DNA of 64,000 nucleotides from NCBI RefSeq assembly GCF_000294655.1, contig NZ_CAHP01000042.1, positions 331 to 64,330 of the forward strand. Reading direction: 5' to 3'. Source of the DNA: Magnetospirillum molischianum DSM 120 (GTDB lineage Bacteria > Pseudomonadota > Alphaproteobacteria > Rhodospirillales > Magnetospirillaceae). The notes beneath the pieces are model-generated. The model ran no database searches and was not told where the DNA came from. It worked only from the letters and a program-made list of their open reading frames with translations. This document shows, piece by piece, positions 1-64,000 of this stretch; within the stretch, counting starts at the first letter, position 1; each line of letters begins with the position of its first letter. The position numbers and the translations under genes are program-made.

Positions 1-717
1 GCGGCCATCAAGGCCAAATTGCTGACCGCCCGGGTGATCGCCTCGGATGAAACCACCACCCGGGTCGATGGCGTCACCCACTGGCAGTGGGTGTTTGTCT
101 CGGATCGGGCGGTGCTGCACGACATTGCGCCGCGCCGGGCCAAAAGCGTCGCCGAGACCGTGTTGGGCGACTACCGCCCCGGGGTCTGGGTGTCCGACCG
201 CTACGCCGGACAGCAGGATCTCGCCCTGGCCCATCAGGTCTGTCTCGCCCATGTCCTGCGCGACGTCCAATACGCCATCGATTGCGGCGACACCGTCTTC
301 GCCCCGAAAATTCGTGATCATCTCCGTTGGGCAATCCGTGTCGGCAAACGACGAACAGAGCTCAAGGACTCTACGCTGGTCGCTTATGCCGCCAAGGCAG
401 AGCGCCGCCTCGACACCCTGCTCGCCATCCCGGTCGCTCATCCAGCTGGGCAAATCCTCCAGCGCCAGATCAAGGCGTGGCGAACGAAGTTCTTCGTCTT
501 CCTCACCGATCGCGAGGTCCCGCCCACCAACAATGTGTCCGAGCGCGAGATTCGGCCCTCCGTCGTTTTCCGCAAGGTCACCAATGGATTCCGCTCCGAC
601 TGGGGTGCCCAAGTCCATGCCGGATATCGGTCTGTCACCGGCACGGCGCGCCTCAAGGGCCAGACTGCCCTTCAGGCCGTTCGTGACCTCGTCAATGGCA
701 CCTTCGTCGTCGCCTGA
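1..717 (+). CDS. IS66-family transposase, C-terminal part
   Basis: Open from the first base to a TGA at 715-717, so only the C-terminal ~238 residues are visible. The segment holds the DDE-type catalytic core of the family: an aspartate-containing segment (ASDETTTRVDG), a VWVSDRYAG segment near residue 65, and the late PPTNNVSEREIRPSVVFRK segment that supplies the conserved glutamate. It catalyses movement of the element. The reading frame is undamaged as far as it can be followed. Its neighbour is a trbB remnant, so this copy is probably one of the insertions that disrupted the conjugation operon. Confidence 0.9.
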   Translation, partial: AAIKAKLLTARVIASDETTTRVDGVTHWQWVFVSDRAVLHDIAPRRAKSVAETVLGDYRPGVWVSDRYAGQQDLALAHQVCLAHVLRDVQYAIDCGDTVFAPKIRDHLRWAIRVGKRRTELKDSTLVAYAAKAERRLDTLLAIPVAHPAGQILQRQIKAWRTKFFVFLTDREVPPTNNVSEREIRPSVVFRKVTNGFRSDWGAQVHAGYRSVTGTARLKGQTALQAVRDLVNGTFVVA

Positions 718-748
718 CAAAATCGACGCCAACCCCGTGAGCAATTAC
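1..748 (+). mobile_element. IS66-family insertion sequence, right part only
   Basis: The window opens inside an IS66-family transposase gene, and the element ends near 748, where a GTAATTGC-type terminal sequence (read on the minus strand) precedes trbB-derived sequence. The left end lies outside the window, so target duplication cannot be checked. The element appears to have cut off trbB, because recognisable TrbB coding resumes immediately after it. Confidence 0.75.
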
Positions 749-875
749 GATCGCCGAGGCGGTCGATCTGGTGGTGTTCATCGCCGGGCGTGGCACCGGC
801 CGCCGGATCGAGACCATCGCCGAGGTCACCGGGCTCGACGGCAACGGCGATTACGCGGTCAGGGAGATGCCGGGC
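749..875 (+). pseudogene. trbB: trbB remnant (C-terminal end of conjugal-transfer ATPase)
   Basis: Directly after the IS66 end, frame 3 reads AEAVDLVVFIAGRGTGRRIETIAEV followed by GLDGNGDY; this matches the C-terminal tail of TrbB, the VirB11-like ATPase of P-type conjugation systems. No start, Walker motifs or upstream body are present. The similarity fades after about 870 and the frame runs on into unrelated sequence. Inference: the IS66 insertion (or a deletion it caused) removed most of the gene; trbC and trbD, which normally follow, are not recognisable. Confidence rests on remembered family sequence, not on a search. Confidence 0.7.
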
Positions 876-1251
876 TGCCGCCCGCTCCCGCTCGGGGACG
901 TGTTCCCCGAACCCCTTCCCTTGATTTCAGAAACCGGGTCTGGGGCCGTGCCCCAGGCGGGGGCGGGCGGCAGCCCGCGAGACATCGACTCATCATGCGC
1001 TATCTCGCCTTCGCCGCGTGGATCCCGGCCCAGGATTATCCCGAGCCGTTCTTCGTTTCTGGAACATATAATGAACAAAAGAGTTTTGTGTGCCTCCTCT
1101 CTGTGGTACACAGGGGGTATCAACATCCGATACTGCGCCCGGACCGTCCCCAGCGGTTCCGGGCGTTGTCGTTTCGACCCCTCGCGCAGGATTGCCGCCC
1201 CGGTTATGGCTCGGGCGGGTGATGCCGCGCGCCCATCCCAAGGAGCCCGTC
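876..1251. other. Gene-free spacer with a GC-rich hairpin
   Basis: No convincing gene is seen between the trbB remnant and the next start. A perfect stem CTGGGGC (940-946) and GCCCCAG (950-956) with a 3-nt loop lies in a GC-rich tract. A comparable CTGGGGCCT hairpin occurs at 3908-3927, so this may be a dispersed palindromic repeat. The AT-richer stretch 1060-1110 could hold a promoter for the next gene, but no clean -35/-10 pair is evident. A ribosome-binding AAGGAG sits at about 1240. Confidence 0.5.
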
Positions 1252-2487
1252 ATGTTTTTCGAGTCCGAAGACGACCCCCTCACTCCCGGCGGTGCCGCCC
1301 AGCGGCGGGGCAGCCAAAGAGCGATCCTGCCCGGCGATCAGCCGCTTGTCGGCGGTGACAGCCTCTTCCCAATCCCCGATCCCTCCGACCCCTTCGGCAT
1401 CAACCGGCGGCGGCGGCCCAGTCTGCTCGATCTGGCCATACCCCCCACGGAAAACAATCGCGGGCTTTTGTGGGATCCTGCCGACGGTTTCGCCAAGGGA
1501 CCGCAGCCGAGCCAAGGCTTCGACCTGCCCAAACTGCCGAAGCTGACCGGCCTGGACGACGATACCGATCCCACCCAGACTGCCGGGGGGCTGAACCGGG
1601 GCGGCGATCCGGGGCGCGGCGAAGGGTCCGATCGGACAGTCAACCGGCCGGGCGCGCCCTTCGGCCCCAGCGATGGCGCCGATCCCTGGGCGGCAGGCAG
1701 CATGGCCGACGTGCTGCTGCGCAAGAACGACTATGCCGACGCCGTCACCCATTATCAGGGTCAGGCCAAGACCGATCCCGCCGGCACCAGGGCGGAACTG
1801 GCGGCAGTCCACGACAGGATGGCGAGCGCCGATCCGGCTTCGGCGGCGAAGTTCGTCACGCAGATGGGCGCCGCCGGCCTCACTGCGGCCAAGACCGAAC
1901 CCCCGGCCGAGGTGGGCCTGACGCCGCTGTGGATCGATATCTACAACACGCATCAGGAGGATGATTCCTTCGATCCAAAAGAAAGCGACACCATCCAGGT
2001 CGCCGATGCCAGCGAGCGGACAAACGCCCCCTTCGTCGCCAAAGCCGGTCCGGACGAAATCATTCAACGCGCCAAGGCCAATGGCGGGTGGCTGTCGACC
2101 GGCGGCGACACCGCCATCAATGGCGGCAAGGAATGCGTTGCCCTGATCAAGGCCGTCGTTCCCGAGGTTGGCGCGACGAAAACCTGGTACCGTGGTGAAG
2201 ACATCCAGGGTGATGGCAATCCGCCGCTCAAGCCCGGCACCGCCATCGCCATCGCCAGCGGCTGGAATGCCCAGGGCGGCTACGACAGCAAGAGCAGAGG
2301 CAATCACGCTGCGATCTTCGTGGGCTACAAGACGAACGAAAATGGCCAGCCCGGCATTGAGATTATCGATCAATGGGCCGCGCGGTCTGATCAGCCGGGG
2401 CAACGAGGTCGAGAGGCACGAATGGCCGAAAGAAACTGGATTCCGCTTGATCAAGCACGAAAGTATTCTGTAATAAAAAGGAAGTAG
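1252..2487 (+). CDS. Putative peptidoglycan amidase effector (BPSL0067-like C-terminal domain)
   Basis: The start ATG at 1252 follows AAGGAG at good spacing, giving 411 residues. Residues 1-150 are low-complexity and rich in P, G and D. Residues ~155-215 are helical and TPR-like. From ~270 the protein has the pattern of BPSL0067-type papain-fold proteins: a likely catalytic Cys near residue 295 in GGKECVALIK, a W-x-x-G segment, PGTAIAIA, a likely catalytic His near 352 in GNHAAIFVGY, and an IIDQW segment. Families of this kind cleave peptidoglycan peptides as interbacterial effectors. No signal peptide is seen, so delivery would need a secretion machine. An exported protein is encoded 36 bp downstream, as expected for an effector and its immunity partner. 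The pair sits where trbC, trbD and most of trbE should be. Function is inferred, not shown. Confidence 0.7.
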   Translation: MFFESEDDPLTPGGAAQRRGSQRAILPGDQPLVGGDSLFPIPDPSDPFGINRRRRPSLLDLAIPPTENNRGLLWDPADGFAKGPQPSQGFDLPKLPKLTGLDDDTDPTQTAGGLNRGGDPGRGEGSDRTVNRPGAPFGPSDGADPWAAGSMADVLLRKNDYADAVTHYQGQAKTDPAGTRAELAAVHDRMASADPASAAKFVTQMGAAGLTAAKTEPPAEVGLTPLWIDIYNTHQEDDSFDPKESDTIQVADASERTNAPFVAKAGPDEIIQRAKANGGWLSTGGDTAINGGKECVALIKAVVPEVGATKTWYRGEDIQGDGNPPLKPGTAIAIASGWNAQGGYDSKSRGNHAAIFVGYKTNENGQPGIEIIDQWAARSDQPGQRGREARMAERNWIPLDQARKYSVIKRK

Positions 2488-2523
2488 TGTGTGCTTTGAG
2501 CGGGCGGCAGCCATAGGAGGCGA

Positions 2524-3348
2524 GTGGTGGCGAGACGACGCAAAGTCCTTGGTACCGTCACGGCTCTGGCCTGCATGGTTGCCGTCCATGCCTACGCCTA
2601 TGACGAAAAAACAGGTATTGATGAGTATCGGGTGGAGTGCCCGGCTTTTTGGTATGGCCCGAATGGCCTAACTAAACCGCTGACCTATGCCCTCGAATGG
2701 CTTGGGCCGTTCGAGGCCATTAGCGCACCGGATTTTGATATCAGTCGTGCCCCATTCGGGGGGCTACTGATCGACTGCGCTTATGGCGACAAAGACAATC
2801 TCTCACCCTTCCGGATCACGGTCCAGGTTCCCGGTAAGGCCAGAGTATGCTTTTCCAAAGGCCACGGAGCAAAACCTGGCCAGACCAAGGGGTTCGTCTG
2901 CCTGACCAAGGTCGACGATGGCGGCTTCCTTGGGCCGGTGAAGATGTTTGTGGCCGAACCGGTCAGCCGGCGCACCCGGCTGTCCGGGTTTGGTCTCCGA
3001 ACAAGCAAGGCGGATGTCTTCGCCGTGGCGGAGCGCGACGGCTGGTCGATCCTCGGTCAGAGCGACGAGGATCTCTCCCTCACCCGCGAGGGGCGTGACA
3101 TCCGGATCCTGATGGGGGCGGATGGGCTGACGCGAGAGATCATCGAGATCATCTCCGACGACCCGACACTCCGCTCGGCCCTGTGTGATGGCGTGGTGAC
3201 GCGGTTCGGGCTGAGGCGCCGGTGGCCGCAAGGAGACGATGTTTGGCCCAGCTTCAGCGATCCGGGCGTCACCATCGAAATCCACAAAAACGCCAAAGGC
3301 ATGGCGTCGGGCGTCCATCTGATCGATGGTGCGGCAAAAGCCAAATGA
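2524..3348 (+). CDS. Exported protein, candidate immunity partner of the amidase
   Basis: The GTG at 2524 is preceded by AGGAGG and begins a 274-residue protein whose N-terminus (RRRK, then a hydrophobic stretch ending AYA) is a typical Sec signal peptide. The mature protein has several cysteines in the first half (ECPAFWYG, IDCAYGD, RVCFS, FVCLTK). This recalls the small exported proteins often encoded beside BPSL0067-type amidases (STY0301-like), although here a C-terminal half of about 120 residues is added. The spacing behind the amidase gene suggests co-transcription. A periplasmic location is where protection against a cell-wall amidase would be needed. The family is not firmly recognised, so immunity is inferred from position, export and pairing. 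Confidence 0.55.
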   Translation: MVARRRKVLGTVTALACMVAVHAYAYDEKTGIDEYRVECPAFWYGPNGLTKPLTYALEWLGPFEAISAPDFDISRAPFGGLLIDCAYGDKDNLSPFRITVQVPGKARVCFSKGHGAKPGQTKGFVCLTKVDDGGFLGPVKMFVAEPVSRRTRLSGFGLRTSKADVFAVAERDGWSILGQSDEDLSLTREGRDIRILMGADGLTREIIEIISDDPTLRSALCDGVVTRFGLRRRWPQGDDVWPSFSDPGVTIEIHKNAKGMASGVHLIDGAAKAK

Positions 3349-3456
3349 AGTAGCGGCCACAAGGGTGATCGGGTCAGAGTCTCGATCAATACGCACCACG
3401 CGGTGGTGATAACCCGCGTAATGGGCAGCCTGCCAAGATCCACTGGATCCCCATCG
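3349..3456. other. Short spacer with a 15-bp palindrome
   Basis: No gene is seen. A perfect palindrome CACCAC-GCG-GTGGTG lies at 3394-3408. It has no T-run, so terminator function is doubtful; it could be an operator or part of an IS end. Confidence 0.35.
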
Positions 3457-3541
3457 GGAACCCGCGCCGGGACGGTGGAACTGCGCATCCCCAGACTGCG
3501 CAAGGGCAGCTACCTGCCGTGCTTCCTGGAGCCGCGCCGCC
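3457..3541 (+). pseudogene. IS256-family transposase fragment
   Basis: Frame 1 reads GTRAGTVELRIPRLRKGSYL and then FLEPRR, which is the N-terminal-middle signature of IS256-family (mutator-type) transposases. Only ~28 codons are present. Coding switches abruptly to TrbE sequence in another frame at 3542. The fragment therefore marks a recombination junction where IS256 sequence replaced the 5' part of trbE. Confidence 0.75.
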
Positions 3542-3811
3542 TATGCCCGCTTCGGTCTCAATGACCGCCAGATCGAGCTGATCGCCCAGGCCATTCCCAA
3601 GCGGCACTACTACCTGCAATCCCGGCGCGGCAACCGGCTGTTCGACCTCGCCCTCGGCCCGGTCGCGCTGGCGCTGTGCGGCGCCTCGTCGCCTGACGAC
3701 CAGAAATTGATCGACCGTCTGTCGGCCGCGCCGGACTCGTTTCTCGAGTCCTGGCTGGTCGCCAAGGGGCTGCCCTGGGCGGTCGATCTGATCCGGGAGT
3801 ACGTCCCATGA
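3542..3811 (+). pseudogene. trbE: trbE remnant (C-terminal end of conjugal-transfer ATPase)
   Basis: The frame beginning YARFGLNDRQIELIAQAIPK and passing PVALALCGAS to WAVDLIREYVP is the characteristic end of TrbE, the VirB4-type ATPase that powers the mating-pair channel. Full TrbE proteins have roughly 800-850 residues; only the last 89 remain, with no start codon or Walker motifs. The stop TGA overlaps the ATG at 3808. Loss of TrbE alone should abolish transfer by this operon. Confidence 0.85.
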
Positions 3812-3839
3812 CACTCATTATATATGGAGTGGTTCCGCA

Positions 3840-3927
3840 GGGTGGGGTCTCCGCCCCACGCCCCGACCGGGAAGCCGGGCTTCCCGGACCCAACCCATTT
3901 TGGGGGTCTGGGGCCTCCAGGCCCCAG
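3840..3927. repeat. Palindromic GC-rich repeat between trbE and trbJ
   Basis: About 90 bp contain several nested inverted repeats, including GGGAAGCC/GGCTTCCC near 3870 and a perfect CTGGGGCCT (3908-3916) / AGGCCCCAG (3919-3927) stem with a 2-nt loop. In related Trb operons trbE and trbJ are almost contiguous, so this looks like an inserted repeat unit of REP type. It displaces the trbJ start to 3934. Confidence 0.5.
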
Positions 3928-3933
3928 CGGGTC

Positions 3934-4640
3934 ATGGGCAGGGCCCATGTCTTTGCCGCCGTGCTGGTCCTCTCGCTGCTCGGCCCTTCGGCACGGGCGC
4001 AATGGGCGGTGTTCGACGCCTCCAACTTTGCCGAGAACGTGCTGCAGGCGGCGCGGTCGCTCGAGCAGATCAACAACCAGATCCGCTCGCTGCAGAACGA
4101 GGCGGCGATGCTCGAGACGATGAACCGCAATCTGCGATCGCTCGACAGCTCATCGCTGGGGCAGATGACGACGGCCCTGTCGCGGATCAACGGGCTGATG
4201 AGCCAAGCCACGGGATCACCTTCACCCTCGACGCCACCGATACCGCGTTCCAGCAGCAATTCCCGTCGCAATACGGCGCGGCGATGACCAGCGATCAGTC
4301 GCTGGCGGCGGCGAGGACTCGCTGGCAGAGCGCGATGAGCGCCTATCGCCAGACGATGCTGATCCAATCCCAGGTCAATCAGAACGTCCAGGCCGACACC
4401 GCCACTTTGTCCGATCTGGTCAATGCCAGCCAGGGGGCGGCCGGCAGTTTGCAGGCGCAGCAGGCGGCCAATCAGCTGATCGCGCTCTCCGCCAAGCAGC
4501 AGATGCAGATCCAGACCCTGATGGCGGCGCAGTACCGCGCCGAGGCGCTCGAGCAGGCCCGCAAGGCCCAGTCGGAAGCGTCCGGGCAGGCGGCGACGGC
4601 GCGCTTTCTTGGTTCGGGGACCGCCTATTCGGGACGGTGA
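3934..4640 (+). pseudogene. trbJ: trbJ, frameshifted
   Basis: The ATG at 3934 begins a signal peptide (AHVFAAVLVLSLLGPSARA) followed by WAVFDASNFAENVLQAARSLEQI, the usual start of TrbJ, a VirB5-like periplasmic component of the mating channel. Frame 1 carries the family pattern up to MSQA at ~4209, then the pattern continues in frame 3 as GITFTLDATDTAFQQQF and through ALEQARKAQSEA to 4640. One missing base at about 4210 explains the switch. Either the gene is inactive or the base was lost in sequencing. The ATG at 3808 that overlaps trbE would add a run of residues unlike TrbJ, so 3934 is preferred. Confidence 0.85.
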
Positions 4641-4646
4641 CGCAAG

Positions 4647-5993
4647 ATGGACGATCTCTCGGTCATCGACAACTTCATGGCGGCGTTCAGCCACGCGATC
4701 GACAGCGGCTTCGGCTTGCTGTCGGGCGATGTCGCCTCGTTGACCACGATCCTGATCGGAATCGATATCGCCCTGGCCGGGCTGTTCTGGTCAATGGACG
4801 GCGAGGCCAACATTCTGTCGCGGCTGATCCGCAAGATCCTCTATGTCGGCCTTTTCGCCTTCTTCCTCAACAATTTCAGCAGCCTTGCCGACATCGTCTA
4901 TCGCTCCTTCGCCGAACTGGGTCTGCATGCCAGCGCCAACGCGCTGACCGCTGACGATCTGCTGAAACCCGGCAAGCTGGCCGGGATCGGCTATCAGGCG
5001 GCGTGGCCGCTGTTGAAGCAGGTCAGTGCCCTGATGGGCTTCACCAGCTTCTTCGACAATTTCCTCACCATCGCCGTGCTGCTGATTGCCTGGCTGATCG
5101 TGATCATCGCCTTCTTCATCCTGGCGGTGCAGATATTCATCACCGTGCTGGAATTCAAGCTGACCGCGCTGGCCGGGTTCGTGCTGGTGCCGTTCGCGCT
5201 GTGGGGCAAGACCGCCTTTCTGGCCGAGCGGGTGCTGGGCAACGTGATTGCGTCGGGCGTCAAGGTGATGGTGCTGGCGGTGATCGTCGGCATCGGCTCG
5301 GGCTTCTTCGACCAGTTCATCTCCGCGCTGCAGGGCCAGGAGCCGAATATCGGTCAGGCGATGTCGCTGGTGCTGGCGGCGTTGGCACTGTTCGGACTCG
5401 GCATCTTCGGCCCCGGCATCGCCGCCGGGCTGGTGTCCGGCGCGCCGCAACTCGGCGCCGGGGCGGCGGTCGGCACTCTCGGCGCGGCAGCCGGGGCGGC
5501 GATGTTGGTCGGTGGGGCCGCCCTGGGTGGGGCCGGGATGCTGCGTGCCGCCGGAGCGGCCGGTCTGTCGGCGATCAGGGCTGGAACCGCGATGGGGGCG
5601 GCGGCCTCGACCGCCTATCAGATGGGGCAGGCGACTTCCGGGGCCGGCGGAATCGGGGGCGCCGCCGCCGGTCTTGGCGGCATGGCCCGGGCTGTGGGCG
5701 GTGCGGCGGTGCAGAGTGTCCGCTCGCTGGCGGATCGTGCGACGGAATCCCTGTCGCAGAGCGTCCAGGCCGGGCGCGAAAGCGGTTGGCGCGCCACCGG
5801 GGGCGGTCCGATTTCCGGCGCGGCCGGTTCTCCTCCGTCCCCCCGTTCGTTCGACAACGCCCCCCAATGGGCCCGTCAGTTGCGGTCCGAGCAGGCGTCG
5901 CGCGCCCATCGCCATGCCGCCCTGCAGGCGATCAAGGACGGCGACCGTCCCGGCGCTCCCGCCAATCCCGATCTCTCCAGCAAGGATGTGTGA
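4647..5993 (+). CDS. trbL: Conjugal transfer protein TrbL
   Basis: A 448-residue polytopic membrane protein starting six bases after the trbJ stop. It has an N-terminal hydrophobic segment (LTTILIGIDIALAGLFW), several more membrane segments between residues ~60 and 260, and a long Gly/Ala-rich tail. That is the architecture of TrbL (VirB6-like), the inner-membrane channel component of P-type conjugation systems. The hydrophilic C-terminus (residues ~380-448) is rich in S, P and R. The frame is intact over its full length, unlike its neighbours trbJ and trbF, and the length is within the usual range for the family. Confidence 0.92.
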   Translation: MDDLSVIDNFMAAFSHAIDSGFGLLSGDVASLTTILIGIDIALAGLFWSMDGEANILSRLIRKILYVGLFAFFLNNFSSLADIVYRSFAELGLHASANALTADDLLKPGKLAGIGYQAAWPLLKQVSALMGFTSFFDNFLTIAVLLIAWLIVIIAFFILAVQIFITVLEFKLTALAGFVLVPFALWGKTAFLAERVLGNVIASGVKVMVLAVIVGIGSGFFDQFISALQGQEPNIGQAMSLVLAALALFGLGIFGPGIAAGLVSGAPQLGAGAAVGTLGAAAGAAMLVGGAALGGAGMLRAAGAAGLSAIRAGTAMGAAASTAYQMGQATSGAGGIGGAAAGLGGMARAVGGAAVQSVRSLADRATESLSQSVQAGRESGWRATGGGPISGAAGSPPSPRSFDNAPQWARQLRSEQASRAHRHAALQAIKDGDRPGAPANPDLSSKDV

Positions 5994-5995
5994 CC

Positions 5996-6711
5996 ATGCT
6001 GTTCCGACGATCCCTCCAGCGTTACGGCGAGACCCCGGTGCCGGTGACGCCCATCAGAAAGCGGCGCAGCTCTGGGACGAGCGGATCGGCGCGGCCCGGG
6101 TTCAGGCGCGCAACTGGCGGCCGATGGCCTTCGGCGGCCTGAGCTTAAGCCTCGGCCTTGCCGGCGGTCTGATCTGGCAATCGGCCCAAAGTCGCGTCGT
6201 CCCCTATGTCGTCGAAATCGACACGCAGGGGCAGGTGCGGGCGGTCGGGCCTGCCATTGAGGCCTACCGGCCCAGCGATGCCCAGATCGCCTGGTATCTG
6301 GCCCGATTCATCACCAACGTCCGCGCCCTGTCGATCGATCCGGTGCTGGTGCGCCAGAACTGGCTCGAGGCCTACGATTTCGTCACCGACCGTGCCGCCC
6401 TGTTCCTCACCGAGCAGGCCTGCGCCAGCGATCCGTTCGCCCAGATTGGCACCCGCACCGTCTCCGTCCAGGTGACCAGCGTGGTGCGCGCCTCCGAGTC
6501 CTCGTTCCAGGTCAAATGGACCGAGCAGCTCTATGAGCGCGGCAGCCTTGCCGCCACCAGCCGCTGGACCGCGATCCTGTCGATCGTGATCCAGCCGCCC
6601 CGCACCGCCGAGACGGTGCGCAAGAACCCGCTCGGCCTCTACGTCACCGCCCTGGCCTGGACCCGCGACCTCGATCCCGGCGCCAGCAAACCGGAAGGGA
6701 AATCGCCATGA
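5996..6711 (+). pseudogene. trbF: trbF, frameshifted near its start
   Basis: The ATG at 5996 gives MLFRRSLQRYGETPVPVTP, the typical TrbF N-terminus. At 6053-6054 one base is missing in a CCCAT context, and the family sequence resumes in another frame as QKAAQLWDERIGAARVQARNW. The rest is standard for TrbF (VirB8-like): one membrane segment near residue 45 (LSLSLGLAGGLIW), then a periplasmic domain beginning VVPYVVEID and ending near 6711. As written, the frame cannot make the full protein from this start. The last four bases overlap trbG. Confidence 0.88.
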
Positions 6712-7694
6712 AACGCGCTCCCATCAGCATGATTGTTTTGCTCCTCATCTTGGCCGCCTGCACCGCCAAGGAACCCCCGCCGGCGATTGCCTATGACGGC
6801 GCCGCTTTCCATCCCGCCACCATCGCGCCGGAGCCGCCCCGTCCGGTGGAGGTGGTCGAGATTCCCACCCCGCTGCCGTTGCCCGGCCAGCTTCAGCCGC
6901 TGCCCGAGCCGGTCAAGCCGGACAAGCGGAAGCCGACAATGCGGGTTGCCGCCGCCAACCGGGCGGCGCTGCAGGAACCCTCAGCCTATGGCTACATTAA
7001 CGCGATCCAGGTCTATCCCTACAGCGAAGGGGCGCTCTATCGCCTCTATGCCGCCCCCGAACAGGTCAGCGACATCGCGCTCGAACCGGGCGAGCAGCTC
7101 ACTGCGGTATCGGCCGGCGACACGGTGCGCTGGGTGATCGGCGACACCACCAGCGGCACAGGCGAATCCAAACGGGTCCACGTCCTGGTCAAGCCGTTTG
7201 CGCCAGGGCTCAGGACCAACCTGATCATCACCACCGACCGCCGCTTCTATCACCTGCAACTGGAAAGCACGGTTCGCACCAGCATGGCGGCGATTTCCTG
7301 GACCTATCCGCAGGGGACCCTGATTGCACTGCAACGCCGCAATGCCGAAACCGAGGCGGCAACCCCGGTTGCCGACGGCATCGCCCTCGAATCGCTGCGG
7401 TTCCGCTACGCCATTTCCGGCGACAGCCCGCCCTGGCGACCGGTGCGTGCCTTCGATGATGGCGCCAAGGTCTATATCGAGTTTCCCGCCCGGCTTGATC
7501 AGGGTGAGGCGCCGCCTTTGTTCGTGGTCGGGCCGGACGGCGAGGCCCAACTGGTCAATTACCGGGTGCGGCGCAATTACTACATCGTCGACCGGCTGTT
7601 CGCCGCCGCCGAACTGCGCCTGGGCACCGATCCCCAGCAGGTGGTTCGGATCAGCCGAACCGATGGCGTGCCGAAGAGCGGGGGCCGGTCATGA
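6708..7694 (+). CDS. trbG: Conjugal transfer lipoprotein TrbG (VirB9-like)
   Basis: 328 residues starting in an ATGA overlap with trbF. The N-terminus has a hydrophobic stretch ending in the lipobox LAAC (Cys18), a Pro-rich spacer at residues ~45-70, and then the conserved VirB9/TrbG body: GYINAIQVYPYSEGALYRLY, VHVLVKPF, LIITTDRRFYHLQL, and a C-terminal NYRVRRNYYIVDRLFAAAEL. TrbG forms the outer-membrane-proximal ring of the channel with TrbI. The frame is intact and of normal length. Confidence 0.93.
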   Translation: MKRAPISMIVLLLILAACTAKEPPPAIAYDGAAFHPATIAPEPPRPVEVVEIPTPLPLPGQLQPLPEPVKPDKRKPTMRVAAANRAALQEPSAYGYINAIQVYPYSEGALYRLYAAPEQVSDIALEPGEQLTAVSAGDTVRWVIGDTTSGTGESKRVHVLVKPFAPGLRTNLIITTDRRFYHLQLESTVRTSMAAISWTYPQGTLIALQRRNAETEAATPVADGIALESLRFRYAISGDSPPWRPVRAFDDGAKVYIEFPARLDQGEAPPLFVVGPDGEAQLVNYRVRRNYYIVDRLFAAAELRLGTDPQQVVRISRTDGVPKSGGRS

Positions 7695-8900
7695 ATACGC
7701 ATGACGTCACCGATCAGGCCAAGTCCGATCCTGAATCCCTGGTGCTGCGGGCCCCGCCGCGCAACGTACTGCGGTTCAAGCGCGCGTTGCTGATCGGCAT
7801 CGCCGGGGTAACCTCGGCGACGATCTTCGGCGTGACGTGGTGGGGGCTGAAAGGTTCGGCACTCAGGATCGGGCAGCAGGCCCAGGAACTCTACAACACC
7901 GATCGCAAGACGACCCCGGACGGACTTGCCGCCCTGCCGGGATCGTATAGTCAGATCAAACCGGACACACCACCCTTGGGGCCGCCCTTGCCGGGTGATC
8001 TCGGGCGGCCGATCCTCGAGCATCAGCGCCAGATGGGACTCGTGCCTGGAGCCGAGCCGGTCGATCAGGCGGCGGCGGCCGAACGACAGCGGCTCGCCGC
8101 CCAGGCGCTCAAGGCCCGCGAGGCCGGGGTGATGGTCCAGATCGCCACCCGGGCCGGCACCGGCATCCGCCATCGCCGCCGCTGCGGCGCCGATGGCGGA
8201 TGCCGCCCAGACGGAGTCAAATCGGTTGGCGCTCGATCCCGAGCGCGATCCCAACGCCCAGCAGCGCAAGCTCGATTTCCTCGGCCAGAAGCCGGAGGCG
8301 GGGATCTACAATCCGCATGCCCCGCAGCAGCCGGCCTCGCCCTGGCAATTGATGGCCGGCAGCGTCATCGCCGCCAGCCTGATCACCGGGCTCAACTCCG
8401 ATCTGCCCGGGCTGGTGGTGGCCCAGGTGACCGAGAACGTCTATGACAGCGTTACCGGCCGCACCTTGCTGATCCCGCAGGGAGCGCGGCTGATCGGGCG
8501 TTACGACAGCGTCGTCGCCTTCGGCCAGTCCCGCGCCCTGCTGGTGTGGCGACGGATCATCCTGCCCGATGGGACCTCGATCCAGGTTGAAAACCTCCCC
8601 GCCAGCGATGAGGCCGGCTACACCGGGCTGGCGGACGAGGTCGATTACCATACCGGAACCCTGCTGAAGGGGATCGTCCTCGCCACCCTGCTCGGGGTCG
8701 GCACCGAGACCAGCACCGGCGCCAACGAGAGCGATCTGGTCCGCGCCCTGCGCCAATCGACCCAGCAGAGCGCCGATCGCGCCGGTCAGCGCCTGACCGA
8801 GAAGAACCTCAATATCCAGCCGACCCTGACCGTCCGTCCCGGCTGGCCGCTCCGCGTCATCGTCCACAAGGATCTGATCCTGCGCCCCTACCGGGGCTGA
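7691..8900 (+). pseudogene. trbI: trbI, frameshifted
   Basis: The ATG at 7691 overlaps the trbG stop. Frame 2 gives the N-terminal cytoplasmic tail, one membrane segment (ALLIGIAGVTSATIFGVTWW) and the Pro-rich linker of TrbI (VirB10-like). After about residue 155 the frame turns into a run of R, H and G. Family sequence resumes in frame 3 from ~8163 (ASAIAAAAAPMADAAQTE) through LDFLGQKP, the AGSVIAASLITGLNSDLPG segment and the C-terminal VRPGWPLRVIVHKDLIL. The switch lies between about 8150 and 8165, with a net gain of one base (or loss of two). It is the third frameshift in this operon. Confidence 0.88.
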
Positions 8901-8912
8901 ACGGAGGTCGTC

Positions 8913-9212
8913 ATGTTAAAACTTGGCAAACTGCCCGACCGCACCCCGGTCCGCATCGTCATCACTGTCAGTCCCGACCTCAATCGCGATCTCGTCGCCT
9001 ATGCCGACGCGTATCGCCAAGCCTATGGCCATGCCGAGGCCGTTGCCGACCTGATCCCCTCGATGCTGGAGGTCTTCCTCGCCAGCGATCGCGGTTTTGC
9101 CAAAGCTCGCAAGGATGGGGTGATTACGGCTGATGCCGCCGAACCGGCCCGGCGGCGGGGGCGGAAGGGAGCCGCGCCGGATTCGATCCCGCCGAGAGGG
9201 GAGTCTGGATAA
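8913..9212 (+). CDS. DUF2274 protein of Trb operons
   Basis: A 99-residue protein starting 12 bp after trbI, behind GGAGG. MLKLGKLPDRTPVRIVITVSPD and the following LVAYADAYRQAYG segment are the DUF2274 signature. That small protein regularly follows trbI in alphaproteobacterial Trb elements, and its role is unknown. The last ~25 residues are basic and Gly/Pro-rich. The gene closes the conjugation block. Confidence 0.88.
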   Translation: MLKLGKLPDRTPVRIVITVSPDLNRDLVAYADAYRQAYGHAEAVADLIPSMLEVFLASDRGFAKARKDGVITADAAEPARRRGRKGAAPDSIPPRGESG

Positions 9213-9295
9213 GCATGAACCGTAACCAAGCCGCCAAGCTGTCTATACGGACCAGGCCACTTCATGATGTGCTGCGGGTGGTGATGGCGGCGGCG

Positions 9296-9318
9296 AAGAG
9301 ATAGAAATTTGATCTCTT
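9296..9318. promoter_or_regulatory. Inverted repeat upstream of pglW
   Basis: A perfect 7-bp inverted repeat AAGAGAT (9296-9302) / ATCTCTT (9312-9318) with a 9-nt AT-rich spacer lies ~80 bp before pglW in the spacer 9213-9396. It could be an operator or promoter element. No clean -35/-10 pair with 16-18 bp spacing was found, so this is only a candidate. Confidence 0.3.
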
Positions 9319-9396
9319 GACCTACATTGTCCGGAGGCTGCCCCTAGGTTAGGCTTGCTGCCCTGTCGCGTGGGGCCTGTTGGAGCGTTCAACTGA

Positions 9397-12300
9397 ATGG
9401 TTATGTCGGCGCAACGCTGGTCGGCTATCGCCGAATCGGAATTCAAATGGGAGCAAGACGCGCTGGCGTTTCTGCGCGACCATCTTCCAGATATTGATCC
9501 TTGGCACGTTTGGTCGAATTTCGAGTTCATCGACGACCAGGGGCGGGTCAATGAAGTTGATGCCTTGGTCCTCTCGCCGAGAGGACTGTTCCTGGTTGAA
9601 ATCAAGAGCCGTCCAGGCCGGGTTGAAGGAGATGCCCATAGCTGGACCTGGGTGCAAGATGGCCGTACCAGTACGTATGACAATCCTTATTTACTCGCCA
9701 ACCGAAAGGCTAAACGTCTAAAGAGCCTTCTCGATCGCCAAGACGCGTTCCGACGGGCGCGGTTGCCCGTTCCTTTTGTCACTGCTGCTATCTTCTTGTC
9801 ATCGCCGACTAACGATATTTCCGCGCTACCACTCTTCGTTGCCACCAATGTGTTCAATCGCGGACGGCCGGGGACTGTGCATGATGAGGGCATCATCGCT
9901 GCGTTGACCGGCTTGGTCGGTCCCGGTCGGGAGCGCAATCCTAACGGTGACCCCGCAGTCAGGCGAACGATGAAATCGGCCATGGAGACAGCGGGGATCC
10001 GCCGTTCGCTCCGCCAACGCCGCATTGGCGATTACGAGTTGGAGCGGCTGATCGAGGAAGGGGACGATTTTCAGGATTTCCAAGGCCATCATGTCGCAGC
10101 CGATGTTCGCCGCCGCATCCGCATTTTCCAAACGCCTCCGGGACGCTCGCGCGACGACGTGTTCAAGGCGGTGGCGCGCGAGTTTCAAATTCTAGAGGGG
10201 ATCAGTCACCCCGGCATCCTGCGCGCCAGCGATTTTAAGGATACCGAGCGCGGTCCCGCACTGGTCTTTGATTTCGACCCCAAGGCAGTTCGCCTGGATT
10301 TCGTCCTGAAAGAGAAGGCTCTGGTTGATCGGCTGGACGTTGATCAACGCCTGCATCTTGTCCGCCAACTAGCCGAGACGATCCGTTACGCCCACGATAA
10401 GCGGCTCACCCACCGCGCCCTAGTGCCGCAGAATGTCCTGGTCCGCGATGTCGCGGAGCGGTTTCCTCGGTTACAGGTGATGAACTGGCAGTTGGCAACC
10501 CGCGAAGCCGGCAGCACCGGCGGCACGCTGCAACAGACCCTGGGTACGATCCATCCGGGAGACCATGTTGATGATCCGGCCAAGGTCTACATGGCACCGG
10601 AAGCGCTTCAGCATGCCAGCCCACCGATTCTGGCCGACATTTTTTCGCTGGGCGCGATCGCCTATCACATTTTCTCCGGCCAGCCGCCGGCCGGTTCGAC
10701 AGTGGAATTGGTCAACAAGCTGCGCCAGGGGCAGGGTCTTATGGTGGCCGACGTCATGGACGGCGCTTCGGCTGCGCTGGTCGACCTTATCCGCCAAGCC
10801 ACCCATCCCGACGTCAGCCGCCGTCTCGATTCTGTCGAAGAGTTTCTGGCCATGCTGGCCAAGGTTGAGGATGCCGCCGCCGGACAAGCCGACGAGCAAG
10901 TCATCGATCCGGCGCAGGCCAAGGCCGGGGATCGGCTCGACGGGGGCTTCACCGTCATTCGCCGCCTGGGGCGGGGAAGTTCCGCCGACGCGTTGCTGGT
11001 CAATAGCGACGGGTCCGACGAGCAACTGGTGCTGAAAGTGGCGATCGACTCCGCCTACGCCGACAGGCTGGGGGCCGAGGGCGAGATCATTGCTCGCCTG
11101 AATCACCAGAGCATCGTGCGTCACCGCCAAACTTTGAGCATTTCGGGTCGCACAGCCTTGCTGATGGAATTGGCTGGAGACGAAACATTGGCTGTCCGGT
11201 TGCGCCGGGGCGAGCGGCCTTCCCTCGATCTCGCCCGTCGCTGGGGTGAGGATCTCATTTCCGCCATCGATTACCTCGATGAGCAGGGCATCGCCCACCG
11301 CGACATCAAGCCCGACAACATCGGCATCCGCTCGAACCGCAAGAACACCCTGCATCTTGTGCTGTTCGATTTTTCCCTGTCGAAAGGATCGCTCGACAAC
11401 ATCCGCGCCGGAACCCGACCCTATCTGGACCCCTTTCTCAGCCTGCGGCGTCCGCCACGCTGGGATCTGCACGCCGAGCGCTTTGCCGTGGCCATCACCC
11501 TCTACGAGATGCTGACCGGCAGCATCCCCATCTGGGGCGACGGCGCTTCCGAACCGGCGGTGCTCGATTGTGAAGCGACCCTGGAGCCCGAGCGCTTCGA
11601 TCCACAAGTGCGCGATGGCATGGTGGCGTTCTTCGCCCGTGCGCTCCGCCGTTCGCCGCTCGAGCGTTTTGATAATGCCGAGGAAATGCTGAAGGTCTGG
11701 CGCCAAGTGTTCGAGGACATGCGCACGCCCGTGGTCAGCGATGAGTCCTTTGATACCATTGCCCGGCGGGTCACTGTCCAGACACCGGTGGCGGAACTTG
11801 GGCTAGGTGTGGAGGCGCTCGATGTGCTCACCCGCATGGGAGTCGAAACCGTCCGCCAGCTTCTGGGGGTGTCTCGCCTCAAGCTCCGTTATCTCAGCGG
11901 CGTCGGCGATCGCATCCGCAAGGAAATTCGCCTCAAGGCCAAGCGGTTGGCCCATCTACGGCCGGAGCTGGTTCCCGGTGGAACCACCAGCCAGGACGAA
12001 GCGCCCTCGCTGGCTGGCAGCATCGACCATCTGGCCGCCTCGCTGCTGCCGAAGCGGCCGGCCGGAGAGGACCGCGCCGAGGATCAAGCGGTCTCCACTT
12101 ATCTCGGGCTCGAAGAAGCGTCCGAGCCGTGGCTTGGCGTCGGCGCGGTGGCCGGCCGGACCGGATTGTCACGGGTGGCGTTGGCCGAGAGTCTGCGTCA
12201 GGCCCGCAGTCGGTGGCGGGACAAGGCCCCTCTGGCCAAAGTCCGAGACGATTTGCTCCGCCTGCTCGAGCAAGAGGGCAAAGCCGTCACAGCTATCGAG

Positions 12301-13545
12301 GCCGCCCGCGCCCTGTTGCTCCAGCGAGGCTCTTTGATAACCGACGACAGGGAGCGCATGCGATTGGCCCAAGCCGTCGTGCGGGCGGCGGTCGATGCCG
12401 AAGAGATGGGAGCCGAACCGCGATTCCGCTGGGTTTCCACTCCTACGGTGCCGCTGATCGCCAGTGACACCGTCATCGCGTCCGCTGCCGTGGCCTTGGG
12501 AGAGGCCGCCGATGAACTCGCCAGCCTCGATCCCTTGGCCTCGCCACAACGCGTGCGCGAGCGTTTGGTTGAGGGTGCCGGCCCCGATCTGCTGGCCGTC
12601 GCGGCGCCGCAGCGCTTGGTGCGTCTGGCCGTCGCCCTGTCGGCGCGCGCCGCACTATCGACGCGGCAGGAAATCTACCCACGCGGCATGCCCGCGGATC
12701 AGGCGATTCGTCTTGCCCTGAGTTCGTTGGTCGGGCCCGCCATGTTGACGAGGGACCAGATCTGGGAGCGTGTCCACAGCCGCTATCCGGAATCCCAACC
12801 CCTGCCGGACCGGCCCGCCCTGGATTCCTTGTTGCGCGCGGCCGGAGCCGAGTTGGACTGGCGTGAGGCGAGTGCCAACGGCCCCGCCGGTTATTGGCGG
12901 CGAACCATGGGCTTTGATCCGTCCGGTTCTGCCCAGACCCAATCGCGTCTGGGCACCTTCGCCCCACCGGATGAAGAGAGTCCGGACTTGGCAGACGCCC
13001 GTAAATTCGAGGAAAAGCTGGTGCGCGTCGTGGCGGACGGCGGATTCCTGGCCCTGGCCCTGGCGCCACGCCGGGCGCTGGCGGTGGCGCGGGAACTGGA
13101 GCAGCGATTCGGCATGATCCGCTTCAGCATCGATGCCCTGCTGTTGAGGGCAATGAAGGCGACCGCTGAAACCAACGAGGTCGATTGGCTGATCGTGCGC
13201 GAAACCGATGCCGCCGGTCCCACCACGGCCGAATGGCAGCACCTCAAAACGCTCGCCGACATGGCTTGGCCCCAGGTTGAAGCCGTTCTCCGTGCCGCAT
13301 CAGGTCCGGTGCTGCTGACCGATGCCGGCCTGATCGGGCGCTACGATCTTGTTTCCCGCCTGGACGTCCTTCGCGGAGATTGCGCCACAGCCACAGGACC
13401 GACCGGCATGGTGGTGCTGGTGCCGATGATGCAGCCCGGCATGCCGGCCATCGAGGGCAAGCCGGTGCCGGTGATGCCGGCGCAATGGGCGATGGTGCCG
13501 GAGGCGTGGGTGGAGAATCGTCATCGGGCGGGGCGGGCCGCGTGA
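9397..13545 (+). CDS. pglW: PglW, BREX type 2 Ser/Thr protein kinase
   Basis: A 1382-residue protein, the normal size for PglW. Residues ~10-120 form a NERD (nuclease-related) domain with NEVDALVLSPRGLFLVEIKS. Residues ~215-500 form a first kinase-like domain in which the catalytic loop reads HRALVPQN (residue ~339) rather than HRD, so it may be a pseudokinase. Residues ~515-790 form a second kinase domain with VLKVA, HRDIKPDN (~634) and FDFS in place of DFG (~658). The C-terminal ~550 residues include helix-hairpin-helix-like segments (VETVRQLLGV, LRYLSGVGDRI). In type 2 BREX, PglW is a regulatory kinase of the phage-growth-limitation system. ATG at 9403 is an alternative start. The gene is followed by a terminator-like hairpin. 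Confidence 0.92.
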   Translation: MVMSAQRWSAIAESEFKWEQDALAFLRDHLPDIDPWHVWSNFEFIDDQGRVNEVDALVLSPRGLFLVEIKSRPGRVEGDAHSWTWVQDGRTSTYDNPYLLANRKAKRLKSLLDRQDAFRRARLPVPFVTAAIFLSSPTNDISALPLFVATNVFNRGRPGTVHDEGIIAALTGLVGPGRERNPNGDPAVRRTMKSAMETAGIRRSLRQRRIGDYELERLIEEGDDFQDFQGHHVAADVRRRIRIFQTPPGRSRDDVFKAVAREFQILEGISHPGILRASDFKDTERGPALVFDFDPKAVRLDFVLKEKALVDRLDVDQRLHLVRQLAETIRYAHDKRLTHRALVPQNVLVRDVAERFPRLQVMNWQLATREAGSTGGTLQQTLGTIHPGDHVDDPAKVYMAPEALQHASPPILADIFSLGAIAYHIFSGQPPAGSTVELVNKLRQGQGLMVADVMDGASAALVDLIRQATHPDVSRRLDSVEEFLAMLAKVEDAAAGQADEQVIDPAQAKAGDRLDGGFTVIRRLGRGSSADALLVNSDGSDEQLVLKVAIDSAYADRLGAEGEIIARLNHQSIVRHRQTLSISGRTALLMELAGDETLAVRLRRGERPSLDLARRWGEDLISAIDYLDEQGIAHRDIKPDNIGIRSNRKNTLHLVLFDFSLSKGSLDNIRAGTRPYLDPFLSLRRPPRWDLHAERFAVAITLYEMLTGSIPIWGDGASEPAVLDCEATLEPERFDPQVRDGMVAFFARALRRSPLERFDNAEEMLKVWRQVFEDMRTPVVSDESFDTIARRVTVQTPVAELGLGVEALDVLTRMGVETVRQLLGVSRLKLRYLSGVGDRIRKEIRLKAKRLAHLRPELVPGGTTSQDEAPSLAGSIDHLAASLLPKRPAGEDRAEDQAVSTYLGLEEASEPWLGVGAVAGRTGLSRVALAESLRQARSRWRDKAPLAKVRDDLLRLLEQEGKAVTAIEAARALLLQRGSLITDDRERMRLAQAVVRAAVDAEEMGAEPRFRWVSTPTVPLIASDTVIASAAVALGEAADELASLDPLASPQRVRERLVEGAGPDLLAVAAPQRLVRLAVALSARAALSTRQEIYPRGMPADQAIRLALSSLVGPAMLTRDQIWERVHSRYPESQPLPDRPALDSLLRAAGAELDWREASANGPAGYWRRTMGFDPSGSAQTQSRLGTFAPPDEESPDLADARKFEEKLVRVVADGGFLALALAPRRALAVARELEQRFGMIRFSIDALLLRAMKATAETNEVDWLIVRETDAAGPTTAEWQHLKTLADMAWPQVEAVLRAASGPVLLTDAGLIGRYDLVSRLDVLRGDCATATGPTGMVVLVPMMQPGMPAIEGKPVPVMPAQWAMVPEAWVENRHRAGRAA

Positions 13546-13549
13546 TGGT

Positions 13550-13580
13550 AGAAGGTAGTGACCTCACTACCTTCTTTCTT
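13550..13580 (+). terminator. Terminator-like hairpin after pglW
   Basis: A perfect 11-bp stem, AGAAGGTAGTG (13550-13560) and CACTACCTTCT (13565-13575), with a 4-nt loop, followed by TTCTT. It lies just after the pglW stop. It would separate pglW transcription from the downstream antitoxin-toxin-pglX set, or act as an attenuator. Confidence 0.7.
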
Positions 13581-13638
13581 GCTCCTGCGTCTCTGCGGCC
13601 TGATACTGCCTGTGACCCCACGCATCCAAGGTGTTCCC

Positions 13639-13884
13639 ATGCGCAACATTTCCGCCGCCGATGCCAACCGCCATTTCTCTCGCATCCTGCGTGACGTGCA
13701 GGCGGGGCAGACGGTAACGGTTACCTCGCGCGGGACCCCCGTCGCCACCATCCGGCCGACGGGTGCCGGTTCCCCCAACCAGTGGCAGGCCAAACAGGCG
13801 CTGCTGGCGCGGCTTCGGGGGCAGGCGACCGCCGGTATTTCCTGGAGTCGGGACGAGTTGTATGACGACGGGACCCCTGCGTGA
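13639..13884 (+). CDS. Phd/YefM-type antitoxin
   Basis: 81 residues from the ATG at 13639. MRNISAADANRHFSRILRDV and the VTVTSRGTPVATIRP hairpin are typical of the Phd/YefM DNA-binding antitoxin fold, followed by a flexible C-terminal toxin-binding tail (residues ~50-81). The stop overlaps the toxin start (GTGA), as in most such pairs. It would neutralise the PIN toxin and repress its own promoter. Location inside a BREX locus is unusual. Confidence 0.85.
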   Translation: MRNISAADANRHFSRILRDVQAGQTVTVTSRGTPVATIRPTGAGSPNQWQAKQALLARLRGQATAGISWSRDELYDDGTPA

Positions 13885-14336
13885 TCGTCGCGCTGGACAC
13901 CAACGTCCTGGTCTATGCCGAGGGCGTCAACGACCCTGTGCGTCAGGCGCGCGCCCTGGACCTGATCGCCGTCTTGCCCGAGGGCGCCGCCATCGTGCCC
14001 GTCCAGGTGCTGGGTGAATTGTTCCGGGTGCTGACCGCCAAGGTGAGGCGCCCCGCCGCCGAGGCGCGGGCGGCGGTGCTGTCGTGGCGCGACGCCCTGC
14101 CGGTCCATGACACCACCGATCAAGCCCTGCTGTCGGCCATGGATCTGGTCGCCGACCATGGCCTGCAAATTTGGGATGCTCTCATTCTGGCGGTCGCGGC
14201 CGATGCGCGCTGCCGTCTGCTGCTGTCCGAGGATTTGCAGGACGGCTTCACCTGGCGCGGTGTGACGGTGGTCAACCCCTTCATCACGCCCTCCCATCCC
14301 CTGCTGGCCGCACTGCTGGCCCCCTCTCGATCCTGA
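13881..14336 (+). CDS. VapC-like PIN-domain toxin
   Basis: 151 residues starting with GTG in a 4-bp overlap with the antitoxin. PIN-domain acidic residues are visible: Asp near residue 6 in LDTNVLVYAE, Glu in VLGELFRVL, Asp in IWDALILAVA and Asp in LLSEDLQDG. VapC toxins are Mg-dependent RNases that cut tRNA or rRNA. Only 10 bp separate its stop from the pglX ATG, so pair and methylase are probably co-transcribed. This could link loss of the BREX operon to toxin release (inference). Confidence 0.87.
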   Translation: MIVALDTNVLVYAEGVNDPVRQARALDLIAVLPEGAAIVPVQVLGELFRVLTAKVRRPAAEARAAVLSWRDALPVHDTTDQALLSAMDLVADHGLQIWDALILAVAADARCRLLLSEDLQDGFTWRGVTVVNPFITPSHPLLAALLAPSRS

Positions 14337-14346
14337 AGATTTCGCC

Positions 14347-17300
14347 ATGATCATTCCCGCTGTTCTCCTCAAAGACCTCAAGCGCCTCGTTCGTGTCCTG
14401 GAAGACGATATCCGGGATGGCCTGCCGGGGACGGCGGCGGATGCACGGCTGCACGGTGAATGGCAGGCGGCGAAGGAGGCCGGGCGCACCGCCGCCACCT
14501 ATGAATCGTGGCGCGAAGAGGAGATCACCCAATCCGCCGTCCATTGGGTGCTGGGCGGCGTGTTCCTGCGCTTCATCGAGGACAACGGCCTGGTCGAGCG
14601 ACCGTGGCTGGCGGGGCCGAACCCGGAGCGCATGGCGCTGGCTCGTGACCGCTACGAGGGGTATTTCCGCGCCCATCCGCATGAATCCGACCGCGACTAC
14701 CTACTGGCCTGCTTCACCGAGGCGGGACAGTTGCATGGCGCGGCTGCGCTGTTCGACACGCGCCACAACCCGGTGTGGGAACTGCCAGTCTCTGGCGATG
14801 GCGGTATCGCGCTCATGAATTTCTGGACCAAGGCCGACCCCGATAGCGGCCGGCTGGTCCACGACTTCACCGATCCGGACCTGTCCACCCGCTTCCTCGG
14901 CGACCTCTATCAGGACCTGTCGGAGGCGGCGCGCAAGCGTTATGCCCTGTTGCAGACCCCCGAATTCGTCGAGGAATTCATCCTCGACCGCACCCTCACC
15001 CCGGCCATCCAGGAGTTCGGCTTCCGCGAGGTGCGGCTGATCGACCCCACCTGCGGCTCGGGCCACTTCCTTTTGGGTGCTTTCCACCGATTGGTGACTG
15101 AGTGGAGCCGCGCCGAGCCAGGCCGCAACATCCGCGATGTGGCGCAACGGGCGCTGGACGCGGTGGCCGGTGTGGACATCAACCCATTCGCCACTGCCAT
15201 CGCTCGCTTCCGCCTGCTGGTGGCGGCGCTGAAAGTGTGCGGCATCGGCAGGCTGGCCGACGCCCCCGATTTTCGTTTCGAGCTAGCAGCCGGTGACAGC
15301 CTGCTGCACGGCAAGCGGTTCATGGATATCCGAGGCGTCCAACTCAGCCTCGACCCGCATGACGGTGTCACCCATTACTTCCACACCGAAGACCGCGACG
15401 ACCTTGATCGTATTCTCGGGCGGCAGTACCACGCGGTGGTGGGGAATCCGCCATACATCATCGTTAAGGATAAGGCGCTGAACGACGCCTACCGCCAGCG
15501 CTATAGCACCTGCCACATGAAATATTCGCTTGGCGTGCCATTTACCGAGCGCTTTTTTGATCTTACCCAGGCTCAGAACGGCCATTCCGCCGGGTTCGTA
15601 GGAATGATCACCGCCAACAGTTTTATGAAGCGAGAATTTGGCAGCAAACTGATTGAGGATTTTCTCCCGCGTGTTGATCTGACCCATGTGGTTGACACAT
15701 CTGGTGCATTCATACCGGGCCATGGAACGCCAACTGTCATCTTGTTTGGTAGAAACCGTAGACCTCTTTTGGGTGACGTCAGGGTTGCAATGTCGATCAT
15801 CGGAGAAAGCACTGAGCCGTCAAATCCGGCGGAAGGACCTGTCTGGCTCAGCATTTTAAGCCAGATTGATAGCGCAGGGAGTGAAGGTGCATTCGTGTCA
15901 GTAGCGGACATTGCAAGGATATCGCTCTCTAGACACCCGTGGTCACTCGGGGGTGGTGGGGCTTCTGATTTAAAACAAGCAATAGAATCGGCTGCGAAGT
16001 GCACCTTAGGTGAATATCCCGCAAATTCAGGCGTGATGGCTCTCACGCTCGAGGATGAGCCATTTATTGCTGACGACATGGTGTTTATTCGGAATGGAAT
16101 TCCAAAAGAATTCATCAAGCCTTACCTCACTGGTGCAGATGTAAGAGACTACGCCTGTGGCGAAGGCAATAGCATTGTGTTTCCATATGGCCGTGACGTA
16201 AATCCATTTCTGGATGAAAGTATATTGCGCTGGCTGTGGCCACATAAGGCCAGTCTTGCAAATCGTATTATGTTCAGGAGAAATCAATTACAAAGAGGCC
16301 TTCATTGGTATGAGTACGGGATGTTTGTTAAAACTCGCTTTGGTGAGCCGGATGCGATTAAATTTGTATGCGTCGCGACACACAATCATTTCTCTGCGGC
16401 GAAATTTGAAGCCGTCTGCAATAGACATGCACCCGTAATTTCCGCTCCAGATCATGATTCTGCTGTCTGGATGTGCGCGGAGTTGAATTCATCGACAGCA
16501 GCATTCTGGATGCGATCTGTTTTTCACAATAAGGGTAGCCAAGGAATCTCGGAGGGCTTCAAAGCTGAAGTCTGGGAACGCTTCATCGAGGTTGGCTCTA
16601 CAGGCCTGCAATCCTTCCCCCTCGCCGAACCCTACCCCCTCGACCTTGCCCGCGAACTGGATTCCCTGGCCCAGCAGCTTTCGGCAACCCTGCCCGCTGC
16701 CCTGCTAGCGGTCGCCGTGCCGGCTCGCGCCCAATTGGATGCGGCCCGTGAGCGGGCGCTGTCTATCCGCCGCCGCATGATCGCGTTGCAGGAGGAATTG
16801 GACTGGCGTTGTTATAAACTCTACGGCGTCGTCGATGGCCACGAGGCCGAAGGGCTGGAATTCGGGTTGGAGGCACCGGAAGTTGACCTTGGCCAGCGCG
16901 CCTTCGAAATCGTCATGGCCCGCAAGATGGCGGCGGAAGAATTAGAGACCACTTGGTTCGCCCGCCACGGTTCCGTCCCCACCGCCGAGATCCCCGACCA
17001 TTGGCCGGTGGCGTATCGAGCCGTGGTCGAGCGCCGCATCGCCCTAATCGAGTCCCACAGCCATATCGGCTTGGTGGAAAAGCCAGAATACAAGCGGCGT
17101 TGGCAGTGGAGCGACGGCGGCTTCGAGGCCGGCTGGGCGGAGCGCGAGCGGGACGCGCTGGAACGCTGGCTGCTCGACCGGCTGGAGGATGGGTGCTATT
17201 GGCAGGGCGGCCCGGCGCTGAAATCGGTTAATGCCCTGGCCGACATTGCCCGTGCCGACGATGATTTCTGCCGCGCTGCCGCCCTGTACGAAGGCCAAGA

Positions 17301-17946
17301 CCATCCCGATCTCGCCACCCTGGTCGCCCGGCTGGTGGCCAAGGAATCGGTGCCGTTCCTCCCCAGTCTCCGCTATGCCGAATCGGGGCGGCGCAAGCGC
17401 GCCCAGTGGGAGCAGGTGTGGGACCTCCAGCGCCGCGAAGATGCCGGCCAGGATGTGGGCACCATCGACGTGCCCCCCAAATACAAGCGCGAGGACTTCC
17501 TCAACCCCGATTTCTGGCGCCTGCGCGGCGGCCTCGACGTCCCCAAGGAACGCTTCATCAGCTACCCAGGCGCCGAGAAATCCGCCGATGGCGGGTTGAT
17601 GGTGGCTTGGGCCGGCTTCGACCACCTCGCCCAAGCCCGCGCCCTGGCCGGCTTCTATCACGAGATGAAGGATGTGGAAGGCTGGGACGCACCCCGCCTG
17701 ATCCCCCTGTTGGCCGGTCTCGCCGACCTAATCCCCTGGCTGAAGCAGTGGCACAACGCCTATGACGCGGATTTCGGCCAAGGCCCCGGCGACTGGTTCA
17801 CCGCCTTCCTGGCCGAGGAAGCCCGCACCCTGGGGGTGACCGCCGACGACATCACCGCCTGGGAACCGGCGGCGAAGGTCAAGGCGAAACGGGGACGGAA
17901 GGCGAAGGCGACCGACCAGATTACGTTGGAGGATTTGGGACTTTAG
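14347..17946 (+). CDS. pglX: PglX, BREX adenine-specific DNA methyltransferase
   Basis: 1199 residues. The SAM-binding motif is DPTCGSGHFLLGAF (from ~233) and the catalytic motif is NPPY (from ~367), defining an N6-adenine methyltransferase. In BREX it marks host DNA and sets site specificity. The N-terminal ~200 residues are helical and the C-terminal ~450 include long helices. From about 15,480 to 16,600 (residues ~380-750, the expected target-recognition region) the DNA is clearly AT-richer, with atypical codons, compared with both sides. This suggests a swapped specificity segment. The stop interlocks with that of the convergent reverse transcriptase. Confidence 0.93.
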   Translation: MIIPAVLLKDLKRLVRVLEDDIRDGLPGTAADARLHGEWQAAKEAGRTAATYESWREEEITQSAVHWVLGGVFLRFIEDNGLVERPWLAGPNPERMALARDRYEGYFRAHPHESDRDYLLACFTEAGQLHGAAALFDTRHNPVWELPVSGDGGIALMNFWTKADPDSGRLVHDFTDPDLSTRFLGDLYQDLSEAARKRYALLQTPEFVEEFILDRTLTPAIQEFGFREVRLIDPTCGSGHFLLGAFHRLVTEWSRAEPGRNIRDVAQRALDAVAGVDINPFATAIARFRLLVAALKVCGIGRLADAPDFRFELAAGDSLLHGKRFMDIRGVQLSLDPHDGVTHYFHTEDRDDLDRILGRQYHAVVGNPPYIIVKDKALNDAYRQRYSTCHMKYSLGVPFTERFFDLTQAQNGHSAGFVGMITANSFMKREFGSKLIEDFLPRVDLTHVVDTSGAFIPGHGTPTVILFGRNRRPLLGDVRVAMSIIGESTEPSNPAEGPVWLSILSQIDSAGSEGAFVSVADIARISLSRHPWSLGGGGASDLKQAIESAAKCTLGEYPANSGVMALTLEDEPFIADDMVFIRNGIPKEFIKPYLTGADVRDYACGEGNSIVFPYGRDVNPFLDESILRWLWPHKASLANRIMFRRNQLQRGLHWYEYGMFVKTRFGEPDAIKFVCVATHNHFSAAKFEAVCNRHAPVISAPDHDSAVWMCAELNSSTAAFWMRSVFHNKGSQGISEGFKAEVWERFIEVGSTGLQSFPLAEPYPLDLARELDSLAQQLSATLPAALLAVAVPARAQLDAARERALSIRRRMIALQEELDWRCYKLYGVVDGHEAEGLEFGLEAPEVDLGQRAFEIVMARKMAAEELETTWFARHGSVPTAEIPDHWPVAYRAVVERRIALIESHSHIGLVEKPEYKRRWQWSDGGFEAGWAERERDALERWLLDRLEDGCYWQGGPALKSVNALADIARADDDFCRAAALYEGQDHPDLATLVARLVAKESVPFLPSLRYAESGRRKRAQWEQVWDLQRREDAGQDVGTIDVPPKYKREDFLNPDFWRLRGGLDVPKERFISYPGAEKSADGGLMVAWAGFDHLAQARALAGFYHEMKDVEGWDAPRLIPLLAGLADLIPWLKQWHNAYDADFGQGPGDWFTAFLAEEARTLGVTADDITAWEPAAKVKAKRGRKAKATDQITLEDLGL

Positions 17947-19196
17947 GGTTTCGAGCCGGGAAACGCGGCCAATTCCCTCTCGATATAGCGCTCCAACCGC
18001 CGGATTTGCCGGCGGATCTGGGGTGCCTCAAGGGCGTCGGCGGATCGACGGGCATAGGACGAAAAATTCCTGACCGGAAGGGACGTGAAGCGGCGCCGTA
18101 GAGTCTTGGTGTAGATCTTGTCTGCGGTCCCGGCGGCGATTGCTTCCTCACCGGCCGCCTTAATGCGCTTCACGCTCTTGAGCAGCTTGCGCCATTGGCG
18201 AGACAGCGAACTCTGCCGGATAGTTGCCTCGTCGGGCGACAGGTTGAAGCCGAGATACTGTGCGTGGTCAACCCGGCTCGGATCGAATAGGTGACGCTCG
18301 GTCTTGTCGTCATTGACCGTCAGCTTTTCAGCCACCATGCAATCCTTTACGAATTTTTCGGCATCGGTAGCCATGTGCTTGGGGCAGACGATCAGGATAT
18401 CATCGGAATACCGGCGGTATAGGGCTCCGCGCGCCGCGCAATAGGCCAGCAGAGCAGCGTCGAAATCGATCATGTAGAGATTTGAGAAGGCGCTGCTGAT
18501 TGGCGTGCCCTGGGGGATGCCGCAATCCTTCTTGTTGCCGTTCAAGGGAATGCCGGCCGCGATGACCTCGGTAATGGTCGCCAGTGGCGCGCGGCTGCGG
18601 CGGTTCATCCGTTCGACAAAATCCGGGTGCTTCTTCAGTTCATCAACGTTGATATAGGTGAAATGGGTAACCTGCCGATAAACATTGTACCAGTCGGTCG
18701 GCAGTTCGGTGACGCCGAGGATGCGCTTGAGGCGGCCTTTCAGCAGGTGATGGTCGAGACTTCCGAAGAAGTCACTGACATCGAAGCAGAGAATTGTACA
18801 GGGTGCCTGCGTTCTTGCGAATTCCAAAACATCTGCGGAAAAATCATAATTGGCTTTGGCCAGCTTGCGGTACGCAATAACGCAATCCGACAGACCTGCC
18901 GCACTGTAGCAGGCGTTCAATGCCTCGCCCAGTTCCTGGGCATAGCGAGAGAGAATACAGGCATCCCGGTGAGACGCGTACATGATGTCCCGCTTTTTGA
19001 CATCGGTCTTGCCCTTGGCACCCGGTTTTTCCTTCGGAGGCGGCCGGTAGCGCTTCGTTTCCTTGACGTAATGAAGGAGGGGCAGAAACGAATGGCGTGC
19101 GACGAAGTCGGGGGACTCGGCGTTGGCCGCATACGATGGCCCCACTGGAGCATCAAGGTGCCGATACCCTCTCGGCTTGAACCAGACAGGCTTCAC
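17943..19196 (-). CDS. Antiviral-type (DRT/UG-group) reverse transcriptase
   Basis: The chosen GTG start at 19196 has a GGGGG ribosome site and begins VKPVWFKPRGYRHLD, where family-like sequence begins; it gives 417 residues (an ATG at 19286 would add 30 unlike residues). RT motifs: A, CFDVSDFF (~137-144); B, GIPQGTPIS (~226-234); C, YSDD (~263-266). There is no maturase, HNH or integrase domain, so this is not a group II intron protein. The HSFLPLLHY and IMYASHRDACI segments recall DRT-type defence RTs, and DRT2 comes closest from memory, but the class needs a tree. It is convergent with pglX (stops overlap by 4 bp) and divergent from pglY. Confidence 0.88.
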   Translation of the reverse strand: MKPVWFKPRGYRHLDAPVGPSYAANAESPDFVARHSFLPLLHYVKETKRYRPPPKEKPGAKGKTDVKKRDIMYASHRDACILSRYAQELGEALNACYSAAGLSDCVIAYRKLAKANYDFSADVLEFARTQAPCTILCFDVSDFFGSLDHHLLKGRLKRILGVTELPTDWYNVYRQVTHFTYINVDELKKHPDFVERMNRRSRAPLATITEVIAAGIPLNGNKKDCGIPQGTPISSAFSNLYMIDFDAALLAYCAARGALYRRYSDDILIVCPKHMATDAEKFVKDCMVAEKLTVNDDKTERHLFDPSRVDHAQYLGFNLSPDEATIRQSSLSRQWRKLLKSVKRIKAAGEEAIAAGTADKIYTKTLRRRFTSLPVRNFSSYARRSADALEAPQIRRQIRRLERYIERELAAFPGSKP

Positions 19197-19681
19197 GCAC
19201 GTCCCCCAAGTTGCAAAGTTCGGGAGGCTAATCCTGACCCTGAATCTCGACCTTTCAGTCGAACGCCCCCCGAACGCACGCCGCAATCCGCCAGTCTATT
19301 CCTGGTGTGTCACATCAGGTGTCCACCAACGCGGGTCTCAGTACGCAAAGCGGTATAGTGTAGCCGTGGAGGTCCGAGCGATGCTCAGTGTCTCGATACT
19401 ACGTCACCTCGCCGGGATGATGCGTCTCCGCATCGTCTGCGCCGGGATCATGCAACAGCTTGATAGTTCCAACGACCGTGCCGGCGGCCAATCCCGACGG
19501 CCTGCAAAAGATGGTGTTGCTACCACGTTCGCGCAAGCCTCCGGTCGCGAGTTTTTTTGTCGACAAAAACTTGCCACATTCCGCCTGATGGCCTGCGGCA
19601 TGTCCGATATTGGCCACCCCACCTTGTTCCAGACGGAAAGTCGTGGCACAACTGGGGCTTGTCTATCAAGGCGCACTGTGA
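19197..19681. other. 485-bp divergent spacer, candidate RT-associated ncRNA and pglY promoter
   Basis: No protein gene is seen on either strand. The spacer lies upstream of both the RT (minus) and pglY (plus). Several small self-complementary stretches are present, for example CCTG..CAGG and GGTGT..ACACC around 19300-19325. DRT-type RTs commonly use a structured ncRNA of a few hundred nucleotides encoded just upstream, so the minus-strand part 19200-19500 is a candidate. The promoter for pglYZ-brxD-helicase must also lie here, because the RT breaks the operon. I could not fold the RNA. Confidence 0.4.
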
Positions 19682-22600
19682 ATGACCCTGATCCGCGACC
19701 TCATTGCCATCCCTGAACGGGTTCACTCGGGCGATTTCGTGCTGCAGCTCTCTGACGGCCTGACCCGGCCCGAGGAAACGGTGCGCGACTACGTGGTCAC
19801 GCCGCAGCTGAAAACCTGCTTCGATGATGCGCTGGCTTTCATCCGATCCGCCATCGACGGCAGGAAAAGCAAGGCGTGCTATCTGCATGGCAGCTTCGGC
19901 TCGGGCAAGAGCCATTTCATGGCGGTGCTGGATTTGTTGCTGTCGGGGAATCTCGCCGCCCGGTCGATCCCCGAACTGGCCGAGGTGGTGGTTCGGCATA
20001 ATGAATGGACACAGGCGCGCCGGTTCCTGATGGTGCCCTACCACATGATCGGCGCCACCAGCCTCGATGCAGCCGTTCTTGGTCAGTACGCCGAACATGT
20101 TCGTAAGCTGCACCCTGAGGCGCCGGTTCCCGGCTTCTATATCGCAGAATCGATGTTCGAGGATGCCCGCAACCTTCGGACGACCTTGGGTGACAACGAG
20201 TTTTTCGACCGGCTGAACGAGGGGCACGTCGCCACCGGCGGATCGGGGTGGGGCAAGATTGCCGGCGGACAGGGGCGCTGGGACAATGACAGCTTCGCGC
20301 TGGCCATGCTGGAAGGCCCCGGTGGAGAAGAGCGCCAACGGCTGATCGGCGACCTCATCCGCCAGTTCTTCCGTCAGTACGCCACCGTTGCTCACGACTT
20401 CGTGTCGTTGGACGACGGCCTGTCGATCATGAGCAAGCACGCCAAGTCGCTGGGCTATGACGCCGTCATTCTCTTCCTCGACGAGTTGATCCTGTGGCTG
20501 GCTACCCGCGCAGCAGATCCCGCCTTCGTATCCAACGAAGGAGCGAAGCTGTCCAAATTGGTCGAAGCCGCTAATGCCGATCGCCCCATTCCGTTGATCA
20601 GCTTCGTTGCCCGCCAGCGCGATCTGCGGGAACTGGTCGGCGACACCCTGGCCGGGTCGCTGCAGCTTCAGTTCAACGATGTGCTGCGTTGGTGGGAAGC
20701 GCGCTTCGCCAAAATTAATCTGGAAGACCGCAACTTGCCCATCATCGCTAACAAGCGGGTGTTGCGGCCGGTATCCGAAGAAGCCCGCGCCACCCTTGCT
20801 GAGGCCTGTGACCAGACGCTGAAGGCGCGCCAGGACGTGGTGGAGACACTGCTGACCTCCACCGGCGAACGCGACATGTTCAGGTTGGTTTATCCGTTCA
20901 GCCCGGCTCTGGTACAGACGCTGATCGCGGTGTCGTCGGTGCTGCAGCGCGAGCGCACCGCACTGAAATTGATGATGCAGTTGTTGGTCGATCGCCGGGC
21001 CGACCTTGAACTTGGCCAGCTCATTCCCGTCGGCGATCTGTTCGATGTGTTGGCGACGGGCGATGATTCGTTCTCGGACGCCATGAGCATCCATTTCGAG
21101 AATGCCAAGAAGCTGTGGCGGATGAAGTTGCTGCCGATCCTGGAGCGGCAACATGACATCGCCTGGGACCAGCCGGAGCCCGCCGATCGCGCGCGAAACC
21201 TCAGGAACGATGCCCGCCTGCTGAAGACGCTTCTGTTGGCCGCTCTGGTGCCGGAAGTGGAATCGCTGAAGGTGTTGAACGCCGTTCGGCTGGCAGCCCT
21301 CAATCACGGCACGGTGAAGTCCCCTATTGCCGGTGGAGAAGGGCGTGTCGTTCTCCAGAAATTGCGCGGCTGGGCGGCCGAGGTGGGCGAGATCAAGATC
21401 AGCGACGGTGATAACCCCACCATCTCCGTCCAGATCACCGGCGTCGATACCGACCCCATTATCGATTACGGCCGGCAATACGACAATCCGGGCAACCGCC
21501 GCCGCAAGATCCGCGAGGCCCTGTTCCAGGAATTGGGGCTGGAGGTTTCGGGAGATCTCTTCGCCACCTTCGCCTTCACATGGAGGGGCACCCGGCGGGA
21601 AATCCTGATCGGCTATGACAATGTCCGCGAGTTGTCGGATGATCGCCTGTCGGGGGACAGCGACCGCTGGACGGTGATGTTCGACTATCCTTTCGACAGC
21701 GCGAACTATTCGTCGGCCGATGATCTGGTACGACTGTCGTCCTTCCGGGAGCGCGGGCAGGCGGCGGCGGTGCTGGTCTGGCTGCCGTCATTCCTCAGCC
21801 AGAAAGCCCAGGATGAGCTGGGGCGCCTGATTATCGTTGAGGAATTGCTCAAGGGTGATCGCTTCAACGAGGCGGCCCGCCACCTCTCGCCGACCGATCG
21901 CGAGCAGGCACGCTCCCTGCTTCAGAATCAGCGGAGCCAGTTGCAGCAGCGCCTGCGCACCTGCCTGCATGCTGCCTATGGTATCGAAAATGAGCCGCGC
22001 GACGCGCTTGGAAGCTCGCCGATCGATCCGGCGCAGCAGGTGCAGTCGCTCGACGAGACCTTCCAGCCAATTCTCCCGGTGGGCCGGGATCTCAAATCGG
22101 CGCTGGAGCAGTTGTTAGGACAGTTGCACGAATATCTCTTCCCGGCGGCCCCACGCTTCGAGGCCGAGGTGAAGGCTGCTGTGCTCAAGAAGGTGCAGAT
22201 CGAGGTCGAGAAGGCATTGTCGGAATCGGAGCATCGCGTCCTGGTGGCCGACAAGGGGATGCGCCAACTGCTGCTAGGGGTGGCCGGCCCCCTGAAGCTG
22301 GGCACCATGGGTTCGACCCACCTTACCCTCGATGTCCTTTGGCGCCAGCATTTCAGCCGATGCCAGGCCGCCGATGGCGTTGAGACGATCACGGTGGCGA
22401 GTTTACGCCGATGGATCGACGTTCCTGAGCGAATGGGCCTGCCAAAGGATGCGCAGGATCTCATTATTCTGACCTATGCCGGCCAGACCAATCGCACCTT
22501 CTTCCTGCGCGGAATTCCCTTTGCCGCCGGATTAGGGACTCTGGCCGACGATGCCGAACTTCGTGAGCAGGCATTGCCGCCGCAGGTGCAGTGGGATGAA

Positions 22601-23362
22601 GCCGTCGATCGGGCCTCCAAGCTCTTTGGCCTGACCATTCCGCGCTTGCTGAACGCCGCGAACGCGCATCACCTGACCGAGGAAGTCAGAAAGAAGGCGC
22701 GCGACTCTCGGCCTGCCATCGACGCCTATGCCGCGAGCTTGGCAACACGTCAGTCCGTCTTCGGCCCGGCGGCTTCGCCGCCATCAGACGTTAGGGCGCC
22801 TGCGCGCCCGGCCGGAACGACGAATCGGTCTATCACCGCCAAGTCGTGCCAGGCACTCCTGAAGGCACTTGACGAAAGTGCCGACGACGCTTTGATCCAG
22901 CGATTGGCCGAGGCGTCGCTGCAGACCTCGGACACCGCTATGGCGCAAACCATCAGCCGGGCACAGGCGCTGGATGAGGTTCTGCGCGGGGATGCTTGGC
23001 GCGTATTTGAAGCATTGCGCAAGCTGTCGGACGAGCGTGCCTCAGAGGCTCGTACAATCCTCGGACGGCTGGCGCAGGCCCTTGGTGCCGACGAGCATGT
23101 CGTCGCCCTGCGTTCCAGTATCCAGGACGACCATGGCAAAGCGGTCGAGTTGCTGACCGCATCTACGACGGCGCAGGCCCCATCACCACCACCTCCTTCT
23201 GCCCCACAACCGCTAAAGGGAAGGGTCATCGAGAAAAATGTGGTCACCGGAATCAAGGCGGCTGAGGTCCGTTCTGTGCTGACGGATTTGGCTGATCGCG
23301 TCGCCCGCGAGCCGGCCAGCCGTTTGGACATTTCCTGGACCCTGGTCCGGGACGAGGATTGA
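19682..23362 (+). CDS. pglY: PglY, BREX type 2 ATPase
   Basis: 1226 residues from the ATG at 19682. A P-loop is present at ~70-79 (GSFGSGKSHF), and a Walker B-like strand followed by acidic residues at ~259-270 (AVILFLDEL). This, the length and the position before pglZ identify PglY, the large AAA-type ATPase (BrxC-like) of type 2 BREX. The C-terminal third is helical with Ala/Glu-rich segments and a Pro-rich linker near residue 1175 (APSPPPPSAPQP). Its partner pglZ starts 4 bp after the stop, so the two are probably translationally coupled. It is needed for both methylation and restriction in characterised systems. Confidence 0.9.
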   Translation: MTLIRDLIAIPERVHSGDFVLQLSDGLTRPEETVRDYVVTPQLKTCFDDALAFIRSAIDGRKSKACYLHGSFGSGKSHFMAVLDLLLSGNLAARSIPELAEVVVRHNEWTQARRFLMVPYHMIGATSLDAAVLGQYAEHVRKLHPEAPVPGFYIAESMFEDARNLRTTLGDNEFFDRLNEGHVATGGSGWGKIAGGQGRWDNDSFALAMLEGPGGEERQRLIGDLIRQFFRQYATVAHDFVSLDDGLSIMSKHAKSLGYDAVILFLDELILWLATRAADPAFVSNEGAKLSKLVEAANADRPIPLISFVARQRDLRELVGDTLAGSLQLQFNDVLRWWEARFAKINLEDRNLPIIANKRVLRPVSEEARATLAEACDQTLKARQDVVETLLTSTGERDMFRLVYPFSPALVQTLIAVSSVLQRERTALKLMMQLLVDRRADLELGQLIPVGDLFDVLATGDDSFSDAMSIHFENAKKLWRMKLLPILERQHDIAWDQPEPADRARNLRNDARLLKTLLLAALVPEVESLKVLNAVRLAALNHGTVKSPIAGGEGRVVLQKLRGWAAEVGEIKISDGDNPTISVQITGVDTDPIIDYGRQYDNPGNRRRKIREALFQELGLEVSGDLFATFAFTWRGTRREILIGYDNVRELSDDRLSGDSDRWTVMFDYPFDSANYSSADDLVRLSSFRERGQAAAVLVWLPSFLSQKAQDELGRLIIVEELLKGDRFNEAARHLSPTDREQARSLLQNQRSQLQQRLRTCLHAAYGIENEPRDALGSSPIDPAQQVQSLDETFQPILPVGRDLKSALEQLLGQLHEYLFPAAPRFEAEVKAAVLKKVQIEVEKALSESEHRVLVADKGMRQLLLGVAGPLKLGTMGSTHLTLDVLWRQHFSRCQAADGVETITVASLRRWIDVPERMGLPKDAQDLIILTYAGQTNRTFFLRGIPFAAGLGTLADDAELREQALPPQVQWDEAVDRASKLFGLTIPRLLNAANAHHLTEEVRKKARDSRPAIDAYAASLATRQSVFGPAASPPSDVRAPARPAGTTNRSITAKSCQALLKALDESADDALIQRLAEASLQTSDTAMAQTISRAQALDEVLRGDAWRVFEALRKLSDERASEARTILGRLAQALGADEHVVALRSSIQDDHGKAVELLTASTTAQAPSPPPPSAPQPLKGRVIEKNVVTGIKAAEVRSVLTDLADRVAREPASRLDISWTLVRDED

Positions 23363-23366
23363 GATT

Positions 23367-26042
23367 GTGACGGTTGGCGCCCTTTCCCCCCAGCGCATCG
23401 TCGGCCAGGTCGATTGGGTCCTGAAGAAGCGGCGTGATGCCCGTTTTATCGCCATCCGTTCGCCGTCCCGTGGGGCTTGGCCACCGCACCTGGATTGCGG
23501 TGAACGCCGTTTCCAGATCCGGTGGTGCAGTTCTCCCCTGGAAATGCGCGAAGTGCTTTCCGAAACGACGGAGGACGGTGTCGTCATCCTAACCGACTTG
23601 CAGGAGACGGATCTGGGCGGCGATGTCCTCGCCCGACTGTGTCTGGAAAGGCTGTTCTCTATCGAGAGCTGGCGCATGTTGGGAGATGCCTTTCAGGCAA
23701 GGAAACTTGATCCCCGGCTGCGGGGGTGCGACTGGATGGCCGACCTGCTGCTGGAATATCGTCCGCCCGAGGGCTATGCCCCAGTACCCGGCGGCATTCT
23801 CGATGCCGACACCGCGTGGCGAACATTGCTGTCCTCCGTGCTGGGTATTGCCGAGGCACGGCCGGATATCGAAACGCTGCTGCACTGGACGGTCGTGGAC
23901 GATGGGCCATACCGGTTCGTGCGGTTGCCCGATGCTGCACAAAAGGGGATTGCCGGTTATCTGCGTGGTGTCTGCGGCGCGGCTGGTGAACTGATCATTG
24001 ACACCCTCTTGGCAGGAAATGGCGGTGAGGCGGTCGCACTCGGCCTGGTCTGCGAGGTGGTGTTTAGCGACGGCTGGACAAATTCCGATTTGCTCTCTGC
24101 TGCGGTCCGGCTGGAGCCATTGGTGGGACGATCCCAAATTCCCGCCCCGGCGGCTCGTCTTTGGGCGCAGGCCGCCATCCGCGTAGCTCGGAAGCAGCCG
24201 CAATTCTCACGCGTGATTTTTCAGCAGGCAGAAGATGTTCTCCGGGGTATCCATGCCTTTGATCATGTTGTTCATAGCAGCATGCTCCCCGCAGCGTTCG
24301 ATGTTCGACTCAGTGAGGCGGCTGCAGCCATCGGACCCGTCCTGACCGGAGGGGGGAGTGGGGAAGCCATGGTCCGCGCCGAGCAGGCTGCATTTCGTGT
24401 CTTCGAGCACCACCAAGCGGCGCTGCAGCCCCTGCGGGGCGAACGCCTGCGAATGGCATTGCGGCTGCTGCGTTGGGTTGCTGCGACCAACGCGAGCGAG
24501 GCATCAAATTTTGAGGATATCGCGCTCGCCTATGTGGCTGAAGGCAGCTTTGTCGACTGGGCTCGCACGGCTCTGCTGGGCGGGGATGACCTTGCACCGG
24601 TTTCCGCTGTTTATGTCCGTCTCGCTCAGGAAATCCGGGCGAGGCGGGAACGCCAGAACCAGGCTTTCGCATCGGCGCTTGTCCAGTGGAACAGGCAAGC
24701 CAGTCCCGTCCGGTCTCTGACCCCTGTTGAAGCCATCTTGGATCGCGTGGTTGTGAGCGCGGCATCCTCGGCGCCAGTGCTGTTGCTGTTGCTCGATGGC
24801 ATGAGTTTCCCGGTGTTCCGCCAGCTTGCCGGGGATCTGGCGGATGAGGGGTGGAACGAATTGGCCGTGGATGGTGCCCCGCTTCACGCGGCAGTCTCGA
24901 TCATTCCGACGGTCACCGAGGTGGCCCGGGCGAGCCTGCTCTGTGGCAGGATATGCCAAGGCGCGGCTAACGTTGAGAAGAGCGGGTTCGCAAACCACCC
25001 CGGCCTTATGCGGATTACCAAGAGCGGCCCGGCACCGATCCTATTTCACAAGGGTGAACTCAGCAATGGTGGGGCACTGGCCGACGTGGTGCGCGCTGCG
25101 CTAGCCGATGCCCGCCATCGCGTCGTCGCTATCGTCTATAATGCCGTCGACGATCATCTGTCGGGTGCCGATCAGGCACGGCCACGGTGGTCGTTGGATG
25201 ATATGCAGTTGCTTCGCCCCATTTTCCACGAGGCGAGAAATGCCGGTCGCATGGTCGTGATGACGGCGGACCACGGGCATGTGCTGGAGGACGGCAGTCG
25301 ACAAGCTGGCAAAGGGACGGGTGATCGGTGGCGCCCTATGGATGTTACCGCTGACGGAGAAATGGCGTTTGCGGGCGCGCGCGTCCTCTCGCCCGACGGA
25401 GCCAAGGAGGTGCTGGTTCCATGGAGTGAGTTGCTCCGGTATGGCGCGAAGAAGGCCGGATACCACGGTGGTGCAACACCTCAGGAGGTGCTTGTACCTC
25501 TAGCTGTCTTCTCTGCCGCCAATGACGCTCCCCTCTGGGAGTTTTCCCCTCCGGCCACCCCTGAATGGTGGAATTCGGTGCCGTTGTCGATGGAAGTGCC
25601 GACGCCCAAGCCAACAGCAGAAATACGCCGTCGACCCAAGAAAGGACCACTTGCGGCCAGCCAACCGACCCTGTTCTCGGAGCAGCCTCCCCCCAATCCG
25701 ACATTGCCGGAAAGCGGGTCTCCATCCCCTGACGCTGGCTGGATCGGTAGGCTGATGACCTGCGAGATCTACGAGGCTCAGTGCAAACTGGCTGGCAAGG
25801 GAGCGGCCCGCAACGAGGACGTTCGCGCCGTACTTGCGGCCCTGGAAGCACGGGGTCGGTTGCCGCGGACCGCGCTGGCGCGGCAGATCGGAATTCCTCT
25901 TTTCCGCCTAAACGGCCTGCTGTCCAATGTCCGCCGCCTCATCAACGTCGATCAGTCCCCCATCCTTGTGGTGGACGATACGGGAGACTGGGTCGAACTT
26001 GATGTGAGGCAACTCGCCGCTCAGTTTGAGATCAAGGTGTGA
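23367..26042 (+). CDS. pglZ: PglZ, BREX alkaline-phosphatase-superfamily protein
   Basis: 891 residues starting with GTG four bases after pglY. The core PglZ domain is visible as LLLLDGMSFPVFRQL (metal-ligand Asp near 477) and TADHGHVLEDG (DHG near 635), the metal-binding motifs of the alkaline phosphatase fold. An N-terminal ~440-residue helical region precedes it, and a C-terminal ~150-residue segment contains a Pro-rich linker and a winged-helix-like end. PglZ is the signature protein of all BREX types and interacts with PglX. The C-terminus nearly abuts brxD. Confidence 0.93.
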   Translation: MTVGALSPQRIVGQVDWVLKKRRDARFIAIRSPSRGAWPPHLDCGERRFQIRWCSSPLEMREVLSETTEDGVVILTDLQETDLGGDVLARLCLERLFSIESWRMLGDAFQARKLDPRLRGCDWMADLLLEYRPPEGYAPVPGGILDADTAWRTLLSSVLGIAEARPDIETLLHWTVVDDGPYRFVRLPDAAQKGIAGYLRGVCGAAGELIIDTLLAGNGGEAVALGLVCEVVFSDGWTNSDLLSAAVRLEPLVGRSQIPAPAARLWAQAAIRVARKQPQFSRVIFQQAEDVLRGIHAFDHVVHSSMLPAAFDVRLSEAAAAIGPVLTGGGSGEAMVRAEQAAFRVFEHHQAALQPLRGERLRMALRLLRWVAATNASEASNFEDIALAYVAEGSFVDWARTALLGGDDLAPVSAVYVRLAQEIRARRERQNQAFASALVQWNRQASPVRSLTPVEAILDRVVVSAASSAPVLLLLLDGMSFPVFRQLAGDLADEGWNELAVDGAPLHAAVSIIPTVTEVARASLLCGRICQGAANVEKSGFANHPGLMRITKSGPAPILFHKGELSNGGALADVVRAALADARHRVVAIVYNAVDDHLSGADQARPRWSLDDMQLLRPIFHEARNAGRMVVMTADHGHVLEDGSRQAGKGTGDRWRPMDVTADGEMAFAGARVLSPDGAKEVLVPWSELLRYGAKKAGYHGGATPQEVLVPLAVFSAANDAPLWEFSPPATPEWWNSVPLSMEVPTPKPTAEIRRRPKKGPLAASQPTLFSEQPPPNPTLPESGSPSPDAGWIGRLMTCEIYEAQCKLAGKGAARNEDVRAVLAALEARGRLPRTALARQIGIPLFRLNGLLSNVRRLINVDQSPILVVDDTGDWVELDVRQLAAQFEIKV

Positions 26043-26046
26043 ACGC

Positions 26047-27363
26047 ATGCTGAGCCCCCGCCGCAGAACCGAGATCATCGATGCCCTTCGCCGAGGAACC
26101 GTGCCGAAATCCGGCCTCGACGTTCTCGCCGTGGGCATGGACCGGTTCGAGCGCGCTCTCGATAGCGAACTGGAAACAGTTTCCCTGGGTGGGGCGGCCT
26201 TCAAAGCAATTCGAGGAGAATACGGATCGGGCAAGACATTCTTCGGCCGCTGGTTCCAGGAACGGGCACGATCGAAAGGCTTTGCCACCAGCGAGGTGCA
26301 GATCTCGGAAACCGAGACACCATTACATCGGATGGAGACGGTCTACCGGCGCCTGATTGAACGGCTGGCGACAGCCGATATGGCCTCTGGTGCGCTGCAT
26401 TCAGTCATCGATGGCTGGTTTTATCGTTTGGAGGAAGATCTTCTCGCTGCCGAACCAGCGCTTGGCCTCGATGCCGAGAGCCTTCACCAGCGTTCCGTCG
26501 ACCTGATGGAACAGCGGCTGTCCGCCGTCAGCCGAACCGCCCCCGCCTTTTCCGCAGTGCTGCGAACCTATCGCGATGCGTTGCTAAAGGGCGACGCGCA
26601 ACTGGCCGAAGGGCTGTTGGCCTGGCTCGGCGGTCAGCCCAACGTCGCAGCCTCGGTCAAACGGGCGGCTGGCATCAAGGGAGAGATCGATCACTTCGGG
26701 GCGGTCAATTTCCTCGCCGGATTGCTGACCATCCTGCGCGATTCCGGCTTTGCCGGCCTGGTGCTGGTGCTCGATGAGGTCGAAACCCTTCAGCGGATGC
26801 GGGCGGATTCCAGGGAAAAGGGATTGAACGCGCTGCGTCAGTTTATCGACGAACTGGACGCCGGACGTTTCCCAGGCCTGTACCTCGTGGCGACCGGCAC
26901 GCCCGCCTTCTTCGATGGCCCCCAGGGTGTTCAGCGGCTGCCACCACTGGCTCAGCGTCTGCATGTCGATTTCACCACTGACCCTCGCTTCGACAATCCC
27001 CGCGCACCGCAATTGCGCCTCAAGGGATTTGATCTCGATCTCCTTGCCGCCGTGGGAGGAAAGGTCAGGGATATCTTCAGCGATCAGTCCGTGAAGGTGT
27101 CTCGGGTGCGCTCGGTGGTCGATGACGACTATATCCTGGACCTAGGCCGCGCTGTTGCAGGTGGCCTAGGGGGCAAGATTGGTGTCGCTCCACGGCTGTT
27201 CCTGAAGAAGTTGGTAGGGGAGGTCCTCGATCGTGTCGACCAGCATGACGATTTTGACCCGAGACAGCATTACGCCCTGACGCTGGCCGACAACGAGATG
27301 ACCCTGGCCGAACGCGCCAGCGCAGGGGCTATGTCTGTCGACGATGTCGAGCTCGAGATGTGA
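26047..27363 (+). CDS. brxD: BrxD, BREX ATP-binding protein
   Basis: 438 residues from the ATG at 26047 (MLSPRRRTEIIDALRRGTVP, the usual start), 4 bp after pglZ; the in-frame ATG at 26026 would overlap pglZ. A Walker A motif lies at ~57-64 (GEYGSGKT) and a Walker B motif near residue 240 (GLVLVLDEVETL). BrxD is the small ORC/Cdc6-like ATPase paired with the helicase in type 2 BREX. The stop overlaps the helicase start (GTGA), which argues for coupled translation. Confidence 0.9.
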   Translation: MLSPRRRTEIIDALRRGTVPKSGLDVLAVGMDRFERALDSELETVSLGGAAFKAIRGEYGSGKTFFGRWFQERARSKGFATSEVQISETETPLHRMETVYRRLIERLATADMASGALHSVIDGWFYRLEEDLLAAEPALGLDAESLHQRSVDLMEQRLSAVSRTAPAFSAVLRTYRDALLKGDAQLAEGLLAWLGGQPNVAASVKRAAGIKGEIDHFGAVNFLAGLLTILRDSGFAGLVLVLDEVETLQRMRADSREKGLNALRQFIDELDAGRFPGLYLVATGTPAFFDGPQGVQRLPPLAQRLHVDFTTDPRFDNPRAPQLRLKGFDLDLLAAVGGKVRDIFSDQSVKVSRVRSVVDDDYILDLGRAVAGGLGGKIGVAPRLFLKKLVGEVLDRVDQHDDFDPRQHYALTLADNEMTLAERASAGAMSVDDVELEM

Positions 27364-29420
27364 CCCCGTTCGAGCGCCTCCATCCCTCACTCCAATACCA
27401 CATCGTCAATACGCTGGGCTGGCCGGGCTTGCGTCCGTCGCAAGCCGAGGCGATCGAGCCTGTCGTAACCGGAAAGAATGCCCTCCTGCTTGCTCCCACA
27501 GCAGGCGGCAAGACCGAGGCTGCATCGTTTCCGATCCTGTCGCGGATGCTGACGGAGAATTGGCGAGGGGTCTCCGTCCTATATGTCTGCCCGATCCGTG
27601 CGCTGCTCAATAACCTGGAGCCAAGGTTGGCGCAGTACGCCGGCCTAGTCGGGCGGCGGGCGGCGCTTTGGCATGGCGACGTCGGCCAAGGGCAAAAGCG
27701 GAAGGTCTTGCGCGAGCTGCCCGATTTGTTGCTGATCACCCCGGAATCCATCGAGGGGATGCTCGTCTCTCGCCGTGTCGAACACGAGGCATTATTCGCG
27801 GGCCTACAGGCGGTGGTGGTCGATGAACTGCACGCCTTTGCCGGCGATGATCGCGGTTGGCATCTATTGGCAATCATCGCCCGGTTGGAACGGCTTGTTG
27901 GTCGACCATTACAGCGTGTCGGGCTGTCTGCTACCGTCGGCAATCCTGAGGAATTGGCCGAGTGGCTCACGGTTGGTCGGCCAGTGGTGGTCGCAGGTCG
28001 GTCGACCGTATCGACGGACGCCGACGTCACGCTGGACCATGTCGGGTCGCTAGACAACGCGGCGCTGCTCCTGTCCCGCCTTCATCGTGGCGAGAAGCGA
28101 CTGGTATTCTGCGACAGCCGCGGGAAGGTCGAACAATTGGCGGCCGGACTCCAAGCCGGCGGGGTAAGAACCTTCGTCTCCCACTCGTCTCTGGGAGCCG
28201 ATGCTCGCCGGCAGGCGGAGGAAGCCTTTGCCCGCGAGCGCGATTGCGTCATCGTTGCCACCAGTACGTTGGAACTGGGCCTCGACGTCGGTGATCTGGA
28301 TCGGGTCGTTCAGATCGATGCTCCCTCCACGGTATCGTCGTTCCTGCAGCGAATGGGGCGGACCGGGCGGCGGCCGGGCAGCCGCCGCAACTGCCTGTTT
28401 TTGACGACCTCGGAAAAGGCATTCCTGCATGCGGCAGGACTTGTGAGATTGTGGAGCGAAGGCTATGTCGAGCCGGTCAAACCGCCGGCCACTCCCTTGC
28501 ATCTCCATGCCCAACAAATTATGGCGATGATCCTACAGGATGGCGGCTTGCCGGAGAGTGAAGTCCAGCCCCGTCTTGCCGGTGCATTCGGTGCCGTTGA
28601 CGAGGGTGACACCCGGGCCATCCTGGGCCACATGCTGGTGACGGGCGTGTTGGCGAGCGATGGCGGGGTCCTGGGGATCGGTCCCACGGGAGAAAAGTTG
28701 TTCGGCCGCAGGAATTTCCTGGAATTGTTGGCCGCCTTCACTGCCCCGTCCATGGTCACGGTCATGCACGGTCGCCAGGAACTGGGGCAAGTCGATCCGG
28801 TCTCCCTGACGGCGAGGGCGGACCAGCCATCCGTCCTTCTCCTCGCCGGGCGTCACTGGCAGGTCGCCTCCATCGACTGGCGTCGCCGCATTGCCTGGGC
28901 AGAACCGGCAGCAGGAGCCGGCAAAAGCCGATGGTTGGGCAGTTCCCGGGCTTTGCATTTCGACCTCTGTCGCGCGATCCAGCGCTGTCTGGCGGAAGGG
29001 CAGGTGCCATGCACGTTGTCGAAGCGAGGGACCACACGACTGGCCACGTTGGTCGAGGAGTTTTCCTTCCTAGACGGACGGGCGCAAGCCATCCTCGCGG
29101 AGGAAGGCAGCATCCACTGGTGGACCTTCGCGGGTGGGCGCGCCAATGCGGCACTTGCTTTGGCAATCGCGAATGATCAATGCCGCGTGCGCCGTTCAGA
29201 CGATTTTGGCCTTGATCTCGATGGCCATCCACCAAGTCTGGATGCAGCAGACCTGACCAACGCATTAGAAAATGCTGATGGCGTAGATCTCGGCCATGAG
29301 ATTTCTGGGCTCAAGTTCTCCGCCTGCCTGCCTCTCATTTTGGCGCGTGACGTAGTTCTTCGACGTCGATTTGATCTCGATGGTGCGATGCAGGTCGTTG
29401 TGTCGAAAATTTCGTTTTGA
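27360..29420 (+). CDS. brxHI: BREX DEAD/DEAH-box helicase, BrxHI-like
   Basis: 686 residues starting with GTG in a 4-bp overlap with brxD. Superfamily 2 motifs appear in order: the Q-like GWPGLRPSQAEAIEP, motif I PTAGGKTEA (~46), motif II DELH (~155), motif III LSATVGN (~185), and in the second RecA domain TSTLELGLDVGDLDRVVQID and the motif VI MGRTGRR. Lhr-like helicases of this size are the BrxHI component of type 2 BREX. The symbol is assigned from length and neighbours. It is the last gene of the locus; no obvious terminator follows in the 16-bp gap to the convergent GNAT gene. Confidence 0.87.
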   Translation: MTPFERLHPSLQYHIVNTLGWPGLRPSQAEAIEPVVTGKNALLLAPTAGGKTEAASFPILSRMLTENWRGVSVLYVCPIRALLNNLEPRLAQYAGLVGRRAALWHGDVGQGQKRKVLRELPDLLLITPESIEGMLVSRRVEHEALFAGLQAVVVDELHAFAGDDRGWHLLAIIARLERLVGRPLQRVGLSATVGNPEELAEWLTVGRPVVVAGRSTVSTDADVTLDHVGSLDNAALLLSRLHRGEKRLVFCDSRGKVEQLAAGLQAGGVRTFVSHSSLGADARRQAEEAFARERDCVIVATSTLELGLDVGDLDRVVQIDAPSTVSSFLQRMGRTGRRPGSRRNCLFLTTSEKAFLHAAGLVRLWSEGYVEPVKPPATPLHLHAQQIMAMILQDGGLPESEVQPRLAGAFGAVDEGDTRAILGHMLVTGVLASDGGVLGIGPTGEKLFGRRNFLELLAAFTAPSMVTVMHGRQELGQVDPVSLTARADQPSVLLLAGRHWQVASIDWRRRIAWAEPAAGAGKSRWLGSSRALHFDLCRAIQRCLAEGQVPCTLSKRGTTRLATLVEEFSFLDGRAQAILAEEGSIHWWTFAGGRANAALALAIANDQCRVRRSDDFGLDLDGHPPSLDAADLTNALENADGVDLGHEISGLKFSACLPLILARDVVLRRRFDLDGAMQVVVSKISF

Positions 29421-29436
29421 TGTGCGATCATTTATT

Positions 29437-29982
29437 TCACCCTAATCCCCGCATAACGCCGCGTGCAGTTTCGATCGGCATGATCAGGACGCGCGGCCCA
29501 AGCGGGGAGGGGATGAACCCGAGTCGTCGGTAGAATTCGACTGCCCCGTCGTCGATGGCATGCACGATCACGGCGCGGACACCAGCGATGTCCGAGGCGG
29601 CGAGGCAGCGGCGCAACGCGTCGGACACCAGGGCGCTGCCCAGGCCCATTCCCTGCCACGCCTGATCGATGGCAAGGCGACCGATCAGCAGCAACGGGAT
29701 TTCGTCCGGTGTTCCGGACCGAAGTCTTGCGCTGGGTAGGACGAGCCGCTGCTCCATCGCGGTGGACAGCGCGTAATAGCCGACCACCCGCCCCGGAGGA
29801 TCGGCGTCACAGACGACATAGGTCCGGGCCGACAGGCCTTCGCTGGCAAGCGCCCGACGTTTCAGCCAATCGTCCAGAGGCGGGTGCCGGCCGTTTTGGA
29901 ACGCGGCCAGATCGTGGCTTGGGGTCAAACGCTCTGGCGAACGCACGCGCCGGGCCGGATCAGGCCCCCCTTTTCCCGGCAT
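29437..29982 (-). CDS. GNAT acetyltransferase toxin (TacT-like)
   Basis: 181 residues. The N-terminal PPLDDWLKRRALASEGLSARTYVV segment, the LLIGRLAIDQAWQGMGLGSALVSDAL acetyl-CoA loop (Q-x-x-G-x-G) and the late AVEFYRRLGFIPSP motif are typical of TacT-type GNAT toxins, which acetylate aminoacyl-tRNA and stop translation. It follows a DUF1778 antitoxin with a 1-bp overlap of stop and start, the standard order. The convergent BREX helicase ends 16 bp away. Confidence 0.9.
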   Translation of the reverse strand: MPGKGGPDPARRVRSPERLTPSHDLAAFQNGRHPPLDDWLKRRALASEGLSARTYVVCDADPPGRVVGYYALSTAMEQRLVLPSARLRSGTPDEIPLLLIGRLAIDQAWQGMGLGSALVSDALRRCLAASDIAGVRAVIVHAIDDGAVEFYRRLGFIPSPLGPRVLIMPIETARGVMRGLG

Positions 29983-30284
29983 TACCGCTCCCAGGGCGCC
30001 GGGCGGGTCAGACGCTGACGGACTTCGTCGCTCGGCGCGGCGGGGGCGTCAAGGAGCGCCAGGAACTGCGCGTGTGCGTCGGGCTCCAGCAAGAACACCC
30101 GCTGATCCAGCAACGTTTCCTCCGCCTGACGCCGGGCACTGTCCAGCATGAATTCCGACAGCTTTTGTCCGCGCAGGGTCGCTGCTCGGTTCAGCAGCGC
30201 CTTGGTTTCGGACGAGGCGCGGATCTGAATCATGTCGCCCTTGCGGGAGAGACTTCTTCCTGTGTGCGGTTCGGCGGACGTCAT
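29982..30284 (-). CDS. DUF1778 antitoxin (TacA-like)
   Basis: 100 residues; the ATG at 30284 follows GAGAGG. The central IQIRASSETKALLNRAATLRGQKLSEFMLDSARRQA region is the ribbon-helix-helix of DUF1778 antitoxins; the C-terminal ~40 residues would wrap the GNAT toxin. It lies directly upstream of the toxin and is likely autoregulated. The spacer 30285-30349 to the integrase end contains no gene. Confidence 0.9.
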   Translation of the reverse strand: MTSAEPHTGRSLSRKGDMIQIRASSETKALLNRAATLRGQKLSEFMLDSARRQAEETLLDQRVFLLEPDAHAQFLALLDAPAAPSDEVRQRLTRPAPWER

Positions 30285-30349
30285 GGTGCACCTCTCAATC
30301 TGAGACTCACCCTATCAAGGATGTACTGACATCGTCAACACGATGCGGA

Positions 30350-31555
30350 CTATCTCGCCGATTTCCTTTGCCCTCTGGATTTGTGTTTTGGGGCACCCAG
30401 CAGGGCGATGCCGATCGTATCCGACACGCGTCCGGCGGCACGTTTGACTGGATCATTGGCAAGATGGGCGTAGCGGGCGGTGGTCTGGACCTGACTGTGG
30501 CCGAGCAGCTTGCCGATCATCGGCAACCCTTCCCCCAGCGCCAGGGCGCCGCTGGCATAGGAATGGCGCAGATCGTGGATTCGGACATCGCTCAGGCCGG
30601 CCTTGTCCCGAATGCGTCGCCAGGGGTGTTGCAGGTCGGTCAGCCGGGAGCCGGGCTTCTTGCCGGTAATGACAAAGGGGTTGTCGTCCAACCTCTCGAT
30701 GTCGTCCAGGATGGCGGCGGCGGTTTGGCCGAAATGCACCACCTTCGCCCCGGTCTTGGAGTCGGGCAGTCGCAGTTCCCGGGCCCTGGTGTCGACGTAC
30801 TCCCATTTCAGCGTCATGATTTCGCTCAGACGGCAGCCGGTCAGCATCAACAGCCGGATCGCGGTGATCGCCGATTGGGTCTCGGGTCCATCGGCCTCGG
30901 CCTCACGCAACGCCGTGCCGAGGGCGGCGAACTCGTCGGTGCTGAGAAAACGCTCACGCTTGCGCTCGACGTATTTCTTGACGTGCAGGCATGGATTGCT
31001 GCCGTCCGGCCGTAATCCCCACACCTCGGCGAGATTGAACATTTTCGACAGGACGCCGAGGGTCCGGTTGGCCTGGTAGGGGATGTGGCTGAGCGATTGG
31101 TGCATTTCCGCGATGTCGCGTCGCTCGATGTCGGTGACCTTGCGGGTTCCGATTTTCGGATTGATGAACAGCTCGACGGAACGCTTGTATTCGGCCTGGG
31201 TGCTCGGCTTGCAGCGCACCGCGACATGCTCTTTGAGGAAGCGCTCGCCCAATCCCTTGACGGTCGGGGCCTTCCGTGCCTGATCGAGTTCCAGGGCCAG
31301 GGCGGGGTCGCGGCCAGCCTTGGCTTCGGCGAGAATCTTGTGCGCCCGGATCCGGGCCTGCTCTGGCGTGATGGCGCCATGGGGGCCGATGGTGATCCGG
31401 CGCAGACGCCCCTTCACCCGGCTCATCACCATGTAGACCTTGCGCCCGCTGGGCCAGACCCGCAAGCCGAACCCTTTGAGCTCGTCGTCCCAGTGCATCG
31501 ATTCTGTGTCGCCGGGAGCGATCTGGTCCACCACCCGCTTGGTCAATTTCGCCAT
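30350..31555 (-). CDS. Tyrosine-recombinase integrase (P4-like, DUF4102 N-terminus)
   Basis: 401 residues from the ATG at 31555, preceded by GGGAGGGG; an upstream ATG at 31615 lacks such a site. The N-terminal arm-binding domain reads LTKRVVDQIAPGD then DDELKGFGLRVWPSG. The catalytic residues are present: Arg in TGCRLSEIM, the HDLRHSYAS box, and LGHSQVQTTARYAHL with the nucleophilic Tyr. Such integrases insert islands at tRNA 3' ends. Here the 3' half of an initiator tRNA lies 200 bp upstream of the gene, consistent with an attachment site for the BREX-carrying element. Confidence 0.93.
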   Translation of the reverse strand: MAKLTKRVVDQIAPGDTESMHWDDELKGFGLRVWPSGRKVYMVMSRVKGRLRRITIGPHGAITPEQARIRAHKILAEAKAGRDPALALELDQARKAPTVKGLGERFLKEHVAVRCKPSTQAEYKRSVELFINPKIGTRKVTDIERRDIAEMHQSLSHIPYQANRTLGVLSKMFNLAEVWGLRPDGSNPCLHVKKYVERKRERFLSTDEFAALGTALREAEADGPETQSAITAIRLLMLTGCRLSEIMTLKWEYVDTRARELRLPDSKTGAKVVHFGQTAAAILDDIERLDDNPFVITGKKPGSRLTDLQHPWRRIRDKAGLSDVRIHDLRHSYASGALALGEGLPMIGKLLGHSQVQTTARYAHLANDPVKRAAGRVSDTIGIALLGAPKHKSRGQRKSAR

Positions 31556-31754
31556 CGAACCCCTCCCACCCGCGTCGCCCATCCTCAACCTGAAGGTCGG
31601 GTACAGGTAACGCATAGGTAACAGTAGAGAGCCGAAATCATGATGGGAAAGGGTATCATGATCGTAGGGTGTTTGGAATAATACTGTTTGATATCAGTAT
31701 ATTGTCGTATTTGCACGCAAGTGAGCGAAGGTCGCTCGGTGATGATTTATCAAA
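31556..31754. other. Spacer between integrase and attachment site with short repeats
   Basis: No gene. It contains a 13-nt copy of tRNA sequence, AACCTGAAGGTCG at 31587-31599, repeated in the tRNA fragment at 31760-31772. It also has two GGTAAC-type units (31605-31620) and two copies of the palindrome ATCATGAT (~31637 and ~31656). These may be arm-type sites for the integrase or its directionality factor. Confidence 0.4.
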
Positions 31755-33455
<1,701 letters not shown>

Positions 33456-33471
33456 GGCAATCACTCCATGA

Positions 33472-33822
33472 TCAGACGTGGGTCTCGCCGATGACGCGAA
33501 TCCGACCCTGCGCGCGATTGCGCGGTTTCGTCTTGACAGTGATCTCGACATCCTGGCCGAGCGCTGTCAGCAGCCGCATCAGTCGTTCGCTGGAGAAGTT
33601 CGCAAGCCGCCCGTTGATCAGGGCCGAGACCTTCGGCTGATCGATGCCCATGAGGGCGGCGGCTGCGACCTGGGTCAGGCGCCGACGCTTGATGACCTGC
33701 CGGATATGGCTTGCAAGTTGGGCCTTGGTCAGTTCTTCCTCGGGCTCGGCCAAGCCGATATCGGCGAACACGTTGCCGCTGCTTTCCGTTACCGGGATTT
33801 CGGCTTCTCGCTCTTTGACCAT
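33472..33822 (-). CDS. XRE-family antitoxin (HigA-like)
   Basis: 116 residues from the ATG at 33822. Residues ~35-90 hold a helix-turn-helix of XRE type with LTQVAAAALMGIDQPKVSALINGRLANFSSERLMRLLTALG, followed by a basic tail. The start lies inside the last codons of the upstream Gp49-like toxin gene (34-bp overlap), an order of toxin then antitoxin typical of HigBA-type pairs. It is probably an autorepressor. The serine recombinase starts 16 bp after its stop. Confidence 0.85.
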   Translation of the reverse strand: MVKEREAEIPVTESSGNVFADIGLAEPEEELTKAQLASHIRQVIKRRRLTQVAAAALMGIDQPKVSALINGRLANFSSERLMRLLTALGQDVEITVKTKPRNRAQGRIRVIGETHV

Positions 33823-34187
33823 TGCTCGTAATCCTCTTTCGCTCGTTTGAGCCGTTGGTCGATCAAGTCCAGTTCGGCCTTGGGCGTGGCGATACCGCGT
33901 TTGGATTTCTTCTGGAAGGCGTGCAGGACATAGACCGCATTGGCGAAGCGCACGGTGTACACGGTACGGAAGGTGTCTCCGTCGAAGTCGTCCACAACCT
34001 CCAACACGCCAGCATCGCCAAAGCCTTTCAGTGGCTTCGCATAAGGGGCTTTGCGACCGATCTGCGCTTCCCAAAGGGCGCCGCCAACCCGCCGCCGCGT
34101 CTCTTCCGGAAAACCGCTCAGATCTTCCTTGCTGGTGCCGACCCAGCGCACGGGCTTGGGCTGATTGACGCTGGAACGTTCCGCCAT
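33789..34187 (-). CDS. Gp49-like toxin (HigB/RelE superfamily)
   Basis: 132 residues from the ATG at 34187. The segment RTVYTVRFANAVYVLHAFQKKSKRGIATPKAELDLIDQRL is the hallmark of phage-derived Gp49-like proteins (DUF891), a RelE-fold mRNA endonuclease group. The upstream residues VRWVGTSKEDLSGFPEETRRRVGGALWEAQIG fit the same family. It is paired with the overlapping XRE gene. The spacer between this gene and the 60-residue gene upstream (34188-34341) holds nothing recognisable. Confidence 0.87.
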   Translation of the reverse strand: MAERSSVNQPKPVRWVGTSKEDLSGFPEETRRRVGGALWEAQIGRKAPYAKPLKGFGDAGVLEVVDDFDGDTFRTVYTVRFANAVYVLHAFQKKSKRGIATPKAELDLIDQRLKRAKEDYEQWSKSEKPKSR

Positions 34188-34341
34188 GACTTCTAACCTC
34201 TCCTCAGAGTATGCCTTTTCGGGCATAAGGTCAAGTCCCTTTGCGGCGAGGCAATGGGAGAAAGGGGGCAATGCAGGATGCGGATGGCCGGCGGAAGGGG
34301 CTGCGCCCAGCCCCATTTTGCCAAGCGGGCAGGGCAAAATC

Positions 34342-34524
34342 TCAAGGCACGTCGTCATCCCGGTTGTCGTTGGCGGCCGTGATGCGCCGCTCGAAGTCAT
34401 CGCGGGCCATCTGTCGTCCGATCAGCCGGGCAAGGCGCAGGACCACGGTGTCGATTCGTTGCCAAGCGTTCCGCTCCGCCTCGCTCATCCCTTCCAGGGA
34501 GTCCGGTCTCTTTTCGCTTCCCAT
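34342..34524 (-). CDS. Small hypothetical protein
   Basis: 60 residues, charged and helical (SEAERNAWQRIDTVVLRLARLIGRQMARDDFERR), ending DNRDDDVP. No family recognised. It lies 17 bp after the RHH gene on the same strand, so it may belong to the mobilisation operon. It could be a chance frame, but its composition is protein-like and the spacing is operon-like. Confidence 0.5.
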   Translation of the reverse strand: MGSEKRPDSLEGMSEAERNAWQRIDTVVLRLARLIGRQMARDDFERRITAANDNRDDDVP

Positions 34525-34541
34525 GGCAAATCTCCAGAGAC

Positions 34542-34868
34542 TTACGACTCCTCGCCCAGGGCCTGGGCTTCGGCACCGGGGGCGGGCAAAGCGGCGGCAT
34601 AGATCAACTGGTGGCGGATGAAGCGGGCGAGGCTGTGGCTGATGAGGAAGGATTCGCTGTTACCGCGTTCCACGGCGCGGGCGATGCGGTCGAGCCGGAC
34701 CAGAATGCGTTCATCGACCTCGGGTGCTGCCCGCCGGTTGAGATAGGTTTCCACCATCTCCAAGAGCAGGTCGGAGCGTGCCCGCTTCTGGCTTTTGGCC
34801 ATCTGGGTGAGGCGCTTGCTCAACTCGTCGGGAAGAAAAAGCTGGTGGCGGGTCTTGCCCCGGATCAT
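34542..34868 (-). CDS. Ribbon-helix-helix mobilisation protein
   Basis: 108 residues. The N-terminal KTRHQLFLPDELSKRLTQMAKSQKRARSDLLLEMVETYL is a CopG/ribbon-helix-helix domain; the remainder is a helical region around VDERILVRLDRIARAVER. In Trb-type integrative elements a gene of this kind sits beside the relaxase and traG, and probably acts as a relaxosome accessory or regulator. traG itself is absent here. The relaxase gene ends 95 bp upstream on the same strand. Confidence 0.75.
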   Translation of the reverse strand: MIRGKTRHQLFLPDELSKRLTQMAKSQKRARSDLLLEMVETYLNRRAAPEVDERILVRLDRIARAVERGNSESFLISHSLARFIRHQLIYAAALPAPGAEAQALGEES

Positions 34869-34963
34869 TGCGCATCCTCCGGTTACAATCCTTTCTCAAG
34901 GATGCGCCGTAACCTGGGATGAGCGTGATAGCCTTTATTCTGCGCAATGGCACGCTCTCGCGT

Positions 34964-36954
34964 TTACAGGGCCGGTCCGCCGCGCCCGCGCCCGATGGTC
35001 CAGTCGATGGTGTCGCCTCGGTCGATGCCGGAGATATGGCGGCCGATATGCCGCTCCAGGTCCCTCCGCCAGGGCACCAGGGTGAATTCCAGCGATTTCT
35101 CGACCACGGCATAGCGCCCGCCCGCGCTTTCGACCGAGCGGCGGAAGATGCCCTCGACCCGCTCGCCCTTCGCGGCTTCGACGTAGGGCAAGCCGATCTC
35201 GGCGGACAATTGCTTGCCCAGGTGCTGGAGTTCTCTGCGCTGGAGTTGGGCGAGGATGTCGGTGCGGTAGATCACCTCGTGGCCGTCGCGCTCCATCAGC
35301 TTCTGATCGATCAGCCATTGTTGGCGTCGCACCATCGCCTGATAAACGTCCCGGCCGAAGCCATGCGAGGCGAGCGGTTGGGTTTCCTCGTGGATGATGC
35401 GGCGGTCCAACCATGTCGGGGCGTCGGCGCCGATCTGGCGTTCGATGGAAATGGAGGACAGGGTGTCGATGGCGACGGGACGAAGCGCGGTCAATTTCCG
35501 CTCGTAGGCTCTTACCCGGTCGAGGTGATCCGGTTTGATGATCCAGGTGCCATCCGCCTCGCGTTCGACGGCACCCGTCGCGCGCCGGATGGCTTCCAGC
35601 CGGCGGACATGAGTCTGGGCGAACGTTTCCGAGGCGGTGGGGTCGTGGAACAGGTGTCGCTCGATGCTATAGCGCCCGTCGTGAGCCCTCGCGATCTCGG
35701 TCACGGTGCGGTCCACCGTGCGAGGTTCGGTGGTGGCGTTGGAAACGCGGAGCACGCTGCCCACGGGGAAGCTGCCCTCGGTCTCGCCGATATCGACGTA
35801 ATGGCTGTACCCGTCGATGCCGTCGAGCACCAGATAACGGCGCACGCCCATTTCGTCGGCCAGCCCGCGCGCGACGACGCGGCCGATCACGGGCGGGCTG
35901 TCGGGATCATGGACGAGGTAGTAGTGCGGCGGGCGGTCGAGCCCGGCCTCGGTCATCGCCCGGTGCATGGTCTTGATGATGTCGCCGCGCTCGCCCATGC
36001 GGCGCAACACGTCTTCGGTGTTCTCCGACAGCGACCAGGAGAGCGGACCGTCCGGGGTGGCAAGGCCCATCCGTTCGAGCCGTCGTGCCCGCGCGATCAA
36101 CAGTTGGTGATGCCTGCGGCCGAAGTCGGTGGTGGCCGTATCCAGGCGCAAATCGATGACGCCGTCCTCGGCGCGTTCGATCAGCGTCTTGTCGAGGCGG
36201 GTCAGGCGCTCGGCCTCGACTTCCTGTTCGAGCTGGCGTCCGACCTCCAGTTCGGTTTGGGGGCCAAGATCACGGGTCAGGATTTCGCTGGCGCGATGAC
36301 GGATGCCATGGGCGATGTAGTCGCCAGCGATGTTGAGAATCTTGCCGTCCTCGGTGATGCCGCGCACCACAATATGGACATGGGGATGGCCGGTGTCGAA
36401 GTGCTCGGCCGCCACCCAGTCCAGCGTGGTGCCGAGGTCGGCTTCCACCTTCGCCATGACATCGCGGGTGAAGGGCATGAGGTTGTCGTAGGCGGCGCCG
36501 TCCTCGGGCGAGAGGATCATGCGGAACTGGTGGCGGTCGTCGGCTCCACGCTCGGTAAAAGCGTCGCGGTCCACCTCGTCGGCGAAGGTGGAAAAGAGCC
36601 GTCCCGGCTCGCCCGCGCGCGTCACCCCGTCGCGTTCCAGATAGTGCAGATGGGCGTGGAGGCCGCCAGTGTTCCCGCCAAGCTTGACGATGCGCACCTT
36701 GACGGTGACTCGGCGGGGCCGCACCCGCATTCCCGACGCCCGGTCGAACGACCAGCCCGAGCCGCGAGGAAAGGTCGCTGCGATCTTGGCACCTCGGCCT
36801 CGCGCATTGAAGCGTCCGGTCCGGGGCGTCCGGGGCTTTGACGCCAGACCGTGCAAGTGCCGGGGATTGCCGCCGGCCTTTGCTAAGCGGGGCAGGATTT
36901 CGGCGCGCAAGCCCTTCGCCGCGTGCCCGCCATCACTGCGGGGGCGGCCGGGAC
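34964..36954 (-). pseudogene. DUF3363-type relaxase, 5' end cut by IS3
   Basis: Family sequence covers ~660 codons from the IS boundary down to the stop at 34964. It includes RVTVKVRIVKL, LHYLERDGVTR, EHFDTGHPHVHIVVRG (the His cluster that binds the metal in relaxases) and a C-terminal DUF3363 region ending WTIGRGRGG. The protein would nick oriT and lead the strand in transfer. The reading frame passes into the IS3 copy at 36955, so the native start and perhaps the first 10-20 residues are missing. A start inside the IS end or downstream could still give a nearly complete enzyme. Confidence 0.85.
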
Positions 36955-37024
36955 GGTAATCCCCCCTGGAAATAAGGGGGTGGGGACGTAGAATTTTCTC
37001 GGTCTTGCGAACGAGGAGATTCGG

Positions 37025-37291
37025 ATGAAGAAGAGTCGGTTCACGGACGCCCAGATCATGGGGATCCTGCGTCAGGCGGAGGACGGTATCCCGGTCCTGA
37101 CGCTGTGCCGCGATCACCAGATGAGCAGCGCGACGTTCTACAAATGGCGGGCAAAATACGGCGGCATGGACGCCTCGATGATCTCGGAGATGAAGGGGCT
37201 TGAGGACGAGAACCGGCGGCTGAAGAAGATGTTTGCCGAGCTCAGCATGCAGAATGAATTGCTCCGCGAGGCGCTCGGAAAAAATAACCCG
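37025..37291 (+). CDS. IS3 orfA (HTH protein)
   Basis: [21 protein letters not shown] followed by [21 protein letters not shown] and a leucine-zipper helix ([27 protein letters not shown]) is a standard IS407-group OrfA. In relatives the frame ends just after GKK at an A-run, where -1 slippage makes OrfAB. Here the run has six A residues (37279-37284); one more A would create the usual TAA stop. As written the frame reads on to 37615 without a homologous stop. Confidence 0.85.
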
Positions 37292-38111
37292 GCCATCCCA
37301 GCGCCGGGAGATGGCCGAGACAGCCGTGGCGCGACGAGGGATCAGTATCGCGTTGGCGTGCCGGACGTTTGGGCTGAGCGAGACGTGCTATCGCTACAGC
37401 CCGAGGCTCTCCGACGAGAACGAGCAGATCGCCGACCTTCTGATTGGGCTGACCCAGGCCAGAAAGACCTGGGGATTCGGCCTCTGCTTCCTGTATCTGC
37501 GCAACATTCAGGGGCATGGCTGGAACCACAAACGGGTCTATCGGATCTATCGCGCGTTGGAACTGAACCTGCGCATCAAGCCCCGCAAGCGGCTCAAACG
37601 CGACAAGCCCGATGAACTGACGGTGCCAGACGCCCCCAACCAGGTCTGGTCGATGGACTTCATGGCAGATCGTCTGGAGGACGGCCGGGCTTTCCGGCTT
37701 CTCAACGTGCTGGATGATTTCAATCGGGAGGGGCTCGGCATCGAAGTCGATTTCTCTCTGCCCGCCGAACGGGTCGTGCGTGTACTGAACCAGATCATCG
37801 AATGGCGCGGCAAGCCGGGGGCTATTCGGGTCGATAATGGCCCCGAATATATCAGCGGCACGCTGATGAAATGGGCCGAGACGCACGGCATCGCCCTTCA
37901 ACACATCCAGCCCGGCAAGCCGCAGCAGAACGCCTATGTCGAGCGCTACAACCGGACGGTCCGGCATGAATGGCTGGGGCAAATCCTCTTTGAAACCATC
38001 GCGGAGGTACAGGATCACGCGACAGAATGGCTCTGGACCTACAACAACGACCGCCCCAATATGGGTATCGGTGGCATCACGCCCGCCCAGAAACTGAAAT
38101 TGGCCGCATGA
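37278..38111 (+). CDS. IS3 orfB, DDE transposase
   Basis: The region from [12 protein letters not shown] onward contains the HTH_21 segment ([21 protein letters not shown]) and the rve catalytic domain: [13 protein letters not shown] (first Asp), RVDNGPEY (second Asp) and the later [16 protein letters not shown] (Glu). It is normally made as an OrfAB fusion through -1 frameshifting at the A-run. With the run at six A residues a different shift would be required, so this copy may not make transposase. Confidence 0.85.
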
Positions 38112-38150
38112 GTTCTATGTCCAACCCCCGCTAAAAATGGGGGGATTACC

Positions 38151-38563
38151 CAATTGTCCGTCAATTCGATCGCCCAAACCGGCCGATGGGATGGCCGGAT
38201 GCCGTCGAAAATCAGCTCTCGCGCAAGGTGAAGGGCGCGTATTTTGGCTCGAAAATTGCGGCGTTTACCTCGGCGAAATCAGCAATACGCGACACGGGAT
38301 TGCCATGATGACGGTGTTGCCGCAACCTTGTTGCTGTCGAAAACTCACAACCAATTTCGTTCCAGGATGGGGCCGTCGTGTTTTTTTGAGCGGCCTATGT
38401 CTGCCGCAAACGGCATGGCCACACGGCCCCCAAGCATCGAGGCAGTGTGGCCCAACTGTTAGACCATATCCATCTCAGAAAATGAGGGAGCAAAGATACT
38501 CAAGAAACAGCCTTAATCGCTCGGTAATTGATGTGTATTCTGGTATGTATAGTGATGCATAAC
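38151..38563. other. Spacer without a recognised gene
   Basis: About 410 bp between the IS3 right end and the metallopeptidase stop. GC content falls towards the right. Short frames on the plus strand (for example 38137-38562) have no recognisable motif and lack ribosome sites. It probably contains sequence beyond a deletion next to the IS3 copy. Confidence 0.4.
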
Positions 38564-39976
38564 TTATGCAGGGGAGATGTAGTCTCTTGTTGTTTTGATC
38601 GCCAAGTGGAGCTCACGTTCACTGCATCCAAAAAGACTTGCTGCGGTGTCGCGAGAAATCAAACCATTGTCCAATGCGCAAACAATGCAATAAGCGAAGC
38701 GACCGCGACGCGATATTGGAACGCTCTCTGGCTGAAAAAGGGGGACAGCCAAAGACTCTCTTCCCTCCCATTCACTGAAATCTGGATTGCGAATTTTTAT
38801 ATGGTCTGCATCTATCTGATGGTTGCTTGAGTTCGCCAAGTGATACCCAGCAGCCATTCTGCCGATCCCATATTTTGCAATGATGCTCTCAAGTCCCGTG
38901 CTCCCCTCACCGGCGGTCCTGAACTCATTTATAATGGCCGCTCCCGGAGCTAGAAACTCAATCGCAAAGGCGTTTGCGCGGCGCTCTACATGGTCGAGCG
39001 AAGTCTCTCCCACGTCTTTGTTAATGAGATTGTAGCCGTCGATCGTAATTTTTTGTAATTTTTCGTCGGGATCCCATAGAAGGTGGCCGAGTTCATGGGC
39101 CATCGTCATGCGGCGGATCAATGGATTTTTATTTTCTCCGGTCACATTGATTACTATGCCTCGATGATCTCCTGCGGCAACTGTTGCTCCGGCAAATGAT
39201 GAGTGGAGCTCAAGTTGTATAACGGGAATCCTTAACCAATCCTCGATTACTTCTTTAATCGATAAGACGGGATCGCCTTCTTTTATTCCTAGTATTTTTC
39301 TTGCTTTTTGCGCAAGCTCATAACCAACTTTGTAATCTGGGTGCCATTTATCCCCATAATCTGGTTCTGGCGAGAAATCGCCCCTAGGGTCGTTGCGATT
39401 TCTCTCGTATAGAGCGGAGATTTCATTTTGCTTCTGGATGGTCCAGGCGGCTTCCGCAAGGCGGAGTGCCGTATTCTCCGTAAACTTCACGCTATCGCTG
39501 GAGCGCAGCTTCCTAAGACGAATTCCTAAAGTGTTGGCTTCTGACGAATTAATATTCTTCCCAAGATAGTCTTCATTGAGTCCAAGTGTTCTTGATATCT
39601 TTTCCAGGTCTCTAAATGAAACTTGCCTGCGTTCTTTAAATCTATTAATGCTTTCGTCCGTCCAGTGAATTTTTTTTGCGACAAAATCAAGCTCTAATCC
39701 AAGGCTATTAAGTTGATTTTGGATGGAGCGGTAGGGTTCGTCCTTGTTCTCAAGAATGGGTGTTGATAGTTTGTCCGCAAGGTGCTTCAGGGTATTCCAG
39801 CCGAAGAGGCGCAGTGCTTCCTTTGCATTGATTTTGCGTCCAGTTGCATTTTCTTTATAAAAAGACAATTGGTGCTGACTTCGGACGAACTGCGTTTGAG
39901 ACGTGGACGCACGCTCTTCCGCTGTTTCTCCGTTGCTATCCGCGCCAAACACGGCCTTCAGCTCATCTACCGTCAT
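38564..39976 (-). CDS. ImmA/IrrE-type metallopeptidase
   Basis: 470 residues. A zinc-protease motif MAHELGHLLWD (HELGH at ~294-298) with a downstream RRANAFAIEFLAP third-ligand segment defines the ImmA/IrrE (DUF955) family. The N-terminal half includes a degenerate helix-turn-helix-like segment (FKERRQVSFRDLEKISRTLGL, ~115-135); the C-terminal ~110 residues resemble a second small domain. Relatives cleave repressors or activate toxins and defence genes. It starts in a 4-bp overlap (ATGA) with the upstream gene, so they form a two-gene unit. Base composition is much AT-richer than the flanks, indicating recent transfer. Confidence 0.85.
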   Translation of the reverse strand: MTVDELKAVFGADSNGETAEERASTSQTQFVRSQHQLSFYKENATGRKINAKEALRLFGWNTLKHLADKLSTPILENKDEPYRSIQNQLNSLGLELDFVAKKIHWTDESINRFKERRQVSFRDLEKISRTLGLNEDYLGKNINSSEANTLGIRLRKLRSSDSVKFTENTALRLAEAAWTIQKQNEISALYERNRNDPRGDFSPEPDYGDKWHPDYKVGYELAQKARKILGIKEGDPVLSIKEVIEDWLRIPVIQLELHSSFAGATVAAGDHRGIVINVTGENKNPLIRRMTMAHELGHLLWDPDEKLQKITIDGYNLINKDVGETSLDHVERRANAFAIEFLAPGAAIINEFRTAGEGSTGLESIIAKYGIGRMAAGYHLANSSNHQIDADHIKIRNPDFSEWEGRESLAVPLFQPESVPISRRGRFAYCIVCALDNGLISRDTAASLFGCSERELHLAIKTTRDYISPA

Positions 39977-40557
39977 ATTGGGGCCTCCCAGGACGGCGCT
40001 CCGAGGAGAACGGAGTTCGGAACTGACGCATTGTCTATGTCAAAGCCCATCGACGCCACGTGGTATCCAGACTTCCTAAGGGAATCGACAATGACGCAAA
40101 ATTCTTCGTTTGATGAAGCGCCGTATCTTCCTGAATTCGCATTCACTATTATTTTGTCTTTCTCAAAAAACCAAAGTTCACCCCCGGAGTGAGCTTGTTT
40201 TCCTCCTGTCAGATTGGAATGCTTTATGCATTTTCCTTCTAAAGCCTGTCCCCAGGGGCAGGCCTCAAGTGCGATCGGAAAATCTTCGGGTCGGATTACC
40301 CAAAGGTAGCGAGACGTTTCTGCAATTTTGGATGTGGTCGGCATCGATGTTATGCAGGGGAACCGTTCGACTGAAGCGGGAGCGCATGGGAACTCATGCA
40401 TCCCATCCGCCATTTTTATTTGGATAGTCTCATCCGAATTGTTTGGTTCTCTCTGCATAGGTTTTACCGGATATTGCGCACGATATGTCTTGAGCATATC
40501 CGAAGGGCTAACGACAATTTCCGTATCTAAGCACTCAGGCAACATTCCGCACTCCAC
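39973..40557 (-). CDS. Unknown protein paired with ImmA/IrrE peptidase
   Basis: 194 residues, not recognised as a named family. The central part reads YLWVIRPEDFPIALEACPW, then KHSNLTGGKQAHSGGELWF, then IIVNANSGRYG. This H-x-N-L...GGE...N-x-SGRY pattern looks like an enzyme or binding core and is faintly reminiscent of uncharacterised toxin-like domains. No signal peptide or membrane segment is present. It shares an operon (4-bp overlap) and low GC content with the metallopeptidase. It could be the peptidase substrate, a toxin, or a regulator; nothing in the sequence decides. Confidence 0.6.
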   Translation of the reverse strand: MECGMLPECLDTEIVVSPSDMLKTYRAQYPVKPMQREPNNSDETIQIKMADGMHEFPCAPASVERFPCITSMPTTSKIAETSRYLWVIRPEDFPIALEACPWGQALEGKCIKHSNLTGGKQAHSGGELWFFEKDKIIVNANSGRYGASSNEEFCVIVDSLRKSGYHVASMGFDIDNASVPNSVLLGAPSWEAPI

Positions 40558-40740
40558 ACCTATAGGGGGAAAAGGCTACCCCATGCCCCTATTTTTGTCA
40601 TGTGAGAATCTTTGCGAGATATTGTCGCACATCCGTTGTCCCCTCTCCGTTATCTCGGCCAAGGTATCATACTCCCTCCTGATCCATACTTCAGGCTTCA
40701 GATTGAAGTCGTTAATGAATGCCTTTCTCGGCCATTGCCC

Positions 40741-40755
40741 GCCCCCGCAACCACT
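40741..40755 (+). repeat. 15-bp copy of the tRNA-end attachment core
   Basis: GCCCCCGCAACCACT here is identical to 31787-31801, the terminal bases of the tRNA-Met fragment. The two direct copies are 8.95 kb apart and enclose the serine recombinase, the HigBA-like pair, the mobilisation genes and the ImmA/IrrE cassette. Sequence left of this copy does not continue the tRNA. It is the expected other end of an integrated element. Confidence 0.7.
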
Positions 40756-40790
40756 TTCGTTATAACTCGCTCCAATGCGAGATCTGATCC

Positions 40791-40830
40791 AAACCCCCGC
40801 AAGCTAACTCCTTGCGGGGGTTTCGTTTTT
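40791..40830. terminator. Strong bidirectional-type terminator
   Basis: A perfect 13-bp stem AAACCCCCGCAAG (40791-40803) / CTTGCGGGGGTTT (40811-40823) with a 7-nt loop, then CGTTTTT. It may be the native terminator downstream of the tRNA-type site at 40741-40755. The spacer from 40558 holds no gene. Confidence 0.85.
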
Positions 40831-40915
40831 GACGTTTGCCATCTTCCTCTCGAGGAATTTCTGGCGGTGTAGGCGATAGCTTAACCAACCCGCCATTCTG
40901 TCCAAACGGACGGGG

Positions 40916-41387
40916 CCACCTCTCATCACCGATTTACCCGTCAATTCCCGCGAGGAGGCCATCGAGAAACTCAATTGGTATGCTCTGCGGTGGAAAATCG
41001 AGGTGTTCCATAAAATCCTGAAATCAGGCTGCCCGGCTGAAGACGGCCGAACGCCTGGTGAGATTGATCGCCGTCTTCTGCATCCTGAGTTGGCGGGTGT
41101 TTTGGATGACGATGCTGAACAGATCATCGCCGAGCGCAGATCCCGGTGTCGCCTTGACCAAGGAGGAGGCTGTCCTGCTCGACCGTCTGGTCCTCGACAA
41201 GCCGGCTGCGCATGAACCGCAAAAAACGCTCGATGCGTATTTGATCAAAATCGCTCGGCTTGGCGGTTACCTCGCCCGAGCCAGCGACCCTCCACCAGGA
41301 AACATGGTCATGTGGAGGGGCCTCTCCCGCCTGACCGATATAAAACTGGGCGCCATGCTCGCTCTCGATGGACTTGTGGGTAATTGA
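40916..41387 (+). pseudogene. IS4-family (Tn5-like) transposase remnant
   Basis: One frame reads LITDLPVNSREEAIEKLNWYALRWKIEVFHKILKSGC, the C-terminal catalytic region with the YREK-like Tyr/Arg/Glu/Lys signature of IS4 transposases. At ~41030-41055 coding passes to another frame (RLIAVFCILSWRVFWMTMLNR through GNMVMWRGLSRLTDIKLGAML to 41387). The N-terminal two thirds are missing. It is inactive debris. Confidence 0.85.
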
Positions 41388-41484
41388 AAGCCGGTGTGGG
41401 CCGTCTTTTCGGCCGTGATTTAATCTGAGGTAATTTGGCATCGCTGCAAGCACCGGTGTTTGCAGCACTGCTAAAGACGGTGCG

Positions 41485-41676
41485 ATGGCTCCGGTTCATG
41501 TGATGACGAGTGTCGAACGTCGACGCCGGTGGAATGACGATGTGATCCTGAGCATCCTCGCCCGCCGTCACCAGCCGCCCGTTCTGCCCAGCGTCATCAC
41601 CCCCAATGCCCTGCGGCTGACCATCGAGTCCTTGGCCGATTGCGGCCGTTACGACAGCCTCTGGAGGGTCGCCTGA
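41485..41676 (+). pseudogene. Chimeric IS remnant: transposase OrfA start joined to IS21 istA end
   Basis: The first ~20 codons (MTSVERRRRWNDDVILSIL) resemble IS66 or IS3 OrfA starts; the rest (PPVLPSVITPNALRLTIESLADCGRYDSLWR) is the C-terminal end of an IS21 IstA transposase. The join at about 41570 shows one IS fused into another. Not functional. Confidence 0.7.
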
Positions 41677-41694
41677 TGGATCGTTCTGGAGGCC

Positions 41695-41910
41695 ATGAGC
41701 GAGCTCAAGCTCTATGGCATGCGCGCCAGCTTCGATGAGATCGCCGGAAAGGGGCTGGTCTGCCGGGACGAGATCTATCCGCTTCTCGCCAGCCTGATCC
41801 GCGCCGAACGGGTCCATCGCCAAGCCAAGTCGATCAGCTATCGCATGCGCTGCGCCAGGTTTCCGGTCTTGAAGGATCTCGACAGCTTTGTCTTCGCTGA
41901 CACCCCAACT
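41695..41910 (+). pseudogene. istB: IS21 istB remnant, N-terminal part
   Basis: MSELKLYGMRASFDEIAGKGL, LLASLIRAERVHRQAKSISYR and VLKDLDSFVFADTP are the N-terminal domain of IstB, the ATPase helper of IS21 transposition. The homology stops at ~41910, before the P-loop, and the frame ends in an AT-rich tail at 41994. It follows the istA remnant in the normal order. Confidence 0.85.
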
Positions 41911-42139
41911 CATATCTTCCTTGGTAAGTATGCCTATATCATGGGATTAATGCAGTCACTAAACCAAGCATTAGTGACTTGCATAATACTATAATAAATA
42001 GATTTTCCGCCGAATTAGCCATGATTTTTTGCTTATTTTTGTAAAAATCTCCGATGAATGCGGTATTTTGTGCAAAAAGAAGCTGAAATTACATCTTCGA
42101 TACTTGTTGGGGCGGAAGCGGCTCGAGATGCTCTCCAAG
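41911..42139. other. AT-rich spacer with an imperfect hairpin
   Basis: No gene. ATGCAGTCACTAA (41950-41962) pairs with TTAGTGACTTGCAT (41971-41984), with one bulged base, followed by AT-rich sequence. It could be a terminator of weak type or an IS end. Confidence 0.4.
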
Positions 42140-42174
42140 CCAGGGCTGTTCAGTTCTCCCTATGAGACCCCGTA
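42140..42174 (+). repeat. ISAs1-like terminal repeat, left flank of the Srf block
   Basis: A 35-bp segment beginning CCAGGGCTGTTCAGTTCTC matches 61631-61665 at 32 of 35 positions in the same orientation. At the right-hand copy it adjoins the 3' end of an ISAs1-type transposase, and here a similar GVS-stop codon string is retained on the minus strand. Bases 42175-42336 contain no gene. Confidence 0.7.
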
Positions 42175-42336
42175 CCCTCCGCCCGCCGAGCGGTAAGCGT
42201 TAAACGGCAGATCAGATCTATGGCAGCGGGGGTGGCGATAACGCAGTCCAACATGGCGGAAACCTCAGGAAGACTGAAATCCCTCCTTCAGCATGATCCG
42301 CATCGCATGTTGGACAAAAACCAGACCGTCTTTGGC

Positions 42337-43311
42337 CTAATCCCCACAGGCTCCGTCCACCGTGGAGGGCGCAACGCCATTTTCCCGCAGGTAAGCGATA
42401 ACGTCCTTTGCGGCGATGGCGAAGCCAGCGCTGCTGGCCTGCTGGACCGAGACATTGATGTAGGTGTTAATGCCCACAACCCGGCCGCATTGATCCACCA
42501 GCGGTCCGCCGCTGTTGCCACCGGAGATTGGCGCAGAATGGGCGATGGTCAGTAAACGGTCTCTGTTCTGTAAAGCCATCACCGTGCCCTGGCTCATGGC
42601 CAATTCCGGCATGGACTTTAGGTCGCCCTTCAGCAGGGAGCGGAAAGCCATGTCGTTATCCAGCAGCAGGCCGGGATAACCGGCGGCCACCACTTTCTCC
42701 AACTCCTCGACCTTGTCGGTCAGGGTCAGAACCTGAGCCACGCCCGGCCCTTCGACCTGTAGCAAAGCATAGTCGCGGGCACCGAAGCCCTGTCCGGCCA
42801 CATGAGTCAATATCTTGGCCGGACGGGGACCGGAAAGCCCCTGGCCGATGACCACCACCTCGGAGCCTTTGCTGGTCTCCACCACATGATTGTTGGTCAC
42901 AACCAGATTGGGGGCGACGAAGAAGCCCGAACCAGTCCCGTGATCGGCGATCACCAACACCACCGCTTTGTGGAGCCGTTCCACCAAGTCCTGACGATCC
43001 AGAGCCTTGCCATTGGAGACCGGTTGAGGCGACGCCTTGTCTGGTGCCTGATAGGCCTTGTCAGCAGAAGGCTGGACCGCTGAGGAGGTGGGATCGGACA
43101 TCAGCAGGGCCTGAGCCTCGACCGGCGTGGCGCAAGGATCTCCCTTGAGCATGGTCTGCAGCTTGCCGACATATTCCTGTAGGGCCTGATTGCGCTGCTT
43201 CTGGGCGGCGACTTCGGGGCCGGCCTCGGCCATTGCAGGCAGGGACAGGCCAAGTAGAAACGCCAAACATACGGCGAGCTTACGATCCATCATGGCCATC
43301 CCCGCTTCCAT
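42337..43311 (-). CDS. Exported trypsin-like serine protease
   Basis: 324 residues with a signal peptide (KLAVCLAFLLGLSLPAMAEA). The catalytic triad is complete: His142 in TNNHVV, Asp180 in ARDYALLQV, Ser267 in SGGNSGGPL, a DegP/HtrA-like S1C arrangement. There is no PDZ domain; a ~70-residue helical and Pro/Ser-rich segment precedes the protease. Several ATGs (43311, 43299, 43290) are possible starts. It is the last of twelve genes in the Srf operon, 5 bp after the previous one, and would act in the periplasm, perhaps on operon partners. Confidence 0.88.
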   Translation of the reverse strand: MEAGMAMMDRKLAVCLAFLLGLSLPAMAEAGPEVAAQKQRNQALQEYVGKLQTMLKGDPCATPVEAQALLMSDPTSSAVQPSADKAYQAPDKASPQPVSNGKALDRQDLVERLHKAVVLVIADHGTGSGFFVAPNLVVTNNHVVETSKGSEVVVIGQGLSGPRPAKILTHVAGQGFGARDYALLQVEGPGVAQVLTLTDKVEELEKVVAAGYPGLLLDNDMAFRSLLKGDLKSMPELAMSQGTVMALQNRDRLLTIAHSAPISGGNSGGPLVDQCGRVVGINTYINVSVQQASSAGFAIAAKDVIAYLRENGVAPSTVDGACGD

Positions 43312-43316
43312 CCTAA

Positions 43317-43838
43317 TCAGCGATGCAAGGCCATATCGACCTGGCTCTCAAGAGCCTCTTTCTCCTTTTGCAAGGTATCAAGGCGGGCCTTCTTCTCGGC
43401 GTCGGGCGTGAAGCTGTCCTGCTTGACCGTATCGACCTTGGCCTGAAGTTCCTCCACCTGCTGTTGCAGGTCGACGACGTCCTTCTTGGCCTTGGCCTTG
43501 GCGCTATTGGCCGAAGCCAGCTTCTTGCGAATGGCCGCCAGATCCTTGTTCATAGTGGCCAGTTTGGTTTCAGAGGCGGTGCGCTGGGCAGCGACGGCGT
43601 CGCGTTCGGAATTGGCGCGGTCCAGGCTGCGCTGCTGCTGAGTGTTCTGATCCTGGGCGTCTTCCAGGGTCTTCTTACGCTCGTCCACCCGCTGGCTATA
43701 GGTGCCATCGGTCAGGTTCTTAACCCCCGAGAAGAAGCCGCCCTTGGCCGGATCGTCGTTGGTGGCGCATCCCACCAAAGCAAAAGACAGGGCCGCGATG
43801 CAGACACCGGCGCGCAAAGCGTTGCTGTTCATCGTCAT
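43317..43838 (-). CDS. Coiled-coil lipoprotein
   Basis: 173 residues. A signal peptide ends in the lipobox LVGC, followed by ATNDDPAKGGFFSGVKNLTDGTY and then a long heptad-rich helix (residues ~45-165) full of Q, K, E and A. No catalytic motif. A start at ATG 43832 instead of 43838 is equally possible. It is probably anchored in the outer or inner membrane and spans part of the periplasm as a structural or scaffold element of the Srf operon. Confidence 0.8.
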   Translation of the reverse strand: MTMNSNALRAGVCIAALSFALVGCATNDDPAKGGFFSGVKNLTDGTYSQRVDERKKTLEDAQDQNTQQQRSLDRANSERDAVAAQRTASETKLATMNKDLAAIRKKLASANSAKAKAKKDVVDLQQQVEELQAKVDTVKQDSFTPDAEKKARLDTLQKEKEALESQVDMALHR

Positions 43839-43842
43839 CCCC

Positions 43843-44574
43843 TTACCCGACGTTCGAAACTTTGCGGCGCGTCACCAGACTGCTCAACTGATCGTCCAGT
43901 TGGGCAATCTGCGTTTGCAAATTCTTGATCTCGCCGTCCATCTTGGCCCGCTCGGCGACCGAGGTTCCGGCCTGATTCTGCTTAGCGTTAGCCACATATT
44001 TGTCGCGGCGTTCCTTCAGAGAGGCGATGGTCTTCTGCAGATAGGCTGTATTTTCATCCACATGGGCCATACGGCTCTTGGCCTCGGCCATGGTGATCTT
44101 CTTGGCAGCCAGATCGGCATCGATCTGCTCGATACGGCTGCGGTCCGTGGCGATGGTGCTGCGCGCCGTCTGAATCAGCGCGGCCAGACGCTCGTTGTCC
44201 TTATGGACTTCGTCGATCTGGGCGTTATAGCGCTGTTCGGTGTTGGCGTACTGCTCCTGCTTGTTGGCAACCACGGCTCCGGTTCCGGCGCCGACTGCAG
44301 CACCAGCGGCACAGCCAACGGCGGCTCCCTCGCCCTTGCTGTTCTTACCTGCCACCAAAAGGCCAAGCAGCGTGCCGGCGATGCAGCCAACCACCGCGCC
44401 CTCGGCCACGGTCTGGTTGAAGGTGTTGGCCTGTTGACGCAGGCGCTGCTCATCGGGAGACAGCTGACCATTGGGATCGGCCCCTGGCTTATTGCCATCG
44501 GTGGCGCAAGCCGCCAGCAGGAAGCAGGCCGCCACAATGGCGGAAACGGGACGAAGAATGGACGCCTTGATCAT
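43843..44574 (-). CDS. Glycine-zipper coiled-coil lipoprotein
   Basis: 243 residues with lipobox LAAC. Residues ~60-105 form a glycine-zipper segment (GAVVGCIAGTLLGLLVAG and GAAVGCAAGAAVGAGTGAVV) able to insert in a membrane; residues ~110-230 are coiled coil. A GGGGGAT ribosome site precedes the ATG. Together with the next lipoprotein it may form an envelope ring or tether. It lies 12 bp after the FGE-like gene. No enzymatic motif is seen. Confidence 0.8.
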   Translation of the reverse strand: MIKASILRPVSAIVAACFLLAACATDGNKPGADPNGQLSPDEQRLRQQANTFNQTVAEGAVVGCIAGTLLGLLVAGKNSKGEGAAVGCAAGAAVGAGTGAVVANKQEQYANTEQRYNAQIDEVHKDNERLAALIQTARSTIATDRSRIEQIDADLAAKKITMAEAKSRMAHVDENTAYLQKTIASLKERRDKYVANAKQNQAGTSVAERAKMDGEIKNLQTQIAQLDDQLSSLVTRRKVSNVG

Positions 44575-44586
44575 GTGATCCCCCGG

Positions 44587-46146
44587 CTACATCGTGTTCC
44601 AATTTTTAAGCCACAGATTGCGGGCAACCTTGTGATCCTTTCGATAAGCCGTCAAGTGGCCCATGTGTTTTTCTACGAAAGGCTTCAGTTCAGCCAAGCC
44701 CAACCCTTGCAATTCCACCTGGAGAAGGTCGTACTGCTTGCGTACCACCTCTTCGCCATAATCATCGGCCGTGCGAAGAAGAGTATCGGCATAATAGCGC
44801 AGGATATCGTCGAGAACCGTCTGTTCTTTATCCAATTCGTCCTTGAAATTTTTGGTGCGAGGGTCGTCGGCCTGACCGGCATCGACGCGGGTTTTGTAGA
44901 TCTTGGCCAGCGTTTCGACGGCCTTACTGTCATCGGCAAGTTTCCGCCCCAGGAAGGCCCCCAGACGCAGACTGGTACGCACCGCGCGGTCCCGTTGTTC
45001 ATCCCGTGAGGCAATATTGGCGCGCAAGGTAAGGCTTACCGACTGCAGACGGGCCTGGGTGGCGGGGTCGGCCACCGACTTCGCGATCTTGGAGAGCTCC
45101 TCCACCGGATCGGCGGCAGGCGTCGCGGCGGCAGCCGAGACGGCGCCCAGTTTATCCCAGGCGCCCTGGACCTCTTTCAGCTTGTCGGCAGAGGTCAGCA
45201 CCGGCCCGGCCACCACCAGACGAAAGCCGGTTGTCTTCGAACGGCGCGGTCCCTCGCCGTCATAGAGCGGCAGTTCCTGGCGATAGGAGCTGCGGATATC
45301 CTGCTCGGCGGTCAGATAATTGCCGCCCCGCACCACAAAGCCGCCGGGCTGGCCGTGATCGCGGGACAATTTGTTCAGGCGATAGGGCTCCAGCACGATC
45401 TGGTCCACATTACCCAGCATGTCGAACAGCCCGAGCGAATTGGGCTCCAGCAAGCCGACCAACTGCAGCTTGCCGTTGGCCGACTGGCTGCCGGCGTACC
45501 AGACCTGTTTGGACAGGCCTTCGGTCATGGGCGGCAGACGATCCTGGAACTGGGAGGGCGAGACCTTCATGCCGCCACGGGCGGCGAATTCCCACTCCAC
45601 CTCGGTGGGCAGACGCAGATAGCCCACCTCGCCGCCGTCCTTGGGCAGCTTGGCCAAGGCATTCTTGCGTAGCCATTGACTGTAACGGTCGGCGAAGGAG
45701 ACGGCGTCGAACCAGCCTATCTCCACCTTGGGCATGCGCTTGACCAGGGACGGCGTCGGGCAGTCCCCCTCCATCATTGCCGCCCATTGCAGGTCAGTAA
45801 CGTCGTATTTAGCCATCAGGGTGTAGCGCAGAGTCTTGCCCGCCGGAAAGGCTCCGGCCACATAGGCGTTGTGCGCCCCCTCGCTGTAACCTCTGCCCTC
45901 GTCGGTCCCGCCGATGGAAATGGGATAATCGTCCAGGGGCCCGTTGGAAGGCACCTCGACCTTGCGGAAGACCATGCTGCCGCCGCAGGGCATGGGTAGC
46001 ACCACGTCGTCGGCCAGAGGCTTGGGGTTGACGTATTTGTCTTCCCAGGCCGGAGCGTCGGCGGCCTGAACAGCCGTGGAGGTCAGCCCCAGCAGGGCCA
46101 GACTAAAGATCGCGCAGGCTTTCTGCCGGATCGATGAGCGATGCAC
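44587..46146 (-). CDS. Exported formylglycine-generating-enzyme-fold protein
   Basis: 519 residues from a GTG at 46146 (AGGAG site), overlapping the permease gene by 44 bp. A signal peptide (FSLALLGLTSTAVQA) precedes an FGE-sulfatase domain (residues ~70-310): YDVTDLQWAAMM, VSFADRYSQWL, YLRLPTEVEWEFAARGG, LFDMLGNVDQIVLEP, FVVRGGNY and TTGFRLV. The cysteine normally found near the RGGSW...CR region is absent (SSYRQE here), so it is probably a binding module rather than an oxidase. The C-terminal ~200 residues are helical. It likely recognises a periplasmic ligand for the Srf machinery. Confidence 0.85.
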   Translation of the reverse strand: MHRSSIRQKACAIFSLALLGLTSTAVQAADAPAWEDKYVNPKPLADDVVLPMPCGGSMVFRKVEVPSNGPLDDYPISIGGTDEGRGYSEGAHNAYVAGAFPAGKTLRYTLMAKYDVTDLQWAAMMEGDCPTPSLVKRMPKVEIGWFDAVSFADRYSQWLRKNALAKLPKDGGEVGYLRLPTEVEWEFAARGGMKVSPSQFQDRLPPMTEGLSKQVWYAGSQSANGKLQLVGLLEPNSLGLFDMLGNVDQIVLEPYRLNKLSRDHGQPGGFVVRGGNYLTAEQDIRSSYRQELPLYDGEGPRRSKTTGFRLVVAGPVLTSADKLKEVQGAWDKLGAVSAAAATPAADPVEELSKIAKSVADPATQARLQSVSLTLRANIASRDEQRDRAVRTSLRLGAFLGRKLADDSKAVETLAKIYKTRVDAGQADDPRTKNFKDELDKEQTVLDDILRYYADTLLRTADDYGEEVVRKQYDLLQVELQGLGLAELKPFVEKHMGHLTAYRKDHKVARNLWLKNWNTM

Positions 46147-47341
46147 GGTAGGCTCCTATGGTGGAAGCGGCCAGAACCAGGACCGCCGTCGCCACAACGG
46201 CGATGACGGCATAGAGCTGCGGCAGGCGGCAGACGAATTCATTGTCGGCCAGATTGCTGGATAAAGCGTGGTTGAACAGGAGCGAAACGCCCCAATAGGC
46301 CATCAAGGACAAGGCACAGCCGATCAGGGCCACCAGCAGGGCCTGGGTGGCGGGAAAGGCCATGACCGCTCCCCGCGAAAAGCCGATCAGACGGATCAGC
46401 GCCAGATCCTTGCGCTTGCGATCCACATTGGCCCACAGGCTGGCGGAAAGGGACAGGCCGTAGCCGATCACCGAGATGGCGGCGATGACCCCGAAGATGA
46501 AGCCCAGTACCCGATCAATGCTTTTGACCGTCTCGATCTCGGCGGCATGGGTGCGCACCTCCATCCCTTGCGCGCGCAGACGGTCGGCCAGAGGCCCCAC
46601 ATCGTCCAAGCCCTTGGCGAACAGCCGGGCGCTGGCGTAACTGCGGGGGCCTGTTGGCGGCGGCGGATCGTTCTCGGACGCCCCCAGCAATGGTGCGGCG
46701 AAACCGTCACGGAAATCCTCGGTGGCCACCAGAAGCGGGTTGAGTACGAAGACGCCATCCCGGCCAAAGGCGCTTTCCGGCACCACCCCGGCCACGGTCA
46801 GCACGAAGCGAGCGACCTGACGCTCGCCCTTGACGGTGCGGGCCACCACGGCGGTGACATGGCCACCAGCCACCACTCCCAGGCTTTGCGCGGCAGACTG
46901 GCTGAGCAGCACCGATCCGGGGCCGAACAAAGGCGGCAGCTTCGGCCCCAGCAGGGGATCGCCGTTGGCGGTGGGGATCATCTCGACGGCGGTCAGAGCC
47001 ATGCCGCCGCCGGCCATCAGATCAAGGGTGGCCGAGAGGGAGCGGGTACGCGGCACCAAGAACCCCACCTCGGGCCGAGCCTGCAACGCCTCGAACCATG
47101 CCGGCTCCAGCCGCCCCGAGCCCACCAGAAGAACCTCCAGGTTATGGGGATCGCGCAGGAGGCGTTCGCTCATGGTGGTGATGACGCCCATCTTCAGGCC
47201 GAACAGCACCAGCAGCGGCGTCAGAACCGCCGCCAGGGCCAGCACCAGACAGGCGGTGATGCGCCATTCATGGAGAAGGTCTCGCCAAGCCAGCCCCATG
47301 GCGGTGAAAAGGGTCGAGCGGATGCGGGGAGCGACAGTCAT
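46103..47341 (-). CDS. ABC transporter permease, FtsX/MacB-like
   Basis: 412 residues from the ATG at 47341. One membrane segment near residue 35 (ITACLVLALAAVLTPLLVLFGL) is followed by a large periplasmic domain (~65-265) and three C-terminal membrane segments (VLGFIFGVIAAISVIGYGLSL, AFPATQALLVALIGCALSLMAYW, AVIAVVATAVLVLAAST) ending YRASLIDPAESLRDL, as in MacB/LolC-type permeases. These transmit ATP hydrolysis into mechanical motion in the periplasm. The cognate ATPase is encoded 4 bp upstream. Confidence 0.9.
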   Translation of the reverse strand: MTVAPRIRSTLFTAMGLAWRDLLHEWRITACLVLALAAVLTPLLVLFGLKMGVITTMSERLLRDPHNLEVLLVGSGRLEPAWFEALQARPEVGFLVPRTRSLSATLDLMAGGGMALTAVEMIPTANGDPLLGPKLPPLFGPGSVLLSQSAAQSLGVVAGGHVTAVVARTVKGERQVARFVLTVAGVVPESAFGRDGVFVLNPLLVATEDFRDGFAAPLLGASENDPPPPTGPRSYASARLFAKGLDDVGPLADRLRAQGMEVRTHAAEIETVKSIDRVLGFIFGVIAAISVIGYGLSLSASLWANVDRKRKDLALIRLIGFSRGAVMAFPATQALLVALIGCALSLMAYWGVSLLFNHALSSNLADNEFVCRLPQLYAVIAVVATAVLVLAASTIGAYRASLIDPAESLRDL

Positions 47342-47345
47342 GGCT

Positions 47346-48038
47346 TCAGCTCCGAAAGCGGGTGACGCCACCCGCCAGCTCGGCCTCGATACGGCGCAGA
47401 CCGTAGCGTTCCATCAAAGCCCAATCATGGCTGACCACCATGGCGCTGACGCCCATCTTGGTCACCAGCTGAAGCAACAGGGTCATGACAGTATCGGCGT
47501 TGGCCGGGTCGAGGGACGAAGTCGGCTCGTCGGCCAGCAACAGGGTCGGCCGATGCGCCAAGGCGCGGGCGATGGCCACCCGCTGGCGTTCACCGATGGA
47601 CAGAGCCCGCGGCAATTTGTTCAGCAAGGGCTCCAGCTTCAGCGCCGTGACCAAAGCCTCGGTCAGACCGTCCTCGGGTAGCCCCAACAATTTGCGCGAC
47701 AAAGCGATATTGCCCCGCACCGATAGAAAGGGCAGCAGGCCGCCGGTCTGCAAGACATAACCGATGCGAGACGCCCGCATGGCTGCCAGGATGTCGGACT
47801 TTCCTCTCCGCCATAGGCTCGCCACATCTTGACCGTCGAAGCGAAACCCCCCTTCCCCGGCTTGAGGACGCAACACCAGCCCCAGCAAGTCCAACAAGGT
47901 GCTCTTGCCACAGCCGCTGGGTCCGGTGATCGCCACCGCCTCGCCGCCATTAAGGCTAAGGGCGGGAATCTCCAGGCGAAAGGCTCCAGGCCCCGAACCG
48001 CGCAGGCAGGTCAGGTCTCGGAGCGTCAGCAGACTCAC
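47346..48038 (-). CDS. ABC transporter ATP-binding protein
   Basis: 230 residues from the GTG at 48038 in a GTGA overlap with the vWA gene. Walker A is GPSGCGKST (~39-47), the signature is LSIGERQRVAIARAL, Walker B with the D-loop is LLLADEPTSSLD, and the switch His is in VVSHD. The LolD/MacB-type length and the adjacent FtsX-like permease define the pair. Exported substrates or periplasmic partners are not evident from this sequence alone. Confidence 0.9.
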   Translation of the reverse strand: MSLLTLRDLTCLRGSGPGAFRLEIPALSLNGGEAVAITGPSGCGKSTLLDLLGLVLRPQAGEGGFRFDGQDVASLWRRGKSDILAAMRASRIGYVLQTGGLLPFLSVRGNIALSRKLLGLPEDGLTEALVTALKLEPLLNKLPRALSIGERQRVAIARALAHRPTLLLADEPTSSLDPANADTVMTLLLQLVTKMGVSAMVVSHDWALMERYGLRRIEAELAGGVTRFRS

Positions 48039-50035
48039 GGCAGAGCATCCAGGGGCACCGGATAGACCGCTTCGCCCGGATCGGCGCCGCCGTCCAAAGC
48101 TACCCAACGATCCACGTCGTCATGGTAAATCTGATAGAGCCGCAGCTTGCGCTGCACCTCGTCCAGGAAGGCCTGCTGCTGGCTGATGCTCCAGCTGGAC
48201 CAGAGCTGCTGGTCGATATCCAGGATCTTGCTGCGATAGGGCAGGCCGTCGAGATATTCGCCCATCAGCCCCAGATCGGCCAGTTTGGTGGCATTGGGAT
48301 TGTTGATGGCGTTGGGATCGCGCCCCAGCACCGCCGCCGCCGAGCGCATCTTGGCGAAGAAGTCGTTGGGCGACAGCTGGGCCGCCTGCCCAACCTTGAG
48401 GATGCTTTGCAGCACCTGCTGCATGTCGGACAGCTGGTTCTTGGTCAGCAGCACCCGCACCTCGGTGGTGGGCACCTCGGGCTTGGCCAGATCGCGGTCG
48501 GAAATCCAGGCGTTGAACAGCGGCGGGGTGGTGGTGCCTTCGGTGCGGCCCAGATAGGCTAGCTGCATGGCATAGCCCAGCATGGCGGCATCGCGGCGCA
48601 GGCGGTCCGAAGAATCCTTGGCCTTGGCCTTGGCCTTATCGCCTTCGGCGGTGGCGCGGGTGTAGGAGGCGTCGGCGGTAGTGGCACTACCGGCCACGGA
48701 TTCGCCGCGATAGGCGGCATTGACCTGATCGACGATGGCGTCGGCCAGAGTATCGACCATCTGGCCCATCCCCTCCACCGAGCCGCCCTCGACGGGATAA
48801 TAGAGGGGTTGGGACAGCAAGGGATGAGTGGTCAAGGCCTTGTACTGCGCCTCGGCGCCGGCATGGTCGGGCTTGCTCTCGTCGGTGCGCAGATGCAGGG
48901 CGTAAAGGGCCACGCCGCGATGCTGGGCCTCCAGCCTGATCTGCTCGGCATCCAGATGGGTGCCGGACAAGGGATCATTGCCCTTCAGGGAGCCTGCGTC
49001 GGTAATCAGCACCACATAGCGCCCGCCGAAGCGGGTCCAGTCGATGCCGGTCAAGGCAGTCATGACGCCGGAATAAGAATCCTCGTCCACCCGGGCCGAG
49101 GAAACAGAGGCAGCCTTGACGTCGGCGACGCGGGCCAGGAAATCATTGCCGTCTTTCACCTGGGTGGGATCGGCATAGACCTTCGAGACATAATCCAGCT
49201 TGGGCACCGCCTGGATGTTGGAGCGAAAGGCCACCAGCCCGAACTTCACCCGATCATTCAACCCGGCCTTGCCGACCCGGTCATAGATACGCTTCACCGC
49301 CGCGCGGACCCGGTCGATATAGGGGTTCATGGATATGGTGGAATCCACCACGAACACCACCGAGGCGCTGAAGTTGCGCAGCACGCTGGCGTGATCCTTG
49401 GCGTCGGCGGCAGGCTTTTTGGACTCGTCTTGGGCCGAGACCGAAGCCACCTGCAGCACCCGCACCCGGTTGCCGCTGCCCGTCAGGGTTTCCTCGGCCT
49501 GAATGATCGGCAGCAGGTAGAAATGCTTCGAGATATCCACATAGGTCTCGGGCTCCACCGCGACCACGCGAGGATCGCCCTTGCCCGACAGAGCCGCCTT
49601 GCGCAGGGGCGACAGGACGGTATCGGGCTTGTCGGCCTCGACGATGGGCTGAAGATCCTTGCGCTCCTTGAACAGCAAGGAGCGTTCGCGACCCGCCGGA
49701 TTAGTAAAGGCCAGAGCCATCTGCTGATTCCACGGCAGGGTCACATCGTCTTGCAGCCAGCCATCTGCATGCCCCTTGGCGGTCAGCCCCACCTCCAGCC
49801 AGGTCTTGTCACCCACCGCCTTACGCGAATAGACATAAAGCCGGGTCATGGCTGGCTGCTGCGCCCCCGGCCCATCGCCTGGCTCCCGCTTCAGCGAGGC
49901 GCCGGGACGGGTCAAGACCCGCTGATAGAGGGTTTTCTTGCCATCCATCAGCAAAGGTGTGTGATCTGCGGCGAAAGCCGGAATGGCCAGTCCCAACAGC
50001 ATAACGCAAAGGGTGATGGAGGCCAGAATGCGCAT
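48035..50035 (-). CDS. Exported vWA-domain protein
   Basis: 666 residues with a signal peptide (ITLCVMLLGLAIPAFA). Residues ~25-105 look like an SH3-type or wall-binding region (GDKTWLEVG). The vWA domain spans ~222-440 with a MIDAS-like VVDSTISMNPY (Asp231), FGLVAFRS and YVVLITDAG. It resembles the periplasmic part of PpkA-type proteins but has no kinase domain. Residues ~450-666 are helical. ATG at 50035 has an AAGGAAG site. It probably binds a partner through a metal site in the periplasm. Coupled by overlap to the ABC ATPase gene. Confidence 0.85.
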   Translation of the reverse strand: MRILASITLCVMLLGLAIPAFAADHTPLLMDGKKTLYQRVLTRPGASLKREPGDGPGAQQPAMTRLYVYSRKAVGDKTWLEVGLTAKGHADGWLQDDVTLPWNQQMALAFTNPAGRERSLLFKERKDLQPIVEADKPDTVLSPLRKAALSGKGDPRVVAVEPETYVDISKHFYLLPIIQAEETLTGSGNRVRVLQVASVSAQDESKKPAADAKDHASVLRNFSASVVFVVDSTISMNPYIDRVRAAVKRIYDRVGKAGLNDRVKFGLVAFRSNIQAVPKLDYVSKVYADPTQVKDGNDFLARVADVKAASVSSARVDEDSYSGVMTALTGIDWTRFGGRYVVLITDAGSLKGNDPLSGTHLDAEQIRLEAQHRGVALYALHLRTDESKPDHAGAEAQYKALTTHPLLSQPLYYPVEGGSVEGMGQMVDTLADAIVDQVNAAYRGESVAGSATTADASYTRATAEGDKAKAKAKDSSDRLRRDAAMLGYAMQLAYLGRTEGTTTPPLFNAWISDRDLAKPEVPTTEVRVLLTKNQLSDMQQVLQSILKVGQAAQLSPNDFFAKMRSAAAVLGRDPNAINNPNATKLADLGLMGEYLDGLPYRSKILDIDQQLWSSWSISQQQAFLDEVQRKLRLYQIYHDDVDRWVALDGGADPGEAVYPVPLDALP

Positions 50036-50047
50036 GGGGATGCTTCC

Positions 50048-51109
50048 TTATTTCACGGCATCCAGAGCGGCCTTGGCCTTGGCGTCGCCGGCGGCGGCGG
50101 CCTTGCTGAGCCAGTCGCGGCCCTTGTCCCGCTGGAAGCCCGAAGGATTGAGCTGCACCAGAATCTGCCCCAAACGACGCTCGGCCTCCACATTGCCGGC
50201 CTGAGCGGCGGGCTCGTACCAATAGGCCGCTGTCTCGGCGTCGGCCTGGGGCATGGGGCTGGTCTTGGCGGTCCAGGTCTCGGGGTCATACATATGGCCC
50301 AAAGCCATATTGGCCTCCTGGCTGCCGCTCCGGGCGGCATGCTGATAAACCAGCATGGCCAGATCGAGCTTATCCTTGTCCGCCAGCTTAGCGGCGGCAG
50401 CCAAGGCGTCGGCGGAGCTGGGATTGGACTGGATGAATTTCGCCACATCCTCGCGGCTGTTGATCTCGCTCGGAGCCTGCGTCACCGGAGCAGGATTGAC
50501 CGGAGCCTCTGCCATGGCCGTGGCCGGCGGCGGGGTCTCTCTCTTGTCGCCCTTGAACAGGAAAAAGCCCGCAGCCGCACCAGCCACCACCAGAGCGGCG
50601 ACAATGCCGCCGATGATCAGCCCCAGGGGCGGCTTGCCCTTGGGCACAATAGGAGGCTCAACCGGCTGCATCGACAGACGATCCTCGACCGGAGCGGTCA
50701 GCACCATTGGTTCCGGCACAGGCTCCTCGTGGACGACCCGATCCCCTTCGCCGGCCGGCCGGCTGCCCGAGGCGGAAGAGGGCAGCAGGCCACGCACAGT
50801 GACGCCGCCGAAGTCATTCAGGCCCTTCACCTTCAGGCGCAAGATGCAGTTGGGCGGCAAAGAGGCGATGGGGTCCACCATTTCCGGTCCCACCGGCACC
50901 ACCACGCCGGCACCATCGGCCCTGGCGTTCAGGGCATGCCAAGCCTCGGCGTTCTGCCAGCCGCCATCAGCTCCCAGGAATTGGCCCTTCTGGTTCGACT
51001 GAATCGAAACCTCCAACGGACCGGCGGCAACCGGCGCCCCTGCGATGCGCAGCAGCCCATAGCCCGGGCCGCGGTCCCGGTCGAGGCCGAGTTCGATCTT
51101 CAAAGCCAT
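50048..51109 (-). CDS. Membrane protein with Sel1/TPR-like repeats
   Basis: 353 residues from the ATG at 51109, overlapping the srfC stop. The N-terminal ~100 residues are a beta-rich domain (LKIELGLDRDRGPGYGLLRI). One membrane segment (LGLIIGGIVAALVVAGAAAGFFLF, ~160-183) is followed by a Pro/Ala linker and a C-terminal repeat domain (AMLVYQHAARSGSQEANMALGHMY, AAYWYEPAAQAGNVEAERRLGQIL), typical of Sel1 repeats. That places adaptor repeats in the periplasm and the beta domain next to SrfB and SrfC in the cytoplasm. Confidence 0.8.
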   Translation of the reverse strand: MALKIELGLDRDRGPGYGLLRIAGAPVAAGPLEVSIQSNQKGQFLGADGGWQNAEAWHALNARADGAGVVVPVGPEMVDPIASLPPNCILRLKVKGLNDFGGVTVRGLLPSSASGSRPAGEGDRVVHEEPVPEPMVLTAPVEDRLSMQPVEPPIVPKGKPPLGLIIGGIVAALVVAGAAAGFFLFKGDKRETPPPATAMAEAPVNPAPVTQAPSEINSREDVAKFIQSNPSSADALAAAAKLADKDKLDLAMLVYQHAARSGSQEANMALGHMYDPETWTAKTSPMPQADAETAAYWYEPAAQAGNVEAERRLGQILVQLNPSGFQRDKGRDWLSKAAAAGDAKAKAALDAVK

Positions 51110-51110
51110 G

Positions 51111-53849
51111 TCAGGCCGCTCCACTGCTGGCCGGAGCGTGACCCAGGGTCGCTCCGGTAATCTGCTCCAAAATTACCCCAAGCCGATCGTTCTGCTCGGG
51201 AGGGATCTCGCTGCCCGCCGCATGTCCAGCATTGCCAATGGCCGTGTTGCGGAAGGCCTCGAACCAATCAAGGATATAAATGCCAGAATAGTTCAGCTGC
51301 TTAGGAGTCAGCTCGGGCAAGGCCCCAGACTTGACCGACACCACTGGACTGAAGACGCGGCGTTCGGCTCCGTCTGGAGAGGGAATGCGAGGATCGCCCT
51401 TGGGGCGCTCCGCCAGCGGCAACCGAGAGAAGCCGAGATAATCGACGAAATCGGTGATCAGGGTGTCGGCCACCAAGACCTGCTGCCCCGCCAGCTTGTT
51501 GCGGGTAGCGGCGGCATGCTCTTCGGCGGCCTGTAGGGCCGCGACCATCTTTTCCTCAAGGCGATAGCGCATGGCTCCGGTGATCACCTCTTCGGCCACC
51601 GCCTGTAGGATGTCGGCGGGTAGCCCCAGCATACGCAGCAATCCGTGATCATCGGGCAGCTCGCGCAGAGTGCCGATCCAATCGCTGATCACCGCCCGGC
51701 TGAAGCGGGCGGCGCGACCACTGCCGGCGGCGGTACCCAGCACCGGAGCCGGAGAGGGTTTGACCTCCTCGGTGCCGAACCCGAAATCATCCAAGCTGAT
51801 CAGCCCGTCATCGACGGGCAGAACCATCACCTCTTCCGGCTCCGGCTCGACCACCAGCTGGTCGGCCCGCAGATAGAGGGAGCGTACATGCTCGGCAGTT
51901 GGCTGTAGGGCGTGCAAGAGCGCGCCGAAGGACGTAGGCCGCTGGCCCAAAGCCTTCAGCACCTTCTCGACGATCTGTTTCTTGCGCTCCACCTCGTCGG
52001 CGCCGTCGGCACGGAAATAGCTGCCCAGTACCGAACTGGACAGATCGAAGCAGAGGCCCTCCACCTGCTCTTCGATGCGGGAATATTTGGCCTCGGGGAT
52101 AGCGACCCCCTCCAGATAGGAGGCCAGACGCCCCATGCCGCCGTCGTTCAGAGCCATCATGGCATCCCAAGCGGACTCCGGCTCGCGCACATGCTTGCGT
52201 ACCGCCTCCACCTCGGAGAAGGTTCGACGCATCATCGCCATACGCTGCACCTGACTTTGCGCGATGCCGATCTCGGCCCCCAGCTTTCCATCGGCAGTCT
52301 CGATGATGCTGGCCGCCATGCTGGGCTTGCGCACCAGGAAGATGTTGTTGAAGGGGTCATTGCCCGACCAGTTGGACAGCCATTCCGAACCGCGGAACCG
52401 CTCCAGCAAAGCCGCCGTCAGCATACCGCTCCAGCCGCTGCGCAGATTGTCCTCGGACTCGCCCGGCGACAGGGCCAGGCGCATGTCGAACTTGGTAATG
52501 GCCCAGGCCAGACCGGGACGGCGCTTGGCCCTCTCCTCGGCGGATCCGCCCTGGGTGGCCCGCACCCATTTGTCCAGGGCTGGGCCCAAATCGTTGATGT
52601 TGTTCTGCTCGCTGGACGCACTGCACATCACAAGGACGTTCATTTCCTGATCGTCGGTGTAGCGTTCGAACAGATAGGCCACCTTGCCGCGCAACAGCAG
52701 AGCCGCCATGGGATCGTCGCCATCCAGCTTTTGGCGGATCTTGTCCATGGATTCCTCGCACAGACGTCCGCGATAGCCGGGAAAGTCGAGAAGATCCACC
52801 TGCTCCAACAGCTTGGCCTGGGGTGGGGCCTCAAGGGCGAAGACCATCTCGACGGTCAGAGCCGCCAGCAGCGAGCGGGCCAGTCCCACCTCGACGCCGG
52901 GCTTGCCGTCAAGGATGGGCATGACCCCCAGTCGGTCATGGTCGTCCTGACCGAAGCGGTTCAGAATATCGACGTTCATGATGCTGTTGGTCTGCACCCA
53001 TTCGCCGGCGGACGATTTATTGACCAGGGCGGAGATGGGTGCATCCACCATACGGGGATGGCCAATGCGGTCCAAGCCTTCGCGCAGACGCAGGTAAGCG
53101 CCGGTCATCTCCGGGATATCGCCCCACAGGATGGCGAACAGCTGGGCCCGGTCAGCGGCCTGGAGATAGGGCGCCAGTTCGATGGCGGTGGGCCAATAAT
53201 CGCCCTTCAGGGCCTCGGCCAGCTTGGAATGGCGCTTCTCGAAATAGTCCTTGATGTCGACCACGTCGTCTTCGCTCATGCCCCCGGTGTAGCGGGGCTG
53301 ACGGCGGCCCTCCAGTTCGAATAGACGGCTGCGGATACGGGCGGCGTCCAGGTCGAACGACACCTTGGTCTGATCGAAGTCGTTCATGAAACTATTGCCC
53401 AGGATCTTCACCAGATCCGCTTCCGAGCAAAGCATCAGTCGCACCGGATAGCCCGGCGTGGTCTTAGGCGGCGTGCGGGTGAAGCGGGTCACCAGACCGG
53501 TAGCCTCCTTGCCCTTGCCCGGCGGATTAACGTGGCGGATGAAGTTCAGCCGCTCGCCGTCCATCAGGGTGTCCAACTCGCCCTTGTCGTCGCTGGCCAG
53601 GGACGAGATCAGGTAGGACTTGCCGGCCTGGGAAATGCCGAAGAAGCCAACCGACATGGGCCGCCCAGACGAAGCGCCCAAACGGCGCAGCATATTGCGG
53701 CTGCGACGCAGGCGGTCAATCAGGCCATCGGCCTCGCGGTCAAGCTGGGGCGAAACGGCGCGAACCTCCTTGACCCAGGACACGGCGGAATCGACGCCCT
53801 GTACCATATCGAGGCAACGCTTGCTCAAGGATTCGGGGGATGAAGTCAC
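51111..53849 (-). CDS. srfC: SrfC-like P-loop GTPase-type protein
   Basis: 912 residues from the GTG at 53849, whose AAGGAG site overlaps the srfB stop. A P-loop FGISQAGKSYLISSL lies at ~70-84, a G3-like DLLDFPGYRG near residue 360, and a possible G4-type ITKFD later, with long helices after residue 560. These fit the dynamin-like GTPase fold reported for virulence-factor SrfC proteins. SrfC is always encoded with SrfB. The molecular role is not established; it could remodel membrane or gate the complex. A longer N-terminus from 53891 would overlap srfB and lacks a better ribosome site. Confidence 0.87.
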   Translation of the reverse strand: MTSSPESLSKRCLDMVQGVDSAVSWVKEVRAVSPQLDREADGLIDRLRRSRNMLRRLGASSGRPMSVGFFGISQAGKSYLISSLASDDKGELDTLMDGERLNFIRHVNPPGKGKEATGLVTRFTRTPPKTTPGYPVRLMLCSEADLVKILGNSFMNDFDQTKVSFDLDAARIRSRLFELEGRRQPRYTGGMSEDDVVDIKDYFEKRHSKLAEALKGDYWPTAIELAPYLQAADRAQLFAILWGDIPEMTGAYLRLREGLDRIGHPRMVDAPISALVNKSSAGEWVQTNSIMNVDILNRFGQDDHDRLGVMPILDGKPGVEVGLARSLLAALTVEMVFALEAPPQAKLLEQVDLLDFPGYRGRLCEESMDKIRQKLDGDDPMAALLLRGKVAYLFERYTDDQEMNVLVMCSASSEQNNINDLGPALDKWVRATQGGSAEERAKRRPGLAWAITKFDMRLALSPGESEDNLRSGWSGMLTAALLERFRGSEWLSNWSGNDPFNNIFLVRKPSMAASIIETADGKLGAEIGIAQSQVQRMAMMRRTFSEVEAVRKHVREPESAWDAMMALNDGGMGRLASYLEGVAIPEAKYSRIEEQVEGLCFDLSSSVLGSYFRADGADEVERKKQIVEKVLKALGQRPTSFGALLHALQPTAEHVRSLYLRADQLVVEPEPEEVMVLPVDDGLISLDDFGFGTEEVKPSPAPVLGTAAGSGRAARFSRAVISDWIGTLRELPDDHGLLRMLGLPADILQAVAEEVITGAMRYRLEEKMVAALQAAEEHAAATRNKLAGQQVLVADTLITDFVDYLGFSRLPLAERPKGDPRIPSPDGAERRVFSPVVSVKSGALPELTPKQLNYSGIYILDWFEAFRNTAIGNAGHAAGSEIPPEQNDRLGVILEQITGATLGHAPASSGAA

Positions 53850-53860
53850 GTCACGTCTCC

Positions 53861-56800
53861 TTAGCGAACGATGCTGCCGGTATCGAGCCAATAGCTGTTC
53901 TCGCCGATGCCTGCGCTGTTCAGCGTATTCAGCCTGATCCTCAGAGCCGAGGGCGAGACCATGCCGCCCTCATTGGTGGCGACCCTGGCCACCGCGAAGG
54001 TCTCACGGTAGATGGGCTTGCCGTCGGGACCGGGCGGGCCGAGACGGCGGGTTCGCTTCAAGGTCACAGACAAGACGTTGCCCTGCTCGCTCTTTTCGGA
54101 ATCGCGCCCGTAAAGCTCGTCCCTAGCCCGGCTGTTGTCAGCCGAGAAATCCAGCATATAGAGCGGACTCGCTCCCCAGCGGGCCGAGGACAGCTGGCGG
54201 AAGCCCAGAATCATACGACCGCGCATCTCAAAAGGAGTTTCTGGCAGCTCATAGAGATCATCGTCCAAATCGACATCACTGTAATAGACGTCGCTGTCCT
54301 TGATGGTCATGTTCTGATCCAAAAGGCCGATCTTGCGCACTGTCGACTGGATGCGAAAGGCATTAGAGCGGAAGAAGAAGTTCGGCACCCGTCCCTGTCC
54401 CAGCACGCAAAGCATGGCCCCCACCGCCGCCGTGGTCTTGGGATCGTCGATGCGCTCCTGGCGGTGGAAGGGATACCAGCTGCCGGTGCGGAAATTATGC
54501 AGGGGCACGATGCGATCCGGCGGTAGCGGCAGCAGAGCGCGGAACAGGGCCTGGATGCCCGGCAGCTGCGAGGGCCTGCCGCTGATCAGCAGCACGTCGC
54601 AGTCATAGAGATAGACCACCTCGCACAAGGCGCGGATGGTCTTGCTGATTTCGAACTCGTCCTCCAGGAACAGCTTGTGCAGCCGCCCCAGATCGATGGG
54701 CAGTCGTACCGACAGCAGATCGAAGGTCGGAGCCTGCGCCCCCAAGACTCCGCGCACCCCCTGGGCAAAGAAGGCCAACACCTCTTCCGAGGGACGATCG
54801 CCGGAGGGGATCAGATCGCCGATATTGGCCGCCAGAGGCGTCGCCCCCGAGGCCGGGTCGTAGTTCTCATATTCCTTCAGGATGCGCAGAGCCAGCGGAT
54901 AGAACACCTGCAAGGACAGCTGCTGACGCAGCACCATATGCTGAACGATGCCGGCCTCGGCGCCCATCAGCTTAGAGAGCAACGGCCCCGGATCGGACAG
55001 CCCGGCTTCCTTCAAAGCAGTGGTGATGGCCGGCACCACCATCTTCTGGATGACCTGCAAGACGATATCGTCACCGGCCACCTTGAAGCCGTCATGGAAG
55101 CGCTGGCGCGGATTGATATAGACGTTGGCCCCGCGCCCGTCGTCGAGCACATAGTCGGTCACTACCAGATCGGTGGTGCCGCCGCCAATATCGATCGAGG
55201 CCACCGTCAGGGTCTTCTGATCGTCGCCAGCGCGAGGACGGCGCATGACCTGGAAGAATTCGTTGGGACGGCCGCCGAAATGGTTGACCGCCTGGGAATA
55301 GAGATAGACAGCCTGGGCGGCGGTGGCTTCGTCCCACTGGGTCTTATAGGTAGGCAGCGGCGGCCATGCTAGTTCGCGGCCATCGCCGTCGATAGAATCT
55401 TCCGCCGGATGCCAGCCCAAGGACTTCCACACCAGACCGATGGCCTGACGCATGCGCTCCTCGAAAACCTGCCGCTCGGCCTTGGGCATGGAGGGCGGAA
55501 CCGTCAGGATCACCGACCGGAGCTGGCGGGCTGTATTGGCGTGGCTCTGCTTCATGCGCTGGCCGGGGCTGTTGCATTGGCCCAGGGCTTGAACCAGCAC
55601 TTCCGCCAGCATAAAGGTCATCAGCGAACTGCGACTGTAATGAGGCATAAAGACCTGATAGCGGTCTTCGGGGGACAGAGTGAACAGCGCCTCGCCCACA
55701 TCATTGATCAGAGCGCCGAAAGGTTGGGCGGTGGCATGGGGCTCGCTTTCTGACTTGTTGAAAGCGTCGTTGAAGCGCCAGCCCGGCTCATAGCGGTCTT
55801 CGTCCCATAGATAGCGCTTAGGGCTGGACAGGCCGGTGGCTCCCTCGGTTCCCCGGCGGCGGGCGGCCAGACGGGTGGCCTCGGGGCCGACCCGGGCGAT
55901 GGTCGGCCACAGGAAAGCGTCATTGCGGCCCGAATGGCAGGACTGATCCACCTTACCGAACACCGCCTCGGCGAATTCGATACGGCTCTCAAAAGGATCG
56001 GCATAGACCTGATGGGGCCGCGTCAGATCGCGTAGCTCCATAGCGTAGCGATGGCTCATGCCGTCGGTTTCCTGAGGATGGTCCTCGATCAGAATGCCGC
56101 AGGTACGGGAATTGCCGACATCCAGGATCAAATCCACCTGGATGGGCTTTTGCAGATCGCCCTGACGGTTGCTGAGTATCTTGATCTTGGGCAGACGCAG
56201 CTTCGAGCCGATCAGGGCCAGCAGGTTCAGGTAATGGGCCTTGTGGGCGCGGAACTTGCGCTCCTGCTTCTCAATGTCTTCGGGGCTAAGGCGCAGCTTG
56301 GCCTGGGCACGGTCGCGGAAGACTTCGCCCAACCAGTTGGAAACCCAGGACTGTTCCAGGAACCAGCCCATGTCCTGGCCCTGCCAGGCCAAGGCGAAGC
56401 GGGCGCCGCCGGTGATGTCCGACAGGGTGGGGGCCAGATAGGCAGCCCCCTCGATATCTCCCTCGGCGATGTTCGTGTCGAATGACAGCACCAGACGGTG
56501 GGTATTGCCCTGCTCGTCGCTTTGGCCGGGAGCCAGGGATATCAGCCGGGCCCGCGCCCAATTGGTCGGCCCGGCCACGAAGACTGAGCTGTGCTGGCGC
56601 AGGAACGGCACCGGCAGCCACAGATCCTCCAGCAGCTTGACCGAGTCCTCCATGGTGGCCTCGAGATGGACTTGCGCGCTTTCACGGCTGCCGGGCAGGA
56701 AGGTCTTGCCGCTGGCCTCGTCATAGGCCAGTCGGGCCACGGTTTCGCCCAGTCCCAAATTGAACTGGCCGGGCATTTCCTTGCGCAGATCCAAGGTCAG

Positions 56801-56878
56801 GCCGAAATCCATGAACTGGACGCCGGTCCGCATGATCAGCGTGGCGTCTTCGCCGAATTCGATAAGTTGCGCAAGCAT
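53861..56878 (-). CDS. srfB: SrfB-like Hsp70/actin-fold ATPase
   Basis: 1005 residues, the usual size for SrfB. Actin/Hsp70-type nucleotide motifs appear: phosphate-1 like LILDVGNSRTCGILIED (~250), phosphate-2 like ASIDIGGGTTDLVVTDYVL (~560) and adenosine-binding LLISGRPSQLPGIQALFR (~770). The N-terminal ~240 residues are a separate domain and the last ~150 a beta-rich one. Known SrfB proteins are called virulence factors from their regulation in Salmonella, but the biochemical function is unsettled. It is cytoplasmic (no signal or membrane segment) and the second-last soluble engine before srfC in this operon. Confidence 0.88.
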   Translation of the reverse strand: MLAQLIEFGEDATLIMRTGVQFMDFGLTLDLRKEMPGQFNLGLGETVARLAYDEASGKTFLPGSRESAQVHLEATMEDSVKLLEDLWLPVPFLRQHSSVFVAGPTNWARARLISLAPGQSDEQGNTHRLVLSFDTNIAEGDIEGAAYLAPTLSDITGGARFALAWQGQDMGWFLEQSWVSNWLGEVFRDRAQAKLRLSPEDIEKQERKFRAHKAHYLNLLALIGSKLRLPKIKILSNRQGDLQKPIQVDLILDVGNSRTCGILIEDHPQETDGMSHRYAMELRDLTRPHQVYADPFESRIEFAEAVFGKVDQSCHSGRNDAFLWPTIARVGPEATRLAARRRGTEGATGLSSPKRYLWDEDRYEPGWRFNDAFNKSESEPHATAQPFGALINDVGEALFTLSPEDRYQVFMPHYSRSSLMTFMLAEVLVQALGQCNSPGQRMKQSHANTARQLRSVILTVPPSMPKAERQVFEERMRQAIGLVWKSLGWHPAEDSIDGDGRELAWPPLPTYKTQWDEATAAQAVYLYSQAVNHFGGRPNEFFQVMRRPRAGDDQKTLTVASIDIGGGTTDLVVTDYVLDDGRGANVYINPRQRFHDGFKVAGDDIVLQVIQKMVVPAITTALKEAGLSDPGPLLSKLMGAEAGIVQHMVLRQQLSLQVFYPLALRILKEYENYDPASGATPLAANIGDLIPSGDRPSEEVLAFFAQGVRGVLGAQAPTFDLLSVRLPIDLGRLHKLFLEDEFEISKTIRALCEVVYLYDCDVLLISGRPSQLPGIQALFRALLPLPPDRIVPLHNFRTGSWYPFHRQERIDDPKTTAAVGAMLCVLGQGRVPNFFFRSNAFRIQSTVRKIGLLDQNMTIKDSDVYYSDVDLDDDLYELPETPFEMRGRMILGFRQLSSARWGASPLYMLDFSADNSRARDELYGRDSEKSEQGNVLSVTLKRTRRLGPPGPDGKPIYRETFAVARVATNEGGMVSPSALRIRLNTLNSAGIGENSYWLDTGSIVR

Positions 56879-56925
56879 CTGCTATTCCCCAATCGTCACG
56901 GCCCCAAGCGGGAACCGAACACGTC

Positions 56926-58293
56926 CTACTTTACAATCTCGACCCGATAGCCGTCTTTGGTATTGGCGTTCTGCCCCTTGCAGTCGGCTTTGCCATTCTT
57001 GCCAGGAGTGCATTCAACCCGAGAGCGGTCGAACGTCCGGCCGTCAGGGCAGACCACGTCGCCGCTCTGATCGATCATCAGCTTGCTGCCGACCATGGCT
57101 GCGGTGGCTCCGGCGGTACAGGAGGTTCCATCGCTGCGGTGGATGGTCGCCGTCCCCTTGCCGTCCTTAAAATCATATTCCATGTCCAGAGGTCGCCCGG
57201 TATCGCTGTCCATAAGGCCAGTCCGCGAATGCCAGCGGCCGTTCAGGAAGGAAGTATTGCCGTTCTTGGCAGCTTCGTCCGGAATGGTCAGCGGCGGCTT
57301 GTCCGGGCGCGGCGGAACCACCGGCGGCAGGGTCTTGGCGTCAGCAGACTTGTCCTTTGGGTCCTTCTGGTCAGGGTGCTGCGGAACCGGAGGTTCGCTC
57401 TTGTCCTGCGGCTGGTCTTTCTCGTCCTTGGCGTCAGGCTGCGGCGGCTTGACGGAACCCTCCGTTCCGATAGGAGGCACGACCTGATCATCGGAACCAA
57501 CAACGCCACCAGGAACCACAATCCCCGGCTCCGTCACCCCCGGCACCACCACACCGGGAATAGAGCCATCCGGACCCTGCGCCTGAGGCAGAATCAGACT
57601 GGCTCCCGGTACCGAAGCCACCCAGGCTGGCAGCGGCACCGCGCAGCTGTTCAGCCCGAACAGCAAAAACAGCAGCAACAACAGAAGGATCAGGGGCAAG
57701 AGGAGCCAGCGCAGGCAGCCCCAACTCCTTGATGCCGCCACCAACGGGACCGCCACTACCGCAGCCGTGGCCGCCGTCGCAGCAGGGGTGGCTGTCGCCA
57801 AAGACAAATCGCGGATGACATGTCCGCCGGGCGCGGCGTGCAGCAGTTCGAAGCCCCAGAAGGTCAGCACCGGGCGCCCGCCCACCAGATGGATGTGACT
57901 TTCGTCGGGAATATGCATGGCCAGGGGCAGCATGCGGGCGAAGATTTCCGGAGCCGTCTCGCCCCTGGCATTGCCCGCCAGCTGTGACCGCAGCTGGGCG
58001 CTATGGCCTTCGAAGCGGCTGCGCATGCGCTGCATGGCGTCAAAGGCCGCCGTTCTCTCCTCTGCTGTGGCTGCCGACCATGGCACCACCGGACCGTCGA
58101 AAGGAGCGTACCAATCAACCCGGTTCCCAGCCTCGTTGATCTGGGGAACGGCCAGCATTTCCGCCGCTTCTGGACCTAATTGACGGCGAACCGTGGCTGA
58201 CAGCTGCGCCGACGCGCCGAACACCGGATTGCCTAAAACCCCAAGCGCGTTGTATTCGCGCAAGCTGCCACTGCGTAGAAGCGGAGTGCCCAT
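56926..58293 (-). CDS. SrfA-like membrane protein
   Basis: 455 residues. Residues ~1-148 hold the module shared by three proteins here (VDWYAPFDGPVVPW at 59-72, HIHLVGGRPVLTFWG at 133-147). A membrane segment with a Cys follows (WLLLPLILLLLLLFLLFGLNSC, ~196-217), then a long Pro/Asp/Lys linker (~225-345) and a C-terminal beta domain (residues ~345-455) with three Cys-containing strands (GTSCTAG, VVCPDGRTF, RVECTPG). Topology predicts N-terminus in the cytoplasm, C-terminus in the periplasm. It is the likely SrfA partner of SrfB/SrfC; the symbol is withheld because identity with SrfA is by context. Confidence 0.78.
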   Translation of the reverse strand: MGTPLLRSGSLREYNALGVLGNPVFGASAQLSATVRRQLGPEAAEMLAVPQINEAGNRVDWYAPFDGPVVPWSAATAEERTAAFDAMQRMRSRFEGHSAQLRSQLAGNARGETAPEIFARMLPLAMHIPDESHIHLVGGRPVLTFWGFELLHAAPGGHVIRDLSLATATPAATAATAAVVAVPLVAASRSWGCLRWLLLPLILLLLLLFLLFGLNSCAVPLPAWVASVPGASLILPQAQGPDGSIPGVVVPGVTEPGIVVPGGVVGSDDQVVPPIGTEGSVKPPQPDAKDEKDQPQDKSEPPVPQHPDQKDPKDKSADAKTLPPVVPPRPDKPPLTIPDEAAKNGNTSFLNGRWHSRTGLMDSDTGRPLDMEYDFKDGKGTATIHRSDGTSCTAGATAAMVGSKLMIDQSGDVVCPDGRTFDRSRVECTPGKNGKADCKGQNANTKDGYRVEIVK

Positions 58294-58345
58294 CGTCCCC
58301 TGCCTTTATAGCTCTTTCCGCCCCGAAAGGCCTGTTGTGTAACCA

Positions 58346-59965
58346 TCACGGCTTGCACCCCGGACCGCCCATGGGCTGCTCCGAGGACTTACGCACCAAT
58401 TCAGGCAATTCGTCCACCTTGCGCATTTTGTAGACCTTGCCGCCGCTTGGGCCAACCACGCAGGCGCTGCTACCCTGGCCAGCGCCATTCACATCGATGA
58501 AGTTGATCTTCAAATTAGGCTTCTTTTGAGCCATAGCCCGAGCCGCCGCGCAAGGATCGCCCCCACAGCTTTCGTCGCCGTCAGACACCACGATCAGCAC
58601 GCCGGGAACGGAATTTCCATCCATCATGTTCGCGGCGCGTTCGATTCCTCGAGCCAGGGGCGTTCCCTCATGCGGCCTCACGTTACTTAGAAGTTCGCCC
58701 AGGCGACCACGCTCATTGGGAGCAAAGAACTTGTAATTATCGGCCCCCTGACATTCGCCAACCACCACCAGCCCCACATCCACGTCGGAAGGCAACTGGG
58801 GCACGGTTTCCAGGATCGACTGTCGGGCAATGTCCAGACGGCTCTTGCCATTGGGCTGGATCATGCTCTTCAGCCGCATCAAGGCGGCACGGTCTCCGGC
58901 GCTGGCGCGACGATAGGCGTCCTCGATCTCCGAATTCGGAATACCGGCGGCGAAGGCCATGCTGCCGGACGCATCCAGCAGCAGCACCACCTCGGGCGCC
59001 TCCCACTTCTGGCGGGCAGGCGGGCAGTTCTGAGATTGCTTCTGGGGGGGGGGAGTTTGGGCCTTAGCCTGGGGCTGGAGCTTTGGCTCCGGTTTTGGCT
59101 CGGGCTTAGGCTCCAGTTTCTTCGGCTCGGCCTTCGGTGCCTCCTCTGCCTTGGGCTCGACCTTGAGAGGGGCGGCCTGAAGATTGGGCTTGGTGATCTC
59201 GGTCTTCGGCAAGGCCGGCGGCGCTTCGGCCCGTGGCTTTTCCTCCGGCACCGGGCAGGACTCCAGCCGCTGGCGCAGTTCCTTGCGCAAAGCCTCGGCT
59301 TGGTCGCGCAAGCGGCCTTCCTCGTCCTTCAGTCCGACGAGATCGGCCCCAGCCTCGGTCTGCCCCGCCAGCGGCAGGTCAAACAATCCGCAGCCGCGCA
59401 GGCCAAAGAGCAGTCCCAACAAAAGCAGCAGCAGCAAGGCCAGTATCAGCCAACGCAACCATACGCGCCGCCACCAGGGCAGCCCCGCAACCACCGCAGC
59501 GGCAGCCAAGGGAGCAACGACCGGCGTCGGCGCCGCTTGCCCCCACATCACCACCACGGGCTGCCCACCGATGACGAAGACATGCTCGGGTTTGGGCTGG
59601 ACGGCGGCGCTTCGCAGGGCTTGAACAAGATTGTGCTGAGACGGATCGGCTTCCATTTCCATCCGCTCCGCCAGATTACGCAAGACCGCCAGCCGCTCGG
59701 CCAGCAAGGCCTCGGCCTGAGCGCGAGCGGGAGCTGCCAATTGGGTCAGGGGAACCGGCTGGTCGGACAGATCCGAATACCATTCGATGGTTGCGCCATC
59801 GGCTGTCGGCATGGGCATGGCCAGCACCGAGGCGATGATCGGCGGATGATAGCGCCTGATCAGCGCATCAACCTGCGGATGCCATGAGCCGGCGGGCTGC
59901 CCCCCGATTACAATCGGATGATATAGGGCGGCCTCGACGCGAGTAACACGAAGACGATGCCTCAT
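58346..59965 (-). CDS. SrfA-like membrane protein with C-terminal vWA domain
   Basis: 539 residues from the ATG at 59965 (an ATG at 60013 is possible). The shared N-terminal module has IEWYSDLSDQPVPL (60-73) and HVFVIGGQPVVVMWG (128-142). A membrane segment follows (~168-190), then a coiled coil, a Lys/Glu/Pro repeat linker (EPKPEPKPEPK, ~290-325), and a vWA domain (~340-520) with a canonical MIDAS (LLDASGSM) and a conserved Thr/Asp loop (EGTPLARGI, VVSDGDESCGGD). The periplasmic vWA probably binds a partner. It is the first gene of the minus-strand operon. Confidence 0.82.
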   Translation of the reverse strand: MRHRLRVTRVEAALYHPIVIGGQPAGSWHPQVDALIRRYHPPIIASVLAMPMPTADGATIEWYSDLSDQPVPLTQLAAPARAQAEALLAERLAVLRNLAERMEMEADPSQHNLVQALRSAAVQPKPEHVFVIGGQPVVVMWGQAAPTPVVAPLAAAAVVAGLPWWRRVWLRWLILALLLLLLLGLLFGLRGCGLFDLPLAGQTEAGADLVGLKDEEGRLRDQAEALRKELRQRLESCPVPEEKPRAEAPPALPKTEITKPNLQAAPLKVEPKAEEAPKAEPKKLEPKPEPKPEPKLQPQAKAQTPPPQKQSQNCPPARQKWEAPEVVLLLDASGSMAFAAGIPNSEIEDAYRRASAGDRAALMRLKSMIQPNGKSRLDIARQSILETVPQLPSDVDVGLVVVGECQGADNYKFFAPNERGRLGELLSNVRPHEGTPLARGIERAANMMDGNSVPGVLIVVSDGDESCGGDPCAAARAMAQKKPNLKINFIDVNGAGQGSSACVVGPSGGKVYKMRKVDELPELVRKSSEQPMGGPGCKP

Positions 59966-60090
59966 TCTGGCGCCAACAAGGAAAAAGTTCGTTGCGGGCC
60001 AATTTGATAACATACTAAAAAGCGTCAGGCTACACGGCAGCTAAATTTTTCTATAGAAGGTTGCCGCATACCCCTTTCAAGGGAGCGAGC
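59966..60090. promoter_or_regulatory. Divergent promoter region of the Srf block
   Basis: 125 bp of AT-richer DNA (TTGATAACATACT near 60003, CTATAGAAGG near 60050) separate the operon from the divergent gene and must hold both promoters. No -35/-10 pair of consensus quality could be fixed by eye. Confidence 0.45.
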
Positions 60091-61062
60091 ATGACTATCC
60101 GAGCAGTACAGCTAATCGAAAAGAATACCGTTCGGGAATATAGTTTCGTAGGCAATTGCGGCGAAGCCGTCACCACCAACGCCGAAAAGCTGCTCCAGCT
60201 TTTACGCCAGCGACGGGACGAGACCACGGCCGCCCTCTTTGCTCTACCCCGCTTCGACCCCATGCGCCAGAACGTCATGTGGTTCGGGCAAAGCACAGGC
60301 TCCTTGGAACCCTTCGGCGAATTGAGCGACGAAGAACAGGCCCGTTTTCTCGACGATCTCACCGTCATGCGTGAAAAGCTGCAGTCCTTAAGCGCCGAGA
60401 TTCAGGCCGACGCCCGCAACCACAAGGGCGAGGCCAAAGTCTACGCCCAACTCTTGCCGCTCCTGCTGAACTTCCCCAAGCCGGTGGAATATCATCTGTT
60501 CCGCCTAAACGGACGGCCGGTCGTCATCAATTGGGGCATGAACAAGGGATCGGCCATCGAAGCCGCCGACACCGTCGGCCCCTTCATCGAAAATTGGCAC
60601 AAGCGCCTGGAGGACCGCCGCCGTCAGGCCTTGGAACAGGCCGAGGCCAAAACCCGCGAGGAAAGTTTCCTGGGCCGCCTGACCCGCGCCGGCGCCAAAA
60701 CTGGCGCGGTGACCGTGTCGCTCTTATGGAACGACCGCAACGATCTGGACCTGAGGGTGCAATGCCCGAATGGTGAGGAAATCTCCTTCTTCAACAAACA
60801 GGCCTGCGGCGGTATCCTGGACGTCGACCGCAACGCCCACCCCTGCGCCCTCACCGACAGTCCGGTTGAGAACATCTGCTGGAGCAAACGCCCCAGCCAA
60901 GCCGGAGAGTACCGAGTTCTAGTCAACCATTTCCGCCGTCATGATGAGCGGGTCGAAGTCAGCCCCTTCACCCTGCGAATCCAGAAGAACGGCAAGGTGA
61001 GCTTCCACTCCGCGGAAGCTGGCCTGGGAGAAACCAAGCTCGTCACCAGTTTTCATATCTGA
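60091..61062 (+). CDS. SrfA-module protein with YfaP/DUF2135-like domain
   Basis: 323 residues; the ATG at 60091 follows GGGAGCGAG. Residues ~60-150 repeat the module of the two SrfA-like proteins (VMWFGQSTGSLEPF, YHLFRLNGRPVVINWG). No signal or membrane segment is present. The C-terminal domain (~215-320) reads VTVSLLWNDRNDLDLRVQCPNGEEI, CGGILDVDRNA and GEYRVLVNHF, the beta-sandwich pattern of DUF2135/YfaP proteins. It is transcribed away from the operon and probably acts as the cytoplasmic member of the trio. Confidence 0.8.
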   Translation: MTIRAVQLIEKNTVREYSFVGNCGEAVTTNAEKLLQLLRQRRDETTAALFALPRFDPMRQNVMWFGQSTGSLEPFGELSDEEQARFLDDLTVMREKLQSLSAEIQADARNHKGEAKVYAQLLPLLLNFPKPVEYHLFRLNGRPVVINWGMNKGSAIEAADTVGPFIENWHKRLEDRRRQALEQAEAKTREESFLGRLTRAGAKTGAVTVSLLWNDRNDLDLRVQCPNGEEISFFNKQACGGILDVDRNAHPCALTDSPVENICWSKRPSQAGEYRVLVNHFRRHDERVEVSPFTLRIQKNGKVSFHSAEAGLGETKLVTSFHI

Positions 61063-61630
61063 TCAGAGCCGAGCCTGGAGTTATCCGGGAGCATGAAAAC
61101 CATGCCCCCTGGAGACGAAGAAAGCACCTCTCGACAGGTCAGCGCTGTTCCCCGACTGCAGGTATTCCGCTAAATAGCGGCGCGATCTGGTGTGGACCAT
61201 AAAAGGACCATTGCCAGTTTTCGGCTGCGATTAGGTCTCGCCCACACTCGAAAGTTTGGGTATCCATAACGACTTCCGCCCGAGTTGGTGGGCTCCGAAC
61301 GGGTTCGCCGACATCCCCCCGCCGCACTTGATCCGCCCCTCACGACGGCGTCTCCTGCGGTCCCCGCGCTCTATGGGTCCCCGGGTCCCCATTCTCCAAT
61401 TCGCCCCCTATATCGTCGGCATCGACTGATCCAAGGATGACGCCGCCACTATTACCCCGAACTCCTTCAGTATCTCCGGGTGATTTTTGGAGAGTTATCT
61501 CTCTATTTTCGGGTTGGAAATCAACTTATCCAGATAGATCGTAGCAATGACTAAATGTAAAACGTCATCGCCGTATGAATCTTCCACGAATTTGTAATCA
61601 TGCTGCAATTCCTCCATTTCACGTTCCATC
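61063..61630. other. Spacer without a recognised gene
   Basis: About 570 bp. A 62-codon minus-strand frame at 61139-61327 has no recognisable motif and no ribosome site. The right part (61480-61600) is AT-richer. No promoter or terminator could be assigned confidently. Confidence 0.4.
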
Positions 61631-61665
61631 CCAGGGCTGTTCAGTTCTCTCTATGACACCCTGTA
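61631..61665 (+). repeat. ISAs1-like terminal repeat, right flank of the Srf block
   Basis: Matches 42140-42174 at 32 of 35 positions, same orientation. It overlaps the last codons of the ISAs1-type transposase fragment on the minus strand and so is probably the right inverted repeat of that IS. Confidence 0.7.
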
Positions 61666-61793
61666 TCCGATAGCGTTGCCGATGTTAAGCGCGTTTACAT
61701 GGAGTTCTCGGGCGATGTTGGTGATGCCGTTGGCCCGCAGGATGTTGAGGGCGATGCTGCGGAAACGGGCGAAATGTCCGGGTTTTGTGCGAA
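61651..61793 (-). pseudogene. ISAs1-family transposase, C-terminal fragment
   Basis: The minus strand reads GHFARFRSIALNILRANGITNIARELHVNALNI to a TAG at 61651, the C-terminal end typical of ISAs1-type transposases (H-repeat group). The rest of the gene is missing, replaced by an IS3 fragment. Confidence 0.75.
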
Positions 61794-61981
61794 TGCGGGC
61801 ACTCCATCGGCCGTCACCGCGTGGCCCGGCTGATGCGCGAGAATGGCCTGAAAGCCTTGCAGACGCGCCGTTTCAAGAAGACCACCGACAGCGAACACGG
61901 CGGACCAGTTGCCCCCAATGTCCTGGATCAGGATTTCAGTGCTGAGCAAGCCAATGAGAAATGGGGCGCCGACATTTCCTA
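61794..61981 (+). pseudogene. IS3 orfB fragment
   Basis: The plus frame reads GHSIGRHRVARLMRENGLKA, then RRFKKTTDSEHGGPVAPNVL and NEKWGADIS, the HTH_21 and start of the rve domain of an IS3 OrfB. It is cut by the IS5-type element at the CTAG target at 61979-61982. The continuation of the transposase is not found on the other side. Confidence 0.85.
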
Positions 61982-63546
61982 GTCGTCCGTGAATAACCCG
62001 AAGCCCGGCCTGTCACCTGGGTTTGGGGCTGTGGCGAAGTAATCGAATTTGCCAGATTCGGCGTCGTGTCCCCCCGATTCCCGGCAAATTTCGTATCCCA
62101 ACCTTGCCCCTTTACGCCCCCCATCGGTTGTGATTGCATTCTCTCAGAGCCGCTCGGGGAGGAGAGATGACGCCGCACAAGAGACCGCCGCAGACCGAGG
62201 GCGACCTGTTCCGGTCGCGGCTCGACCAGATCATCAACCTGCGCCACGACTTGGTCCGGCTGGCGGGTTTGGTCGCCTGGGGCTTTTTCGACGAGCGGTT
62301 CGCGCCGCTTTACGCGGAAACGGGGCGCCCGGGTGTTCCGACCCGACTGATGGTGGGATTGCACCTGCTCAAGCACATGTACGGCCTCTCCGACGAGGCG
62401 GTGTGCGATCGCTGGGTCTGCGATCCGTATTTCCAGTATTTCTGCGGCGAACCCTTCTTCCAGCACGCCCTGCCGGTGGATCGCTCTTCAATGACCCGCT
62501 GGCGCCAGCGCATTGGCGCCGATGACCTGTCGGCCCTGGTGCAGGAGAGCCTGGCCGCCGCCCACCGGGCCGGCGCGCTTCAGGCCGACGACATGGAGCG
62601 GGTGACGGTCGATACCACCGTTCAGCCCAAGGCGGTGACCTTCCCGACCGACGCCAAGCTGATGCAGCGGGCCCGGGAAAAGTTAGTGGCCCTGGCCCAA
62701 GAGTGGGGCGTCGGCCTTCGCCAGAGCTACGCCCGCGTCGGCAAGAGGGCGGCGATGAAGCAGGGCCGCTACGCCCACGCCAAGCAGTTCAACCGGGCGC
62801 GCCGCGAATTGCGGCGGCTGAAGACCTATCTGGGGCGGGTGATCCGCGACATCCGCCGCAAGATCGCCGGCAACGAGGCCCTGACCGACGCCTTCAAGCG
62901 CCCCCTGTGGCTGGCCGAACGGGTGATGACCCAACAGCGCCGCGACCCCTTGCCGAAGGTCTATTCCCTCCACGCCCCCGAGGTCGAATGCATCGGCAAG
63001 GGCAAGGCCGCCAAGCCCTACGAATTCGGCTGCAAGGTCACCGTCACCACCACCAATCGCCCGGCTGCCGGCGGTCATTTCGTCCTGCATATCGATGCCC
63101 GCCACGGCAATCCCTATGACGGCCACACCCTCAAGGCCGCCGTCGAGGCCACCGAAGCCTGGACCGGCGTCACCCCGCGCCGCATCTATGTCGACAAGGG
63201 CTATCGCGGCCACGGCCTCGATCGCTTCAAGGTCTGGATCTCCGGCAACAAGGCCCCGACCAACGCCATTCGCCGCGAACTGCGCCGCCGCAGCGCCATC
63301 GAACCCGTCATCGGCCACATGAAAAACGACGGCCTTCTCGGGCGGAACTTCCTCAAGGGAAAGAGCGGCGACCGCATCAACGCCATCCTCTGCGGCGCCG
63401 GACACAACTTCCGCCTCCTGCTCCGCTGGCTGAGGCTTTTGTTGTCCATGATCCGGGCCGTCCTCAGGGCCGAAAGGCACAACCTGAACGCTCAGCTCGT
63501 CTGATCCCGGAGGGCTGAACCGAATTTTTCACGGACGACTTCCTAG
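61979..63546 (+). mobile_element. IS5-type element, apparently intact
   Basis: The terminal inverted repeat TCGTCCGTGAA at 61983-61993 is mirrored by TTCACGGACGA at 63528-63538. CTAG occurs at both outer edges (61979-61982 and 63543-63546), consistent with the 4-bp target of this family, though 4 extra bases (CTTC) lie between the right repeat and its CTAG. It carries one full transposase gene and is inserted in IS3 debris. Confidence 0.85.
62167..63504 (+). CDS. IS5-family transposase
   Basis: 445 residues from the ATG at 62167 behind a GGGGAGGAGAG ribosome site. The N-terminal RLDQIINLRHDLVRLAGLVAW, PGVPTRLMVGLHLLKHMYGLSD and RWRQRIGADDLSAL segments are typical of IS5-group transposases. 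DDE residues are visible in RVTVDTTVQPKAVTFPTD (first Asp), RIYVDKGYRGHG (second Asp) and RRRSAIEPVIGHMKNDG (Glu). The frame is uninterrupted and probably active. Confidence 0.93.
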   Translation: MTPHKRPPQTEGDLFRSRLDQIINLRHDLVRLAGLVAWGFFDERFAPLYAETGRPGVPTRLMVGLHLLKHMYGLSDEAVCDRWVCDPYFQYFCGEPFFQHALPVDRSSMTRWRQRIGADDLSALVQESLAAAHRAGALQADDMERVTVDTTVQPKAVTFPTDAKLMQRAREKLVALAQEWGVGLRQSYARVGKRAAMKQGRYAHAKQFNRARRELRRLKTYLGRVIRDIRRKIAGNEALTDAFKRPLWLAERVMTQQRRDPLPKVYSLHAPEVECIGKGKAAKPYEFGCKVTVTTTNRPAAGGHFVLHIDARHGNPYDGHTLKAAVEATEAWTGVTPRRIYVDKGYRGHGLDRFKVWISGNKAPTNAIRRELRRRSAIEPVIGHMKNDGLLGRNFLKGKSGDRINAILCGAGHNFRLLLRWLRLLLSMIRAVLRAERHNLNAQLV

Positions 63547-63558
63547 AGCATTTTCCGT

Positions 63559-64000
63559 TCAATCGCGGTCATAACCTGCGGCTGCGAAATAGTTGATGCA
63601 CTCGTCTGGTGTGAAGGTGCCGATGCCGTCGCCTATCGCCGCCCAGAGACCCTCCTTGGTCCTGGCTGCGACCTTCTTGAGGAAAGCCTTCAGCTTCGAG
63701 AAGGCCATCTCGATGGGGTTGAAGTCGGGGCTGTAAGGCGGGAGGTACATGACTTGGGCGCCGACGGCCTCGATGGCGGCGCGGACCCCGGCGAGCTTGT
63801 GAGCGGGCAGATTGTCCATGACCACGATGTCACCTCGGGTCAGGGTCGGCGCCAGCACCTGCTCGACATAGGCCAGGAAGGCTTGGCCGTTCATCGCGCC
63901 GTCGAGAACCATCGGCGCGGTCATGCCGCTCAGACGAAGACCGCCGACGAAGGTGGTAGTTTTCCAATGCCCATGCGGCACCGGCGCCCGGCACCACTCG
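63559..64000 (-). CDS. IS630-family transposase, C-terminal part
   Basis: The frame enters from the window edge and ends at 63559. It contains [21 protein letters not shown], then [24 protein letters not shown], which are the second Asp and the Glu regions of the IS630/Tc1-type DDE domain. The N-terminal half lies outside the window. The IS end appears to be at about 63546 (GAGCATTTTCCG), abutting the IS5-type element. Confidence 0.9.

Follow-up and report, generated by a model that had tools for sequence, protein, structure and literature searches.

A kinase-less TagQRST/PpkA-type sensor encoded with SrfB and a predicted dynamin-like SrfC: a candidate envelope-damage response in Magnetospirillum molischianum and other bacteria

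A block of 13 genes at positions 42337..61062 of a 64,000-nt stretch of Magnetospirillum molischianum DSM 120 DNA, here called the window, joins relatives of a known damage sensor to SrfA, SrfB, and SrfC family members. Our best explanation, in which we place about even confidence, is a response to envelope damage: a sensor of the TagQRST/PpkA type, minus the kinase, would pass a signal to SrfB and to a SrfC predicted to be dynamin-like, and the membrane would be protected or resealed without a type VI secretion system (T6SS). Membrane protection or repair is the likely output of the block. SrfB and SrfC carry the label of virulence factors, with no settled mechanism. TagQRST-PpkA senses outer-membrane damage as part of the threonine phosphorylation pathway of the Pseudomonas H1 T6SS. 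In the available text of a 2013 report, an srfBC-hap-tagQ-ppkA-ligA(-tagRST) neighborhood without settled function is described in host-associated Desulfovibrio (PMC3608642), and it is the same kind of block. To that report we add the absent kinase, the predicted dynamin-like nature of SrfC, and the presence of the block in Alpha-, Beta-, and Gammaproteobacteria.

Layout of the block

All of the open frames proposed in the earlier note were found where it had placed them (13/13), and gap measurement bore out the tight run: 12 genes on the minus strand, spaced by ≤52 bp, with a single divergent gene, g1, beside them (Table 1). In coordinate order, the gaps and overlaps are 5, 4, 12, -44, -26, -73, 12, -14, -31, 47, 52, and 47 bp, the last of these lying between the divergent pair. 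Members of the SrfA, SrfB, and SrfC families (NF040486, PF07520, and PF10139) are adjacent. The start of g1 is probably 60091 (ATG) rather than 60061 (TTG); for g5 and g8, the true start probably lies inside the longest frame, which for g8 opens with TTG. A promoter and terminator scan was uninformative (1 promoter-like site versus 4.1 expected and 16 terminator-like sites versus 14.4 expected), and no tRNA was found beside the island within the window.

A crude scan placed a hydrophobic segment at the N terminus of g7, g11, g12, and g13 and a single central one in each of g2, g3, and g6; g11 and g12 carry lipobox-like motifs. SrfB and SrfC showed neither a strongly hydrophobic segment nor a signal-like start. 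The description of the block as spanning the envelope and containing cytoplasmic NTPases is supported.

Table 1. Genes of the block, with positions in the window and the matches on which each assignment rests
Gene	Coordinates	Strand	Assignment	Matches
g1	60061..61062	+	SrfA-N domain, then weak DUF2135/YfaP-like domain; no membrane segment	NF040486 72.8 bits, N-part only; DUF2135 E 0.032 (under cut-off)
g2	58346..60013	-	SrfA-N domain, membrane segment 183-213, vWA domain	NF040486 73.4 bits, N-part only; VWA_2 32.4 bits (above cut-off)
g3	56926..58293	-	SrfA: N-domain, membrane segment 190-223, Cys-containing tail	NF040486 306.1 bits (cut-off 150)
g4	53861..56878	-	SrfB; actin/Hsp70-type ATPase motifs	PF07520 1340 bits
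g5	51111..53891	-	SrfC; GTPase, predicted dynamin-like fold	PF10139 1041 bits
g6	50048..51124	-	N-domain, membrane segment 165-192, Sel1-like part	Sel1 22.8 bits (under cut-off)
g7	48035..50035	-	Exported vWA protein without kinase	39% identity to residues 402-1016 of T6SS-linked PpkA, E 1e-153
g8	47346..48107	-	TagT-like ABC ATPase	54% identity to T6SS-linked TagT
g9	46103..47371	-	TagS-like FtsX-type permease	41% identity to T6SS-linked TagS
g10	44587..46146	-	TagR-like FGE-fold protein	PF03781 113 bits; 31% identity to T6SS-linked TagR
g11	43843..44574	-	TagQ-like Gly-zipper lipoprotein	NF041250 E 7e-14, 51.8 bits (cut-off 300)
g12	43317..43838	-	Second coiled-coil lipoprotein (LP12)	
g13	42337..43311	-	Exported trypsin-like serine protease	Trypsin_2 80.4 bits

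A sensor half without a kinase

The block shares with the Pseudomonas H1 pathway homologs of the vWA half of PpkA, TagT, TagS, and TagR, in one cluster and in the same order; with the putative TagQ-like lipoprotein g11, the order is vWA-T-S-R-Q. Since g7 to g10, and probably g11, are related to the periplasmic half and partners of a known damage sensor, and the available text of PMC3608642 had reported the neighborhood in 2013, the block is not wholly uncharacterized, as it had been taken to be. The FtsX, ABC, FGE-sulfatase, and Trypsin_2 models matched block proteins above their Pfam/NCBIfam cut-offs. The VWA match of g7 falls just below its cut-off (22.5 versus 23.8), and g7 had no match among solved structures. 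The g10 protein is presumably exported; its start resembles a signal peptide by eye only, the crude scan finding no hydrophobic segment there. BLASTP at 1e-3 found no match between g11 and the TagQ of one T6SS-linked locus (L161), and a profile of Srf-type TagQ matched T6SS TagQ in 6/6 loci at 108-121 bits.

The ABC and FtsX-type proteins had been likened to a MacB/Lol-type pair, and they group instead with TagT and TagS. An export role as a MacB or Lol transporter was rejected because matches to these families, like that to FtsE, stayed below the cut-offs (FtsE, 132.5 versus 264.85 bits; LolD, 128.9 versus 307.75; MacB, 105.5 versus 966; LolCE, 26.1 versus 362.45).

A PpkA-kinase query matched 6/6 T6SS loci, whereas over 101 Srf loci, Desulfovibrio included, its sole match was PglW of the BREX set in the window, >28 kb from the block. 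Apart from that PglW, the Srf loci showed no match to the PpkA kinase, PP2C (PppA), or IcmF; PP2C and IcmF matches were confined to the T6SS-linked Tag loci (L161-L166). The output genes of the block would instead be srfA, srfB, srfC, and g6. Unlike the Pseudomonas pathway, the block also occurs in genomes without VipB: the T6SS markers VasE and VipB had no match in the window's genome, and VipB, present in 30/47 Srf genomes, is missing from that genome and 16 others. Pseudomonas jessenii DSM 17150 (L066) and Terasakiella pusilla (L069) are environmental carriers of the block with no VipB match. A search for TagS across 398 genomes, with weak partial matches in G362 and G414, found 6 genomes in which the Tag cassette lies next to T6SS genes and away from srf, and one more (G073) in which its context is of a third kind.

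These results bear on the 2013 proposal for Desulfovibrio, by which the Tag and vWA genes would regulate a T6SS and SrfC would be an exported effector. The accessible passages of PMC3608642 regard PpkA as a kinase, treat SrfC as possibly an effector, and suggest that PpkA could trigger SrfC export; the frequency of VipB among Srf genomes and the homology of the sensor parts to T6SS-linked ones fit such a role. However, the vWA protein here has no kinase, the Desulfovibrio vWA proteins seen are 655-666 aa long (L129, L131, and L141), the kinase query is as empty in Desulfovibrio as in the other Srf loci, 17 of the 47 genomes lack VipB, and the prediction for SrfC is a large GTPase of dynamin-like type. 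We regard a T6SS appendage as improbable.

SrfA-type proteins, SrfB, and SrfC

One SrfA N-terminal domain, which the earlier note had overlooked, is common to g1, g2, and g3 (NF040486; 73, 73, and 306 bits). The vWA domain of g2 and the Cys-containing tail of g3 would be periplasmic. A structural model of the SrfA N-domain gave suggestive kinase-like fold matches. No kinase family appeared in Pfam results on 77 members, a PDB profile search returned no kinase match, and the hhalign comparison with PpkA kinases fell short of significance (P 0.15); one short alignment from that nonsignificant comparison places the conserved Trp-Gly motif of the domain on the kinase DFG region. Rv3910 and EssB/YukC are pseudokinases, as the title of the YukC entry says for YukC. 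We retain a kinase-like fold of the SrfA N-domain as a tentative possibility. For g6, of the 37 families obtained with 23 members, the 25 listed include no FHA. A profile of g6 also matched the PpkA linker preceding the vWA part weakly, at 18-28 bits in 5/6 T6SS loci, over a region made up of a membrane segment and a proline-rich stretch, and we attach no meaning to this match.

The SrfB profile had no match among solved structures, and weak FtsA, HSP70, and MreB matches (E about 0.1) came from one or two of 17 members. For SrfC, the predicted fold is that of bacterial dynamins and mitofusins. Residues 13-915 of its model align to mitofusin, EHD, and BDLP, with a GTPase fold and a helical bundle from both chain ends, at low TM-scores; Foldseek gave E 3.6e-6 against BDLP. 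The G1 and G3 GTPase motifs are intact in the window and in 41/41 long loci, that is, loci with sensor genes. The likeness of SrfC to the bacterial dynamin-like proteins BDLP, SynDLP, DynA, and IniA lies in the predicted fold and these motifs, but the sequence is distant (8-15% identity in the rows listed) and SrfC, unlike them, is encoded alongside a trans-envelope sensor. DynA and IniA, in the partial accounts at hand, accumulate at membrane lesions, whereas the membrane activity of SrfC is putative.

By analogy with Pseudomonas, TagQ and TagR would register damage to the outer membrane, and the vWA protein g7 with TagST may relay the signal to the SrfA-type membrane proteins g2 and g3 and to g6. 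The cytoplasmic domains of g2, g3, and g6 would occupy the place of the PpkA kinase, and these proteins could then recruit SrfB, an ATPase, together with SrfC to the site of injury.

Long and short loci and the remaining alternatives

Recurrence was followed among SrfB loci with at least 9 kb downstream (90 of 101; 11 with <9 kb were dropped), and loci were sorted as long or short by the genes downstream of SrfB only. The core SrfB-SrfC-Sel1-vWA-ABC-FtsX-FGE has the same order in 38/90 loci, the window counted, which favors the view that the block acts as one unit, with SrfC, Sel1, vWA, TagS, and TagR recurring downstream of SrfB. The expectation that all 13 genes would recur together did not hold: among the 38 long loci, the window alone holds every component family. 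One long locus (G352) has a second ABC gene and keeps the core order. In L135, counted as short, genes matching the vWA profile and ABC genes lie upstream of SrfB. L088 has an over-extended frame and was counted as neither long nor short; it is of the short form, and trees and motif counts group it accordingly. L119, with several frames broken, and L130, where no SrfC turned up, were left out of the trees, G248 (weak partial SrfB match) was excluded throughout, and G351 lies outside the 101 loci.

Separation of the ABC, vWA, and FGE genes from srfBC, which the earlier note would have counted against a single machine if routine, does occur in part of the loci. The short form, without Sel1, vWA, TagS, or TagR downstream, makes up 39/90 loci, mostly Enterobacterales, and the Tag cassette has its own contexts beside T6SS genes and in G073. 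Both suit a reading in which two modules with separate jobs share an operon, one being a SrfABC complex in the cytosol and the other a signaling or export set made of the Tag and vWA proteins. Yet the order SrfC-Sel1-vWA-TagT-TagS-TagR is constant in 38/38 long loci across Alpha-, Beta-, and Gammaproteobacteria and Desulfovibrio, and the short srfABC of Salmonella and other Enterobacterales forms one clade nested among long forms in the tree. This clade shares the SrfA, SrfB, and SrfC families and their order with the block but not the downstream genes, and SrfC has mostly lost a GTPase motif: G1 or G3 is gone in 29 of its 34 rows (22 of the 34 being named Enterobacterales loci), and such loss is restricted to this clade. 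In Enterobacterales the short form is derived, and we consider two independent modules unlikely.

A third reading makes SrfABC chiefly a tripartite cytotoxin or virulence factor against eukaryotic cells. SrfABC also occurs in Methylococcus, Terasakiella, and Methylocapsa, which we take to be free-living, and SrfB and SrfC lack the export features noted above, both of which count against it. The parts of PMC6950479 available to us report the Xenorhabdus proteins as cytotoxic and forming an A-B-C complex, and those of PMC3608642 place srfBC, among the 2013 Deltaproteobacteria genomes, in all human-associated strains and one further strain but not in the environmental ones. The swarming defect of Salmonella srf mutants, in the portion of PMC4219756 at hand, points away from a toxin, and we give this reading the least credence of all.

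Scarcely more probable is an anti-phage system inside a defense island. A BREX set (PglW/PglX/BrxC/PglZ/BrxHI) occupies 9397-29420 of the window, none of the 16 same-genus genomes searched has SrfB, and DynA, in the available part of PMC8844932, protects Bacillus from phage. In contrast, srfB silencing gave more, not less, jumbo-phage resistance in a gene set that also affected motility, according to the accessible text of PMC11797060. PADLOC models were run on 10 of the 13 block proteins (g1 to g7, g9, g10, and g13) and on 93 of 142 long-locus and 93 of 248 short-locus flanking frames. The sole block match was g13, to RT-Protease_XI models over the protease domain, and family counts in the flanks at 1e-20 summed to 6 over 93 genes for the other long loci, some on overlapping models, and to 6 over 93 genes for short loci. 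We rejected the defense-island reading because the long-locus flanking genes scanned showed no enrichment over the short-locus ones and 9/10 scanned block proteins had no match.

Returning to the damage-response reading, we offer a fuller version tentatively, as a possibility well short of even confidence. Srf would be a wound response in which the TagQRST/vWA sensor marks damage and SrfA-type adaptors with a kinase-like, inactive domain recruit the SrfB-controlled dynamin SrfC, which reseals the inner membrane. The short srfABC would be a decayed stump, T6SS retaliation and Srf would be two outputs of one portable sensor, and PpkA would have arisen by a kinase joining the vWA half. If the damage-response reading is true, studies of the Salmonella-type short srfABC concern a reduced form, stripped of its sensor and with a mostly decayed GTPase; the complete system is spread through many environmental Proteobacteria; and the TagQRST/PpkA attack sensor works as a portable module that also has an output free of the T6SS, a dynamin-like GTPase. 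Some Enterobacterales carry the long form (L102, L125, and L071). Xenorhabdus probably does as well, because the available text of PMC6950479 reports a 2682-bp srfC with T6SS control genes nearby.

Gene content of the Srf block

The gene block that the earlier note had described is real (see the table), with intergenic distances of 4 to 52 bp or else overlaps. Its genes are numbered g1 to g13 by falling coordinate, g1 being the divergent gene. SrfB (g4) matched PF07520 with 1340 bits and SrfC (g5), a predicted dynamin-like GTPase, matched PF10139 with 1041 bits. The vWA match was over the cut-off for g2 and slightly under it for g7, and the further families were an ABC ATPase, an FtsX permease, an FGE-sulfatase fold, and a trypsin-like protease. 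NCBIfam gave two assignments beyond the reach of the earlier note: g3 is SrfA (306 bits versus a cut-off of 150), and g11 matched the T6SS lipoprotein TagQ with an E value of 7e-14, under the equivalog cut-off. The N-terminal domain of SrfA is also common to g1 and g2 (73 bits each, NCBIfam), with differing tails. Across 101 Srf loci, this domain was fused to the g1 tail in 14, to the g2 vWA tail in 10, and to a trypsin-like tail in 4, and 30 loci had at least two such proteins. Borne on varied tails and repeated at some loci, the SrfA N-domain therefore looks like a reusable cytoplasmic adaptor.

Features and their coordinates
Feature	Sequence	Coordinates	Strand	Remarks
Srf block, g2 to g13	window	42337-60013	minus	12 genes
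Srf block, g1	window	60061-61062		divergent gene
DUF772/DDE transposase	window	62134-63504		adjoins the block; consistent with lateral gain
BREX/Pgl set	window	9397-29420		PglW, PglX, BrxC-PglY, PglZ, and BrxHI match PADLOC models with high scores
Protein with weak helix-turn-helix match and IrrE-type M78 peptidase domain	window	38564-39976		between BREX set and block
vWA-TagT-TagS-TagR-TagQ-LP12, then S41 peptidase	L167 (genome G073)	6120-15284		third sensor-cassette context

Contrary to the earlier note, the block is not wholly uncharacterized. PMC3608642 (2013) reports a similar neighborhood in host-associated Deltaproteobacteria, with srfBC alongside hap, tagQ, ppkA, ligA, and often tagRST; the same paper places T6SS genes in only one of those genomes and suggests that SrfC export is possibly triggered by PpkA. 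Other papers describe an A-B-C complex in Xenorhabdus (PMC6950479) and, in Salmonella, effects on swarming from srfC mutation, from a polar mutation in srfB, and from deletion of the operon (PMC4219756); srfB is also listed among the genes whose silencing gives phage resistance, with swimming still above 50% (PMC11797060). For Pseudomonas syringae, PMC7146990 treats a 'ppkA' locus as the third of its putative T6SS clusters, and an SrfB gene is one of the T6SS genes that it lists as lowered when (p)ppGpp is missing.

The sensor half and the TagQRST-PpkA pathway

The block is real, recurrent, and partly described, and we best read it as a form of the TagQRST danger sensor that feeds another output. 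A TagS profile built from Srf loci matched in 17 of 398 genomes sampled from the phylum: 8 with SrfB, 6 without SrfB (family f67), G073, and 2 weak partial matches. All six f67 loci showed the order PpkA-TagT-TagS-TagR-TagQ, plus PP2C and IcmF, and one had VipB, a T6SS marker, inside the 20 kb examined. At the T6SS-linked locus L161, Pfam confirmed the kinase, PP2C, IcmF, VipB, and VasJ; over residues 1 to 300, its PpkA is identical to a Pseudomonas sp. GM50 protein, and source records give close relatives the name PpkA. Positions 21 to 654 of the g7 profile (of 654) aligned with residues 397 to 1016 of this PpkA at 694 bits, its kinase occupying residues 12 to 254. BLASTP identities between the window and L161 were 39% for g7, 54% for TagT, 41% for TagS, and 31% for TagR; TagQ gave no direct match at 1e-3. 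This sensor set detects outer-membrane damage in P. aeruginosa, according to PMC11881912.

The vWA half of PpkA, TagT, TagS, and TagR are homologous to proteins of the block, whereas the kinase, PP2C, and IcmF of the T6SS loci differ in being unmatched there: when the L161 PpkA kinase, PP2C, IcmF, VipB, ImpA, and TssB were queried against the 101 Srf loci (E 1e-3), the sole match was PglW of the window's BREX set. Database names of g7 relatives include 'PpkA-related protein' and 'serine/threonine-protein kinase PpkA'; those named as the kinase are about 670 residues, leaving no room for one. Within the 20 kb examined at L167, no SrfB, SrfC, or PpkA-type kinase was matched. In the TagS tree, the six T6SS-type rows formed one clade (100/100) that joins a Desulfovibrio Srf-type row (99/97), so sensors of the two types may have been exchanged, the root being unsure.

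As a mechanism, we propose that TagQ and TagR would register outer-membrane damage and that TagST and g7 would carry the signal through the periplasm to SrfA, g2, and the Sel1-like g6. These three, which share a layout of N-terminal domain, single membrane segment, and tail, would relay it to SrfB and SrfC; everything past homology and fold in this scheme is a proposal. DynA and IniA (PMC8844932) offer a precedent for a dynamin at a membrane wound. The open-licence literature yielded no SrfC-dynamin link; judged by title and opening of the abstract, the four papers that mention both treat unrelated topics.

Distribution, gene order, and T6SS dependence

SrfB was found in 22 of the 398 genomes (21 above cut-off) and in 2 of 60 relatives, and was absent from all 16 other same-genus genomes searched; this sparse occurrence suggests that the window's genome acquired the gene laterally. 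The 101 loci comprise 20 from these searches, 80 from a public collection (the best 80 of at least 94 confirmed), and the window, their genes being labeled by profiles built from the same loci. Downstream content was counted in the 90 loci with at least 9 kb 3' of SrfB. SrfC, Sel1, vWA, TagS, and TagR all lay downstream in 38 (the long form), vWA and TagS in 3 further loci, and SrfC without Sel1, vWA, TagS, and TagR in 39 (the short form), leaving 10 other arrangements. The order SrfC-Sel1-vWA-TagT-TagS-TagR was kept in 38/38 long loci, which by record titles span Alpha-, Beta-, and Gammaproteobacteria and Desulfovibrio. In the DNA examined, these also held an SrfA-N protein (33), TagQ (33), LP12 (11), a g2-type vWA (10), the g1 tail (6), and a trypsin-like domain (5). 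The core therefore recurs together but the full set of 13 genes does not, the window being the only one of the 38 with every component.

Three loci from Anaerobiospirillum and a gammaproteobacterial bin (L118, L126, and L138) have SrfB frames of about 1330 to 1350 residues, some 300 over the usual. In three Bacteroidota SrfB-SrfC loci (L134, L135, and L142), SrfA-N proteins lie downstream, not upstream, with no TagS or TagR in range; L135 has vWA-profile and ABC genes upstream. In Leclercia adecarboxylata (L119), srfA, srfB, and srfC are split over several broken frames.

VasE and VipB, both T6SS markers, had no match in the window's genome, for which the listed completeness is 100. Among 47 Srf genomes, picked mostly for the long form, VipB was present in 30 and missing in 17, some of the latter being drafts or metagenome bins. 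The full block stood in one locus in 12 of these 17, among them G447, G419, and G351, each in one or two contigs. Because VipB-less genomes carry it, the block cannot need a T6SS everywhere; cross-talk is possible where both coexist.

The short form and decay of SrfC motifs

In a quick 87-row SrfB tree (no bootstrap, midpoint root, several long branches), 34 short-form rows, 22 from named Enterobacterales including Salmonella enterica subsp. arizonae and 12 from further genomes, were set apart from all others by a single branch (SH-aLRT 100), with long-form rows as nearest neighbors. The SrfC G1 and G3 motifs were both intact in 41/41 long rows, 7/7 other rows, and 5/5 short rows outside Enterobacterales. 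Within the 34-row clade, G1 was kept in 9, G3 in 6, and the G4 aspartate in 33, with at least one of G1 and G3 lost in 29; motif state requires three changes on the tree, hence few events. Judged from these sequences, the short form of Enterobacterales is derived from the long form, and the likeliest course is that the sensor was lost first and the GTPase decayed later. Long-form Enterobacterales exist (L071, L102, and L125), and the Xenorhabdus operon is probably long form too, because PMC6950479 gives it a 2682-bp srfC with T6SS control genes close by.
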